Shown here one piece after another: positions 1 to 46,607 of a DNA stretch of 46,607 nucleotides. The stretch comes from an uncultured Lachnospiraceae bacterium (GTDB lineage: Bacteria > Bacillota > Clostridia > Lachnospirales > Lachnospiraceae): contig CANQPJ010000017.1 of assembly GCA_947625755.1 (NCBI GenBank), positions 1 through 46,607 of the forward strand. Reading direction: 5' to 3'. The notes below the pieces were generated by a model. It did no database searches and had not been told where the DNA came from. It saw nothing but the letters and a program-made list of their open reading frames with translations. Position numbers and translations under genes: made by a program. Every line of letters begins with the position of its first letter. Position 1 is the stretch's first letter.

Positions 1-899
1 CGTTCCAATAATACTGACGCAGGTTCATCATTTTCATCTTGTGGAACAAGTTTACCCATAACTGCTTCCTGTAAGATTGATTTTTTTAAAAGCTCTGGGA
101 AACCATCATTCAACGCATTTAGCTTTGTATTATTTATTTCGTATTTATCCGTAAATGGCTTTATCTCTTTGATTTTATTAACAATACGATATTGTTCATC
201 TACTGGTGGAAGTGGAAATAAAATATTATGTAGTGCATTTGCAGATAAGCCTTGAATACCTATCCCTTTTCCGCCGATCCAACCAGCGCCTTTGTATAAG
301 AAGAACAAATAGTAATAGTATTCAATACATATCTTAGTATAAGCACGTAGTTTATGAATGTGATTCTGAATTCTTATATCATAATCAAAATTCCAAATTG
401 CAGCGCGACCAATATCACCGCCTTCGCATACTAATAAATCGCCTTTAGTAGCAGTGCACTTTTCAATCTCATTTTCCTTAAAATACATCTGCTTTACTGT
501 ATCTAATTCAAATCTGTTCCAGTATAGATTTGAAGTGGTAATATAATCTAGCAACTCGCCGCCTTTATTTGTTTGATTTAATGCTTTGCCAGTATTGTGA
601 GAAAACAGAGTTCCAAGCCTCACCCACTCCCAACTCTCCGGTATCTCAAAGGGTACCTCATCAGCTATAGAAACAGGTTCATTATCTCCCACCTTCTCAT
701 AAGGAATATTATCCTCACCACGAAAAATATAAGACGGATTCTTTTCTTTCTTAATTTTTCCTTCTTCTATTAACTTTTGCCTCTCTTCTCTTATTCTTTT
801 AACTAACTCACTAGCTGGTTCATCATTAGGATCTTGTGGGACAAGTTTTCCTTGAACCGCCATCTGCAATATAGAATTTTTTAACTGTTCTGCTATCAT
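1..899 (-). CDS. hsdS: Type I restriction-modification specificity subunit HsdS (3' end outside window)
   Basis: Specificity subunit that supplies the target-recognition domains of a type I restriction-modification complex with HsdM and HsdR. The frame is open from ATG at 899 to the window edge, giving 299 codons without a stop. Residues 8-27 and about 272-291 are near-identical copies of the conserved HsdS repeat (GKLVPQDPNDEPAS near the N-terminus, GKLVPQDENDEPAS near the window edge). They flank the first target-recognition domain, with the second domain expected beyond the edge. PLPPVDEQYRIVNKI is the usual junction before the conserved helix. The ATG lies one base past the fic stop, with AAAGGA about nine bases upstream, so the two genes are co-translated. 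Repeats of this kind allow domain shuffling between hsdS genes. Confidence 0.93.
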   Translation of the reverse strand, partial: MIAEQLKNSILQMAVQGKLVPQDPNDEPASELVKRIREERQKLIEEGKIKKEKNPSYIFRGEDNIPYEKVGDNEPVSIADEVPFEIPESWEWVRLGTLFSHNTGKALNQTNKGGELLDYITTSNLYWNRFELDTVKQMYFKENEIEKCTATKGDLLVCEGGDIGRAAIWNFDYDIRIQNHIHKLRAYTKICIEYYYYLFFLYKGAGWIGGKGIGIQGLSANALHNILFPLPPVDEQYRIVNKIKEIKPFTDKYEINNTKLNALNDGFPELLKKSILQEAVMGKLVPQDENDEPASVLLE

Positions 900-900
900 A

Positions 901-1902
901 TTATTTATCCTTTTCTACTACTTCCCAATATCCATTCTTTGTAGCTCCGTGTCTTACAAGCAATCCACTTTCCTTTAGTTTTGAAATAATACGTTGTGCC
1001 TGCCTTTGTGTCATCCCTAATGAAATTGCCAACTGCTTCGATGTCATCCTACTGTCCTGTTTTAGTAGCGATAATATTTTTTCTTTATTTGTTACGACAT
1101 TTATTGCGACATTTGTTACGACATTCTTTTCATTTTGATTCTGTTTAATCTGTCTTAACGCATCGCAAATCATTTGAAGCATGAATTCAACAAATATTGT
1201 AGATTCACCTTTGTTATCAGCAACTTGCAAAACTTTATAGTACTCTTCTTGGTTTTCATGTATAAGTGTCTCAACAGGAAGCCAAGCAAATACTTCTTTC
1301 CAATTTTGTAATAAAAGAAATTGCCATAATCTCCCCATTCTGCCATTTCCATCCTGAAACGGATGTATAAATTCGAACTCGTAATGAAATATACATGATT
1401 TAACTAACGGATGATATTTAGACTCCTTTAACCAGCCAAACAATTGCTTCATCAAATCAGGAACGTATTTAGCAGGTGTTCCAGCATGTATCAACGTAGA
1501 ACCAGCGTATACACCCACATTACCACTTCGAAACGTTCCTGCTTCTTTTACTAATCCACCCATCATAATCTTATGTGCTTTCAAAAGGTTTTTAAGGTTA
1601 TACGGATCAAATTCCGATGCTTTTTCATAAGCTTCATAGGCATTTTTTACTTCTTGAATATCTTCAGGAACACCTAATATTCTTTTACCATTAATAACAT
1701 CAGTGACCTGATCCAATGATAATGTATTTTGTTCTATTGCAAGTGATGAATATATGGTTTTTATTCTGCTTTCTCTTCTTAAAACTGGGCTCGGATTCAA
1801 TGATTCAAATGTTGATATCGAACCTACTAACTCACCAATCTCAACAATCAGATTAGTTATTTCTTCTGTCATAACAAAGGGCGGACTATATCTTTCACTC
1901 AT
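901..1902 (-). CDS. Fic family protein with C-terminal winged helix
   Basis: Probable Fic-fold enzyme, usually an AMP transferase acting on protein hydroxyls; the target is unknown. From the preferred start the protein has 333 residues. Residues 180-191 are HPFQDGNGRMGR, an intact Fic core (HPFxxGNGRxxR) with catalytic His. Residues 52-59 (SSLAIEQN) occupy the place of the N-terminal inhibitory motif (S/T)xxxE(G/N), keeping Glu but with Gln where Gly is usual. A winged helix fills the C-terminus (TSKQLAISLGMTQRQAQRI), as in class II Fic proteins. An upstream in-frame ATG at 1923 overlaps hsdM, but GGAGG lies seven bases before the ATG at 1902, so MSERYSPPF is preferred. The gene sits between hsdM and hsdS and is probably part of the operon. 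Confidence 0.92.
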   Translation of the reverse strand: MSERYSPPFVMTEEITNLIVEIGELVGSISTFESLNPSPVLRRESRIKTIYSSLAIEQNTLSLDQVTDVINGKRILGVPEDIQEVKNAYEAYEKASEFDPYNLKNLLKAHKIMMGGLVKEAGTFRSGNVGVYAGSTLIHAGTPAKYVPDLMKQLFGWLKESKYHPLVKSCIFHYEFEFIHPFQDGNGRMGRLWQFLLLQNWKEVFAWLPVETLIHENQEEYYKVLQVADNKGESTIFVEFMLQMICDALRQIKQNQNEKNVVTNVAINVVTNKEKILSLLKQDSRMTSKQLAISLGMTQRQAQRIISKLKESGLLVRHGATKNGYWEVVEKDK

Positions 1903-1915
1903 TGCTATTCCTCCA

Positions 1916-3400
1916 TTAATCATTACTACTTAAATCTATTCCCAAAATATCTGTTATTTGCTCTAATATTCTGTCAATATCCGCATTTAGACTAGCTCTT
2001 TTTTCTTGGTATTGCTGAATCAATTCCTTTGGTGGCAGTATTTCTTCTTCCTCATGTGGATAACCACATAAGTCAATATTGTAAGTTCTTTCTTCAATCT
2101 CTTTAAATGAATACTCTTTTGCTTTATCAAATCCATCTTCGTTAATTTCTGTACGATTATTCCACCATTCAATTACCGGATTAAAGTGCTCCAACTTCAT
2201 AGGTTTAGTTTTTGAAAAGTTCTTATATCCTTCTGGCATATCTAAACGATAGAACCACACTTTATCTGTCGTTTTAGTATTATCGAAAAATAAAATATTA
2301 GTCGTAATACTAGTATATGGAGCAAATACGCTATGAGGCATACGAATAACCGTATGTAAATTGAACTCACTCATTAATTTCTTCTTAATTGCAACTTTTG
2401 CATTATCAGTTCCAAATAAAAACCCATCCGGCAAAATAACAGCAGCTCTACCGTCTTTCTTTAAACGGTACATAATAACCGCCATAAATAAATCCGCTGT
2501 TTCTGAGCTTGCTAAATCATCTGGGAAGAATCCCTGAATACTTCTATCCTCATGTCCTCCATATGGTGGATTCATTAGAATAACATCAAACTTATCGTCA
2601 TCAGTATAATCTAATATATTTTTACGCAAAGAATTATCATGATATATCTTTGGAACTTCAATATCATGTAAAAGCATATTAGTTACGCATAACATATATG
2701 GAAAAGGCTTTTTCTCTATTCCATAAATACTGTCATCTAACAATTTCTGTTCCTTTGTATCTGTTACTTGCTTGTTTAGTCTTGATAGCCAACTCGTAAT
2801 AAATCCACCTGTACCACAAGCGAAGTCAGCCATCTTCTCTCCGAGTTTTGGTTCAATCATCATAGCCATAAAATCGGTTACAGCTCTAGGAGTATAAAAC
2901 TCACCGGAAGAACCAGCACTCTGTAATTCTCTCAATATTTCTTCATATACAGTTCCAAAAGCATGACTTTCCTTAACATCATCAAACTCAACTTCTTCTA
3001 TAACATCAATAACCTGTCTTAAATACACACCATCTTTCATATAGTTATTTGCATCTTCGAATGTTGATTTTACAATTGACTTCTTTACTGGTGTATCATT
3101 CGATACATTAAGATTTTTAAGCGTAGGAAATAAAGTATTATTGACAAAATCAAGTAACTGATCACCAGTTAATACATGTCCTTTTTCATCAGCTACTGCC
3201 CAATTTCTCCAACGACACTCCTCTGGAATAATTGATATATAATTATCATCATTGATTTCCCAATCATCTTCTTTTGAATCATAAACTTTAAGAAAAAGCA
3301 TCCAAACCATTTGCTCTATTCTTTGTGCGTCTCCATTAATACCTGCATCCATACGCATAATATCTCTAATTCTTTTTATAAAACCTGATTGCATTGCCAT
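1916..3400 (-). CDS. hsdM: Type I restriction-modification DNA methyltransferase subunit HsdM
   Basis: N6-adenine DNA methyltransferase subunit of the type I complex, transferring methyl from S-adenosylmethionine to adenine in the site chosen by HsdS. It has 494 residues, a usual length. The N-terminal HsdM helical domain precedes the catalytic domain. Motif I is FACGTGG at residues 193-199 and motif IV is NPPY at 277-280 (ILMNPPYGG). Both are intact, and GEFYTPRAV before motif I is typical of the family. The gene begins two bases after the hsdR stop and ends inside the long-start version of fic, consistent with one polycistronic transcript. Confidence 0.97.
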   Translation of the reverse strand: MAMQSGFIKRIRDIMRMDAGINGDAQRIEQMVWMLFLKVYDSKEDDWEINDDNYISIIPEECRWRNWAVADEKGHVLTGDQLLDFVNNTLFPTLKNLNVSNDTPVKKSIVKSTFEDANNYMKDGVYLRQVIDVIEEVEFDDVKESHAFGTVYEEILRELQSAGSSGEFYTPRAVTDFMAMMIEPKLGEKMADFACGTGGFITSWLSRLNKQVTDTKEQKLLDDSIYGIEKKPFPYMLCVTNMLLHDIEVPKIYHDNSLRKNILDYTDDDKFDVILMNPPYGGHEDRSIQGFFPDDLASSETADLFMAVIMYRLKKDGRAAVILPDGFLFGTDNAKVAIKKKLMSEFNLHTVIRMPHSVFAPYTSITTNILFFDNTKTTDKVWFYRLDMPEGYKNFSKTKPMKLEHFNPVIEWWNNRTEINEDGFDKAKEYSFKEIEERTYNIDLCGYPHEEEEILPPKELIQQYQEKRASLNADIDRILEQITDILGIDLSSND

Positions 3401-3402
3401 CT

Positions 3403-5745
3403 TTAAATTACCTCATCGTATATATTTTCTTCTAGTTCTTTTATTGCTTTTTTATACGCTGTTTTTCCACCAAACAATTTAACTATTTTTGCCGGTTTCC
3501 CATAATCAGCAAATTCAGCAAGCGATAAAACTTTTATATCTTCAATTTCTTTAATTCCCTTATTCTTATACTTATCCAACAATATTTCTAATACTGCTCT
3601 AGCATCCTCTGAATACTTACTAAAGAAATCTCTCTTTTTGACATTATTTGCTCTTTCAATTCTAGTAAGTGCTTTTTTTCCGTATGCCACGTGACAAATG
3701 AAGTCAAAGTCATCCACATCATCCATATTTTGATCACTTTTTAACATAATTAAATCAATGCCTCTTTCAGCAAAAGACTTTTCTATGACTTCTTTCTTAT
3801 CTTCCGATTTCCATTTTCTTATAAAATCAGACAATGAAGCGTATTCTCCAAGAATATTTGTCTTTGTATAATCGATAATATCTTCCTGCCTTAAAAGTTT
3901 GCCATCAACGTCATAAACCGACACAGTTTTATTAATAATCTTAACTGTGCATCCATCTTTATTCACAATTGGTTTTCCAAATGTTGCTGGATCAACAATA
4001 ATAACATCATCAGGGTCTTTTGAGTAAGGTGTTCTTTCATTGTCCTTTTGTTCTGGGTGATGGAATCTATCGGTTTGTTCTATAGGACCATCCCAGTCCG
4101 GATCAGTGAACAATCTCGTAACATTTCTAAAATCCATAACAACAAAATGTGTTTTTCCGTCTTTCTCCCTTATACGTGTTCCTCTACCTATTATTTGCTT
4201 AAATGTAGTCATAGAATCAATGTTTTTATCTAAGACAATAAGTTTTGTCATCTTACAATCCGCACCAGTAGATAACAATTCTGAAGTAGTTGCAATAACA
4301 GGGTATGGTGATGAAACCGAAATGAAATAATCAAGTTTAGACTTTCCATACACATCGCTTCCTGTAATACGAACTACATAATCAGGATTTTCTTTAACCA
4401 TATCTGAATTGAGATTTGTTAATGCTATTCTCATTAATTCAGCATGCTCTTCTGTCGCACAAAAAACAATAGTTTTTTGCATCCTGTCAGTACTCTTCAA
4501 ATATGCTGTAATTTCGTCTGCAACCTGATTAATTCTGTCTTCAATAATGATGTTGTAATCATAATCTTTATTGTTATAGATTCTATCCTCTATTTCATTT
4601 CCAGCTATGTCTAATTGACCTTTATGCGGTCGCCATCCATCACCAATATTAGTAGTAATATTAATAACTTTAAATGGTGCCAAGAAGCCATCTTCTATCC
4701 CTTGTTTTAAACTGTATGTGTAAACTGGTTCACCAAAATAATCTATATTGGATACAGTTGTACTTTCTTTAGGCGTTGCTGTCATACCTATTTGAGTTGC
4801 TGTATTAAAATATTCTAGAATTTTTCGCCATCTACTATCTTCTTTTGCTGAACCTCTATGGCATTCATCTACAATAATCAAATCAAAAAACTCTGGCGGA
4901 AAAAATCTAAAATGTTCCTCATCGTTTTGTCCCACCATCTGATGATAAAGAGCAAAGTTAACTTCATATGACATAATCGGCTTAATGTCATCACGCGCAA
5001 AATCAATTTTATGAATTGTCTTTTTTAATGGTGCAAAATCCTGCTCTATACTTTGGTCAACTAAAATATTGCGATCAGCCAAATATAAAACTCTTTTCTT
5101 TGCTCCTGACTTTAAAAGTCTGTAAACTATTTGGAATGCCGTATAAGTCTTTCCTGTTCCAGTAGCCATAACAAGAAGTAATCTATCCTTTCCATTCGCT
5201 ATAGCTTCAACAGTTCTGTTTACTGCATTTCGCTGATAATATCTTGGCGGATATGTGTTTTGACTTGAATAATATGGCTGTTCAATTATTTCTTTTTCTT
5301 CTTGAGTAATTCCGTTTCCGTTATGCAATTCCTCGTAATATCTTTTTATCAATTCTTCTTGAGTAGGAAACTCGTCCATGCCCAGCTTACGTTCTTTTCC
5401 TGTCAAAAAATCATGTTCAACAAATCCATCACCATTTGAACTATATGCAAAAGGTAAATCCATCATCTGTGCATATGTAATAGCCTGTTGCAATCCATGG
5501 GATACCGAATGATTGTTATCTTTTGCCTCAACAACAGCAATTGGTTTTCCATCATTCAAATATAACATGTAGTCTGCAAACTTTGGTCTACTTCTAGAAA
5601 CCATATTACCTTTCAGATTAATTCTTCCGTCAGTTATTTTAGTTTCCATAGTAATATGATTACTCCATCCCTTTTGAACTGATGGGGTAATATAATTAAA
5701 TTTAATATCTTCTTCTGACATTGATTTTTTATCTAAAATAGCCAT
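3403..5745 (-). CDS. hsdR: Type I restriction endonuclease subunit HsdR
   Basis: ATP-dependent translocase and nuclease subunit. The 780 residues begin with a PD-(D/E)xK nuclease domain: Asp58, then Glu73-x-Lys75 in VVEAK. An SF2 helicase core follows, with Walker A ATGTGKT at 194-200, DECH at 293-296 and a TATP motif III; QIIGRGTRIREKDG is helicase motif VI. The C-terminal region binds the methylase core. All catalytic motifs are intact, so the enzyme looks active. AAGGAG lies about eight bases before the ATG. At 780 residues it belongs to the shorter HsdR group rather than the roughly 1,000-residue EcoKI/EcoR124 forms. It is the first large gene of the operon. Confidence 0.97.
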   Translation of the reverse strand: MAILDKKSMSEEDIKFNYITPSVQKGWSNHITMETKITDGRINLKGNMVSRSRPKFADYMLYLNDGKPIAVVEAKDNNHSVSHGLQQAITYAQMMDLPFAYSSNGDGFVEHDFLTGKERKLGMDEFPTQEELIKRYYEELHNGNGITQEEKEIIEQPYYSSQNTYPPRYYQRNAVNRTVEAIANGKDRLLLVMATGTGKTYTAFQIVYRLLKSGAKKRVLYLADRNILVDQSIEQDFAPLKKTIHKIDFARDDIKPIMSYEVNFALYHQMVGQNDEEHFRFFPPEFFDLIIVDECHRGSAKEDSRWRKILEYFNTATQIGMTATPKESTTVSNIDYFGEPVYTYSLKQGIEDGFLAPFKVINITTNIGDGWRPHKGQLDIAGNEIEDRIYNNKDYDYNIIIEDRINQVADEITAYLKSTDRMQKTIVFCATEEHAELMRIALTNLNSDMVKENPDYVVRITGSDVYGKSKLDYFISVSSPYPVIATTSELLSTGADCKMTKLIVLDKNIDSMTTFKQIIGRGTRIREKDGKTHFVVMDFRNVTRLFTDPDWDGPIEQTDRFHHPEQKDNERTPYSKDPDDVIIVDPATFGKPIVNKDGCTVKIINKTVSVYDVDGKLLRQEDIIDYTKTNILGEYASLSDFIRKWKSEDKKEVIEKSFAERGIDLIMLKSDQNMDDVDDFDFICHVAYGKKALTRIERANNVKKRDFFSKYSEDARAVLEILLDKYKNKGIKEIEDIKVLSLAEFADYGKPAKIVKLFGGKTAYKKAIKELEENIYDEVI

Positions 5746-5834
5746 ACCTTTTTCTCCTTCGCATAATTTAAAATTATAGGAAGTTATAGAGAATATTTAG
5801 TTATACGAAACTAAACATCTCATACTCATAATAA

Positions 5835-6017
5835 TTATTTATTTGCAATTTGACGTGCTTTTCTTGGATCTATTGGTTTTTCAGCATCTGACGGAATCAA
5901 CCACATTCTCCCTCTGAAAACGGCTCCATCAATTCTTCCCTCTTTGCAATATATTGCAACTCTACGTTGTGAAACATTCCATTTTTCTGCACATTCAGCT
6001 GATGTTAAGTATTCCAT
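5835..6017 (-). CDS. Small helix-turn-helix (excisionase/MerR-like) DNA-binding protein
   Basis: A 60-residue protein consisting of little more than one winged helix-turn-helix. SAECAEKWNVSQRRVAIYC is the recognition module, followed by a wing (GAVFRGRMWLIPSDA) and a basic tail. This fold is shared by excisionases and small MerR-like proteins. It is the first gene behind the operon promoter, with AAGGAGG six bases from the ATG, and lies 89 bases before hsdR. It could autoregulate the restriction operon or be a remnant of an element's excisionase; position favours a regulator. The exact role cannot be told from sequence. Confidence 0.85.
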   Translation of the reverse strand: MEYLTSAECAEKWNVSQRRVAIYCKEGRIDGAVFRGRMWLIPSDAEKPIDPRKARQIANK

Positions 6018-6055
6018 AAAAAGCCTCCTTATTTCTGTTCTGTTTTCCTTATTTT

Positions 6056-6084
6056 ATTATATTCCATAATGCGAATAGTTTCAA
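6056..6084 (-). promoter_or_regulatory. Promoter of the restriction-modification operon
   Basis: A sigma-A type promoter on the minus strand. The -35 is TTGAAA (6079-6084) and the -10 is a perfect TATAAT (6056-6061), separated by 17 bases. Transcription would start near 6049, giving a leader of about 30 bases that carries the AAGGAGG of the helix-turn-helix gene. Confidence 0.8.
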
Positions 6085-6168
6085 TATAATCACTGCATTT
6101 ATATCACTAAAAATGCACTCCAAATATCTCTAAATTTTTACCCGAAAAATCATGAGCACCCGTCAAAT

Positions 6169-6201
6169 GATATGCCCCTGTCAAGTAGACAGGGGCATAT
6201 C
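6169..6201. repeat. Perfect 14-bp inverted repeat with 5-base loop
   Basis: GATATGCCCCTGTC (6169-6182) and its exact reverse complement (6188-6201) surround AAGTA. The stem is stable, but no uridine run follows immediately on either strand, so it is not a textbook terminator. A 10-bp direct repeat CGTGTCATAT follows at 6232-6241 and 6243-6252. It lies between the restriction operon promoter and tRNA-Gly, which suggests the edge of an integrated segment; no integrase gene is visible in the window. Confidence 0.7.
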
Positions 6202-6342
6202 AGACTATTTCAAAAGCAGTTTTTTATAATTCGTGTCATATCCGTGTCATATGCTTATTAAAAAATATAAAAATAAATGCTTATATATAAAAATAAATTT
6301 CATATATGAAAAACACAAAAAAGGTAAAAAAGCCCATGAATA

Positions 6343-6375
6343 AAGGGAATCCCGACAAACAAACAGGATTCCCTT
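6343..6375 (-). terminator. Hairpin downstream of tRNA-Gly
   Basis: A 10-bp perfect stem (AAGGGAATCC / GGATTCCCTT) with a 13-base loop, 15 bases beyond the tRNA 3' end on the minus strand. A run of seven T follows the tRNA directly, ahead of the hairpin. Together these probably end the tRNA transcript. Confidence 0.6.
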
Positions 6376-6389
6376 AAAAAATAAAAAAA

Positions 6390-6460
<71 letters not shown>

Positions 6461-6487
6461 ATTGTATGCGTTTTACACGCAAAAAGT

Positions 6488-6516
6488 ATATTACTATAAC
6501 ACTTAATTTTTGTCAA
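6488..6516 (-). promoter_or_regulatory. Promoter of tRNA-Gly
   Basis: A perfect TTGACA -35 (6511-6516 as its complement), a 17-base spacer and TAATAT (6488-6493) on the minus strand. It lies about 28 bases upstream of the mature tRNA 5' end. Confidence 0.75.
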
Positions 6517-6565
6517 TACCTTTTTTAACGAATATAAAATAATGTCAAGACAAATATATTTCTGT

Positions 6566-6594
6566 TTGCCATTTTCCCCTCTTACATATATACT
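6566..6594 (+). promoter_or_regulatory. Promoter of the DMT transporter gene
   Basis: TTGCCA (6566-6571), 17 bases, TATACT (6589-6594) on the plus strand, about 80 bases before the ATG at 6674. The -35 matches four of six consensus bases and the -10 five of six. Confidence 0.6.
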
Positions 6595-6673
6595 ATTGTT
6601 TGAATAAAAAAATTCCAATCATTACGAAGGTAATGGAAAACATAATAAATTCGATATAAGCAGGTTATTAATT

Positions 6674-7603
6674 ATGAAATCAATAAACATCAAACATTCC
6701 GTTTATTTGGCTTTAGCAGCTTTTATATGGGGAACAGCATTTGTTGCACAAAGCATCGGCGGAGATGCGTGTGGTCCTTATACTTTCAATTTTTTACGTT
6801 CCATTTTGGGTGGTCTGATTTTACTTCCGGTGATTTTTATTTTAAAAAAGTCCGGTATCTCAAATGACGCCCCAAAAGAAACAGGTAGCAGAAAGACTTT
6901 ATTTGTGGGCGGCTTTTTATGTGGACTGTGTCTTTGTCTTGGAAGTAACGTGCAGCAGCTGGGTCTGTATCTTGGTGCATCTGCCGGAAAGGCAGGATTT
7001 CTTACTGCCTGCTACATTTTAATTGTGCCTATTTTGGGAATATTCCTAAAGAAAAAATGTGGAATCCGCATTTGGATTGGAGTGGTCCTTACACTAATCG
7101 GTCTTTATCTGTTGTGTTTTGACAGTTCCCTGACTTTCCATACTGCCGATTTGTTCCTGCTTGCATGTGCCTTTTTCTTCGCACTGCACATTTTGGTGAT
7201 TGATTATTTTTCTCCCAAAGTAAATGGAATACAAATGTCATGTATCCAATTTTTTGTATGTGGAATTATCACGGCAGTTCCAATGTTTGCATTTGAAATG
7301 AACTTTTCCTTTGCCCATATCAAAGCGTGGGCAGCTCCTTTAAGTTCAGCAGCCGTCTGGATACCGATATTATATACCGGATTTTTATCCTGCGGTGTGG
7401 CATACACTTTACAAATCGTCGGACAGGTAAATATGAATCCGACTGTCGCCTCTTTAATTTTAAGCTCGGAATCAGTATTTGCAGTCCTTGCGGGTTGGAT
7501 TATTTTGGGAGAAACCATGGGTATGAGAGAACTGACCGGATGTGTACTGATATTTACAGCAATCATACTGGCACAGCTGCCCAAAAACCATCCATCCGGT
7601 TAA
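6674..7603 (+). CDS. DMT superfamily (EamA) transporter
   Basis: An inner-membrane metabolite transporter of the drug/metabolite superfamily, probably an exporter of amino acids or related small molecules; the substrate cannot be assigned. The 309 residues contain about ten hydrophobic segments in two EamA repeats. The first opens with AAFIWGTAFVAQSIGG and includes the GLYLGASAGKAGFLTACY region; the second ends with LSSESVFAVLAGWIILGE, a family signature. The ribosome site is weak (AGGT about eleven bases upstream). The gene ends tail to tail with the HAD phosphatase, the two stop codons overlapping. Confidence 0.93.
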   Translation: MKSINIKHSVYLALAAFIWGTAFVAQSIGGDACGPYTFNFLRSILGGLILLPVIFILKKSGISNDAPKETGSRKTLFVGGFLCGLCLCLGSNVQQLGLYLGASAGKAGFLTACYILIVPILGIFLKKKCGIRIWIGVVLTLIGLYLLCFDSSLTFHTADLFLLACAFFFALHILVIDYFSPKVNGIQMSCIQFFVCGIITAVPMFAFEMNFSFAHIKAWAAPLSSAAVWIPILYTGFLSCGVAYTLQIVGQVNMNPTVASLILSSESVFAVLAGWIILGETMGMRELTGCVLIFTAIILAQLPKNHPSG

Positions 7604-8259
7604 AATAACAACTGCTTATAAGAAGAAATATAGAAATCGGAAATCTGTTTAATTTCATCTGCATTGCACAAGGATTTTTCATCTTCCACCGCTACTACCT
7701 TGAAGCCTCCTGACTTTGCTCCTCTGACTGCGGTAATAATATCTTCAAAGACTACACACTGCTCTACGGGTACGCAAATACGTCTGGCAGCCTCCTCATA
7801 AATATCCGGAAATCCTTTTCCTTTTTCGACCTCATCAACTGTAACAATTACATTAAAGTATTGTAAAATACCTTCTCTGTCCAGCGTAGGTATAAAAAGT
7901 TCCCGGTCCGAGGATGTCGCTAATGCCAGCTTCATTCCCTGACTGTACATTTTTTTAATAAAATTTTTTGCACCGGGTTTGCAAACTACTTTATTTCTGT
8001 ATTCTGCTTTTGCCATGTCAAACCACTCTCTTACCAAATCTTCTGGCTTTTCATTATGTAACCCAAATCTTTCAATAGTATAAATGGCTGCTTTTTCTGC
8101 TCCCATAGGAGAAATCGATTCTACATAATCGTCAGGTACCTCAAATCCCCTGTCTCCTAAAAATTTTATATCAACCATTTCCCATACCCATGAGCTGTCC
8201 AAAATGGTTCCATCCAAATCCAGAATGATTCCTTTCGTATTTTTTAACATCTGCTTCAT
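7600..8259 (-). CDS. HAD family hydrolase (beta-phosphoglucomutase-like)
   Basis: A cytosolic phosphatase or phosphomutase of the haloacid dehalogenase superfamily, 219 residues. DLDGT near residue 14 supplies the nucleophile and acid/base aspartates, ATSSD holds the motif II Ser/Thr, KGKGFPDIY the motif III Lys, and VFEDI the motif IV acids. A helical cap lies between motifs I and II, as in the beta-phosphoglucomutase subgroup; the physiological substrate is unknown. AAAGGA lies six bases before the ATG. An in-frame ATG three codons downstream is a less likely start. It is transcribed divergently from the AEC carrier. Confidence 0.92.
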   Translation of the reverse strand: MKQMLKNTKGIILDLDGTILDSSWVWEMVDIKFLGDRGFEVPDDYVESISPMGAEKAAIYTIERFGLHNEKPEDLVREWFDMAKAEYRNKVVCKPGAKNFIKKMYSQGMKLALATSSDRELFIPTLDREGILQYFNVIVTVDEVEKGKGFPDIYEEAARRICVPVEQCVVFEDIITAVRGAKSGGFKVVAVEDEKSLCNADEIKQISDFYISSYKQLLF

Positions 8260-8333
8260 CTTTTTTCCTTTTGTAATTACATTTTCTATTGTTTGTTTTA
8301 TATATTTTATCGATATTTGACTTTGATAAATCC

Positions 8334-8362
8334 TTGACGGAATGTTTGTATCGTTTTAAAAT
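8334..8362 (+). promoter_or_regulatory. Promoter of the first AEC carrier
   Basis: TTGACG (8334-8339), 17 bases, TAAAAT (8357-8362) on the plus strand, about 60 bases before the ATG at 8424. Confidence 0.65.
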
Positions 8363-8423
8363 ACATTTCGGGTACATACTAACCGTAGTAGATTACAATA
8401 CATTATCCCACTAGGAGATTACC

Positions 8424-9380
8424 ATGATTAATATGACTGTGCTGATGAATCAGCTGATACAACTTTTTATCATCATATGCACCGGCTTTATAGCATACAG
8501 AATTCATATATTCAACGAACATTCTATCAAATCATTAAACCGTTTTTTACTAGATGTCACTCTGCCTTTGATGATGATAGATTCCGTTTTATCTATGAAA
8601 CAAAGACCGGAAGCTTCCCAGGTTGCATACCTTTTTGCTGCCTCTATCATTTTTTATCTGGTTATGCCTGTTATCGCTTTTCTTATTGTCAAACTAATGA
8701 TTAGAACAATGAATATTATGCGCTCAAGACAAGGGGCATATATGTTCATGCTTATTTTTTCCAATGTAGGATTTATGGGCTTTCCTATTTTACAGGCTGC
8801 ATGTGGCGCTCAAGGTGACACTGCCGTATTTTATGCTGCCATTCTCAACATTTTCTTTAACCTGAGTTCTTTTACTTACGGTGTCATTATGATTGGTTAT
8901 GGCGAAGCAGCACAAACAGCGTTTAAATTAAAATCTCTGCTTTCTCCCGGTATTATCAGCGCAGTTTTAGCAATTATCATATATTTAACGAATATTCATT
9001 TTCCTTCCACCATTGAAAATATCATTGATACCATTGGCGGTCTTACATCCCCTCTTGCCATGATTCTGGTAGGCGCCACTCTTGCCTCCATTAAACTTTC
9101 AGAAGTATTTAACGAATGGAAAATATATATATTTGCTGCTATCAAACAATTTATTCTTCCTATCATCCTCTATCCGGTATTTCGATTGTTTTTAGGTGAC
9201 ACTCTGTTGTTTAATGTTTTATTTATTGAATTTCTGATGCCAATCGCCAATACAGCGCTTATGCTCTCGGGAGAATATGGCGGTGATACAAAATTCATTT
9301 CAAAATCCATATTTATTTCTACTGCCATGTCGCTGGTGACTATCCCACTCACAATATATTTGTGTGGAATTATTTACTGA
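8424..9380 (+). CDS. AEC family transporter (auxin efflux carrier fold)
   Basis: An integral membrane protein of 318 residues with about ten hydrophobic segments in two inverted halves. FSNVGFMGFPILQAACG is the conserved first crossover of the family, and GGLTSPLAMILVGATLA the central signature. Bacterial members move carboxylates such as malate or malonate; the substrate is not predictable here. AGGAG lies six bases before the ATG. Its end overlaps the end of pepF by 11 bases in convergent orientation. A second AEC paralog lies beyond pepF. Confidence 0.92.
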   Translation: MINMTVLMNQLIQLFIIICTGFIAYRIHIFNEHSIKSLNRFLLDVTLPLMMIDSVLSMKQRPEASQVAYLFAASIIFYLVMPVIAFLIVKLMIRTMNIMRSRQGAYMFMLIFSNVGFMGFPILQAACGAQGDTAVFYAAILNIFFNLSSFTYGVIMIGYGEAAQTAFKLKSLLSPGIISAVLAIIIYLTNIHFPSTIENIIDTIGGLTSPLAMILVGATLASIKLSEVFNEWKIYIFAAIKQFILPIILYPVFRLFLGDTLLFNVLFIEFLMPIANTALMLSGEYGGDTKFISKSIFISTAMSLVTIPLTIYLCGIIY

Positions 9381-11154
9381 TAATCCCTTCCATCTCATCT
9401 AACAATTTCTCAAATAATTTGAGTGCCTGCCGGATAGGTTCTTTAGTGGTCATATCCACCCCTGCCAGCTTTAATAAATCAATAGGGTCTTTTGAGCCTC
9501 CCCCAGTTAAAAATTTCATATAATCTTTTACTCCGGCTTCCCCTTCCTCCATTATTTTTTTGGAAAGCGTAATTGCCGCTGAAATTCCTGTTGCATACTG
9601 ATACACATAGAATGGATTGTAAAAATGCGGTATCCTTGCCCATTCCAGAGCAATCTCTTCATCCAATACAATGTCATCTCCAAAATATAATTTATTTAAG
9701 TCATAATATACCCTGCACAATACATCGCTGGTAAGCGTCTCTCCTTTTTCTACCATACTATGCGTAATCTTTTCAAACTCTGCAAACATTGTCTGGCGAT
9801 ACAGGGTTCCTTTAAACTGCTCCAGAAAATGATTAATCAAAAATGCCTTCGTTTCCTTATCCTGCGTTTTGCTTAACAAATCATGAATCAACAAAGACTC
9901 ATTACATGTGGATGCCACCTCTGCAACAAATATCTTGTATCCTGCATTGATATAAGGCTGATTGGCATCAGAATAATAGGAATGAAGAGCATGCCCCATT
10001 TCATGCGCCAAAGTAAATACATGATCTAGTGTGCCCTGATAATTCAATAAAACGTAAGGATGTGTTCCATAAGCTCCCCATGAATAAGCCCCGCTTCTCT
10101 TTCCTTCATTTTCATAAATATCTATCCATCGGTTATCAAAACCTTCCTGAAGCCTCTTTAAATATTCTTCCCCCATTGGCGCCAAACCTGATTTTACCAT
10201 CATTTTTGCTTCGTCAAATGTATATTTTTTATCCGGTGTCTTGACAATCGGGGCATAAATATCATACATGTGTAGCTCTTCTACACCCAGGGCTTTCTTT
10301 CTTATTTTGACATAGCGGTGCATCAGAGACAGATGTTCATGCACAGTCTCAATCAGATTGTCATATACACTCTCCGGTATATTACTCCCATGCAGATACA
10401 TAGCTCTGGTAGATGAATATCCCCGCACATCAGCATAAAAACATGCCTGCTCCACATTTGCATTAAAAATTGCTGCAATTGTATTTTTCATCTTTCCATA
10501 TGTGTGGTAAAGCGCCTGAAAAGCTTTCTTTCTTAAAGGACGGTCAGTGCCTGACATAATAGGTACAAAATTTCCATGGGTTATTTTTATTTTCTTTCCA
10601 TCACTGTCTGTTACGGTAGGAAAATCAATATCGGCGCCGTTATACATCGCATAAATATTGTCTGCACCGTTTGCCATTCTTCTACTTTTAGCAAGTATTT
10701 CCTCTGTTTTCCGATCCAGTGTATGCTCTTTGCTTCTCAACACTTCGTTTATATATCTTCTATAATCCGCAAATCTGTCATCTTCCATCCAGCTGCGCAG
10801 TGTCTCCTCGTCTACCGTCAACAACTCCGGTTCTGCAAAGGCACTGGCGCTTCCAATATCAACAACCAGTTTTTGCGCCTTTCCGGAATAGGTCTGGTAT
10901 TTTGCGTTTGCCATATCCTGATGATATTTCTGATTAGAATATACATATAGTCGTTCTGCCAGTAAATTAACCTCATCATTAAACTTTAAATAGGTTAGCA
11001 ATTCTTCTTTATTAGCCGCTATTTTTCCTACATACATATGATATTGGTCAACCATTTCTGTGGCTTTATCTAATTCTTTTTCCCATACTTTATCACTTGG
11101 AAACATATCCTCCATCTTCCATGTATCGTTGATATTCTGTTCTTCCCGTTTCAT
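9370..11154 (-). CDS. pepF: Oligoendopeptidase F (M3B metallopeptidase)
   Basis: A cytosolic zinc endopeptidase that trims short peptides. From the preferred start it has 594 residues, the family length. The zinc site HEMGH lies at residues 384-388 (LAHEMGHALHSYY), with a downstream glutamate in the VAEVASTCNE helix as third ligand. The N-terminal oligopeptidase F helical region (NDTWKMEDMFPSD) is typical. An in-frame ATG at 11172 exists, but CCGGAGG lies five bases before the ATG at 11154, which is therefore chosen. It precedes no obvious operon partner; the AEC gene upstream ends 24 bases away on the same strand and may be co-transcribed. Confidence 0.96.
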   Translation of the reverse strand: MKREEQNINDTWKMEDMFPSDKVWEKELDKATEMVDQYHMYVGKIAANKEELLTYLKFNDEVNLLAERLYVYSNQKYHQDMANAKYQTYSGKAQKLVVDIGSASAFAEPELLTVDEETLRSWMEDDRFADYRRYINEVLRSKEHTLDRKTEEILAKSRRMANGADNIYAMYNGADIDFPTVTDSDGKKIKITHGNFVPIMSGTDRPLRKKAFQALYHTYGKMKNTIAAIFNANVEQACFYADVRGYSSTRAMYLHGSNIPESVYDNLIETVHEHLSLMHRYVKIRKKALGVEELHMYDIYAPIVKTPDKKYTFDEAKMMVKSGLAPMGEEYLKRLQEGFDNRWIDIYENEGKRSGAYSWGAYGTHPYVLLNYQGTLDHVFTLAHEMGHALHSYYSDANQPYINAGYKIFVAEVASTCNESLLIHDLLSKTQDKETKAFLINHFLEQFKGTLYRQTMFAEFEKITHSMVEKGETLTSDVLCRVYYDLNKLYFGDDIVLDEEIALEWARIPHFYNPFYVYQYATGISAAITLSKKIMEEGEAGVKDYMKFLTGGGSKDPIDLLKLAGVDMTTKEPIRQALKLFEKLLDEMEGIISK

Positions 11155-11177
11155 TATAACCTCCGGTTTCAATTAAA

Positions 11178-12125
11178 TTATAAATATCCCATATTTCTCA
11201 ACACAAATATTATCGCTGTAATAGAAAATGCAGAGAACAAAGTCGTCAGTACAATGACGCTGCTGGTCAGTGTGCCTTCTGATTTCATGTTTTTTGCCAT
11301 AATGTAACAGCTCGGCGTGGTAGGCGAGCCCAGCATAATTACGATTGCCATAAGTTTTGCATCGCGAAATCCCATTGCCACAGCTATCGGTAAAAATATT
11401 ATAGGCCAGCCTGCTAATTTTAATACAGTAGCAACCACTGCTGGTTTCAATTTTTTAATCGCTTTTCCAATTTCAAAACTGCCGCCGATGGCAATCAATG
11501 CTAATGGCGTGGTTAGTTTTGCCAGACTACTGACTGTATTGTCTATCATCGGCGGAAACTGGACCTTTAGCGCCGAAAGGACTACTCCTGCTAAAATTCC
11601 AAGAATAATCGGATTTGTAATGATTCCTTTTAACGTTTTAACCATTGTGTTATCCTGTACGGCACCTTTTTCCGGACATTCAAGCGTCAAAATAATTACT
11701 GCATATATATTATATAACGGAACTGCTCCAATAATCATAAGAGGAACCATCCCTGTATTTCCATAAATATTGAGTACAAATGCTGTACCCAGAATTGCCG
11801 CACTGCTTCTGTAAGATGCCTGAACAAACTCTGCTATAATGGATTTATCTTTTATAAAAATCCTTGCTGCAATAGCAGTCCCTGCAAAACAAAGCGTTGT
11901 TACGACAGCACAATAAAGCACATATCTTAATTCAAATACTTCCAGAAAATGATTGTTCATCATATCCTGCACAAGAAGCAGAGGAAGCGTAACAGTAAAC
12001 GTTATTTTGTTTGCAGATTTGATAAAGCCTTCATTAATCCAGCCAATCTTTTTAAATATGTAACCTGCCACAATCACCAAAAAAACCGGAACTGTAGCAT
12101 TTAAACTGTAAATCAGATTTTCCAT
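11178..12125 (-). CDS. AEC family transporter, second paralog
   Basis: A 315-residue carrier of the auxin efflux fold. The N-terminal half has VIVAGYIFKKIGWINEGF and FTVTLPLLLVQDM, the central part has LAKLTTPLALIAIGGSFE, and the C-terminal half has MLGSPTTPSCYIMAKNM, where paired prolines interrupt the helix. It differs clearly from the carrier at 8424 and is probably specific for another organic acid. It starts one base after the endonuclease IV stop, so the two genes are likely translationally coupled. The recognisable Shine-Dalgarno is weak and far (about eleven bases), which fits coupling. Confidence 0.92.
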   Translation of the reverse strand: MENLIYSLNATVPVFLVIVAGYIFKKIGWINEGFIKSANKITFTVTLPLLLVQDMMNNHFLEVFELRYVLYCAVVTTLCFAGTAIAARIFIKDKSIIAEFVQASYRSSAAILGTAFVLNIYGNTGMVPLMIIGAVPLYNIYAVIILTLECPEKGAVQDNTMVKTLKGIITNPIILGILAGVVLSALKVQFPPMIDNTVSSLAKLTTPLALIAIGGSFEIGKAIKKLKPAVVATVLKLAGWPIIFLPIAVAMGFRDAKLMAIVIMLGSPTTPSCYIMAKNMKSEGTLTSSVIVLTTLFSAFSITAIIFVLRNMGYL

Positions 12126-12126
12126 T

Positions 12127-13035
12127 TTATTTCATGCCTTCTTTTAATATTTTATTTTTCAATTTAGAATCAAATACTCCATTTCTTATCATTTCAATTT
12201 CATACTTGTATGGTGCATATGATTTCTTCTTATCGTCAGGATTTTTAATATATGGCGTCTCGAGTATTTTTGGAATATGCTCAAATTCCTTCATATAAAC
12301 AATTTCTTTTAATGTATCAAATCCAATATATCCAAATCCGATATTTTCATGTCTGTCTTTTCCCGCTCCGCAGGGATTTTTACTGTCATTCATGTGAAAT
12401 ACTGCAATTTGTCCGGTTCCAATGATTTTATCAAACTGTTCCAAAGTTTCACTCAAATGGTTGACCAAATCATACCCGCTATCGTTTACATGGCAGGTAT
12501 CAAAACACACACGTAGTTTGTCATTGTACGTTACACCATCATAGATTCTTGCCAGTTCCTCAAAATTCCTCCCGATTTCCGTGCCTTTTCCTGCCATTGT
12601 CTCTAAAGCAACATACACATCTGTATCCCGCGTCAAAACATGATTCAGACCTTTTACAATCTGTGCGATTGCCGCCTGTGTACCCGCACCTACATGAGCA
12701 CCCGGATGCAGGACCATCACATGACTGCCCATTGCACTGCTCCGTTCTAACTCTGTCGCAAGAAATTGTTCTGCTATTTCGTATGTTTCCGGCTTGACTG
12801 TATTTCCCAAATTAATAATATAGGGCGCATGGATAATAATATCATCAATCGCATTTTCCTTCATATATTCATGGGCTTCTTTTATTCTTAATTCACTAAT
12901 ATCTTTCCTTTTCGTATTCTGCGGCGCACCTGTGTAAACCATAAACACATTCGCTCCATATGACTTTGCCTCTTTTGCTGAACCTAAAAGCATCTCTGTT
13001 CCGCTCATTCCAACATGCGAACCAATTTTAAGCAT
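12127..13035 (-). CDS. nfo: Deoxyribonuclease IV (AP endonuclease)
   Basis: A base-excision repair enzyme cutting 5' of abasic sites; a TIM barrel with three metal ions. From the chosen start it has 302 residues. [11 protein letters not shown] is the family N-terminus, [11 protein letters not shown] carries metal-binding His, [13 protein letters not shown] is the second signature, and [21 protein letters not shown] the third; all ligands are present. A longer frame reaches 13098, but its extra 21 residues have no family counterpart, while AGAGG precedes the ATG at 13035. The gene is first in a pair with the AEC carrier. Confidence 0.96.
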
Positions 13036-13168
13036 TTTCCCTCTTTCCTTTCTATTCATAAATGACAATAATACCATGGATTCTCTATCAAACACCATCT
13101 GTATAAATATATCACATATACTATATTTTTTCTATGAACTTTGCTATAATAAAGCGGAGGTATTATGT

Positions 13169-13939
13169 ATGAAATCTAACTATCAATTTGACAAAACAGT
13201 ACAAATAAACAGCTCTCTTAAGCAGCAGTGCAATGTCTTATATCAGGAATGCTGCACTGCCGATAAATTAAAGCATCCATGTTGTTTTGAAGATGAATTT
13301 GACAGGTTTACAGATTTCCCAAGGCTTTATTCTGTATCGTCCGAAAAAAAATTATTAGGTTTTTTATCTGTGTATATCATTGACAGTAATCATGTGGAGT
13401 TTTGCATTTTCGTACATCCTGATTACCGCAGCCAGCAGTTAGGAAAACGATTGCTGAAATATTTTTTCACTGATTATGACAAAGCAGATATTGACGTTTG
13501 CATTCACCCGGAAAACAAATCCGGTATTGTATTTCTCAATGATAATAATTTTCATTTATCATCTACGGAACTGCTGATGGAATTATCGTTCAATTCTGCC
13601 CGTTCCAAAAACAGTTTACCCAAAAAAGATTTTACTTCCAATACGTTTAAATATATTATTGACAATGAATGTGTGGGCTCATGTAATGTATCCTGTCTTT
13701 CTGATATACAGGTCTGTATTTCTCATGTAATAATTTTTAATCCATATAAAAACAGGGGACTGGGATATGAATTTATGAAAAAAGTGTGCCATGAAATATC
13801 CAAAGATTTTAAAAAAGTCTTACTGCATGTTTCCCGGGAAAATATTCCCGCGTATAAACTTTATAAAAAACTGAAATTTAAAGAAATTGAGTCCACATTA
13901 ATATATACATATGGAAAAAAGAATGATTATAATCTTTAG
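13169..13939 (+). CDS. Tandem GNAT-fold acetyltransferase
   Basis: A 256-residue protein with two GNAT-like halves. The N-terminal half has an acetyl-CoA loop of the form HPDYRSQQLGKRLL near residue 90. The C-terminal half has NPYKNRGLGYEFMKK, then SRENIPAYKLYKKLKF, the usual last strand and helix. The acceptor is unknown. An in-frame ATG at 13076 would add 31 hydrophobic residues with no ribosome site, whereas GGAGG lies eight bases before the ATG at 13169. It is divergent from endonuclease IV and ends against the lepB terminator. Confidence 0.88.
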   Translation: MKSNYQFDKTVQINSSLKQQCNVLYQECCTADKLKHPCCFEDEFDRFTDFPRLYSVSSEKKLLGFLSVYIIDSNHVEFCIFVHPDYRSQQLGKRLLKYFFTDYDKADIDVCIHPENKSGIVFLNDNNFHLSSTELLMELSFNSARSKNSLPKKDFTSNTFKYIIDNECVGSCNVSCLSDIQVCISHVIIFNPYKNRGLGYEFMKKVCHEISKDFKKVLLHVSRENIPAYKLYKKLKFKEIESTLIYTYGKKNDYNL

Positions 13940-13977
13940 CGATATTTTTCGTAAAATATAGATATTCTAGAAAAAAA

Positions 13978-14013
13978 GGATGTTATACGATTTTTCTTTT
14001 TCGTACAACACCC
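13978..14013 (-). terminator. Terminator of lepB, possibly bidirectional
   Basis: GGGTGTTGTACGA pairs with TCGTATAACATCC (13 bp, two G-T pairs) around an A-rich loop, followed by seven T on the minus strand, five bases after the lepB stop. The same hairpin lies about 40 bases after the convergent GNAT gene. Confidence 0.85.
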
Positions 14014-14018
14014 ATTTT

Positions 14019-14654
14019 CTATTTATAAGATACTTCGTCAAACATTTTGATATTTATTTTTTTCTGTGACCAATATTTAAATTCAGCCTTTGCCAAAATT
14101 TTATCTCTTTTCACATAAGTGTTTTTCCAAAATCTGGCATCATTAGAATTATTACGATTATCTCCCATCATAAAGTAACAATCCTTTGGAACATTATATT
14201 CCAATTCTTCATTCTCGCCATTGATATACACCCACTCTTCCGGCAGATAAGACTCTTTCAATGGTTCTTTGGAATCATTAATGTAAATCTTTGCATCTTT
14301 GATAACCACCTTATCTCCCGGCAATCCAATGACACGTTTTACATAGTATTTGTCATCTTTTAAACAGCCATTCTCTTTATAATCGGGATTTTCAAAAATA
14401 GCAATATCTCCTCTTTCAGGGTCAGAGAACCAATATGCTGTCCGAAGCCCTATCATCCTATCCCCTTTTAATATTGTGTTCATCATAGAACCGGAAGGAA
14501 CATTGGCATTCATAATAATAAAATTGTCCACAGCAAAAGCAATGACCACGGCAATAACAAAAATTTTAATCCAGCTAAATATTTCTTTCTTTAAATCAAA
14601 CGTCTCTTTTTCTTTTTCTTCTTCGACTATATCCTCAATATTGTTTTCTTCCAT
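14019..14654 (-). CDS. lepB: Signal peptidase I
   Basis: A membrane serine protease that removes Sec signal peptides outside the cytoplasm. It has 211 residues with an acidic cytoplasmic head, one transmembrane segment (IKIFVIAVVIAFAVDNFII), then PSGSMMNTI with the nucleophilic Ser, KRVIGLPGD with the general-base Lys, and GDNRNNSNDARFW. All three boxes match the Gram-positive SipS/LepB type. A GTG at 14669 is in frame, but AAAGGA lies six bases before the ATG at 14654. It appears monocistronic with its own terminator. Confidence 0.96.
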   Translation of the reverse strand: MEENNIEDIVEEEKEKETFDLKKEIFSWIKIFVIAVVIAFAVDNFIIMNANVPSGSMMNTILKGDRMIGLRTAYWFSDPERGDIAIFENPDYKENGCLKDDKYYVKRVIGLPGDKVVIKDAKIYINDSKEPLKESYLPEEWVYINGENEELEYNVPKDCYFMMGDNRNNSNDARFWKNTYVKRDKILAKAEFKYWSQKKINIKMFDEVSYK

Positions 14655-14755
14655 GCTTAATCCTTTCACGCTAGTCTTTCATTACCAAGTAATAGTATAA
14701 ACGTTCAATTAAATATATGCAACAAATGTTTTGTGATATTTTAATGAATTTTTTA

Positions 14756-15376
14756 TCAGCGGATAAAATTTGTTCTAATCTGGTTTTCCTCTTTCGGATG
14801 TTCGATTCCATTCTCTTTTCCAATCTGAATACACTTCAGAATCCAAGCCATATTTCTGGCAATATTTCTTACTATCTGTAGCCCCTCCTCATCTTTCATA
14901 ACCTCCTGCGGAGTATTACCATGTACCATTGGCCAATAATTACCGTTAATTAACGGCATATGATAAAATTCCGGGATTTTTGCAATCTCATCAAGCGCGC
15001 TGGTAGTTCCGGCACGTCTGGCACTGACTACCATTGCTGCCGGTTTATATTTCAGATATTTTCCTGAACTCCATGCCAGTCTGTGCATAAAGCCCATTAA
15101 ATTGCCGGTAATTGATGCATAGTGTACCGGACTTCCAAAGACAACACCGTCTGCTTCCTGTATTTTCTTTGAAGCAGCGACCACCTCGCCTCCATATACA
15201 CATTCTCCTGTCTCACTGCATCCACCGCATCCCATACAACTTCCCTGTGGATGAGCGCCGACATGCATTATTTCTGTTTCAATTCCTTCTTCGTTTAAAA
15301 TTTTAGCCATTTCTGCTAAAGCTGTGTATGTACATCCTTTCGCTTTTGGACTGCCATTAAACATTAAAACCTTCAT
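14756..15376 (-). CDS. Iron-sulfur flavoprotein / NAD(P)H-dependent FMN reductase
   Basis: A flavodoxin-fold protein of 206 residues. MKVLMFNGSPKAKGCTYTAL is the FMN phosphate-binding loop. CMGCGGCSETGEC reads C-x2-C-x2-C-x5-C, the compact cysteine motif known for the [4Fe-4S] cluster of archaeal and clostridial iron-sulfur flavoproteins. GSPVHYASITGNLMGFMHRL is the second flavin loop. A role in electron transfer or in reduction of oxygen or xenobiotics is inferred. Longer in-frame starts exist up to 15472, but the ATG at 15376 has AGGAAGG nine bases upstream and matches the family start. Confidence 0.92.
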   Translation of the reverse strand: MKVLMFNGSPKAKGCTYTALAEMAKILNEEGIETEIMHVGAHPQGSCMGCGGCSETGECVYGGEVVAASKKIQEADGVVFGSPVHYASITGNLMGFMHRLAWSSGKYLKYKPAAMVVSARRAGTTSALDEIAKIPEFYHMPLINGNYWPMVHGNTPQEVMKDEEGLQIVRNIARNMAWILKCIQIGKENGIEHPKEENQIRTNFIR

Positions 15377-15521
15377 ATGATTCATCCTTCCTATTTTTAT
15401 ATTTTCATACATTTTCACATATAATTCTGCAATATGCATTATATGAATATACCATATCAAATTATACCACACTATGGAAATAAATAGTTATCTTATCTTA
15501 ATAACAATTACAAAAATGCTT

Positions 15522-16496
15522 TTATTGTTCAAAAGGATAGATAACGCCCATTTTTTCCCTGATTGTGTCCATTATTTTCATCATTTGCAATGTCCGGCTG
15601 TGCGGCATTTCAGGACATTCAATTTTTCCATTTTGAATTGCCTCTGCACAAGCTTTTACCTCATATTCATAACCACTAATCTGTTCTTCTTTTTTTATTT
15701 CTTCGATAAGATTTCCTTCAGGATCAAACACCTTTATGCTTCTTAAACAATTTACACCTTCTACCACAATATGCCCTGCTGACCCATAAATAACAGCATT
15801 TCCATCACTAAAAGAACACATCCCTGCATTCAGGTCTGCAATTTTCCCATTTTTGTACAGGATTGTATATTGACCGGTTTTATCTACTCCCTGGTCTGTC
15901 AAAACTCCTGTAGCACTGATATGTTCTATGCTATCTCCCATAACAACAGATGCTATGGTTAACGGATAAATTCCCACATCCAGCAATGCTCCTCCTGCCA
16001 GTTCTGGATTTATCAGTCTTTCCTTGTGCATCATAGAAAAATTCAGATTGGCTGTCATAAATGTAATCTCACCAATTACCTTTTTTTCTATAAGCTCTGT
16101 AAGTTTCTTTGTAAGGGGCATAAATCTGGTCCACATTGCCTCTCCTAAAAACAATCCGGTTTTCTCGGAAATTTCAATCAATTCCTTTGCCTGTCTTTCA
16201 TTTGCCGTAAATGCTTTCTCGCAAAGAACATGTTTCCCATAATTTAAACACATCTTTACCTGCTCATAGTGCAGGGAATGCGGGGTTGCAATATATATCA
16301 CATCTACGTTTGGATCCTGTGCCAGTTTTTCATAAGAATCATAAGCCTTTTTCATGCCATATTGTTTTTTGTAGCGGATTGCCTTTTCCATGCTTCTGGA
16401 TGCAATCGCATACATATTTACATCCTCCATCTGCGCAATGGTATATGCCATTGCATGAGCAATATTTCCAGCCCCTATAATTCCAAAATTAATCAT
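15522..16496 (-). CDS. Gfo/Idh/MocA family oxidoreductase
   Basis: An NAD(P)-dependent dehydrogenase of 324 residues acting on sugars, inositols or dihydrodiols; the substrate is not assigned. The N-terminal Rossmann loop is GIIGAGNIAHAMA, and YIATPHSLHYE and VLCEKAFTAN carry the conserved Glu-Lys-x of the family. GEAMWTRFMP is the signature of the dihydrodiol dehydrogenase-like branch, and GGALLDVGIYPLTIA holds the catalytic Asp/Tyr region. AGGAGAGGAG precedes the ATG. Its 5' side abuts the first repeat array. Confidence 0.93.
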   Translation of the reverse strand: MINFGIIGAGNIAHAMAYTIAQMEDVNMYAIASRSMEKAIRYKKQYGMKKAYDSYEKLAQDPNVDVIYIATPHSLHYEQVKMCLNYGKHVLCEKAFTANERQAKELIEISEKTGLFLGEAMWTRFMPLTKKLTELIEKKVIGEITFMTANLNFSMMHKERLINPELAGGALLDVGIYPLTIASVVMGDSIEHISATGVLTDQGVDKTGQYTILYKNGKIADLNAGMCSFSDGNAVIYGSAGHIVVEGVNCLRSIKVFDPEGNLIEEIKKEEQISGYEYEVKACAEAIQNGKIECPEMPHSRTLQMMKIMDTIREKMGVIYPFEQ

Positions 16497-16584
16497 ATCA
16501 AAACTCCTCTCCTATTGGTTTAACTCTGAATAAATCGTACAATACTGCTTTTATTCTACTACATTTTTTACTATATTCCTATCA

Positions 16585-16644
16585 CTTTAGCTTGAGGCAT
16601 TACAGCTTGATTACGTGGCTTTGGCTTTAGCTTGAGGCATTACA
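16585..16644. repeat. Two 20-bp direct repeats at the edge of array A
   Basis: CTTTAGCTTGAGGCATTACA occurs at 16585-16604 and again at 16625-16644, a 40-base period. The second copy runs into the first unit of the 74-bp array (TTACATG at 16640). This suggests a local duplication at the array boundary. Confidence 0.85.
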
Positions 16645-16976
16645 TGTATCTTTTACAAAACAAACTAAATTTATATGTAAATTCTTGGAATATTCATAAT
16701 GAGTGAGAATGTATTACATATATTGTTTGCAAAACAAGCCACGTTTATATGTAAATTTTTGAAAAATCCATAGCAAGTGAGAATAAGCTACATATATTGT
16801 TTACAAAACAAGCCAAATATATATGTAAAATTTTGAGCAATCCACCGCAAAGGAGAATCAATTACATATATCTTTCGCAAAACAAACTAAATATATATGT
16901 AAATTCTTGAGAAATCCATAGCAAGGGAAAATAAATTACATATCTATATAAAATCATAAAATACTAATATATGTAA
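16640..16976. repeat. 74-bp tandem array A, five units
   Basis: Units begin at 16640, 16714, 16788, 16862 and 16936, exactly 74 bases apart. Each unit opens with a 41-bp inverted repeat: TTACATATAT at one end, ATATATGTAA at the other, about 20 bases between. A 33-base linker with conserved core AAATCCATAGCAAGTGAGAA follows. Unit 5 (16936-16976) is divergent inside, sharing CTATATAAAAT and ATAAAATACTAAT with unit 5 of array B. Linkers are conserved, so this is not CRISPR. There is no open frame. The stretch 16977-17079 carries nothing recognisable. Confidence 0.93.
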
Positions 16977-17079
16977 ATATGCCAGAAGAATAAAACTTAC
17001 AGAAGACTGTTCAGAAAATGAAAAGTGTAATTTAAAAACTTGCACTGAAATCAATAATTATCCAACAAATATAGAAAAA

Positions 17080-17115
17080 CAGAACCTGTATCCGCCAATG
17101 CGGATACAGGTTCTG
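17080..17115 (-). terminator. Terminator of gltBD (hairpin P2 of element A)
   Basis: A perfect 16-bp stem (CAGAACCTGTATCCGC and its complement) with a 4-base loop, followed on the minus strand by TTTTTC. It is a strong intrinsic terminator 55 bases after gltD. It is homologous in position and flanking sequence to the hairpin at 36955, with compensatory stem changes. Confidence 0.88.
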
Positions 17116-17121
17116 TCAACC

Positions 17122-17141
17122 GAGGAGCTTTTTACAGCCTC
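17122..17141 (-). other. Hairpin P1 of element A
   Basis: On the minus strand GAGGCT, loop GTAAAA, then AGC and CTC separated by TC. It corresponds to the perfect hairpin at 36995-37012 (GGGACT, same loop, AGTCCC). Two stem positions have changed on both arms, so pairing is kept. It lies between the gltD stop codon and terminator P2. Confidence 0.65.
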
Positions 17142-17169
17142 TTTCTTTTCGTTGCATGGTTTGAACCTG

Positions 17170-18660
17170 TTACAGGTTTGTATATCCCATGAGTGATTCA
17201 TCTACTTCTCTTGCGCAGTCTCTTCCTTCCCTGATAGCCCATACTACCAAAGACTGTCCTCTATGCATATCGCCTGCTGTAAATACATTCTCTGCGCTTG
17301 TAGCATATTTTCCACGCTCTGTTGCAACATTTGTTCTGGAATCTGTGTCTACCTGAAATGCTTTTGTTACATAATTTTCTGAACCCAGAAAACCTGCTGC
17401 AATAAGCACCAGCTGGCAGTCTGTTTCGTATTCTGAACCCTCGATTTCTACCATGTTCAGTCTGCCTGTTTTTTCATCTTTCTTTGCTTCTAATTTTACC
17501 AAAACAAGTTTGCATAAGTTTCCATCTTTATCTTTTACAAATTCTTTTACGGTTGTCTGATATACACGTGGATCCTTACCGAATACTGCAATGGCTTCTT
17601 CCTGACCATAGTCTGTCTTGCAGACTCTCGGCCATTCAGGCCATGGATTGGTTTCCAGTCTTTCATCCGGCGCCTTTGGCATCATTTCCAACTGAAGTAC
17701 ACTTTTTGCTCCATGACGGATGGATGTGCCAACACAGTCATTTCCTGTATCACCACCACCGATGACAACTACATCTTTGCCTTTTGCAGAGATATACGTT
17801 CCATCTTCTAATTTCCCATCATTGTCAAGCAGAGCCTTTGTCGTTGAAGTCAGAAAATCCACTGCAAAATAAATACCTTTTGCATCTCTTCCTTTTGCCA
17901 CAATATCTCTGGCGTTTCTGGAACCGCAGGCAAGAACTACCTTGTCGTATTTCTTTCGTATTTCATTTGCCTTAATGTCTTTTCCTACATCCACACCGGT
18001 GACAAACTTCACACCCTCTTCTTTCATAATATTTATTTTTCTATCAATAATATGTTTTTCCAATTTCATATTAGGAATACCATACATTAAAAGCCCGCCA
18101 ACCCTGTCGTCACGCTCGTAAACCGTCACACTGTGACCTCTCTTATTTAACTGGTCTGCCACTGCAAGTCCGGATGGTCCGGAACCGATAACAGCGACCT
18201 TCTTTCCGGTTCTGACACTAGGTGCTTTTGCAGCACTATATCCTTTATCATAGGCATTTTCAATAATCAGATGTTCATTGGCTCTGACAGATACCGGATC
18301 GCCGTTTAGTCCACATGTACAAGCCTTCTCACAGAGTGCAGGACAGACGCGTGATGTAAATTCCGGAAAATTATTTGTCTTATGAAGCCGGTTATATGCC
18401 TGCTCCATATTTCCCAAATATAACAAATCATTCCATTCCGGAATCAGATTATTGAGAGGACAACCTGAAACCATTCCGGAAATAACCTGACCATTCTGAC
18501 AAAAAGGCACGCCACATTCCATACATCTGGCAGCCTGACATTTCTGCTTTTCCACAGATAGCGGCTCATGGAATTCATTAAAGTTTTTAATTCTTGTTTT
18601 TGGAGAAACAACCTTTGCCTCTTCTCTTTCATAATCTAAAAATCCTGTTGGTTTTCCCAT
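17170..18660 (-). CDS. gltD: Glutamate synthase small subunit
   Basis: The NADPH-oxidising beta subunit of glutamate synthase, 496 residues. An N-terminal ferredoxin-like region with cysteine groups (CQAARCMECGVPFCQNG, GCPLNN, CPALCEKACTCG) holds two [4Fe-4S] clusters. It is followed by a FAD Rossmann loop VIGSGPSGLAVADQL and a NADPH loop VVIGGGDTGNDCVGTS. The C-terminal FTAGDMHRGQSLVVWAIREG is the FAD-binding end. Electrons pass to FMN in GltB. It starts 11 bases after gltB. The last codon and stop lie in the palindrome AACCTGT-T-ACAGGTT (17164-17178). Confidence 0.97.
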   Translation of the reverse strand: MGKPTGFLDYEREEAKVVSPKTRIKNFNEFHEPLSVEKQKCQAARCMECGVPFCQNGQVISGMVSGCPLNNLIPEWNDLLYLGNMEQAYNRLHKTNNFPEFTSRVCPALCEKACTCGLNGDPVSVRANEHLIIENAYDKGYSAAKAPSVRTGKKVAVIGSGPSGLAVADQLNKRGHSVTVYERDDRVGGLLMYGIPNMKLEKHIIDRKINIMKEEGVKFVTGVDVGKDIKANEIRKKYDKVVLACGSRNARDIVAKGRDAKGIYFAVDFLTSTTKALLDNDGKLEDGTYISAKGKDVVVIGGGDTGNDCVGTSIRHGAKSVLQLEMMPKAPDERLETNPWPEWPRVCKTDYGQEEAIAVFGKDPRVYQTTVKEFVKDKDGNLCKLVLVKLEAKKDEKTGRLNMVEIEGSEYETDCQLVLIAAGFLGSENYVTKAFQVDTDSRTNVATERGKYATSAENVFTAGDMHRGQSLVVWAIREGRDCAREVDESLMGYTNL

Positions 18661-18671
18661 TGTAATACCTC

Positions 18672-21600
18672 CTATCTTGTTGCTTCATAGAATGCTTCTA
18701 TCTGTGCCTGTTCCGGATTCAGACCTTTTTGCTCCATTTTGGCAATGGCTTCTAACATTTTCTTGTAGTCATAAGGAATAATTTTCTTAAACTTTGGCAG
18801 ATATGACTCAAAGTTATCTAAAATTTTTCTTCCCTTTACAGAGTTTGTATATTTCACATGCTCCTCAATCATTCCTTTAAGCTCGAGAACATCATATTTA
18901 TTAGATAATTCTTCTGTTGAAACCAGTGATTTATTTGTCTTTCTGTATAAATCATTGTTTTCATCAAGAACATAGGCTACACCGCCACTCATACCTGCGG
19001 CAAAATTCTTTCCGACTTTACCGATAACAGCTACACATCCACCTGTCATGTACTCGCATCCGTGGTCTCCTACACCTTCCACAACTGCTGCAGCACCGGA
19101 ATTTCGTACGCAGAATCTTTCTCCTGCCACACCGTTTATGTATGCTTTACCACTGGTTGCACCGTAAAATGCCACATTACCGATAATAATATTTTCATCC
19201 TGCTTAAATGTTGACCCCTTCGGTGGTTTTACAATAATCTTTCCACCCGACAAACCTTTCCCCAGATAGTCATTACTGTCTCCGGTCAATTCCATTGTCA
19301 TTCCGTTCGGAATAAACGCTCCGAAACTCTGTCCGCCTGCACCATAAGCCTTAACTGTGTACATATCATCATCCAATGTATCGTAATATCTCTTTGTAAT
19401 CTCTGAACCAAAAATTGTACCAAGAGACCTGTCAATATTGCTGACATTTACTTCCACTGTTGCGGCTTTTTTGCTGTCTAATGCTTTCTGTAATTTTGGA
19501 AGAATGACTGTCATATCCTTTGTTTTTTCTAATTCAAAATCATATTCATTCTTTCCGGCGTATTGTACTCTCTCCTGAACAAAATCAGTATTTAAAATTT
19601 TGCTCAAGTCAACCTCTGCTGCTTTCTTTAAGTCTACATTTTCTTTTACTTTCAGCAGGTCAGCACGACCAACCAGTTCATCTAATGTCCGCACTCCAAG
19701 TTTTGCCATATATTCACGAAGTTCCTCTGCTATAAACTTCATAAAGTTCACAACATACTCCGGTTTTCCTTTAAATCTCTTACGCAGCTCCGGATTCTGT
19801 GTTGCAACACCAACAGGGCAGGTATCAAGGTTACATACCCGCATCATAACACAACCCATGGTTACTAATGGTGCTGTGGCAAATCCGTATTCTTCTGCAC
19901 CCAGCATTGCCGCAATGGCTACATCTCTGCCGCTCATTAATTTACCATCTGTCTCTACGACAACTTTATGTCTAAGGCCATTGGCAATCAATGTCTGATG
20001 CGCCTCTGCCAGTCCTAATTCCCAAGGAAGCCCCGCATTATAAATCGAATTTTCCGGAGCCGCTCCCGTACCACCATCAAAACCTGATACAAGAATAACC
20101 TGCGCTCCCGCTTTTGCAACACCTGCCGCAACTGTGCCGACACCTGCTTCCGATACCAGTTTCACGGAGATTCTGGCATCACGGTTTGCATTTTTCAAAT
20201 CATAAATCAACTGTGCCAAATCTTCGATAGAATAAATATCGTGATGCGGCGGTGGTGAAATCAGACTGACACCCGGTGTTGAATATCTTGTTTTTGCTAT
20301 CCAAGGGTAAACCTTCTTTCCCGGTAAATGTCCTCCTTCGCCCGGTTTTGCGCCCTGTGCCATCTTAATCTGCAGTTCTTCTGCACTTACAAGGTATCTG
20401 GATGTAACGCCAAAACGTCCGGATGCCACCTGTTTAATCTTTGAACATTTATTTAAACCGTCTTTTCCAATGGTTAATCTTTCAATGGATTCTCCACCTT
20501 CACCGGAGTTGGAACGACCGCCAATCATATTCATCGCAATCGCCATCGTCTCATGTGCCTCCTGCGAAATAGAACCATAAGACATGGCGCCGGTCTTAAA
20601 CCGTTTCATAATTGACTCGGCACTTTCTACTTCATCAATGGAAATGCCGCCATCTTCCGGATAGTTAAAGTCCATCAATCCACGTAAATGAAATGGTGCC
20701 ATTTCTTCATCTATCATATGGGTATACTGTTTAAACAACTGGTAATTATTTGTCCATGCAGCCTGTTGTAACGTATGAATGGTCGCCGGATTATACTTGT
20801 GCTGTTCCTTTCCGCTTCGAACCTTATGTTCTCCATTACTCTCTAACGTCAAATCTACATCAAGTCCTAATGGGTCAAAAGCCTTCGAATGCAGTTCTTC
20901 CACGCCATCCTCAATGTCCTTCATTGTAATACCCTCTACACGACTGACTGTACCGGTAAAATATTTATCAATCACTTCTTTAGAGATACCTATTGCCTCA
21001 AAAATCTGTGAACCCTGATATGACTGGATTGTTGAAATACCCATTTTTGATGCAATCTTTACAATTCCGCTCAAGACAGCCTCGTTATAATCATCAATAG
21101 CTGCGTATGGGTCTTTATTAATCAATTCTTCCTCAACCATCTGATGAATTGTCTCGTGCGCAAGATAAGGATTAATTGCACTGGCTCCATATCCCAAAAG
21201 CGTAGCAAAGTGATGTACCTCTCTTGGCTCGCCGCTTTCAAGTATCAGAGATAATGTAGTTCTCTTTTTTGTTTTGACCAGATACTGATGCACCGCTGAT
21301 ACCGCAAGAAGTGAAGGAATCTGTACATGATATTCATCCACTCCCCTGTCAGACAAAATAATAATATTCGCTCCATCTTTATGGGCTTTATCTACGTCCA
21401 CAAAAACCTGCTCGATAGCCCTCTCAATGTCTATTCCTTTGTAATAAACAATCGGCACTACTGCTGACTTAAATCCCGGCTTATCAATATTTTTCAGTTT
21501 CAATATATCTGTATTTGTAAGTATCGGATGTCTGATTTTTAATACATTACAGTTCTCCGGCTGTTCTTCCAGAATATTTCCGTCATTACCAATATAAACT

Positions 21601-23219
21601 GCCGTAGACGTTACAATTTCTTCACGTATTGCATCAATAGGAGGATTTGTAACCTGTGCAAATAACTGCTTGAAATAATTAAACAATGGATGGCTTCTTT
21701 CACTTAAAACTGCTAACGGGGTATCCTTACCCATGGCTTTTGTAGCCTCAATTCCATTATTTGCCATTGGAATAATGCGTTTTAGATCCTCAAATGTATA
21801 TCCGAAATTTTTCTGAAGCCTCTGGCGTTCTTCCTTTTTAAATCCATCAACTCTTACATTAGGTATATTAATATCTTTTAGGTAAACCAGATTATTGTTC
21901 AACCATTCACCGTAAGGTTTTCTGGTCGCATAGCTTTCCTTTAATTCGTCATCATCAATTAATTTTCCCTGAACCGTATCAACCAGCAGCATACGTCCGG
22001 GGCGAAGACGTTCTTTGACAACAATTTTTTCTGGTTCAATATCCAGTACACCAACTTCTGACGAAAGAATTAACTGACCATCATCTGTAATGTAATATCT
22101 TGATGGACGTAATCCGTTTCTGTCAAGAATTGCACCCATGTAATCACCATCTGAAAAAAGAATCGATGCAGGTCCATCCCAAGGCTCCATCATTGTTGCG
22201 TAATATTGATAAAAATCTCTCTTGGTCTGCGTAATGGTATCATTCTTTTCCCATGGTTCCGGAATACACATCATAACTGCAAGAGGCAGTTCTACTCCGT
22301 TCATAACCAGAAATTCCAATGTATTATCAAGCATGGCAGAATCAGAGCCATTGACATCAACCACCGGCATAACTTTTTGAAGGGAATTTTGCATATACTC
22401 ACTGCTCATTGACTCTTCACGCGCCAGCATATTATCCGCATTTCCCCGAATTGTATTTATTTCACCATTATGTACTATAAATCTGTTTGGATGGGCTCTT
22501 CGCCAGCTAGGCTGTGTATTTGTTGAAAATCTCGAATGTACCAGCGCAATGGCAGACTCATAATTTTTATCCATCAGGTCTTCAAAAAACGGACCTAACT
22601 GATTTACTAAAAACATTCCTTTATAGACGATAGTTCTACTCGACATAGACACTGTATATGTACCTGCGTTACTATGTGAAAAAACTCTTCTTATAATATA
22701 AAGTTTTCTATCAAATGGCAGTCCCTTTTCTACATCCTCCGGTTTTTTAATAAAACACTGCATGATGCGCGGCATACACTCCAAAGCCTTACTTCCCAAT
22801 ACTTCCGGATGTACAGGTACTTCCCGCCATCCCAGAAATTCAAGTCCTTCTTTTTGCGTAATGATTTCCAGCATCTTCATTTCACGATTACGCTGCAAAT
22901 CATCCTGGGGCATAAAGAACATTCCGACACCATATTCTCTCTCGTCTCCAATGTCCATTCCCAAGGATTTTGTAACTTTCCTGAAAAATTTATGTGAAAT
23001 CTGCAACATAATACCAACACCGTCGCCTGTTTTCCCTTCGGCATCTTTTCCGGCACGATGCTCAAGATTTTCTACAATCTTTAATGCATTTTCTACTGTT
23101 TCATGACTCTTTTTACCTTTAATATTCACAACCGCACCAATACCACAGTTGTCATGTTCAAATCTGGAATCATATAATCCATCTTCTTCCATTTTTTTGA
23201 ATAATACATTCTGTTCCAT
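18672..23219 (-). CDS. gltB: Glutamate synthase large subunit
   Basis: The alpha subunit of NADPH-glutamate synthase (1,515 residues), converting glutamine and 2-oxoglutarate to two glutamates. A 24-residue propeptide precedes Cys25 (DNCGIGAVV), the N-terminal nucleophile of the class II amidotransferase after processing. The central and FMN domains follow (SGFDGGTGAAPENS); CVMMRVCNLDTCP gives the C-x5-C-x4-C [3Fe-4S] site. The C-terminal beta-helix has the usual G-x-x repeats. All key residues are present. AAGGAGGAG precedes the ATG. A 168-base leader with a probable attenuator lies between promoter and start. Confidence 0.97.
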   Translation of the reverse strand: MEQNVLFKKMEEDGLYDSRFEHDNCGIGAVVNIKGKKSHETVENALKIVENLEHRAGKDAEGKTGDGVGIMLQISHKFFRKVTKSLGMDIGDEREYGVGMFFMPQDDLQRNREMKMLEIITQKEGLEFLGWREVPVHPEVLGSKALECMPRIMQCFIKKPEDVEKGLPFDRKLYIIRRVFSHSNAGTYTVSMSSRTIVYKGMFLVNQLGPFFEDLMDKNYESAIALVHSRFSTNTQPSWRRAHPNRFIVHNGEINTIRGNADNMLAREESMSSEYMQNSLQKVMPVVDVNGSDSAMLDNTLEFLVMNGVELPLAVMMCIPEPWEKNDTITQTKRDFYQYYATMMEPWDGPASILFSDGDYMGAILDRNGLRPSRYYITDDGQLILSSEVGVLDIEPEKIVVKERLRPGRMLLVDTVQGKLIDDDELKESYATRKPYGEWLNNNLVYLKDINIPNVRVDGFKKEERQRLQKNFGYTFEDLKRIIPMANNGIEATKAMGKDTPLAVLSERSHPLFNYFKQLFAQVTNPPIDAIREEIVTSTAVYIGNDGNILEEQPENCNVLKIRHPILTNTDILKLKNIDKPGFKSAVVPIVYYKGIDIERAIEQVFVDVDKAHKDGANIIILSDRGVDEYHVQIPSLLAVSAVHQYLVKTKKRTTLSLILESGEPREVHHFATLLGYGASAINPYLAHETIHQMVEEELINKDPYAAIDDYNEAVLSGIVKIASKMGISTIQSYQGSQIFEAIGISKEVIDKYFTGTVSRVEGITMKDIEDGVEELHSKAFDPLGLDVDLTLESNGEHKVRSGKEQHKYNPATIHTLQQAAWTNNYQLFKQYTHMIDEEMAPFHLRGLMDFNYPEDGGISIDEVESAESIMKRFKTGAMSYGSISQEAHETMAIAMNMIGGRSNSGEGGESIERLTIGKDGLNKCSKIKQVASGRFGVTSRYLVSAEELQIKMAQGAKPGEGGHLPGKKVYPWIAKTRYSTPGVSLISPPPHHDIYSIEDLAQLIYDLKNANRDARISVKLVSEAGVGTVAAGVAKAGAQVILVSGFDGGTGAAPENSIYNAGLPWELGLAEAHQTLIANGLRHKVVVETDGKLMSGRDVAIAAMLGAEEYGFATAPLVTMGCVMMRVCNLDTCPVGVATQNPELRKRFKGKPEYVVNFMKFIAEELREYMAKLGVRTLDELVGRADLLKVKENVDLKKAAEVDLSKILNTDFVQERVQYAGKNEYDFELEKTKDMTVILPKLQKALDSKKAATVEVNVSNIDRSLGTIFGSEITKRYYDTLDDDMYTVKAYGAGGQSFGAFIPNGMTMELTGDSNDYLGKGLSGGKIIVKPPKGSTFKQDENIIIGNVAFYGATSGKAYINGVAGERFCVRNSGAAAVVEGVGDHGCEYMTGGCVAVIGKVGKNFAAGMSGGVAYVLDENNDLYRKTNKSLVSTEELSNKYDVLELKGMIEEHVKYTNSVKGRKILDNFESYLPKFKKIIPYDYKKMLEAIAKMEQKGLNPEQAQIEAFYEATR

Positions 23220-23358
23220 GATTCTCCTCCTTTTTTATAGTGCAAAGCAGCAGGTCTGCTTCGTTGCTGTCATATTTTCCAAAAAAAGCACTGAACATAT
23301 AACTTTTCTGGTCTATTACTAATAAAAAAGGGTACAAAAAGACGAATGGTTTTACCAC
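23170..23358 (-). CDS. Possible leader ORF overlapping the gltB start
   Basis: A GTG at 23358 with AAAGGAG four bases upstream opens a 62-codon frame that crosses the 3' arm of the attenuator hairpin and ends inside gltB at 23170. The product (VVKPFVFLYPFLLVIDQ ...) resembles no family known to me and is not rich in Glu or Gln. If translated, the ribosome would open the terminator, and termination would occur past the gltB start. It may be fortuitous; the ribosome-site spacing is short. Confidence 0.25.
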   Translation of the reverse strand: MVKPFVFLYPFLLVIDQKSYMFSAFFGKYDSNEADLLLCTIKKEENHGTECIIQKNGRRWII

Positions 23359-23380
23359 AGTACTCCTTTGCACCCTTTTT
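23325..23380 (-). promoter_or_regulatory. Probable transcription attenuator in the gltB leader
   Basis: On the minus strand AAAAAGGGTGCAAA (5' arm, ending near 23367) pairs with TTTGTACCCTTTTT (3' arm, from about 23338), 14 bp with one G-T pair, followed by a T-run. An inner TGGT/ACCA hairpin lies in the loop. It sits a few bases after the predicted start site and about 105 bases before gltB, so it would stop transcription unless opened. A ribosome-binding site (AAAGGAG) begins within the 5' arm. Confidence 0.65.
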
Positions 23381-23393
23381 ATTTCTACCTAAT

Positions 23394-23422
23394 TTTATAA
23401 ACTATTTTTATTTATTTGTCAA
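23394..23422 (-). promoter_or_regulatory. Promoter of gltBD
   Basis: A perfect TTGACA (23417-23422 as complement), 17 bases, TATAAA (23394-23399). Transcription would start near 23387, giving a leader of about 168 bases. The remaining stretch to rpoD is AT-rich without other recognisable signals. Confidence 0.85.
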
Positions 23423-23518
23423 ACAAAATTAAGTTTAAGTTATAATTTTCCTAATTTATTTAATTTTAACATATTTGTAATATATGAATATTAAATATTA
23501 TATTAACTTAATAAGGCA

Positions 23519-24769
23519 TTATTCCCCTAAAAAGTCTTTTATCTTTTTACTTCGTACCGGATTTCTCAATTTCCGTAAGGCTTTTGCCTCAATCTGTCTA
23601 ATCCGCTCCCTTGTTACGCTGAAAATCTTTCCTACTTCTTCCAGTGTTCTGGGATGTCCGTCCCGCAAACCAAATCTGAGAATGATTACCTCACGTTCTC
23701 TGTCTTTTAAATCCTTTAATAACACATCAATATGTTCGCGAAGCATTACAGATTCTATATTTGCCTCCGGAGTAACAGTATTATTATCTGCCACGAAATC
23801 ACCAAGATTGGAATCGTCCTCTTCTCCAATTGGAGTCTCCAGTGAAGCCGGCTCTCTTGCAATCTGCATGATTTCAAGAACTTTTTCCTCTGACATATCA
23901 AGCGCCTTGGCTAATTCCTTTGTAGACGGCTCATATCCTAATTCCAAAGTAAGTTTTCTCTGCATCTTTGACATTCTGTTAATTGTCTCAACCATATGAA
24001 CCGGCACACGGATTGTTCTGGCATGATCTGCCAGTGCTCTGGTAACCGACTGTCTAATCCACCATGTAGCATATGTACTTAACTTATAGCCTTTTGTATA
24101 ATCAAATTTTTCCACACCCTTTATAAGACCTAGATTTCCTTCCTGAACTAAGTCTAAAAAACTCATACCACGCCCTGTATATCTTTTAGCGATACTAACT
24201 ACAAGACGCAAATTTGCTTCTATTAACTTTTCTTTTGCAATCGGATCACCCTCTGTCTTGCGCTTTGCAAGCTCCAGTTCTTCCTCTGCTGTCAACAAAG
24301 CTACTGTACCGATTTCTTTCAGGTACATACGCACCGGATCTTCTGTTCCCACACCCTCGAGCAAATCTACGGCATCTAATTCTACCGTTTCTTCTTCATC
24401 ATTATCAAAATTCTCGTCTGTGGAATCCAGTAATTCCTCTTCGTCCGCTGCAACAGAAGCAATGTCTTCATCTGTAGGCTCAACAACATCGGTGACTAAA
24501 TCAACTTTAATCTCCACCATTTTTTCGCCATCTTCATTATACATTGCCTCGTCTTCGGCATCTGTACCATCAGAATCTGCCTCATCTTCAGATAATACTA
24601 CAGCAACACCTTTTGCCTGAATTTTTGAAAACAAAGTCGTCTCCTGCTTCGCAGTCAGACTGTCTTCTGCAAAAAATTCCTTGATTTCATCTGTAGTCAA
24701 CTGACCGTCCCTGCTCTGTCCAATTCCAACTAATTCTTCAATTTTCTGATTAAAATCTTGTTGTTTCAA
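23519..24769 (-). CDS. rpoD: RNA polymerase primary sigma factor (sigma-70/SigA)
   Basis: The housekeeping sigma factor. Using the TTG at 24769 it has 416 residues. A region 1.1-like N-terminus ([15 protein letters not shown]) is followed by an acidic stretch of about 90 residues. Region 1.2 [16 protein letters not shown], region 2 ([19 protein letters not shown] ... [17 protein letters not shown]) and region 4 ([18 protein letters not shown]) are all intact. AGAAAGGA seven bases before the TTG decides the start; the longer frame upstream would run through the promoter and terminator. Unusually, dnaG is not next to it; a metal transporter lies upstream and gltB downstream. Confidence 0.94.
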
Positions 24770-24832
24770 TACAGCATCCTTTCTAAAATCGAAACCTGAG
24801 TTTCTTTTTAAGTATCTGTCGGTCCAACATAT

Positions 24833-24860
24833 ATTATACACAAAAAATAGCCGGTGTAAA
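24833..24860 (-). promoter_or_regulatory. Promoter of rpoD, overlapping a terminator
   Basis: TTTACA (24855-24860 as complement), 16 bases, TATAAT (24833-24838). The -35 is exactly the loop of the preceding terminator hairpin, and its 3' arm and U-run form the spacer. The start site would lie near 24826, about 57 bases before the TTG. Confidence 0.75.
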
Positions 24861-24871
24861 CCGACTATTTT
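24844..24871 (-). terminator. Terminator after the CDF transporter gene
   Basis: AAAATAGTCGG, loop TTTACA, CCGGCTATTTT (11 bp, one G-T pair), followed by TTGTG within a T-rich run on the minus strand. It lies 75 bases past the transporter stop and overlaps the rpoD promoter. Confidence 0.85.
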
Positions 24872-24945
24872 AAAAAAATGTGCTATTTTGTTGAAAATCA
24901 CTATATATTATCATTTTTTAGTAACAGCGAAACGTTTCTATTTTT

Positions 24946-25842
24946 CTAGGACGACTTCTTGTGCTGATAACCCGACGGATTGACATGAACTGTACAATGT
25001 TTTACATCCTCAAATTGGTTTTCAATACTGTCATGTACCGTTTCTGCTATTTCATGGGAGCTGCTTAAATTCAAATTGCCATCCGCACTAATTTCCACAT
25101 CCACGTATATTTTTGTGCCGAACATTCTGGTCTTTAATAAATCCAGTCCCTCTACGCCTTCTGTTTGTAAAATCAACGCTTTTATTTTATCAACTGTTTC
25201 CTCATCACAGGCTTTATCAACCATTTTATCAACAGCCTCTTTTACAATATCATAGGATACTTTGATAATAACCAATCCGATTACACATGCTATAATAGGA
25301 TCCAGTATCTTTACTCCCAGCATTGCTCCGGATACACCAATCAAACTGCCAATGGACGACAATGCATCCGACCTATGGTGCCATGCTTCTGCACGCAATG
25401 CATCCGAATTGATTTTATCTGCGGATATTTTGGTATACCAGTACATTCCTTCCTTTACAACAATAGAAACGATTGCAACGATTAAGGCAACCGTTCCGGG
25501 AGTGCTGATGTTTGCTCCGCTTATAACTTTTTTAATTCCTTCATATATAAGAAGGGCTCCTGTGGTAAACAAGATGGCTCCAAGGGCAAGGGATGCCAGA
25601 CATTCCAACCGGTCATGTCCGTATGGATGGTCGCTGTCTTCTTTTTTTTGTGACATTTTTACACCAATAATTACAATAAACGAGCCAAACACATCCGATA
25701 AAGAATGAATTGCATCTGACAGCATCGCCATCGACCTTCCAAAAATACCTGCTAGCAGTTTTAACAAACTTAATATTATGTTTAAAATAATACTAACTGA
25801 CGAAACTTTAACCGCCGTCTTTACTACATTCTGATTATCCAT
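24946..25842 (-). CDS. Cation diffusion facilitator family metal transporter
   Basis: A proton-coupled exporter of zinc, iron, manganese or similar divalent metal, 298 residues, six hydrophobic segments. The metal site is built from HSLSD in the second segment (SDAIHSLSDVFGSF) and HHRSD in the fifth (AWHHRSDALSS), the typical DD/HD pairs. A cytoplasmic domain of about 90 residues ends the protein, with SSHEIAETVHDSIENQF and CTVHVNP as family signatures. The metal is not decided by sequence. It follows two genes on the same strand. Confidence 0.94.
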   Translation of the reverse strand: MDNQNVVKTAVKVSSVSIILNIILSLLKLLAGIFGRSMAMLSDAIHSLSDVFGSFIVIIGVKMSQKKEDSDHPYGHDRLECLASLALGAILFTTGALLIYEGIKKVISGANISTPGTVALIVAIVSIVVKEGMYWYTKISADKINSDALRAEAWHHRSDALSSIGSLIGVSGAMLGVKILDPIIACVIGLVIIKVSYDIVKEAVDKMVDKACDEETVDKIKALILQTEGVEGLDLLKTRMFGTKIYVDVEISADGNLNLSSSHEIAETVHDSIENQFEDVKHCTVHVNPSGYQHKKSS

Positions 25843-25900
25843 ACTATCTTCTTATCCAATTCTATATAAACTTTTACTATATAGATATGTTCCTTATATA

Positions 25901-26290
25901 TTACTGTTCTAAATCGTCAGGGGACACTATTGGTGACCATCCGTCATTTTCTCCCGGATATGCCTCCTTCTTATTCTTTTTCGTCTTACCCTTCTTTGTT
26001 GTTTCCTCATATATCTCTACATCCTTAAAAGGATCTTTGTCATTATCCTTTTTTTCTGTAACCTGTTCAAATGTAGGCAATTCTTCGTCAGATTTATTTG
26101 CTTTATCTTTGTCCGACTTTTTATCTGCTGCCTGTGTTGCAGTTTCTGATGTTACATTTTCCTTGTTAAGGGTAGTTGTCTCGTTATTTGTAACTCCCTT
26201 ATTAAACATAACGACACTGACAATAATAATTAATACAATCAAAACTGCTATTGCTGCAATCCCTGCAATCTTCTTTGTTTTCTTATCCAT
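25901..26290 (-). CDS. Membrane-anchored low-complexity protein, function unknown
   Basis: A protein of 129 residues with a short basic head (MDKKTKK) and one transmembrane segment (about residues 9-29, IAAIAVLIVLIIIVSVVMF). The remaining hundred residues are hydrophilic, rich in Lys, Glu, Asp and Thr and probably disordered outside the cell. No catalytic motif or sortase signal is seen. It overlaps the end of the upstream Cof-type phosphatase gene by eight bases, so the two are translated together. I do not recognise a family. Confidence 0.75.
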   Translation of the reverse strand: MDKKTKKIAGIAAIAVLIVLIIIVSVVMFNKGVTNNETTTLNKENVTSETATQAADKKSDKDKANKSDEELPTFEQVTEKKDNDKDPFKDVEIYEETTKKGKTKKNKKEAYPGENDGWSPIVSPDDLEQ

Positions 26291-27101
26291 TTTTTATTTC
26301 TTCCTCCAATTCTTTTATAATTGCTGCCAATGCATGTTCCTGATTTGAAACAGTCACCCTGTCGGCTGCTTCCTTGACAGAGTCAATAGCATTATCCACA
26401 GCATAACCTATGTCCGAGTATTCCAATAAGGTTATATCGTTTTCGAAATCGCCGACACCCACTGTCGTATGTATGTGCCTTCCAAGATGCTCTTTCAAAT
26501 ACCGGACTGCCACACCCTTTCCACTGTCAATACTCTGTATCTCCAAACCTTCCTGCCAACTGGTGTCAAACCGAAACCTGTCTCCATATTTTTGTTTTAA
26601 GTCCTTCTGTAATTTTACAGTGTTATCAGCCGAAGAAGTAATTACCATCTTTAACATTTCATTTGGAAATTGTTCGAGTGTTTTCTCCAGACTTCCATCA
26701 TCCAAAGTGTGTTCGGAAGGATTGTAACCGACGCTGCCAAAGCTGCCATCTTTTAACACTCCATTCATCCAAAAGCCCCAGACATCAGGATAATTTTCTA
26801 ATACATAAGACAGTATATGATAACAATCCTTTGTGCGTATACTCCATTTATTAATTAATGCCTGTTTTTCCGTATCATACAACAATGTTCCATTCAACGA
26901 AACCATAGGAGCATTCATCTGTATCTTATCCTTAAACAGCTCCGCATGGTCAGGAAACCGTCCGGTCGCCAATGTAAACAATCCGCCTTGGGCTTGGAAA
27001 TGTTTAATTGCCTGTGCATTTTCATCTGACACCTTTCCGGGCTCATATGTTAATGTTCCATCACAGTCTGTACAAATCAAATATCCTGTAAATTTCCCCA
27101 T
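26283..27101 (-). CDS. Cof-type HAD-IIB family phosphatase
   Basis: A soluble sugar-phosphate or flavin-nucleotide phosphatase of the HAD-IIB (Cof) group, 272 residues. The N-terminal CTDCDGTLTYEPG is motif I; LATGRFPDH is motif II with Thr; a large alpha/beta cap follows; KGVAVRYLKEHLG holds the motif III Lys; and GVGDFENDITLLEY is motif IV. The substrate is not predictable. It leads a small operon with the membrane-anchored protein and perhaps the CDF transporter. Confidence 0.93.
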   Translation of the reverse strand: MGKFTGYLICTDCDGTLTYEPGKVSDENAQAIKHFQAQGGLFTLATGRFPDHAELFKDKIQMNAPMVSLNGTLLYDTEKQALINKWSIRTKDCYHILSYVLENYPDVWGFWMNGVLKDGSFGSVGYNPSEHTLDDGSLEKTLEQFPNEMLKMVITSSADNTVKLQKDLKQKYGDRFRFDTSWQEGLEIQSIDSGKGVAVRYLKEHLGRHIHTTVGVGDFENDITLLEYSDIGYAVDNAIDSVKEAADRVTVSNQEHALAAIIKELEEEIKNG

Positions 27102-27226
27102 ATATTTCTCCTCATTCTACATTAAACATAATTCTACAATAATACCATTTATTTTTCAATATTGTTTTGTATCCAGGTACCTTCAACAGCGCTATATCGC
27201 GCCATGTCAATTAATTTATTAAAAAA

Positions 27227-27259
27227 AAGAAGGAACAAATCAAATGAGCGTTCCTTCTT
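27227..27259 (-). terminator. Terminator after the 90-residue membrane protein gene
   Basis: AAGAAGGAAC and its exact complement with a 13-base loop, followed by eight T on the minus strand, 24 bases after the stop codon. Confidence 0.88.
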
Positions 27260-27282
27260 CTTATTTTTTAGAGATAATACTT

Positions 27283-27555
27283 TTATCCTACTTTTTTGGG
27301 ATTTATTAATATAGAAAGAATCCATACAATCAAACCACATAGTACAATCACTACGCCTAAAGCTGCATCATTCAAACTTAAATTGAAAAAATTTTTCCCA
27401 TCAGCTGCACGAAAAATTCCATCTACCATCCACATAAGCGTTGCGCCCCAATACATTAAGGTCAGCATACCCAAATTGTATTTTCGTGCATTACCGCATA
27501 AATACCATATCATAGCTGATATGCCTGCAGCCAATGCTGTAATAATTAAACACAT
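27283..27555 (-). CDS. Small integral membrane protein, unknown function
   Basis: Ninety residues with three hydrophobic segments (about residues 2-18, 29-45 and 63-84) and a short basic C-terminus. No family is recognised. The gene starts 12 bases after the stop of the preceding small membrane protein gene and ends at a strong terminator, so the two form one transcript. Shared expression with the ABC exporter upstream is unlikely, because a good promoter lies between them. Confidence 0.75.
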   Translation of the reverse strand: MCLIITALAAGISAMIWYLCGNARKYNLGMLTLMYWGATLMWMVDGIFRAADGKNFFNLSLNDAALGVVIVLCGLIVWILSILINPKKVG

Positions 27556-27567
27556 ATGATTGTCTCC

Positions 27568-27999
27568 TTAAAATGCTGTCTCTTCTATCGCATCTTCCTT
27601 ACGGTTTTTCATCTTTCCATTTTCTTTGATTTTGACAGCAGCCACGATTGCTACCCACACTACTGTAACCAAAACTGCCATAGATGTTCCTACGGTGGCT
27701 ATTTCTCCCAGCATTTTTTGGGTATCCTCCGCGCTTCCCATAGCAGTTAAAAATGGTGCCCAAGGTACAATTTCACCATGCCAGATATGTTCAATCAGCA
27801 ATAAGAAACTTCCTCCCCACAAAAGATTTGTAAGCCATCCAAGTTTTTTGCTGAATTTAATTGTTTTTTCTTCTTTTGCCTCCGGAATCTGCTTTGCATC
27901 AATACTTGCACATTCCCTTTTCTGTTCTTTTTTCTCAATTATTTTCTTTGCAACTGTTGCGATAACCGCTTCAGTGGCAGGCGCTATAAAACATGCCAT
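27568..27999 (-). CDS. Small membrane protein, unknown function
   Basis: A 143-residue protein starting MACFIAPATEAV, with GGGAGG six bases before the ATG at 27999. A longer frame to 28131 has no ribosome site and crosses the promoter. An amphipathic N-terminus is followed by a Lys/Glu-rich stretch and two or three hydrophobic segments (LTNLLWGGSFLLLIEHIW; TVGTSMAVLVTVVWVAIVAA). It resembles no family I can name with confidence. It is the first gene of a two-gene unit. Confidence 0.75.
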   Translation of the reverse strand: MACFIAPATEAVIATVAKKIIEKKEQKRECASIDAKQIPEAKEEKTIKFSKKLGWLTNLLWGGSFLLLIEHIWHGEIVPWAPFLTAMGSAEDTQKMLGEIATVGTSMAVLVTVVWVAIVAAVKIKENGKMKNRKEDAIEETAF

Positions 28000-28030
28000 A
28001 ATAAACCTCCCAGAATGAATTCTACATACT

Positions 28031-28059
28031 ATTATATAAGATTTATTTTTTATCTGCAA
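28031..28059 (-). promoter_or_regulatory. Promoter of the two small membrane protein genes
   Basis: TTGCAG (28054-28059 as complement), 17 bases, a perfect TATAAT (28031-28036). It separates this unit from the ABC exporter genes, whose last stop is 23 bases upstream. Confidence 0.8.
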
Positions 28060-28081
28060 TGAGTTAATAAAAATATATTTT

Positions 28082-29902
28082 TTAATTATAATGTTTTGCC
28101 TGTGTGTTATACATATTAGCATAAAATCCATTCGGAATATTCATTAATTCATCATGACTTCCATCCTCAATAATCTTTCCACCGTCAAATACAATAATTC
28201 TATCGCAAAATCTACAGGAAGATAACCGGTGAGAAATATACACTGCTGTCTTTCCTCCTACCAGACTGTCAAAATGCTGATATACTTCATACTCTGCAAC
28301 CGGATCAAGAGCAGCCGTTGGTTCATCTAAAATTACCACCGGTGAATCTTTATACAACGCCCGAACGATAGAAAGTTTCTGCGCCTGCCCTCCTGACGGC
28401 TCAATTCCGGACTTGTCAAACATTTTATAAAGATTTGTCCCATCTTTCTTTTCTAACGAATTAACCCATTCATCCAGTTCTATGAGGTTATATAATTTCC
28501 ATAGTTTATCATCTATTCCAATATCATCAGAATGTTCCAATGCTATATTTTCTCTAATGGTAAATGCCAATAATTTATAGTCCTGGAATACAACGGACAA
28601 AAGTTTAATATATTCTGCATACTCATATTGATTGATATTAACACCGTTCAACAGTATCTCACCTTCAGTTACATTGTAGAGTCTGCAAAGCAATTTAATA
28701 AAGGTTGTTTTTCCGGCGCCGTTCTGTCCGACAATGGATAAATGTTCTCCTCCATGAATTGTTGTGCTGATATTTTTTAATATATAGACATCTGTATTTG
28801 GATATTTAAAGCTGACATTCCGAAACTCTATCGTCGGAGCCTCTATAATGTCCGGAAGCTTCATAGAAGATTCTTTTTCCTTTTTCTCCTCTTCACTAAC
28901 CATATCCATATACTCTAGAAAATATTTGAGAACTGAAGATGTATATCTTAACTGGAATACGCCTTGAGATACATTTTGCATTGATTCTTTAAACTGAATG
29001 GTAGACTGCACCAGACTGCTGAAATCACCAATGGTTACTTTCTTTAGCAGGGTATTCATTCCCAAAATAATATAAATGCTGATATTACAGATTTGCGTTA
29101 CCGAAACATCCACTTTGCGATATTTCCACTGCTTCAGCATATATTTTTTGGCCACTTCATAGATATTTTTTCCCATTGCCTCCTGATTTTTTAAAATCAT
29201 CTTTGGCGCATCATATATTCTAATATCTTTTGCATACTGACTTCCTGTAAGATTGTCCATATAATAATCCTGTTCTCTTGTCTGGTCAGCATAAATTCCA
29301 TAATATGTTTCTCCAATTTTTGTATTTTTCATGGTCATTATAGTGTTTATTACAAAGCTGACTGTTATTGGTATTAACAGTATATAAGAACAGTGGACAA
29401 CCAGATAAAATACTCCTGCCAATACAAAAATGTTAGAAATAACATTTACCAGACCATCTGTAATTCCCTGAACCAGATTGGTCTCCTCAAATGCTCTCTC
29501 CGCTCTCTTGATTTTGTCCAGCATTTGTGAGTTTTCAGTGTATTCAAACTTCATTTTCATGGTGCTGATACTTAATTTCATATGTATAATCCTGTCAAAC
29601 TGGTCATTGCAGTAATATTGTTTTTCATCGGCAAATTTTTGTATAATCCGATGTAATAAAGTACCGATACAAATAAACGCTGCCCAGAAAACAATTTTTT
29701 GCATGTCCCGGTTTTCATCATATGCAATCTCATTAATGAGATATTTGGTGCCTATAATGGTAATAAATGGTCCAATACTATTTACCACAATGCCGAGGAT
29801 GATGTAAAAATAATATAAGGGGATTTCTTTCCATGCAAATAATCCAAAATATTTTATACAACCGGCAATATCCTTCATTTGTCTTTTTATATTTTTAAAC
29901 AT
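28082..29902 (-). CDS. ABC exporter half-transporter (permease-ATPase), second subunit
   Basis: A 606-residue type IV ABC protein, a six-helix membrane domain followed by a nucleotide-binding domain. It has Walker A GQNGAGKTTF, signature PSGGQAQKLSIVRAL (the first residue of LSGGQ is Pro), Walker B VVILDEPTAALDP and H-loop YISHRLSS. With its neighbour it forms a heterodimer that probably exports peptides or hydrophobic compounds. A start at 29956 is possible but the ATG at 29902, overlapping the upstream stop by eight bases and preceded by AGGGGAG, is preferred. The altered signature may mark a degenerate ATP site. Confidence 0.92.
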   Translation of the reverse strand: MFKNIKRQMKDIAGCIKYFGLFAWKEIPLYYFYIILGIVVNSIGPFITIIGTKYLINEIAYDENRDMQKIVFWAAFICIGTLLHRIIQKFADEKQYYCNDQFDRIIHMKLSISTMKMKFEYTENSQMLDKIKRAERAFEETNLVQGITDGLVNVISNIFVLAGVFYLVVHCSYILLIPITVSFVINTIMTMKNTKIGETYYGIYADQTREQDYYMDNLTGSQYAKDIRIYDAPKMILKNQEAMGKNIYEVAKKYMLKQWKYRKVDVSVTQICNISIYIILGMNTLLKKVTIGDFSSLVQSTIQFKESMQNVSQGVFQLRYTSSVLKYFLEYMDMVSEEEKKEKESSMKLPDIIEAPTIEFRNVSFKYPNTDVYILKNISTTIHGGEHLSIVGQNGAGKTTFIKLLCRLYNVTEGEILLNGVNINQYEYAEYIKLLSVVFQDYKLLAFTIRENIALEHSDDIGIDDKLWKLYNLIELDEWVNSLEKKDGTNLYKMFDKSGIEPSGGQAQKLSIVRALYKDSPVVILDEPTAALDPVAEYEVYQHFDSLVGGKTAVYISHRLSSCRFCDRIIVFDGGKIIEDGSHDELMNIPNGFYANMYNTQAKHYN

Positions 29903-31784
29903 CTGCCTCACTCCCCTCTGTGTAATACTGCGCCTGAACATGATACATATGGGCATACTTGCCTGCTTTCTCCATCAATTCGTCATGGGTACCCAGCTCT
30001 GCAACTGCCCCATCTTCAAATAAGACAATCTGGTCGCAAAAACGGGTACTGGACAATCTGTGAGAAATAAATATAGAAGTTTTTCCCTCAACCATCTTAT
30101 TAAATTCCTGATACATTTTATCTTCTGCCAATGCATCCAGCGCCGCTGTAGGTTCATCCAGTACGATAACACTTCTGTCCTGATACAGCGCTCTCGCCAT
30201 AGCCAGACGCTGTCTTTCTCCTCCCGACAGGTCAATGCCTTTTACGTCAAAAATTTTCAATAACTGGGTTTCTACTCCCTTTTCAAGTTTTTCTATTTTT
30301 TTATCTAAACCACTTCTCTCTAATGCATAATTCACAATATCCATGTCGGTATCTTCACGCTCTCTCATAGATACATTCTCCCAAATAGGATAAGAGAACA
30401 CTTCAACATTTTGAAACACCGGTGCAAAAATTTTCTGATAGGCTGTTCTATCATACATTTTTACATCTGTTCCATTTAAAAGGATTCTTCCTTTTGTCGG
30501 TTCATAAAGCCGCATTAACAATTTGGTCAATGTAGTCTTTCCTGCGCCGTTGATACCTACAATAGCCAGTTTCATCCCGGCTTTAATGGTCAAATTCAAA
30601 TTTTTTAACACGAATTTTTCATGCCCTGGATATCGGAAAGAAACATTTTCAAATGTAAACTCATACCCTTCTAAATGAATATCTGTAATTGTTCCTTCCT
30701 TCTTTTCTGCATCCGGTTCGTCTTCCTTCCAATCCATAAACGTTCTGAAATCGTCCATTTGCATCTTGTTCATATTCATCCAAACCAGATTTGCAAACAA
30801 ATCGGAGGTAGCTACAGAAAAAGTTTCCACAAGACCTATGTATAATACAAAATCAGAAATACTCATTCCCCGCTCAAAAACCATATAAATCAGGGCGGAA
30901 TAGAGGAGGACATTTTGAATCAACCGGTAAGTACTCATCCGGACTTCGCTCATAATCCATCCATTGTGATGCCAATTACATGCTTTGAAAAATACAGTAT
31001 TAATATCCTTCCAGATTTTCTCAATCCAGTTTGCCATACCAAACAACCGTATATCCTTGGCGAAATTAAAATCTCTTGTGGTCTGCGCCAGATAATAGTG
31101 CTTGCGCCAATTTCCTTCCATGACATCCCTGAATTCTCTTTTTCCCCATTCCATCGTATTATTAAATTCCTTATATCTGATAAAAGACAGTAAAGCAAGA
31201 ACCACTACTAGCAGTGGATGAATAAATACAATGGCAGCTCCTGCCAGAACCGTTGTCAGAAAGTGACTTGTAGCGTCTTTCATTCGCATACAGTACCCGT
31301 GAAATCCTGCCCCGTAATATAATGCGCGTTTTGCTCTGTTGGTTAAATCCAGAAAATCGGGATTTTCCATATTTTTAAAATCTGTTGTAAAAACTTTATT
31401 TAGATAAGAACCCATCAGCTTATATTGAACTTTGTCAAATCCGTAATCACCTGTTACGTCTAATTTTTGAATAATCAGCCCCATAACAAGCATAATCACT
31501 CCTACCAAAGATAAAACAATAATCATCTTTTTCACTGTGACACCCATGGAAACCATTTCCAATGCAATTTTAGGTAAATAGACGCCAATCAGCATATTCA
31601 ATGCCGAAAAGATACCAAATGCCAGTATCACAATAATAAATACTTTATTATATTTCCATGATGTTTTGATGGCATAGATAAAATTATTAATCATACCATA
31701 TTTATGTGATTGGATTCCCTGAAATTCTTTTTCTTCTTTCTTCCTATCAAACAATTTCCTGATTTTACTTAAAATGTTCTTCAT
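29895..31784 (-). CDS. ABC exporter half-transporter (permease-ATPase), first subunit
   Basis: A 629-residue half-transporter with six membrane segments and a C-terminal ATPase. It has Walker A GINGAGKTTLTK, a canonical signature LSGGERQRLAMARAL, Walker B VIVLDEPTAALDAL and H-loop FISHRLSS. It pairs with the overlapping downstream gene, the usual arrangement for heterodimeric exporters of antimicrobial peptides or drugs. No peptidase domain is present, so any precursor would not be cleaved by this protein. The HTH gene lies 57 bases upstream on the same strand. Confidence 0.93.
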   Translation of the reverse strand: MKNILSKIRKLFDRKKEEKEFQGIQSHKYGMINNFIYAIKTSWKYNKVFIIVILAFGIFSALNMLIGVYLPKIALEMVSMGVTVKKMIIVLSLVGVIMLVMGLIIQKLDVTGDYGFDKVQYKLMGSYLNKVFTTDFKNMENPDFLDLTNRAKRALYYGAGFHGYCMRMKDATSHFLTTVLAGAAIVFIHPLLVVVLALLSFIRYKEFNNTMEWGKREFRDVMEGNWRKHYYLAQTTRDFNFAKDIRLFGMANWIEKIWKDINTVFFKACNWHHNGWIMSEVRMSTYRLIQNVLLYSALIYMVFERGMSISDFVLYIGLVETFSVATSDLFANLVWMNMNKMQMDDFRTFMDWKEDEPDAEKKEGTITDIHLEGYEFTFENVSFRYPGHEKFVLKNLNLTIKAGMKLAIVGINGAGKTTLTKLLMRLYEPTKGRILLNGTDVKMYDRTAYQKIFAPVFQNVEVFSYPIWENVSMREREDTDMDIVNYALERSGLDKKIEKLEKGVETQLLKIFDVKGIDLSGGERQRLAMARALYQDRSVIVLDEPTAALDALAEDKMYQEFNKMVEGKTSIFISHRLSSTRFCDQIVLFEDGAVAELGTHDELMEKAGKYAHMYHVQAQYYTEGSEADV

Positions 31785-31841
31785 AACTTCTCCTTATCAT
31801 TATTTATCCATTTTCATATTATCAGATATGATTCTTTCATA

Positions 31842-32240
31842 CTACTCTTTAAATGGCTTTTCTCCCAATTCCTTCAGTAATTGATTTACCTCACAAACCT
31901 TACAGACGCCTGCATCTAAAGCATACACCACTGTAAGATCCCGCTGACTGTTTGACGAAAAACTATACCCTGATACCTTAAGTAATTCTCTTGCCTCCCT
32001 TGAATTTAATTTTAAACAAATACAAACAGCCAGCGCAGTATCTTTTGAAGGATGATAGTTGCAGTCGGCAATAAATTTCGATATCAGTTTTCTGTCTATT
32101 CCTGCGTTTTCGCTCAGCTCACTGGTGCTGATATTATTTTTATATAAATATTCATTAACAATATTTCCAAACTTTCTTCTGTCGAGATTTTGATGAATAA
32201 ATTCTGACAAACCTTCGCAATCATATTTTGTATGACTCAT
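31842..32240 (-). CDS. XRE-like helix-turn-helix protein
   Basis: A 132-residue protein with a central Cro/CI-like HTH: FGNIVNEYLYKNNIS, then TSELSENAGIDRKLISKF, and a helix ending in AVCICLKLNSREARELL. The C-terminal part (VYALDAGVCKVCEVNQLL) contains a CxxC pair. An in-frame start at 32270 exists, but AGGAGAGG about nine bases before the ATG at 32240 favours MSHTKYD. It directly precedes the exporter pair and may control it. Confidence 0.82.
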   Translation of the reverse strand: MSHTKYDCEGLSEFIHQNLDRRKFGNIVNEYLYKNNISTSELSENAGIDRKLISKFIADCNYHPSKDTALAVCICLKLNSREARELLKVSGYSFSSNSQRDLTVVYALDAGVCKVCEVNQLLKELGEKPFKE

Positions 32241-32311
32241 TTTTCTGTTCCTCTCCTGTGTTTTGTACAATAATCCGTTTGCTTTTTAAAGCCTGTTTTG
32301 GCAAAGAAAAA

Positions 32312-32337
32312 GCGATTTAGGGATAATCCTAAATCGC
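32312..32337 (-). terminator. Terminator of the 48-codon unit
   Basis: GCGATTTAGG, a 6-base loop and the exact complement, followed by TTTTTC on the minus strand. It lies 46 bases after the stop of the small ORF and about 70 bases before the HTH gene. A smaller hairpin GCACGA/TCGTGC (32356-32372) precedes it. Confidence 0.88.
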
Positions 32338-32382
32338 ATAATATACATCTATACTGCACGATTTATTCGTGCCAAAAATCTG

Positions 32383-32529
32383 TCAGAAAGCCTCATCCGA
32401 CAATGTCAGCCTCCCGGAGTTACAAAATGGCACGCACCCTATCTGTCTTGCGAACATATTTCCTGTATGCTTCAAATCACATTTTACAATATAAAAATGT
32501 TTCGTATCATTGGCTGATAAAGCTCGCAT
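32383..32529 (-). CDS. Possible 48-residue microprotein with three cysteines
   Basis: An ATG at 32529 with AAAGGAG eight bases upstream opens 48 codons to TGA at 32383. The product begins MRALSANDTKHFYIVKCD, contains Cys17, Cys32 and Cys36, and ends SGRLTLSDEAF. It has a promoter about 40 bases upstream and an intrinsic terminator after it, so it forms a complete unit of about 260 bases. No signal peptide or double-glycine leader is seen. I recognise no family. It could instead be a structured small RNA whose frame is accidental; the good ribosome site favours translation. Confidence 0.55.
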   Translation of the reverse strand: MRALSANDTKHFYIVKCDLKHTGNMFARQIGCVPFCNSGRLTLSDEAF

Positions 32530-32570
32530 TTTGTATTCTCCTTTCTACATTATTTACATCTCATGGAAAA

Positions 32571-32599
32571 AGTATAACACACCCTTTTCATGATAACAA
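32571..32599 (-). promoter_or_regulatory. Promoter of the 48-codon unit
   Basis: TTGTTA (32594-32599 as complement), 17 bases, TATACT (32571-32576). The predicted start near 32564 gives a 35-base leader with AAAGGAG. Confidence 0.7.
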
Positions 32600-32712
32600 T
32601 CCAAAATATGAATTGTCGCTTTGAAAGCGAAAAAAGGCTTTTCTGCTTATTCATAAAATATATTTCTTATAGCAAACCTTTTTTGCACACTGCATATAAT
32701 ATATTAAAAACT

Positions 32713-33213
32713 ATGGATTTCACAATGATGAACTGCAAACAAAATTTTTTAGATATTATACAATATTCTTATCCTGATGCCTACGCTAATATCTATGGAA
32801 ACGACCAGTATCCATGTCTAAAAGGAATGGCTCGATTCTATAGCACCTCATATGGCGGAACCCTTGTGGAGGTAGAAGTATATAATCTTCCTCTTTTGTC
32901 AGACACTTCTCCAAGTTCCTTCTATGGTATGCATATACATGAAAACGGAGACTGTACTCCGCCTTTCGACAAGACCGGCGACCATTATAATCCATGTAAT
33001 ACCCCTCACCCTATGCACGCCGGCGATATGCCTGCGCTTCTGGGAAATAATGGATATGCTTACTCTGTATTCTACACAGAACGGTATCAGCCGGACAATA
33101 TCATCGGACGTTCCATTATTATTCATTCACATGCAGATGATTATATGACAGAGCCTTCGGGTAATTCGGGCAAAAAAATTGGCTGCGGAATAATTAAGAG
33201 GTATTGTAGGTAA
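32713..33213 (+). CDS. Cu/Zn superoxide dismutase family protein
   Basis: A cytosolic protein of about 166 residues with the SOD1 fold; no signal peptide is seen. All metal ligands of the family can be placed: HIH (GMHIHENGDC), HYNP, HP, HAGD and IIIHSHADD. The disulfide cysteines are in GDC and GCGII. In GNSGKKIGCG the arginine that guides superoxide in typical enzymes is Lys. The start is uncertain: no Shine-Dalgarno precedes the ATG at 32713 or the ATG pair at 32725. An open frame extends to 32590 but overlaps the divergent promoter. Activity is plausible, not certain. Confidence 0.85.
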   Translation: MDFTMMNCKQNFLDIIQYSYPDAYANIYGNDQYPCLKGMARFYSTSYGGTLVEVEVYNLPLLSDTSPSSFYGMHIHENGDCTPPFDKTGDHYNPCNTPHPMHAGDMPALLGNNGYAYSVFYTERYQPDNIIGRSIIIHSHADDYMTEPSGNSGKKIGCGIIKRYCR

Positions 33214-33228
33214 CACTACAATACCTCT
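33197..33228. terminator. Hairpin between convergent genes
   Basis: A perfect 13-bp stem AGAGGTATTGTAG / CTACAATACCTCT; the stop codon of the SOD-like gene lies in its 6-base loop. It is followed by TTATCATTT on the plus strand and lies eight bases past the DUF1846 stop on the minus strand, so it may serve both genes. Confidence 0.75.
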
Positions 33229-33235
33229 TTATCAT

Positions 33236-34726
33236 TTACTGTTTATGATATTTTCTATCGTTCTGTTCATATTTTGGTTCACAAGTCAGCTGAATCCCCA
33301 GCTTTTTTATAGTCTTTTCATCAATAGATGATAAAAGAACCGTGGAATGTGCATCACAGCCTTTTAAAAGCGGTATCTGTTTCATCGCATGTTTGGCGTT
33401 CTCATTATGGGAGGCTGTAGCTGACAATGCAATCAGTATTTCATCTGTATGAAGCCTTGGGTTTTTACTTCCCAGATAATTGGTTTTTAATGTCTGTATC
33501 GGCTCAATCGCCTCCGGAGTAATCAGTTTAATATCATCATCAATATTTCCAAGAGATTTCAATGCATTTAAAAGCGCTGCTGCCGAAGCGCCCAACAAAT
33601 CTGTCGTACGTCCGGTTACAATTTTTCCATCAGGAAGTTCTATTGCGGTTGCCGGCTTGTTCTCTGTTTTCTTTTCTTTTTCAATGGCAGCTACTGCAAC
33701 AGCCCTATCCTTCAATGTAATGCCTGCCTGTTTCATTAAAATTTCCAGCTTGGATATGTTATCCTTTGTCGTTCCCTTACGCCTTTTTTCACAAAGAGCT
33801 TTGTAATACCTGCGGATAATTTCCTGCTTTGAGGCTTTACAGCATACTTCGTCATCAAAAATACAATTTCCTGCCATATTTACACCCATATCGGTTGGTG
33901 ATTTGTATGGACTTTCCCCAAAAATCAATTCAAACATTGCATTGACCACAGGAAAAATTTCAATATCTCTATTATAATTAACACTGGTCTTTCCATATGC
34001 TGAAAGATGGAAAGAATCAATCATGTTGACATCATTTAAATCTGCTGTAGCTGCTTCGTAGGCAAGATTAACCGGATGTTCAAGCGGTATATTCCAGATA
34101 GGAAAAGTTTCAAACTTGGCGTATCCTGCATCTACTCCTCTTTTATGTTCATGGTATAACTGGGAAAGACACGTAGCCATTTTTCCACTGCCCGGACCCG
34201 GTGCAGTAATGACAACCAGCGGTCTTTCTGTCTCAATATAATCGTTTTTCCCATATCCCTCGTCACTTACAATATAATTTACATCACTTGGGTATCCCGG
34301 TATTTTATAATGTCTGTATGACTTAATTCCCAAGGACTCTAATCTCTTCTGAAACAACTCTGCTGCAGGCTGTCCGGCAAACTTTGTTAGGCAGACACTT
34401 CCCACAAACAATCCAACAGACTGAAACTCATCAATTAACCTTAAAACATCCATGTCATAGGTTATGCCATAGTCGCCTCGTACCTTGTTTTCCTCAATAT
34501 GCTCTGCATTGATTACAATAACAATTTCTGCTTTATCTTTTAGCTGCAACAGCATCTGTAGTTTTGAATCCGGCTCAAATCCCGGCAGCACTCTGGATGC
34601 GTGATAGTCATCAAACAATTTTCCGCCAAACTCAAGATAAAGTTTATTTCCAAACTGTGCAATTCTTTCATTAATATGCTCTGACTGCATTTTTAAGTAT
34701 TTTTCGTTATCAAATCCTTTTTTCAA
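33236..34726 (-). CDS. DUF1846 domain-containing protein
   Basis: A 496-residue protein recognised as DUF1846, a Bacillota family of unknown biochemical role and nucleotide-binding appearance. GFDNEKYLKMQSEHI is the usual N-terminus, ITAPGPGSGKMATCLSQ resembles a phosphate loop, and AGNCIFDDEVCCKASKQEI is conserved. The most likely start is the TTG at 34726, with GAGG nine bases upstream, giving MKKGFDNEK as in homologs. ATG codons at 34741 and 34786 are also in frame. It follows the pyrophosphatase gene after about 37 bases and is probably co-transcribed. Confidence 0.88.
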   Translation of the reverse strand: MKKGFDNEKYLKMQSEHINERIAQFGNKLYLEFGGKLFDDYHASRVLPGFEPDSKLQMLLQLKDKAEIVIVINAEHIEENKVRGDYGITYDMDVLRLIDEFQSVGLFVGSVCLTKFAGQPAAELFQKRLESLGIKSYRHYKIPGYPSDVNYIVSDEGYGKNDYIETERPLVVITAPGPGSGKMATCLSQLYHEHKRGVDAGYAKFETFPIWNIPLEHPVNLAYEAATADLNDVNMIDSFHLSAYGKTSVNYNRDIEIFPVVNAMFELIFGESPYKSPTDMGVNMAGNCIFDDEVCCKASKQEIIRRYYKALCEKRRKGTTKDNISKLEILMKQAGITLKDRAVAVAAIEKEKKTENKPATAIELPDGKIVTGRTTDLLGASAAALLNALKSLGNIDDDIKLITPEAIEPIQTLKTNYLGSKNPRLHTDEILIALSATASHNENAKHAMKQIPLLKGCDAHSTVLLSSIDEKTIKKLGIQLTCEPKYEQNDRKYHKQ

Positions 34727-34763
34727 TTTTACTAACCTCATTCGTATATTTTTAATATCTTTT

Positions 34764-36407
34764 TTACTGCTCGCCCTGTAAAACATTCATCATTGCAGGA
34801 ATTAACTGTTTCTTTCTGGATACGATTCCCTGCAGGACACATGCGCCATCCTCAATATTCATGCCAAAAGCATTTCGGATAACATCCGCCGTACCTTCGC
34901 CATAACAAATCAAGTCCGTGGATTCGTCTAATATATTCGTAAGCATAAAGAATACCATCTGTACGCCATGTTTCCCACATTCATACTGGAGGTGAGGAAC
35001 CAGCCGTTCCTTAATCATCTGTAATTCGTCCGATGCCATGGAACTAATCTGTCCCACACCAAAAACAACGTCTCCGGCAATAAATTTCTTAAAGTCCTGA
35101 TAGAAAATTTCCTCTGTCGTCTTTTCCGACAAATTGCTTCCTGCTTTAAACATATCTGCTGCAAATTTTTCTATGTCTATTTCTGCAATGCCTGCCATTT
35201 CCCTCGCTACCATCTGGTCTAATGATGTACAGGTAGGGGAACGAAACAACAATGTATCCGAAAGAATTGCCGCGCATAACAATCCCGCAATATCCTTTGG
35301 AACTTCTACACCCTTTTCCTGATACATCTGTCGCACAATAGTCGCCGTACAGCCTACCGGCTGATTTCTGAAAATAATTGGATTTTTCGTTTCGATTGTG
35401 CCAATTCTATGATGATCCACAATTTCAATAATATCTGCCTGCTCAATATTGTCTACAGCCTGCGACAATTCATTATGATCCACCAGAATAACTCTCTTTT
35501 TTTCAATATTTAAAAAGTTTCTGCGGGATACTGTTCCTACATATTTCCCATTTTTATCCAAAATCGGAAAGTTTCTAATCCTTGTCTTTCCCATAACAGT
35601 TTTTATTTTATCTGTAAAATCATCCATATGAAACGTAATCAGATTTTCCGACACCATAAGTGCCCTGACCGGCATACTCTGTTCAATCAATCTGGCTATC
35701 GCAAAGGAATCATGGGAAGTTGAGATTATAACGGTATTCTTTTCCCGCGCACAGCTTTTAACACTATCAGAAACCGGAACATCCATTCCAATTACAATGC
35801 AGCTTGCCTGCATTTCTATCGCGTTTAACTGGTCTTCCTGCCTGTCGCCAAGAATAACCAAATCGCCCGGTTCAATATATTTCTGTACAAGAAGGGGATT
35901 TGCTGCCCCAATCAATACCTTTCCTTTAAAAAATACGGAATTTTCATCTCCTACTAATATTTTACCATCCAGCGTCTCTGCAATATGTTTAAAGGGAGTA
36001 TGCGCCTCGGACAAAGATGACGGATTATGCTGCATCATATTATTGGTAATATCTGACATGGAGATAATGCCTTCGAGATTATTTTCATCATCTGTCATCG
36101 GTAATGTAATTGCATTGTTTTTCTGCATAAATTCCCATGCTTTTTTCACGGTAATCTCTTTTGACATTCCCGGCAGATGCCTGATTTCCATATCTTTCAC
36201 CTGTGTTCCCACATTTGGCATATAAGCCGGAGTCTGGGCGTTAAAATATTTTAAAACATATTCTGTCTCTTCATTAATCTGTCCTGCCCTTTTTGGTATA
36301 TATTTTCCTTCTTCTGTGTTGTTTTTCAAATATGCCAATGCAATGGCTGAACATATGGAGTCTGTATCGGGATTTTTATGCCCAATAATGTAACTTCTTT
36401 TCTGCAT
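34764..36407 (-). CDS. Putative manganese-dependent inorganic diphosphatase with CBS and DRTGG domains
   Basis: A DHH-family phosphoesterase of 547 residues that splits pyrophosphate. IIGHKNPDTDSICSA at the N-terminus and VDHHRIG hold the metal-binding Asp and His residues. Between them lie a CBS pair split by a DRTGG domain (residues about 70-300), which in related enzymes senses adenine nucleotides. A DHHA2 domain ends the protein. AAAAGGAG precedes the ATG. The promoter lies about 40 bases upstream, and repeat array B lies upstream of it. Confidence 0.93.
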   Translation of the reverse strand: MQKRSYIIGHKNPDTDSICSAIALAYLKNNTEEGKYIPKRAGQINEETEYVLKYFNAQTPAYMPNVGTQVKDMEIRHLPGMSKEITVKKAWEFMQKNNAITLPMTDDENNLEGIISMSDITNNMMQHNPSSLSEAHTPFKHIAETLDGKILVGDENSVFFKGKVLIGAANPLLVQKYIEPGDLVILGDRQEDQLNAIEMQASCIVIGMDVPVSDSVKSCAREKNTVIISTSHDSFAIARLIEQSMPVRALMVSENLITFHMDDFTDKIKTVMGKTRIRNFPILDKNGKYVGTVSRRNFLNIEKKRVILVDHNELSQAVDNIEQADIIEIVDHHRIGTIETKNPIIFRNQPVGCTATIVRQMYQEKGVEVPKDIAGLLCAAILSDTLLFRSPTCTSLDQMVAREMAGIAEIDIEKFAADMFKAGSNLSEKTTEEIFYQDFKKFIAGDVVFGVGQISSMASDELQMIKERLVPHLQYECGKHGVQMVFFMLTNILDESTDLICYGEGTADVIRNAFGMNIEDGACVLQGIVSRKKQLIPAMMNVLQGEQ

Positions 36408-36445
36408 TCAACTTCTCCTTTTTATTTTTGAACAAACTTATTTTT

Positions 36446-36474
36446 ATAATAGCATTTTTTTATTACACAAACAA
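36446..36474 (-). promoter_or_regulatory. Promoter of the diphosphatase gene
   Basis: TTGTTT (36469-36474 as complement), 17 bases, TATTAT (36446-36451). Farther upstream is a run of seven T then eight G on the plus strand (36561-36575). Confidence 0.6.
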
Positions 36475-36596
36475 TAAAAAAGGACAACACAACAGGAATT
36501 TTTAATAGTAAAGATAGAATAATGCAATTTCCTGATAACAAAAAAACGGAGTGTAAAAAGTTTTTTTGGGGGGGGATACATGATGGTGGGAAGGAA

Positions 36597-36933
36597 TTAC
36601 ATATATTTTGAGGAAAACAAGTCAAATATATATGTAAATTCTTGGGAATCCATGATGGGTGAGGAAGAAATTACATGTATTTTGGGGAAAACAAATCAAA
36701 TATATATGTAAATCTGTGGGAAATCCCTAACCTGTGAGAATCAATTACATATTTGCTTTGCAGAACAAACCAAATTTATATGTAAATTCTTGAAAAATCC
36801 ATGATGGGCGAGAATCAATTACATATATTTTGGGGAAAACAAATCAAATATATATGTAAATTTTTTCAAAATCCATAGCAAGTGAAAATATATTACATAT
36901 CTATATAAAATTATAAAATACTAATATATGTAA
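36597..36933. repeat. 74-bp tandem array B, five units
   Basis: Units begin at 36597, 36671, 36745, 36819 and 36893, exactly 74 bases apart, as in array A and in the same orientation. Each has a 41-bp inverted repeat (TTACATATAT / ATATATGTAA) and a 33-base linker ending GAGAATCAA or similar. Units 1, 2 and 4 share TTTTG(A/G)GGAAAACAA in the centre. Unit 5 is the same internally divergent variant as in array A. Both arrays are 337 bases long. No open frame is seen. Confidence 0.93.
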
Positions 36934-36954
36934 ATTATAAATATAGAATGACAA

Positions 36955-36984
36955 AACCTGCCTCCGCATTAGCGGAGGCAGGTT
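36955..36984 (-). terminator. Terminator of the Dlt-like operon (hairpin P2 of element B)
   Basis: A perfect 13-bp stem AACCTGCCTCCGC with a 4-base loop, followed by TTGTCATTC on the minus strand. It matches the gltBD terminator at 17080 in flank and position. Two stem pairs are exchanged (T-A and A-T there, C-G and C-G here). Confidence 0.75.
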
Positions 36985-36994
36985 CTGTCAACCA

Positions 36995-37012
36995 GGGACT
37001 TTTTACAGTCCC
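36995..37012 (-). other. Hairpin P1 of element B
   Basis: GGGACT, loop GTAAAA, AGTCCC on the minus strand, between the last gene of the Dlt-like operon and terminator P2. The loop and the adjoining GGTTGACAG are identical in element A; the stem bases differ with pairing retained. A further hairpin ATAACCG/CGGTTAT (37031-37050) includes the ligase stop codon. Confidence 0.7.
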
Positions 37013-37046
37013 GATTTTTCTCTATCTGTTATAACCGGATTTGCGG

Positions 37047-38504
37047 TTATACTTCACGTAATTTTTTTCTCTGTATCTTTCCATTCGAGGTTCTCGGTAT
37101 TTCATCAATAATCTCAATCTTTGTAGGAACTCTGGATGCCTCCAAATTTTCTTTCAGGTAAGTCATATATTCCTTTTTATCAAAGCCGGAGTCTTCTACC
37201 TGAATAAACAGTTTCGGCACCTGTCCGCATACCTTATCTTCAGCCGCTACACAGGCACAATCAGCCACGCCCTCATATGCATTGGCTACTGTTTCTATTT
37301 CCTCCGGAGAAATTTTGATGCCTTTATAGTTAATAACATCATCTGCCCTGCCGAATACATAGACTTTTCCGGTTTCATCAATATATCCTAAATCTGTCGT
37401 ATATATAATACCGTCAATAACGGTTTCCCTCGTCAGTTCCGGACTGTTAAAATATCCTTCCATCATCATATCACCGCTGATAGCCAAAAGACCAAGATTG
37501 TCCGGTGAGCTATGAATGACATTCTTATTCTCATCTGTTACTATAAACTTTGCATGTCTGCTAGGGTATCCGATACATTTGGAAAAATCCTCTTTGTTAA
37601 AATCATATGCACAGCTTCTTCCAGCCTCCGTGGAACCATAAAAATTATATAACCTTGTTTTTGGAAAAAGAACTTTTAATTCTTCTTTCAACTCATCATC
37701 CAAAACAGCAGTTCCTAATTCAATATAATCGAACTGATTACTATACTGTTCCAGGGCTTTCTTTGCAATCTTAACTAAAAGTTTTCCAAGAGTAGGTGAA
37801 ATATCCATCGCATTGACATGATAGGTATCAATCATTTTAAAGAAACCACCGATATTAGTAATACCGTCAATAATAGCAACACAGCTTCCGTTAATCAGAT
37901 TCGCATAGCATGTCCTTAATCCATGCGAATGACTCAACGGCATAGGAATAATTTCCACCGTATTTTCGTCCATCTCTGTACCATAAATAATATTTTCCGA
38001 TACAGCCACATTTGCTCTATGAGAAAGAACAATCCCTTTTGGTTTTCCGGTAGTTCCCGTCGAGTAAAGAATCTCTGCCAAATCCTCTGCATCCGGCATA
38101 GACTCCACATCTTCTTTGACAGGCATCTCCTCTGTAAAAATCGTATCAATAGCATACCACTTGCCGATAGCAGAATAATCCGTCTGCCCGATAATACATT
38201 TTGCCTTTGTCTCTGTGTATATTTCAATCACTCTTGCGTCTACTGCTTTCTTTTCCACCGGTACAAATATTGCGCCAAGCATTTCGCAGGCAAAATCCAA
38301 TAAGAGATATTGTATGTCCTGACTACATTCAATGACAACATAATCATCCTTGCAAATTTGAAGCTGTGACAGTGCAGCTGCCGTTTGTTTTATTTTTTTA
38401 TAAAACTCACTATATGTGTAATGGTTCTTTACATCAATGACGGCAAGTTTTTCTTTCAAATCCACATTGTGCTGTTTAATTGCTTCTAAAACTGAACTAT
38501 ACAT
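37047..38504 (-). CDS. Class I adenylate-forming ligase (AMP-binding), Dlt-like operon
   Basis: A 485-residue ANL enzyme that probably activates a carboxylate with ATP and loads it on the carrier protein encoded next to it. The phosphate loop STGTTGKPKG is at residues 148-157, the adenine motif is YGSTEAGR, TTDLGYIDETGKVYVFGR is the hinge, and PRTSNGKIQRKKL holds the C-terminal catalytic Lys. I do not see motifs specific for DltA, so the substrate may be an acyl or hydroxy acid rather than D-alanine. The ATG at 38504 overlaps the carrier stop by eight bases, with GGAG five bases upstream. Confidence 0.88.
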   Translation of the reverse strand: MYSSVLEAIKQHNVDLKEKLAVIDVKNHYTYSEFYKKIKQTAAALSQLQICKDDYVVIECSQDIQYLLLDFACEMLGAIFVPVEKKAVDARVIEIYTETKAKCIIGQTDYSAIGKWYAIDTIFTEEMPVKEDVESMPDAEDLAEILYSTGTTGKPKGIVLSHRANVAVSENIIYGTEMDENTVEIIPMPLSHSHGLRTCYANLINGSCVAIIDGITNIGGFFKMIDTYHVNAMDISPTLGKLLVKIAKKALEQYSNQFDYIELGTAVLDDELKEELKVLFPKTRLYNFYGSTEAGRSCAYDFNKEDFSKCIGYPSRHAKFIVTDENKNVIHSSPDNLGLLAISGDMMMEGYFNSPELTRETVIDGIIYTTDLGYIDETGKVYVFGRADDVINYKGIKISPEEIETVANAYEGVADCACVAAEDKVCGQVPKLFIQVEDSGFDKKEYMTYLKENLEASRVPTKIEIIDEIPRTSNGKIQRKKLREV

Positions 38505-38718
38505 ATTTCTCCACCAATTCTGCCATTGCTTTAATAGAATTAAAATTCTCCGGTATAATCTCCTCATACGGAATATATACATCAAACTCATCTGTAAACT
38601 CGGATATAATGCTGATAAGTGTAACGGAATCCAATACACCATCATCAATTAATGTTGTAGAAGTATAATCAATACTATCATCTACCCTTTTACAAATTTC
38701 TAAAATCTTTTCTTCCAT
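38497..38718 (-). CDS. Acyl/D-alanyl carrier protein
   Basis: A 73-residue carrier protein. The phosphopantetheine site is Ser31 in GVLDSVTLISI, and the four-helix pattern and acidic composition are typical. It carries the activated group from the ligase to the MBOAT protein, as DltC does. GGAGG eight bases before the ATG at 38718 decides the start against an in-frame ATG at 38733. It is flanked by the MBOAT gene (30 bases upstream) and the ligase (8-base overlap). Confidence 0.9.
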   Translation of the reverse strand: MEEKILEICKRVDDSIDYTSTTLIDDGVLDSVTLISIISEFTDEFDVYIPYEEIIPENFNSIKAMAELVEKYV

Positions 38719-38748
38719 TTTTAATTCCTCCATTATTTTATGGTTTAT

Positions 38749-40392
38749 TTAATATTCGCCGTAGGCAAAACCACTGGCGTCAAATCCCGGACCATAGATA
38801 GCCAATACTGCTACCACAACAATTGCTGTAATATAAATGCACCATCTGACCGGCAACGGTATTGCCGCAATCGCCTCTCTGATTTTTGCGCCTTTTTCAT
38901 GCGCCAAATCAATCAACAGCATAATAAGCATTCCAATAACTGCAATATAAAAATCTCTTCTGTCTAATCCATGGGTAAACAAACTTTCATCAAATAATAC
39001 CCACAATCTGTGTTCGGCAAACATGCTTCTCCAAATCGCCACAAAGCCTGCCAGCCCTCCTGCTGCGGTGAAGCATTTACCAATTACAAATATAGCATAT
39101 GTTCGGATATACTGCCAATATCTAAAATAATTTTTCGTCTCATCAATACGAAGCACTTTTCCTACTTTCTTCATAATAAATGAAGTCTCATTAGACAGAG
39201 TCATCATTGCGCACCAATATAATCCCCACATAAGGTAATCGACACCTGTCCCATGCCACAGACCTGTAAATATCCATACAGATACCAGTGGTATAAAAGA
39301 ATTAATAAATGACGACAGCCATTTCAGTTTCTTTTTCTTTAATGTTCTTACCAGCTTCATAAATTTTGGACTCATGGCAATCGGCAGATAAATATACGAC
39401 TTTGTCCATCCGCTTAGAGTCATATGCCATCTGGTCCAAAATTCAGTAGCGGATTTTGCAAAAAACGGTTGACGGAAATTTTCTTCCATCTCTATTCCAA
39501 TTACCTGTGATGCCCCGATAACAATATCCATACATCCACTAAAATCTGCATACAACTGCATTCCGCTAAACACTACAGCCAGAAATACTTCCACTCCAGC
39601 GTAATTTGCCAGATTACCAAACACTGCATCTGTATATATAATGAGCCTGTCAGCAATGACCATTTTTTTGATGTAGCCCCACAGCATTCTTTGTAATCCA
39701 AAGCACACTCTAGTGTAATCAAATTTCGGAATATTATTTATCTGCTTTAATAACTTGTCATACTTGCTGATAGGTCCCTGCACAATGTGTGGAAAATATG
39801 TCATGACCACCAGCAGATTCAGAAAATTATATGTCGGTTTTGTCTTTCTCCAATAAATGTCCGCCAGATAACCTACTGCTGACAACGTATAATAGGAAAT
39901 ACCCAGTGGGACAATAATTCCCATTCCGGTAAACCATTGTTTGAAAGAATCTACTGACGGCATTCCCTTAAATTTACCTATTTTTACATAAATCCACAAT
40001 CCTAAAATAAGCACCAGCGCCAGCCATAAAAATATCTTTGTAATTCTTTTGTATTTACCTAAAAAAGCAACCTGTTCTTTTGGCTTTAGTTCTATTCCTT
40101 CTTTAGCTTTTTCATATCTTTTATATACCATTCCCATAAGAAGGGATGTGATATATACGATAAGCGCCGTGCCCAAAATAATAAACAAAGCTGCCTTGCC
40201 GGAAAGAATATAGAAAAAGATATTTCCAATTAGTATCCATACTTTTCTAATGGGTTTAAATTTCACCAAAAAGAATACAGTGAAAAATACTGCTAAAAAG
40301 ACCAAAAATCTAATCTGATTATATGACATTGCATATTCTGTTGTTGATAACATTTCAGTGAATAAATCCCATAACCTTTGTAATAATGCCAT
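38749..40392 (-). CDS. MBOAT family O-acyltransferase (DltB/AlgI-like)
   Basis: A 547-residue multi-pass membrane acyltransferase that moves an acyl or aminoacyl group across the membrane to a surface polymer. FWTRWHMTLS at residues 318-327 and TGLWHGTGVDYLMWG with catalytic His380 are the family signatures; about eleven hydrophobic segments are seen. The length and FWTRWHMTLSGW motif are closer to AlgI/PatA-type transferases than to short DltB, though the operon order fits dlt. It lies 11 bases after the SGNH gene. Confidence 0.92.
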   Translation of the reverse strand: MALLQRLWDLFTEMLSTTEYAMSYNQIRFLVFLAVFFTVFFLVKFKPIRKVWILIGNIFFYILSGKAALFIILGTALIVYITSLLMGMVYKRYEKAKEGIELKPKEQVAFLGKYKRITKIFLWLALVLILGLWIYVKIGKFKGMPSVDSFKQWFTGMGIIVPLGISYYTLSAVGYLADIYWRKTKPTYNFLNLLVVMTYFPHIVQGPISKYDKLLKQINNIPKFDYTRVCFGLQRMLWGYIKKMVIADRLIIYTDAVFGNLANYAGVEVFLAVVFSGMQLYADFSGCMDIVIGASQVIGIEMEENFRQPFFAKSATEFWTRWHMTLSGWTKSYIYLPIAMSPKFMKLVRTLKKKKLKWLSSFINSFIPLVSVWIFTGLWHGTGVDYLMWGLYWCAMMTLSNETSFIMKKVGKVLRIDETKNYFRYWQYIRTYAIFVIGKCFTAAGGLAGFVAIWRSMFAEHRLWVLFDESLFTHGLDRRDFYIAVIGMLIMLLIDLAHEKGAKIREAIAAIPLPVRWCIYITAIVVVAVLAIYGPGFDASGFAYGEY

Positions 40393-40403
40393 CTTTTCTT
40401 CTC

Positions 40404-41966
40404 CTAATAATTCTCTACTACCCAGTTTCTATAAGTCTTAAACATAAACAGTTCTAATTTTCTTTCATTACTTCTCCACCATTGTTTCTCCGGATAATGC
40501 GTATTGAAAGAAACACTGTCTACCATGCAGCCCGACTCTTTATCATACAATACAATATTCAGCCCTACGCCGTTTACAGCATATTTTCTGTCCAAAACAT
40601 TAACCGCCGCACCGCTCTCTTCACTCTTTCCATTGCTATACACAGTGGCAACATTGCCATCTGCTAATGAACGCTGGTAAGTAATTGGAGCTGCATCTGC
40701 TTTTTCATATATTAATTTTCCACCGTCTATTACTGCTACATATGAATTTCCATATTTCGATTTGTCTAATCTGATTTGGCATCCTAACTGTTGCAGCTGG
40801 CGAAGATCCTTATCCTGTAATCCCGCTGTCACATCTCCTCGTCCGCAAATAAAAATCTGAAGATTTTTCTTATTTGCATTGATAAGTGATAAATACTTAT
40901 TAAAATCGATTTCCATATCATATTTCAACATATTATTATAATACTTGTCGTAATACTTTACAGATGTTTCAAACTGACTGTTTTTCCCTCTGCCTTTTAT
41001 TCCATATTTTTTTGTAATAAAGTCGCACAGGTATTTGGTCGTCTTCTTCACGCCACTGGCATTTACATGATTTCCGTCTGCCATGTCCCTGCTGTAATCG
41101 ATAACCTTACCATCCGGCTGACACATATTTACAAAGTCCAGATTATAATCTTTTGCAACTTTCTCTGCCAGCTCTTTTTTTGCAGTATTCCATCGATTTG
41201 TCGGCGTGGTCGTCAAAACCAGCTTGATATTATTTTCATCGCACAGTTTTTTAATTTTCAGGAAAAAATTCATGTTGTTTTCTCGAATACTAATCTGCGC
41301 ATTAGGATCTTTGGCAACTTTTCTTGCAAGTTTTTTGTCAAAAGCCTCCATATCAAATTTAATATTCGTAATATAAGAACGTATCACCTGTCCTTTTAAA
41401 TAGGTTACAGGGGAACCTACATAATCAAATTCTTCTTCGTTGATTTCTTTCCATCTGTCATGGTAATAATATATCGGACAAAGTGCCTCACCGATAGAAA
41501 ACAGTTCGAAATCGTCATTATATCGGGCATAAGAATCCGCCATCCAGACTTTGTTCACGGATAGTGGCATACTGTCCATACTATAGCGGTATTTTGCTAT
41601 ATTAATATTTGCCTTTTTATAATACAAACCTGATACTTCGAAAATAACTACCTCTGGAGACTGCTTTTTTAATGCTTCCTTCAGCAGAAAATAGGATACT
41701 TCTATCGGCTGCTTGGCAGTGCTTAAATTAAATGAAGTAATCCCGGTCTGTTTGTAACATTCCACAGGTGAAAATCCCATGGTAGTATGACTGGAACCTA
41801 AAACAATTATCTGCGCCGAATTTTTATCCATCTTATAATATTCATTCATGGAAAGATTCGGCTCCATTTCATGCTCATACTGTAAGATATTGGATACTAC
41901 TCCCAAGCACGCAAAACATACTATTAAAAATAATACTGCCTTTACAATATTTCCTATCTTTTTCAT
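40404..41966 (-). CDS. SGNH/DltD-like protein with C-terminal ILEI/FAM3-like domain
   Basis: A 520-residue membrane-anchored protein. An N-terminal transmembrane segment (about residues 7-27) is followed by an SGNH-type fold. GSSH at 57-60 carries the nucleophile Ser, and DGNHVNASG near 297-305 the Asp/His pair. Such proteins (DltD, AlgJ/AlgX) assist O-acylation outside the cell. Residues about 365-490 form an extra domain (IFICGRGDVTAGL ... GVGLNIVLYD ... VDSVSFNTH) resembling the ILEI/FAM3 fold, recognised from memory only. It is the first gene of the four-gene operon, which is read SGNH, MBOAT, carrier, ligase. Confidence 0.82.
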   Translation of the reverse strand: MKKIGNIVKAVLFLIVCFACLGVVSNILQYEHEMEPNLSMNEYYKMDKNSAQIIVLGSSHTTMGFSPVECYKQTGITSFNLSTAKQPIEVSYFLLKEALKKQSPEVVIFEVSGLYYKKANINIAKYRYSMDSMPLSVNKVWMADSYARYNDDFELFSIGEALCPIYYYHDRWKEINEEEFDYVGSPVTYLKGQVIRSYITNIKFDMEAFDKKLARKVAKDPNAQISIRENNMNFFLKIKKLCDENNIKLVLTTTPTNRWNTAKKELAEKVAKDYNLDFVNMCQPDGKVIDYSRDMADGNHVNASGVKKTTKYLCDFITKKYGIKGRGKNSQFETSVKYYDKYYNNMLKYDMEIDFNKYLSLINANKKNLQIFICGRGDVTAGLQDKDLRQLQQLGCQIRLDKSKYGNSYVAVIDGGKLIYEKADAAPITYQRSLADGNVATVYSNGKSEESGAAVNVLDRKYAVNGVGLNIVLYDKESGCMVDSVSFNTHYPEKQWWRSNERKLELFMFKTYRNWVVENY

Positions 41967-42048
41967 ATGTTCTCACTTTCTTCTTATTAAATAATTATTC
42001 TATCCATAACAGGAATTTTTTATATTATGTGGAAAATTTATTCTATAT

Positions 42049-42077
42049 ATAATATCTTATATCAACTAAAAATACAA
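42049..42077 (-). promoter_or_regulatory. Possible promoter of the Dlt-like operon
   Basis: TTGTAT (42072-42077 as complement), 17 bases, TATTAT (42049-42054), about 80 bases before the ATG at 41966. The stretch 42078-42413 is AT-rich with no recognisable gene; short frames such as one of 19 codons near 42100 lack support. Confidence 0.5.
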
Positions 42078-42413
42078 TACATAAACCTTGTAATACTGAA
42101 ACGATGTCTTATCCTGTATTGCCATTTTTACAAAACTCTCCTGCTATATCATGCAGTAAGAATTTGATATAATTTCGATATAATATTCATATTTTTATAT
42201 ATGATACGGAAAAATCTTTACTTTTAGATTATATCTTTGCGTTCTGGTTATGGAGATTATACTTTTCATATTCTTTATTTTTGTACATTTTGGTTAATAT
42301 ATTCCTTGACGTTTTTATAATTTACAACATGCGTTGTTGTACTTTTTTGTTTATCCCGTCTGCAAAACATACATATAATTAACGATTCCTTCCAATACTT
42401 TTCTCTGCATAAA

Positions 42414-42450
42414 AATAAGACTAACACCCGAACCAGACGTTAGTCTTATT
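42414..42450 (-). terminator. Terminator after the minus-strand remnant
   Basis: AATAAGACTAAC, 13-base loop, exact complement, followed by TTTTATG on the minus strand, 20 bases after the TAA of the remnant at 42471. Confidence 0.85.
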
Positions 42451-42470
42451 ACTTGAATTATTTAATTTAG

Positions 42471-42556
42471 CGTTTGAAGAATCCACCAATTTTTTCAAAA
42501 GCTTTTTGTGCCGAAGTTGGATTGACCAATTTTTCTCTTTGTTTATCAATTGTCAG
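42471..42556 (-). pseudogene. C-terminal remnant of an unknown gene
   Basis: The minus strand reads about 28 protein-like codons (TIDKQREKLVNPTSAQ ... EKIGGFFKR) to a TAA at 42471-42473, followed by a good terminator. The upstream part is missing: at about 42556 the sequence changes into the HTH remnant read on the other strand. I do not recognise the parent family. The intact tail and terminator suggest a gene cut by a deletion or rearrangement. Confidence 0.5.
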
Positions 42557-42557
42557 T

Positions 42558-42728
42558 TTAAATGTTCTGCTTGCTATTGCCAATGCTCTAAATACTTCTA
42601 TTGATTACCTTCTATCCGACCAATATGAAAATTCTTCTTTAGCTTTAGATAATGAAATACTGCGTGCAATTACAAACTGTGATAATGAGAAAAAAGAAAA
42701 AATTTTGAAGATTATAGAAATTATTTAA
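42558..42728 (+). pseudogene. C-terminal remnant of an XRE-family regulator
   Basis: The plus strand encodes SLNVLLAIANALNTSIDYLL, the last helix and dimer region of a Cro/CI-type HTH protein, then about 33 more residues to TAA at 42728, followed by a terminator. The recognition helix is absent. A nominal ATG at 42474 would read through the antisense of the neighbouring remnant. It is therefore a truncated regulator, probably left from a mobile element. Confidence 0.7.
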
Positions 42729-42750
42729 ATTCATCTGTATAACTATATTA

Positions 42751-42789
42751 AAAAACTCCTGCATACCATATCAGTATACAGGAGTTTTT
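42751..42789. terminator. Bidirectional terminator after the XRE remnant
   Basis: AAAAACTCCTG pairs with CAGGAGTTTTT (11 bp), with an inner ATAC/GTAT extension. T-runs follow on both strands (TATTTT on plus, TTAATA on minus). It serves the XRE remnant and the HAD gene side. Confidence 0.85.
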
Positions 42790-42890
42790 TATTTTACAAT
42801 CTTTACCAATTCTACTAAATCCGCTTGAGAGAAAATTTTAAATTTCTTGTTTACATTCGCTATATATCCTAACATTACATTTTGCGTTTC

Positions 42891-43637
42891 TCAAACTGAT
42901 GTTATGTTTCTTATAACATTTATGAGTTCTCTCCAATCTTCAATGTAAAGATGCTCACAATCAGCTTCCAATCCGTCATTTATCTTTTTCATCCGATCAT
43001 ATTTTTCGTCAGTTTTGCCATTGTAAAGCACCGGAAATATTCCTGCATTGTATGCACCAACAACATCTGCTGCGATACTGTCACCACAATACCATACCTC
43101 GTTTGCCAAAAGACCTGATTTTTCCAAGGCAATATCAAACATCATTCTGTTTGGTTTTGTAAACACATACTCACTCGATGCTAACACAAACTCAAATTTA
43201 TTATTAGGAAAAAATCTGTTAAGTCTTTCTTTAAGTGCTTCACCTGAAAAACACAGATTGCTGATTACAGCTGTTCTTATCTTCTGCTCTTTAAGAAAAT
43301 TCAGCATTTCATCCACATAAGGCATCTTGGCTCCTTTTGAAATTCCGTACCATATAATCTGCTCTGCCTGTGGTATCGAAACGGATAGCTCAATGCCAAG
43401 ATAATCCAGCACCATATGCAAAAACTGATGCTCATGAACCTCAATATTTGCTCCTTTTTCTGCTTTTACTTTAGCAAACAACTCTTGAACTGTTTTGTCA
43501 TACTGTTCTAATGTAATATTATTGGGATTACTCTTGATATATTCAAAAATTGCGCTATTACCATTATATGTATTGTGATTGGGTTCATACAAAAGTGTAT
43601 GACCATAGTCAAATATAATCATTTTAGGTTTGTTCAT
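42891..43637 (-). CDS. HAD family hydrolase
   Basis: A 248-residue phosphatase of the HAD superfamily, substrate unknown. IFDYGHTLLYE is motif I, in which Gly-His replaces Gly-Thr order (DYGHT), a variant seen in some HAD-IA proteins. AVISNLCFSG is motif II, the KPN of VFTKPNRMMFD holds the motif III Lys, and WYCGDSIAADVVGA is motif IV. After the TGA at 42891 the same frame stays open for 33 more codons (ETQNVMLGYIANVNKKF ...) up to 42792, possibly a remnant tail. Confidence 0.9.
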   Translation of the reverse strand: MNKPKMIIFDYGHTLLYEPNHNTYNGNSAIFEYIKSNPNNITLEQYDKTVQELFAKVKAEKGANIEVHEHQFLHMVLDYLGIELSVSIPQAEQIIWYGISKGAKMPYVDEMLNFLKEQKIRTAVISNLCFSGEALKERLNRFFPNNKFEFVLASSEYVFTKPNRMMFDIALEKSGLLANEVWYCGDSIAADVVGAYNAGIFPVLYNGKTDEKYDRMKKINDGLEADCEHLYIEDWRELINVIRNITSV

Positions 43638-43677
43638 ATTATAAAGCTCTCCAATTCTAAATAATTATTCCTAGTAT

Positions 43678-44046
43678 TTATCTACATAATAACATTGCTA
43701 TTTTCTTCCCACAATAGACTCCTATCACACATCCAAAGACGCTCAACACCAAGTAGCATCCTCCAGCAAAGTATGCCTTCTTCTCTAATAGATTTACTGC
43801 TTCAAGTGAAAATGTTGAAAAAGTTGTAAATCCGCCACATATTCCGGTTTTCCAAAATAATAACATATTCTTCGAAGCCTCATCTCTGTCATCAATAAAT
43901 CCCACAATAAATCCAATCAGGACAGCCCCAATAAGATTTGTTATAAGTGTTAAAATTGGGAATTCAGTCCTCGTTGGCATTAGACTAATTGCGTATCTTC
44001 CTATTGCTCCAACTGCACCTCCAAGTGCTACATATACAAAATTCAT
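43678..44046 (-). CDS. crcB: Fluoride channel CrcB/Fluc
   Basis: A 122-residue dual-topology fluoride channel with four hydrophobic segments. VALGGAVGAIGRYAIS at the start and GICGGFTTFSTFSLE are diagnostic; the latter contains the phenylalanines that line the pore. A single copy is present here, so it would be either homodimeric or paired with a gene outside the window. It overlaps the acetyltransferase gene by four bases. No fluoride riboswitch was recognised upstream. Confidence 0.95.
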   Translation of the reverse strand: MNFVYVALGGAVGAIGRYAISLMPTRTEFPILTLITNLIGAVLIGFIVGFIDDRDEASKNMLLFWKTGICGGFTTFSTFSLEAVNLLEKKAYFAGGCYLVLSVFGCVIGVYCGKKIAMLLCR

Positions 44047-44594
44047 TTTTCCTCCACAAATTTCTTATTATCATAAACATAAAAGTTATACATAGCTTCT
44101 TCCTCATCATTTATATCTTTATACATCTTTGTCATTTCCAATTCATAATCTGCTGACCTGATGACACTGTTAGAAATAATGTTATCCTGCCTGATTGTCG
44201 CAATCATTCGATTAATATTCGGATAATGCTCAAAAAAATATTTCGTATATGCGCTTACAGCTTCTTTTGCAAAACCTTTTCCTCTATATTTACTCCCTAT
44301 ACAATAAGCAATTCCGATTTCATGAATATCTTCGTAAACACTGCATCCAACACTTCCTATAACATCTTTTGTTATTTTGTCAACAATAGCGTAAGCCAAA
44401 TATTCTTCATACGGATTATCTCTTTCAGTAATTTCTTTCGACTCACCAATCCATTTTGCCATCCATCCTGCCGCCTCACTGCAATCGCCAAATAATTCCC
44501 ACAAACTTCCGTCCGCTGTCATATCAATAAATGCTTTTGTGTCATCTTGTGTAAATTCTCTAATTATAATTCTATCCGTCTCACATATTTTCAT
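44043..44594 (-). CDS. GNAT family N-acetyltransferase (RimJ/RimL-like)
   Basis: A 183-residue acetyltransferase. TDRIIIREFTQDDTKAF is the start typical of the RimJ/RimL group, IAYCIGSKYRGKGFAKEAV is the acetyl-CoA loop (R-G-K-G-F), and TIRQDNIISNSVIR is the conserved region near the catalytic site. The substrate is unknown. The ATG at 44594 matches family starts; a TTG at 44624 with AAAGGA is out of the usual alignment. It forms a two-gene unit with crcB. Confidence 0.9.
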   Translation of the reverse strand: MKICETDRIIIREFTQDDTKAFIDMTADGSLWELFGDCSEAAGWMAKWIGESKEITERDNPYEEYLAYAIVDKITKDVIGSVGCSVYEDIHEIGIAYCIGSKYRGKGFAKEAVSAYTKYFFEHYPNINRMIATIRQDNIISNSVIRSADYELEMTKMYKDINDEEEAMYNFYVYDNKKFVEEK

Positions 44595-44759
44595 CTTATT
44601 TTTACTTCCTCTGATTCCTTTCAACTATAATTATTCTACCATATCCACCTATGCAGCAAAAGCACATCTTCCATTTAATCCTTACATCAATACAAATTAT
44701 TTAACCTCAAATAAAAGGATAAATATAGTCACTTGTTCAATTGTCTCTGTTTTCGACCA

Positions 44760-44897
44760 TTAGAAAAGGCATCCCCGAAATCTTCGGGAATGCCCATAAA
44801 TAAGCGCAAGCATTTCCAGTGCAATAAGATTATCTTTGTATTCATTTTCTCCTCTACTATGTACTATCAAATCACATGTTACCTGTATGACCCTCAT
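44760..44897 (-). pseudogene. Possible small gene remnant after argS
   Basis: A 45-codon frame from ATG at 44897 (MRVIQVTCDLIVHSRG ...) to TAA at 44760 looks protein-like (EYKDNLIALEMLALIYGH), and the frame is open a little farther upstream. There is no Shine-Dalgarno, and the end runs through a terminator hairpin. A second frame just upstream (MEGSIISIYREIQ) could be joined to it by one frameshift. It may be a decayed gene or chance; the rest of 44625-45000 holds nothing recognisable. Confidence 0.25.
44768..44794 (-). terminator. Probable terminator downstream of argS
   Basis: GGCAT-TCCCGAA paired with TTCGGG-GATGCC (11 bp, one mismatch, 3-base loop), followed by TTTTCTAA on the minus strand, about 200 bases after the argS stop. 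Confidence 0.65.
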
Positions 44898-45000
44898 AGC
44901 ACCATCAATTATAGCTTTAACATGGTCTGAATTTCCCTATATATACTAATAATACTACCTTCCATAAACCTTAACCCTTAATACTCCAACATTGATGTTC

Positions 45001-46563
45001 TTACATCTTTTCAATCACTTTTATTCCTAAAATTTCCATTGACCTTTTTAGTACTTCACTAGCCATCTTGCATAATACTACTCTTGCACTAACCATTTGT
45101 CTGTCATCTGAAATCACTCTGATATTATTATAAAATTTATTAACCAATGTTGATACTTCCAAAGCGTACCTAGCAACATAATATGGTTCACAATCGACTT
45201 GTGCTTTTTCCAAAACATCGGTAAATTCATCTAATTTTAGTAAAAGCATAAATTCTTCATCTTCTGTCAGTTTTCTATACAATGAAGAGTCGATATATTC
45301 CGTAATATTAGCTCTACTAATAACATTTATTAATCTAACATAACTATACTGAATATATACACTTGTATCACCATCAAAATTAATTGCTTGATCAAGTGAA
45401 AAAACAGTATCTTTTACTCTCTCTGTTTTTAGTACTCCAAACACAACCGCACTTACACCAATTGCTTCAGCTGTCCCTTCCTCAACATTTCTATTTCCAA
45501 GAGACTTTTCAGCCTTTTCAATACTAGTCTGAAAAATTTCTTTAACAATTGGAGTATGTCCCTCTCGCCCTGATATTTTTCCAAATTCGGTAGACATTCT
45601 TCCGTAACCAACATATTTCAAATTCTTTGCCCAATCATAACCTGCAATCTCCAATACCTTGAAGAAAGATTCAAAGTGATGCTTCTGCTCAATTCCAGTA
45701 ACATAAATACTCTCTGAAAAACCGTATCTTTCATATCTATCAATTGCTGCCGCCAAATCTCTAGTAGTATATAAAGATCCACCGTCGCTTCGCTGTATTA
45801 AGCACATACCCATGTTATATTCTTCAAGATCAATACATTTTGCGCCATCACTTTCAACCACTAAATTTTTATCTTCCAACATCTTAATAATAGAGCCAGT
45901 TTCATTATTGTAATATGCTTCACCACGCCAATCATCAAAGTCAATATTCAACATTTTATACATATCGTTCGCTTCTCTTAATGCTACATTTTTAAATCCA
46001 TCACACAACGACAATGCCTCTTCATCATTTTGCTCTATTTTCAAGCTCCACTCTCTCGCATCGTTTATTAATTCTTCATCTTCTCTTTCTTTTACCGCAA
46101 ACAATGCATATAATTTCTGCACATCATCAGCCGTCATCTCTTCGATATTTTTTTCATAACCATATTTTTTATAAATTGTAATAATCTTACCAAAAGGCGT
46201 TCCCATATCGCCCAAATAGTTGATACGTATAACTTTATAACCGGCATTTTCATACAGTTTTGCCAAACATTCCCCAATTACAGTAGTACATAAATGGCCA
46301 ATATGAATTTGTTTCGATAACGTTATACTAGAATAGTCAATACAAATCGTCTTTCCACATCCAGTATCCTTTTTTCCATAATTCTCGTTTCCAATGATAT
46401 TATTGCATACAAATTCAGAAATTTTTGATCTATTCAGCACTACGTTGACATAAGGTCCCACTGCTAGTACTTTTTCAACAACACCTGTAGGCTTATATTG
46501 TTCGCAAAATTCTCTCGAAATTATTGCAGGGTAAGCGTCAAATAAGAAGGTGGATGGTAACAC
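45001..46563 (-). CDS. argS: Arginine--tRNA ligase, N-terminus shortened
   Basis: A class I aminoacyl-tRNA synthetase. HIGH at residues 87-90 (SKQIHIGHLCTT), INYLGDMGTPFGK and GRMSTEFGKISGREG (in place of KMSKS) mark arginyl-tRNA synthetase; the C-terminal anticodon-binding domain is complete (YVRLINVISRAN ... EVLKRSMEILGI). The open frame starts with GTG at 46563, directly after an in-frame TAG. HIGH usually lies near residue 120-130, so the N-terminal tRNA-D-loop domain lacks roughly 35 or more residues. It could be truncated, interrupted by a stop, or begin at GTG; a complete second copy elsewhere is possible. Confidence 0.8.
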   Translation of the reverse strand: MLPSTFLFDAYPAIISREFCEQYKPTGVVEKVLAVGPYVNVVLNRSKISEFVCNNIIGNENYGKKDTGCGKTICIDYSSITLSKQIHIGHLCTTVIGECLAKLYENAGYKVIRINYLGDMGTPFGKIITIYKKYGYEKNIEEMTADDVQKLYALFAVKEREDEELINDAREWSLKIEQNDEEALSLCDGFKNVALREANDMYKMLNIDFDDWRGEAYYNNETGSIIKMLEDKNLVVESDGAKCIDLEEYNMGMCLIQRSDGGSLYTTRDLAAAIDRYERYGFSESIYVTGIEQKHHFESFFKVLEIAGYDWAKNLKYVGYGRMSTEFGKISGREGHTPIVKEIFQTSIEKAEKSLGNRNVEEGTAEAIGVSAVVFGVLKTERVKDTVFSLDQAINFDGDTSVYIQYSYVRLINVISRANITEYIDSSLYRKLTEDEEFMLLLKLDEFTDVLEKAQVDCEPYYVARYALEVSTLVNKFYNNIRVISDDRQMVSARVVLCKMASEVLKRSMEILGIKVIEKM

Positions 46564-46607
46564 CTAAATGATTTTGAGATAATTATCCAAAAACCTAAAG
46601 ACTCTAA

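Follow-up and report, generated by a model that had tools for sequence, protein, structure and literature searches.

Two arrays of short inverted-repeat units lie 20 kb apart on one contig of an uncultured Lachnospiraceae bacterium, and they raise the question of what such arrays are and what holds their units at so constant a distance. The stretch analysed, referred to here as the window, is 46,607 nucleotides long and represents contig 17 of a host genome (G000) assembled as 2.25 Mb in 51 contigs. The units of array 1 start at positions 16640, 16714, 16788, 16862 and 16936, and those of array 2 at 36597, 36671, 36745, 36819 and 36893. A first-pass annotation had reported five units at exact 74-bp spacing in both arrays, and the constant step between these start coordinates and a TRF period of 74 agree with it. 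Both arrays indeed close with one shared divergent unit, whose two copies differ at one of 41 bases. The description of each 41-bp unit as an inverted repeat holds for the outer arms of 8-10 bp, which are palindromic, but not for the inner 21-25 bp, which lack self-complementarity. With moderate confidence, we interpret the arrays as parts of an IS1182-type MITE that combines a terminator with a putative phased protein-binding array.

Table 1 Features of the two putative elements in the window
Feature	Position	Strand	Remark
Array 1, five units of 41 bp with inverted half-sites, period 74 bp	16640..16976	+	Unit 5 is the closing variant, 16936-16976
GC hairpin with T-rich tail, element 1	17079..17115	-	Putative intrinsic terminator for the minus-strand gene with its stop at 17170
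Right terminal inverted repeat, element 1, CGAGGAGCTTTTTACAGCCTC	17121..17141	+	Matched in the right-end search at 6 edits
Probable left terminal inverted repeat, element 2, GGAGTGTAAAAAGTTTTTT	36548..36566	+	Placed by eye; unmatched in the left-end search
Array 2, five units of 41 bp, period 74 bp	36597..36933	+	Unit 5 is the closing variant, 36893-36933
GC hairpin and putative terminator, element 2	36951..36987	-	Shows a compensatory change of a base pair against the family consensus
Right terminal inverted repeat, element 2, CCAGGGACTTTTTACAGTCCC	36992..37012	+	Right-end match

The left-end search gave no match for element 1, and the putative terminators of both window elements read on the minus strand. 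Array 1 is flanked by a GFO/IDH/MocA oxidoreductase gene (15522-16496) and a pyridine-nucleotide oxidoreductase gene (17170-18660), the latter probably encoding the glutamate synthase small subunit because a large glutamate synthase gene adjoins it. Array 2 lies between genes for a DHH/CBS/DRTGG protein (34764-36407) and an AMP-binding enzyme (37047-38648). At gathering score, Rfam 15 recovered a single tRNA from the whole window, the arrays matching no known RNA family. Promoter-like matches showed no excess over shuffles in the two array regions of the window, and a promoter function of the arrays was dropped on that ground.

A search of the host genome with array 1 as query returned 74 match pieces. 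The fetched stretches contain 42 arrays of at least two units, which hold 228 of the 230 recognised cores (43 host loci); the gap inside these 230 cores is 25 bp in 205, 24 bp in 16 and 26 bp in 9. The start of contig 13 and the end of contig 5 have an identical run of 87 bp in common, and the start of contig 40 and the end of contig 42 one of 77 bp. Each of these pairs probably represents the halves of one array, and the true number is therefore about 40 rather than 42, a count that may miss more diverged copies, since one locus (L161) was met through its terminal repeat only. The pattern ATATGTAA-N33/34-TTACATAT occurs at 175 places in the host genome and the closing variant at 23 (up to 3 mismatches), with no match to the reversed control in either case. 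The two window arrays are thus members of a dispersed family and form no special pair. This dispersal, together with an orientation towards gene 3' ends, gives no support to the proposed segregation site. The exclusion of CRISPR stands, since the spacers are themselves repeats (consensus 0.697) and not unique. Variable spacing and unit number, or confinement to this locus without conservation in relatives, had been named as grounds against the first interpretation of the arrays; unit number does vary, from 2 to 11 in the arrays, but spacing is near constant and relatives carry arrays.

Among 397 genomes sampled from the family, the host alone has many places with the pattern. One match each was found in 10 of the other 396, and one reversed-control match each in 5 of the 397; the single matches in family genomes, and those in Periweissella and Dictyobacter, were taken as chance. 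Of the 23 species in the genus, 5 carry TTACATAT arrays, at 175, 17, 15, 10 and 8 places, and every control gave 0.

When host copies are placed in a common orientation, their modules follow one order: left end, units, closing unit, variable stretch, GC hairpin and right end. The left end, GGGACTGTAAAAAAAGTTTTTGTCAAGCTGCC, lies about 80 bp ahead of the first unit, and the tip of the right end, CTAATCAGGGACTTTTTACAGCCCC, is the inverse of the left end. Under loose cut-offs the left end was recognised in 20 and the right end in 26 of the 42 host loci; tighter cut-offs retained 15 left and 21 right ends, the two together in 8 loci, whereas shuffled flanks gave 0 and 0. The right-end hairpin was recovered in 28 host copies, and no hairpin was found without an array, as all 27 hairpin places in the host genome (up to 3 mismatches) adjoin arrays by their coordinates. 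L161 (contig 13) belongs to a diverged subfamily and is complete, and L162 (contig 22) is an element of 109 bp that has the ends and one half-site without an array. The elements are shorter than about 1 kb, with no recognised transposase between their ends, and no clear target-site duplication was seen in their flanks when these were judged by eye. In two relatives, the ends are absent from the inspected flanks of arrays G012:C62 and G013:C139, and several copies in a further genome (G014) are flanked by other modules. The array module is therefore not tied to this MITE, and may be older than it or independent of it.

The position of the elements relative to genes is asymmetric. With simple gene calls for the 42 loci, of which 3 were left uncalled, 34 of 39 right-hand genes have their end on the hairpin side (33 of 38 when L007, which was judged by hand, is left out), whereas 20 of 39 left-hand genes face the element with the 3' end (right versus left, Fisher p 0.0012). 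The right-end hairpin consists of a GC stem and a T-rich tract facing the gene 3' end, and its sequence, position and pair changes suggest an intrinsic terminator. No gene was recognised as a constant companion of the arrays in what was surveyed: an all-against-all comparison of flanking frames gave recurrent groups. Ten proteins from five of these groups were compared with Pfam, giving ABC transporters, surface or cellulase-type proteins, phosphofructokinase and NlpC/P60, with two unmatched and no transposase among the ten. The flanks of seven relatives' arrays were checked by eye over the first 80 residues. Compared by hand, 6 of 42 core-bearing stretches of relatives (10 of the 42 single-core) have a gene end in common with a host array, against a rough expectation of 2-3. 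As proof of function, such conserved positions are weak.

We then considered the spacing itself. Exact half-sites, TTACATAT and ATATGTAA, were scanned over gaps of 0-60. In the host, the gap within units is 25 in 171 of 195 cases, and the gap between units is 33 in 160, within 31-36 in 170 and 23 in 2 of 172. The sample of relatives comprised 43 stretches of four species, 42 of them with cores and one (L156) without; here the within-unit gap is 25 in 58 of 81, and the 58 between-unit gaps are 33 (36 cases), 34 (14), 32 (1), 23 (6) and 21 (1). Across the host and the four relatives, no between-unit gap of 24-30 or above 36 was found for exact half-sites within the scanned range. When one mismatch per half-site was allowed, the host count at 33 rose to 181, and 23 values fell outside 21-23 and 31-36, compared with 13 in the reversed control. 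The deviant gaps of 21-23 are about one helical turn shorter than the common class and directly precede the closing unit wherever one is recognisable; this class may descend from few events. Host units differ from each other at 0.228 of sites. Indel events per substitution number 0.068 within units, 0.382 in the stretch that follows the closing unit and 0.326 in the 48 bp ahead of unit 1. Units entered this contrast by a spacing of 60-80 and a fixed 41-bp core, which biases the set to few indels, a bias from which the half-site scan is free. The centres of the half-sites lie 33 bp apart within a unit and 41 bp between units; the 74-bp period is therefore close to seven helical turns, and the sites lie nearly on one face of the DNA when the geometry is computed at 10.5 bp per turn.

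These data support the earlier suggestion that spacing is under selection: indels per substitution are fewer in units than in neighbouring parts of the element, and relatives with widely different spacer sequences retain the spacing. The alternative is a selfish minisatellite within a MITE, similar to BrickBuilt or BOX, in which constant length would reflect no more than slippage and recent amplification and no binding function exists. Some relatives' arrays do consist of near-identical units (G012:C62 and G013:C139), and a place at gene 3' ends is where insertions would be best tolerated, as has been argued for BOX, RUP and SPRITE (PMC3049150). Host units, however, differ by about 0.23 per site and hardly in length, unlike the neighbouring parts of the element, and their half-sites are not only highly conserved but also retained in a closing unit of unlike interior. 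The confinement of exact-half-site gaps to 21-23 and 31-36 within a range of 0-60 also argues against this explanation, which we regard as unlikely. Under the protein-binding interpretation, the element offers natural evidence for selection on spacing in helical turns, and the array can therefore be used directly to fish out the putative binder.

Conservation is concentrated in the half-sites. Mean consensus over 181 regular units is 0.983 in the half-sites, 0.811 in the loop and 0.697 in the spacer. In 24 closing units, the loop consensus equals that of the regular loop at 10 of 25 positions, and the half-site pairs equal the consensus in 191 of 192 cells. At the 8 pair positions of the array arms, 47 cells have changed, of which 32 are broken pairs, 13 wobble pairs and 2 compensatory; the 28 copies of the right-end hairpin have 29 changed cells, with 15 broken, 7 wobble and 7 compensatory. 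Compensatory change is rare in the arms and frequent in the hairpin, which suggests that the array is recognised by sequence and that the hairpin forms a paired stem. The half-sites are kept as sequence, not as pairing.

This distinction bears on a possible function at the RNA level, in which transcripts of the array would fold into successive hairpins and so protect or regulate the 3' ends of mRNAs. As plus-strand RNA, array 2 folds better than shuffles (z -4.0), and element 2 including its hairpin does so as minus-strand RNA (z -9.0), but on the latter strand the terminator-like hairpin would end the transcript of the right-hand gene ahead of the array. In favour of this function, the arms of sister-species arrays vary between arrays and yet remain complementary; those of the TTACATAT arrays change one-sidedly, in contrast to the true hairpin, and RNA has no need of a period in whole turns of B-DNA. 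We therefore consider a role as RNA improbable.

The ends of the element connect it to an insertion sequence. An IS1182-family IS of the genus has the terminal repeat AAAAGGGGCTGTAAAAAAAG and a hairpin adjoining each end. In one relative (L203 in G013), the terminal repeat, with 2 mismatches, and the hairpin are followed by an IS1182-type transposase frame, and in another (G007) the tail of such a transposase accompanies an end of the other type. The G013 transposase matches NCBIfam NF033551 (IS1182) with E 8.5e-70 and 236 bits, under the curated cut-off of 270, a score that derives from 479 searched residues of the 530-residue frame; the Pfam models DUF772, DDE_Tnp_1_6 and DDE_Tnp_1 all score over their cut-offs. 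A protein search with the transposase recovered the full 530-residue frame in G013 and contig-edge pieces in G010 and G007, and 19 of 23 genus genomes gave no match at E 1e-20. The best match in the host is a distant fragment with 31% identity and two stops. At up to 2 mismatches the terminal repeat is found in 14 of 23 genus genomes and its reversed control in 6; in several of the 14 the match is one common, unrelated-looking site, AAAGTGGCTGTAAAACAAG, and 6 genomes have matches with 0-1 mismatch. Many of these closest matches lie at contig ends, as would fit identical IS copies collapsed by assembly; in the host itself, IS copies are visible as contig ends only.

Because its ends match those of this IS, the element is MITE-like and non-autonomous, and the IS1182-type transposase probably moved it. 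This origin is suggested by the ends and the layout, and agrees with an intergenic mobile repeat, one of the roles first proposed for the arrays. Formation and mobilisation as a REP/BIME-like array, in which a tyrosine transposase (RAYT, IS200/IS605-type) would act on hairpins of single-stranded DNA, is highly improbable: the tandem palindromic intergenic units and species-specific half-sites recall those described for REPs (PMC2817692), but a Y1_Tnp (PF01797) search of the gapped host assembly gave one 60-residue fragment with one stop and no intact RAYT, the loop length of about 25 bp and the lack of compensatory change are unlike REPs, and the element ends point to the DDE-type IS1182.

Our preferred model of an IS1182-type MITE with a protein-binding interior can be outlined as follows. 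An IS1182-type transposase of the genus would have moved non-autonomous elements, and the right-end hairpin of each would stop transcription of the gene that faces it by its 3' end. The interior is an array of 8-bp half-sites in inverted pairs that can expand in unit number. Most likely, a candidate DNA-binding protein would fill these half-sites cooperatively and build a nucleoprotein structure beside the terminator; protein binding, among the roles first proposed, is compatible with the data. The closing unit, with both half-sites and a different interior, would fit a cap module. By bringing a terminator and a putative protein-binding platform to gene ends, such a mobile element could influence transcript boundaries or the structure of the nucleoid in a gut bacterium.

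Arrays of similar design may exist more widely in the genus. Six sister species that lack TTACATAT arrays were surveyed for TRF periods of 40-100 in 40 stretches totalling 785 kb; this survey is non-random, the contigs of G004, G007, G008 and G010 having been picked from earlier matches. It gave 17 arrays, 6 in longer frames and 11 outside long genes, two of the latter sitting in frames of 116 and 149 residues judged spurious. In seven of the 11 the inverted repeat exceeds what shuffles give (p < 0.05); their half-sites differ, and their periods are 53, 63, 54, 65, 53, 64 and 62; arrays in G007 and G008 have TACGAAT in common, at period 53. Without three arrays known beforehand (L228, L237 and L283:13424), 5 of 8 pass. 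Two of the 6 arrays in longer frames also pass at p < 0.05, both in one frame of 1200-1500 residues (L290). No other tandem array in the species that carry TTACATAT arrays passes (0 of 5), and 300 kb of other genera yielded 2 arrays, 1 of them passing. A helical-turn statistic over eight periods fits best at 10.5 bp in a scan of 6-20 (p 0.0002), with 10.0 and 11.0 fitting nearly equally; all 11 arrays without 74 give p 0.009 at 10.5. This statistic was set up after the data had been seen, with a crude uniform null, and is thus a lead and not a test. We tentatively raise, as a doubtful extension, a genus-wide class of intergenic arrays in which half-sites vary by species or array while the geometry stays, at five, six or seven turns (53/54, 62-65 and 74). 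A fast-evolving family of binding proteins might then be involved, each protein having a phased array of its own, of which one would have been picked up by a MITE and carried to about forty gene ends. If this is confirmed, the arrays of sister species would form a series for studies of protein-site co-evolution.

MITEs with internal tandem arrays are already known, and among the published accounts available to us the nearest designs are BrickBuilt and BOX (PMC4596501, PMC3049150). BrickBuilt, a MITE of Porphyromonas gingivalis, has 19 copies in one genome, always intergenic, and resembles the present element in its leader, variable number of tandem repeats, tail and small inverted-repeat ends; by its description it differs in host and in its 23-bp units without spacers, and neither inverted half-sites nor helical geometry figure in the text available (PMC4596501). 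BOX of Streptococcus pneumoniae is MITE-like and built of boxA-boxB-boxC modules, with distinct ends and a middle that is absent or repeated, and is over-represented between convergent genes; it is discussed as RNA folds, with phased half-sites not described in the accessible part of the account (PMC3049150). SPRITE, also of S. pneumoniae, is comparable as a dispersed repeat resembling a Rho-independent terminator near gene 3' ends, but has no array according to the same account (PMC3049150). REP/BIME elements have regularly spaced palindromic units, mostly extragenic and species-specific in sequence, and are bound by gyrase, IHF and DNA polymerase I; as described, they are linked to RAYT and their palindromes are kept by complementary mutations, whereas the ends here are of IS1182 type (PMC2817692). 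IHF sites in MITEs are named in a review of these elements (PMC10969869). The IS1182-family IS of the genus shares its terminal repeat and end hairpin with our element, which lacks the transposase and has the array. No prior description of this element was found in the literature searched, a search whose coverage excludes most subscription journals. Relative to these systems, what seems new is the phased array of inverted half-sites, together with the conservation of its geometry.

At the expected left end of element 1, the MITE-like repeat that carries array 1, we observed two direct copies of CTTTAGCTTGAGGCATTACA, the second of which overlaps the start of the array's first unit. The left end itself looks as though a local duplication had removed it.

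Other tandem arrays occur in relatives of the host. That in G002 immediately adjoins a TTACATAT array and likewise has a period of 74 bp; it is unrelated to its neighbour in sequence, GC-richer and without an inverted repeat. In G014, the copies of a 66-bp tandem array are almost identical, and it has no inverted repeat above chance level. G010 has a 65-bp array of GTGTACCC half-sites on the outer side of an IS1182-type end, some 20 bp away from it. Such ends also bound two minimal elements of about 100 bp, one containing only a hairpin (G008) and the other a single half-site (host).

Coordinates of the features (L numbers, fetched stretches of host or related genomes)
Feature	Location	Coordinates	Strand
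tRNA gene	window	6389-6460	-
CTTTAGCTTGAGGCATTACA, first copy	window	16585-16604	
CTTTAGCTTGAGGCATTACA, second copy	window	16625-16644	
74-bp array	L125 (G002:C51)	1-329	
66-bp array	L183 (G014)	1635-1878	
65-bp array	L237 (G010:C105)	80-548	
Minimal element, hairpin	L199 (G008:C6)	~1425-1520	
Minimal element, half-site	L162 (host contig 22)	14772-14880
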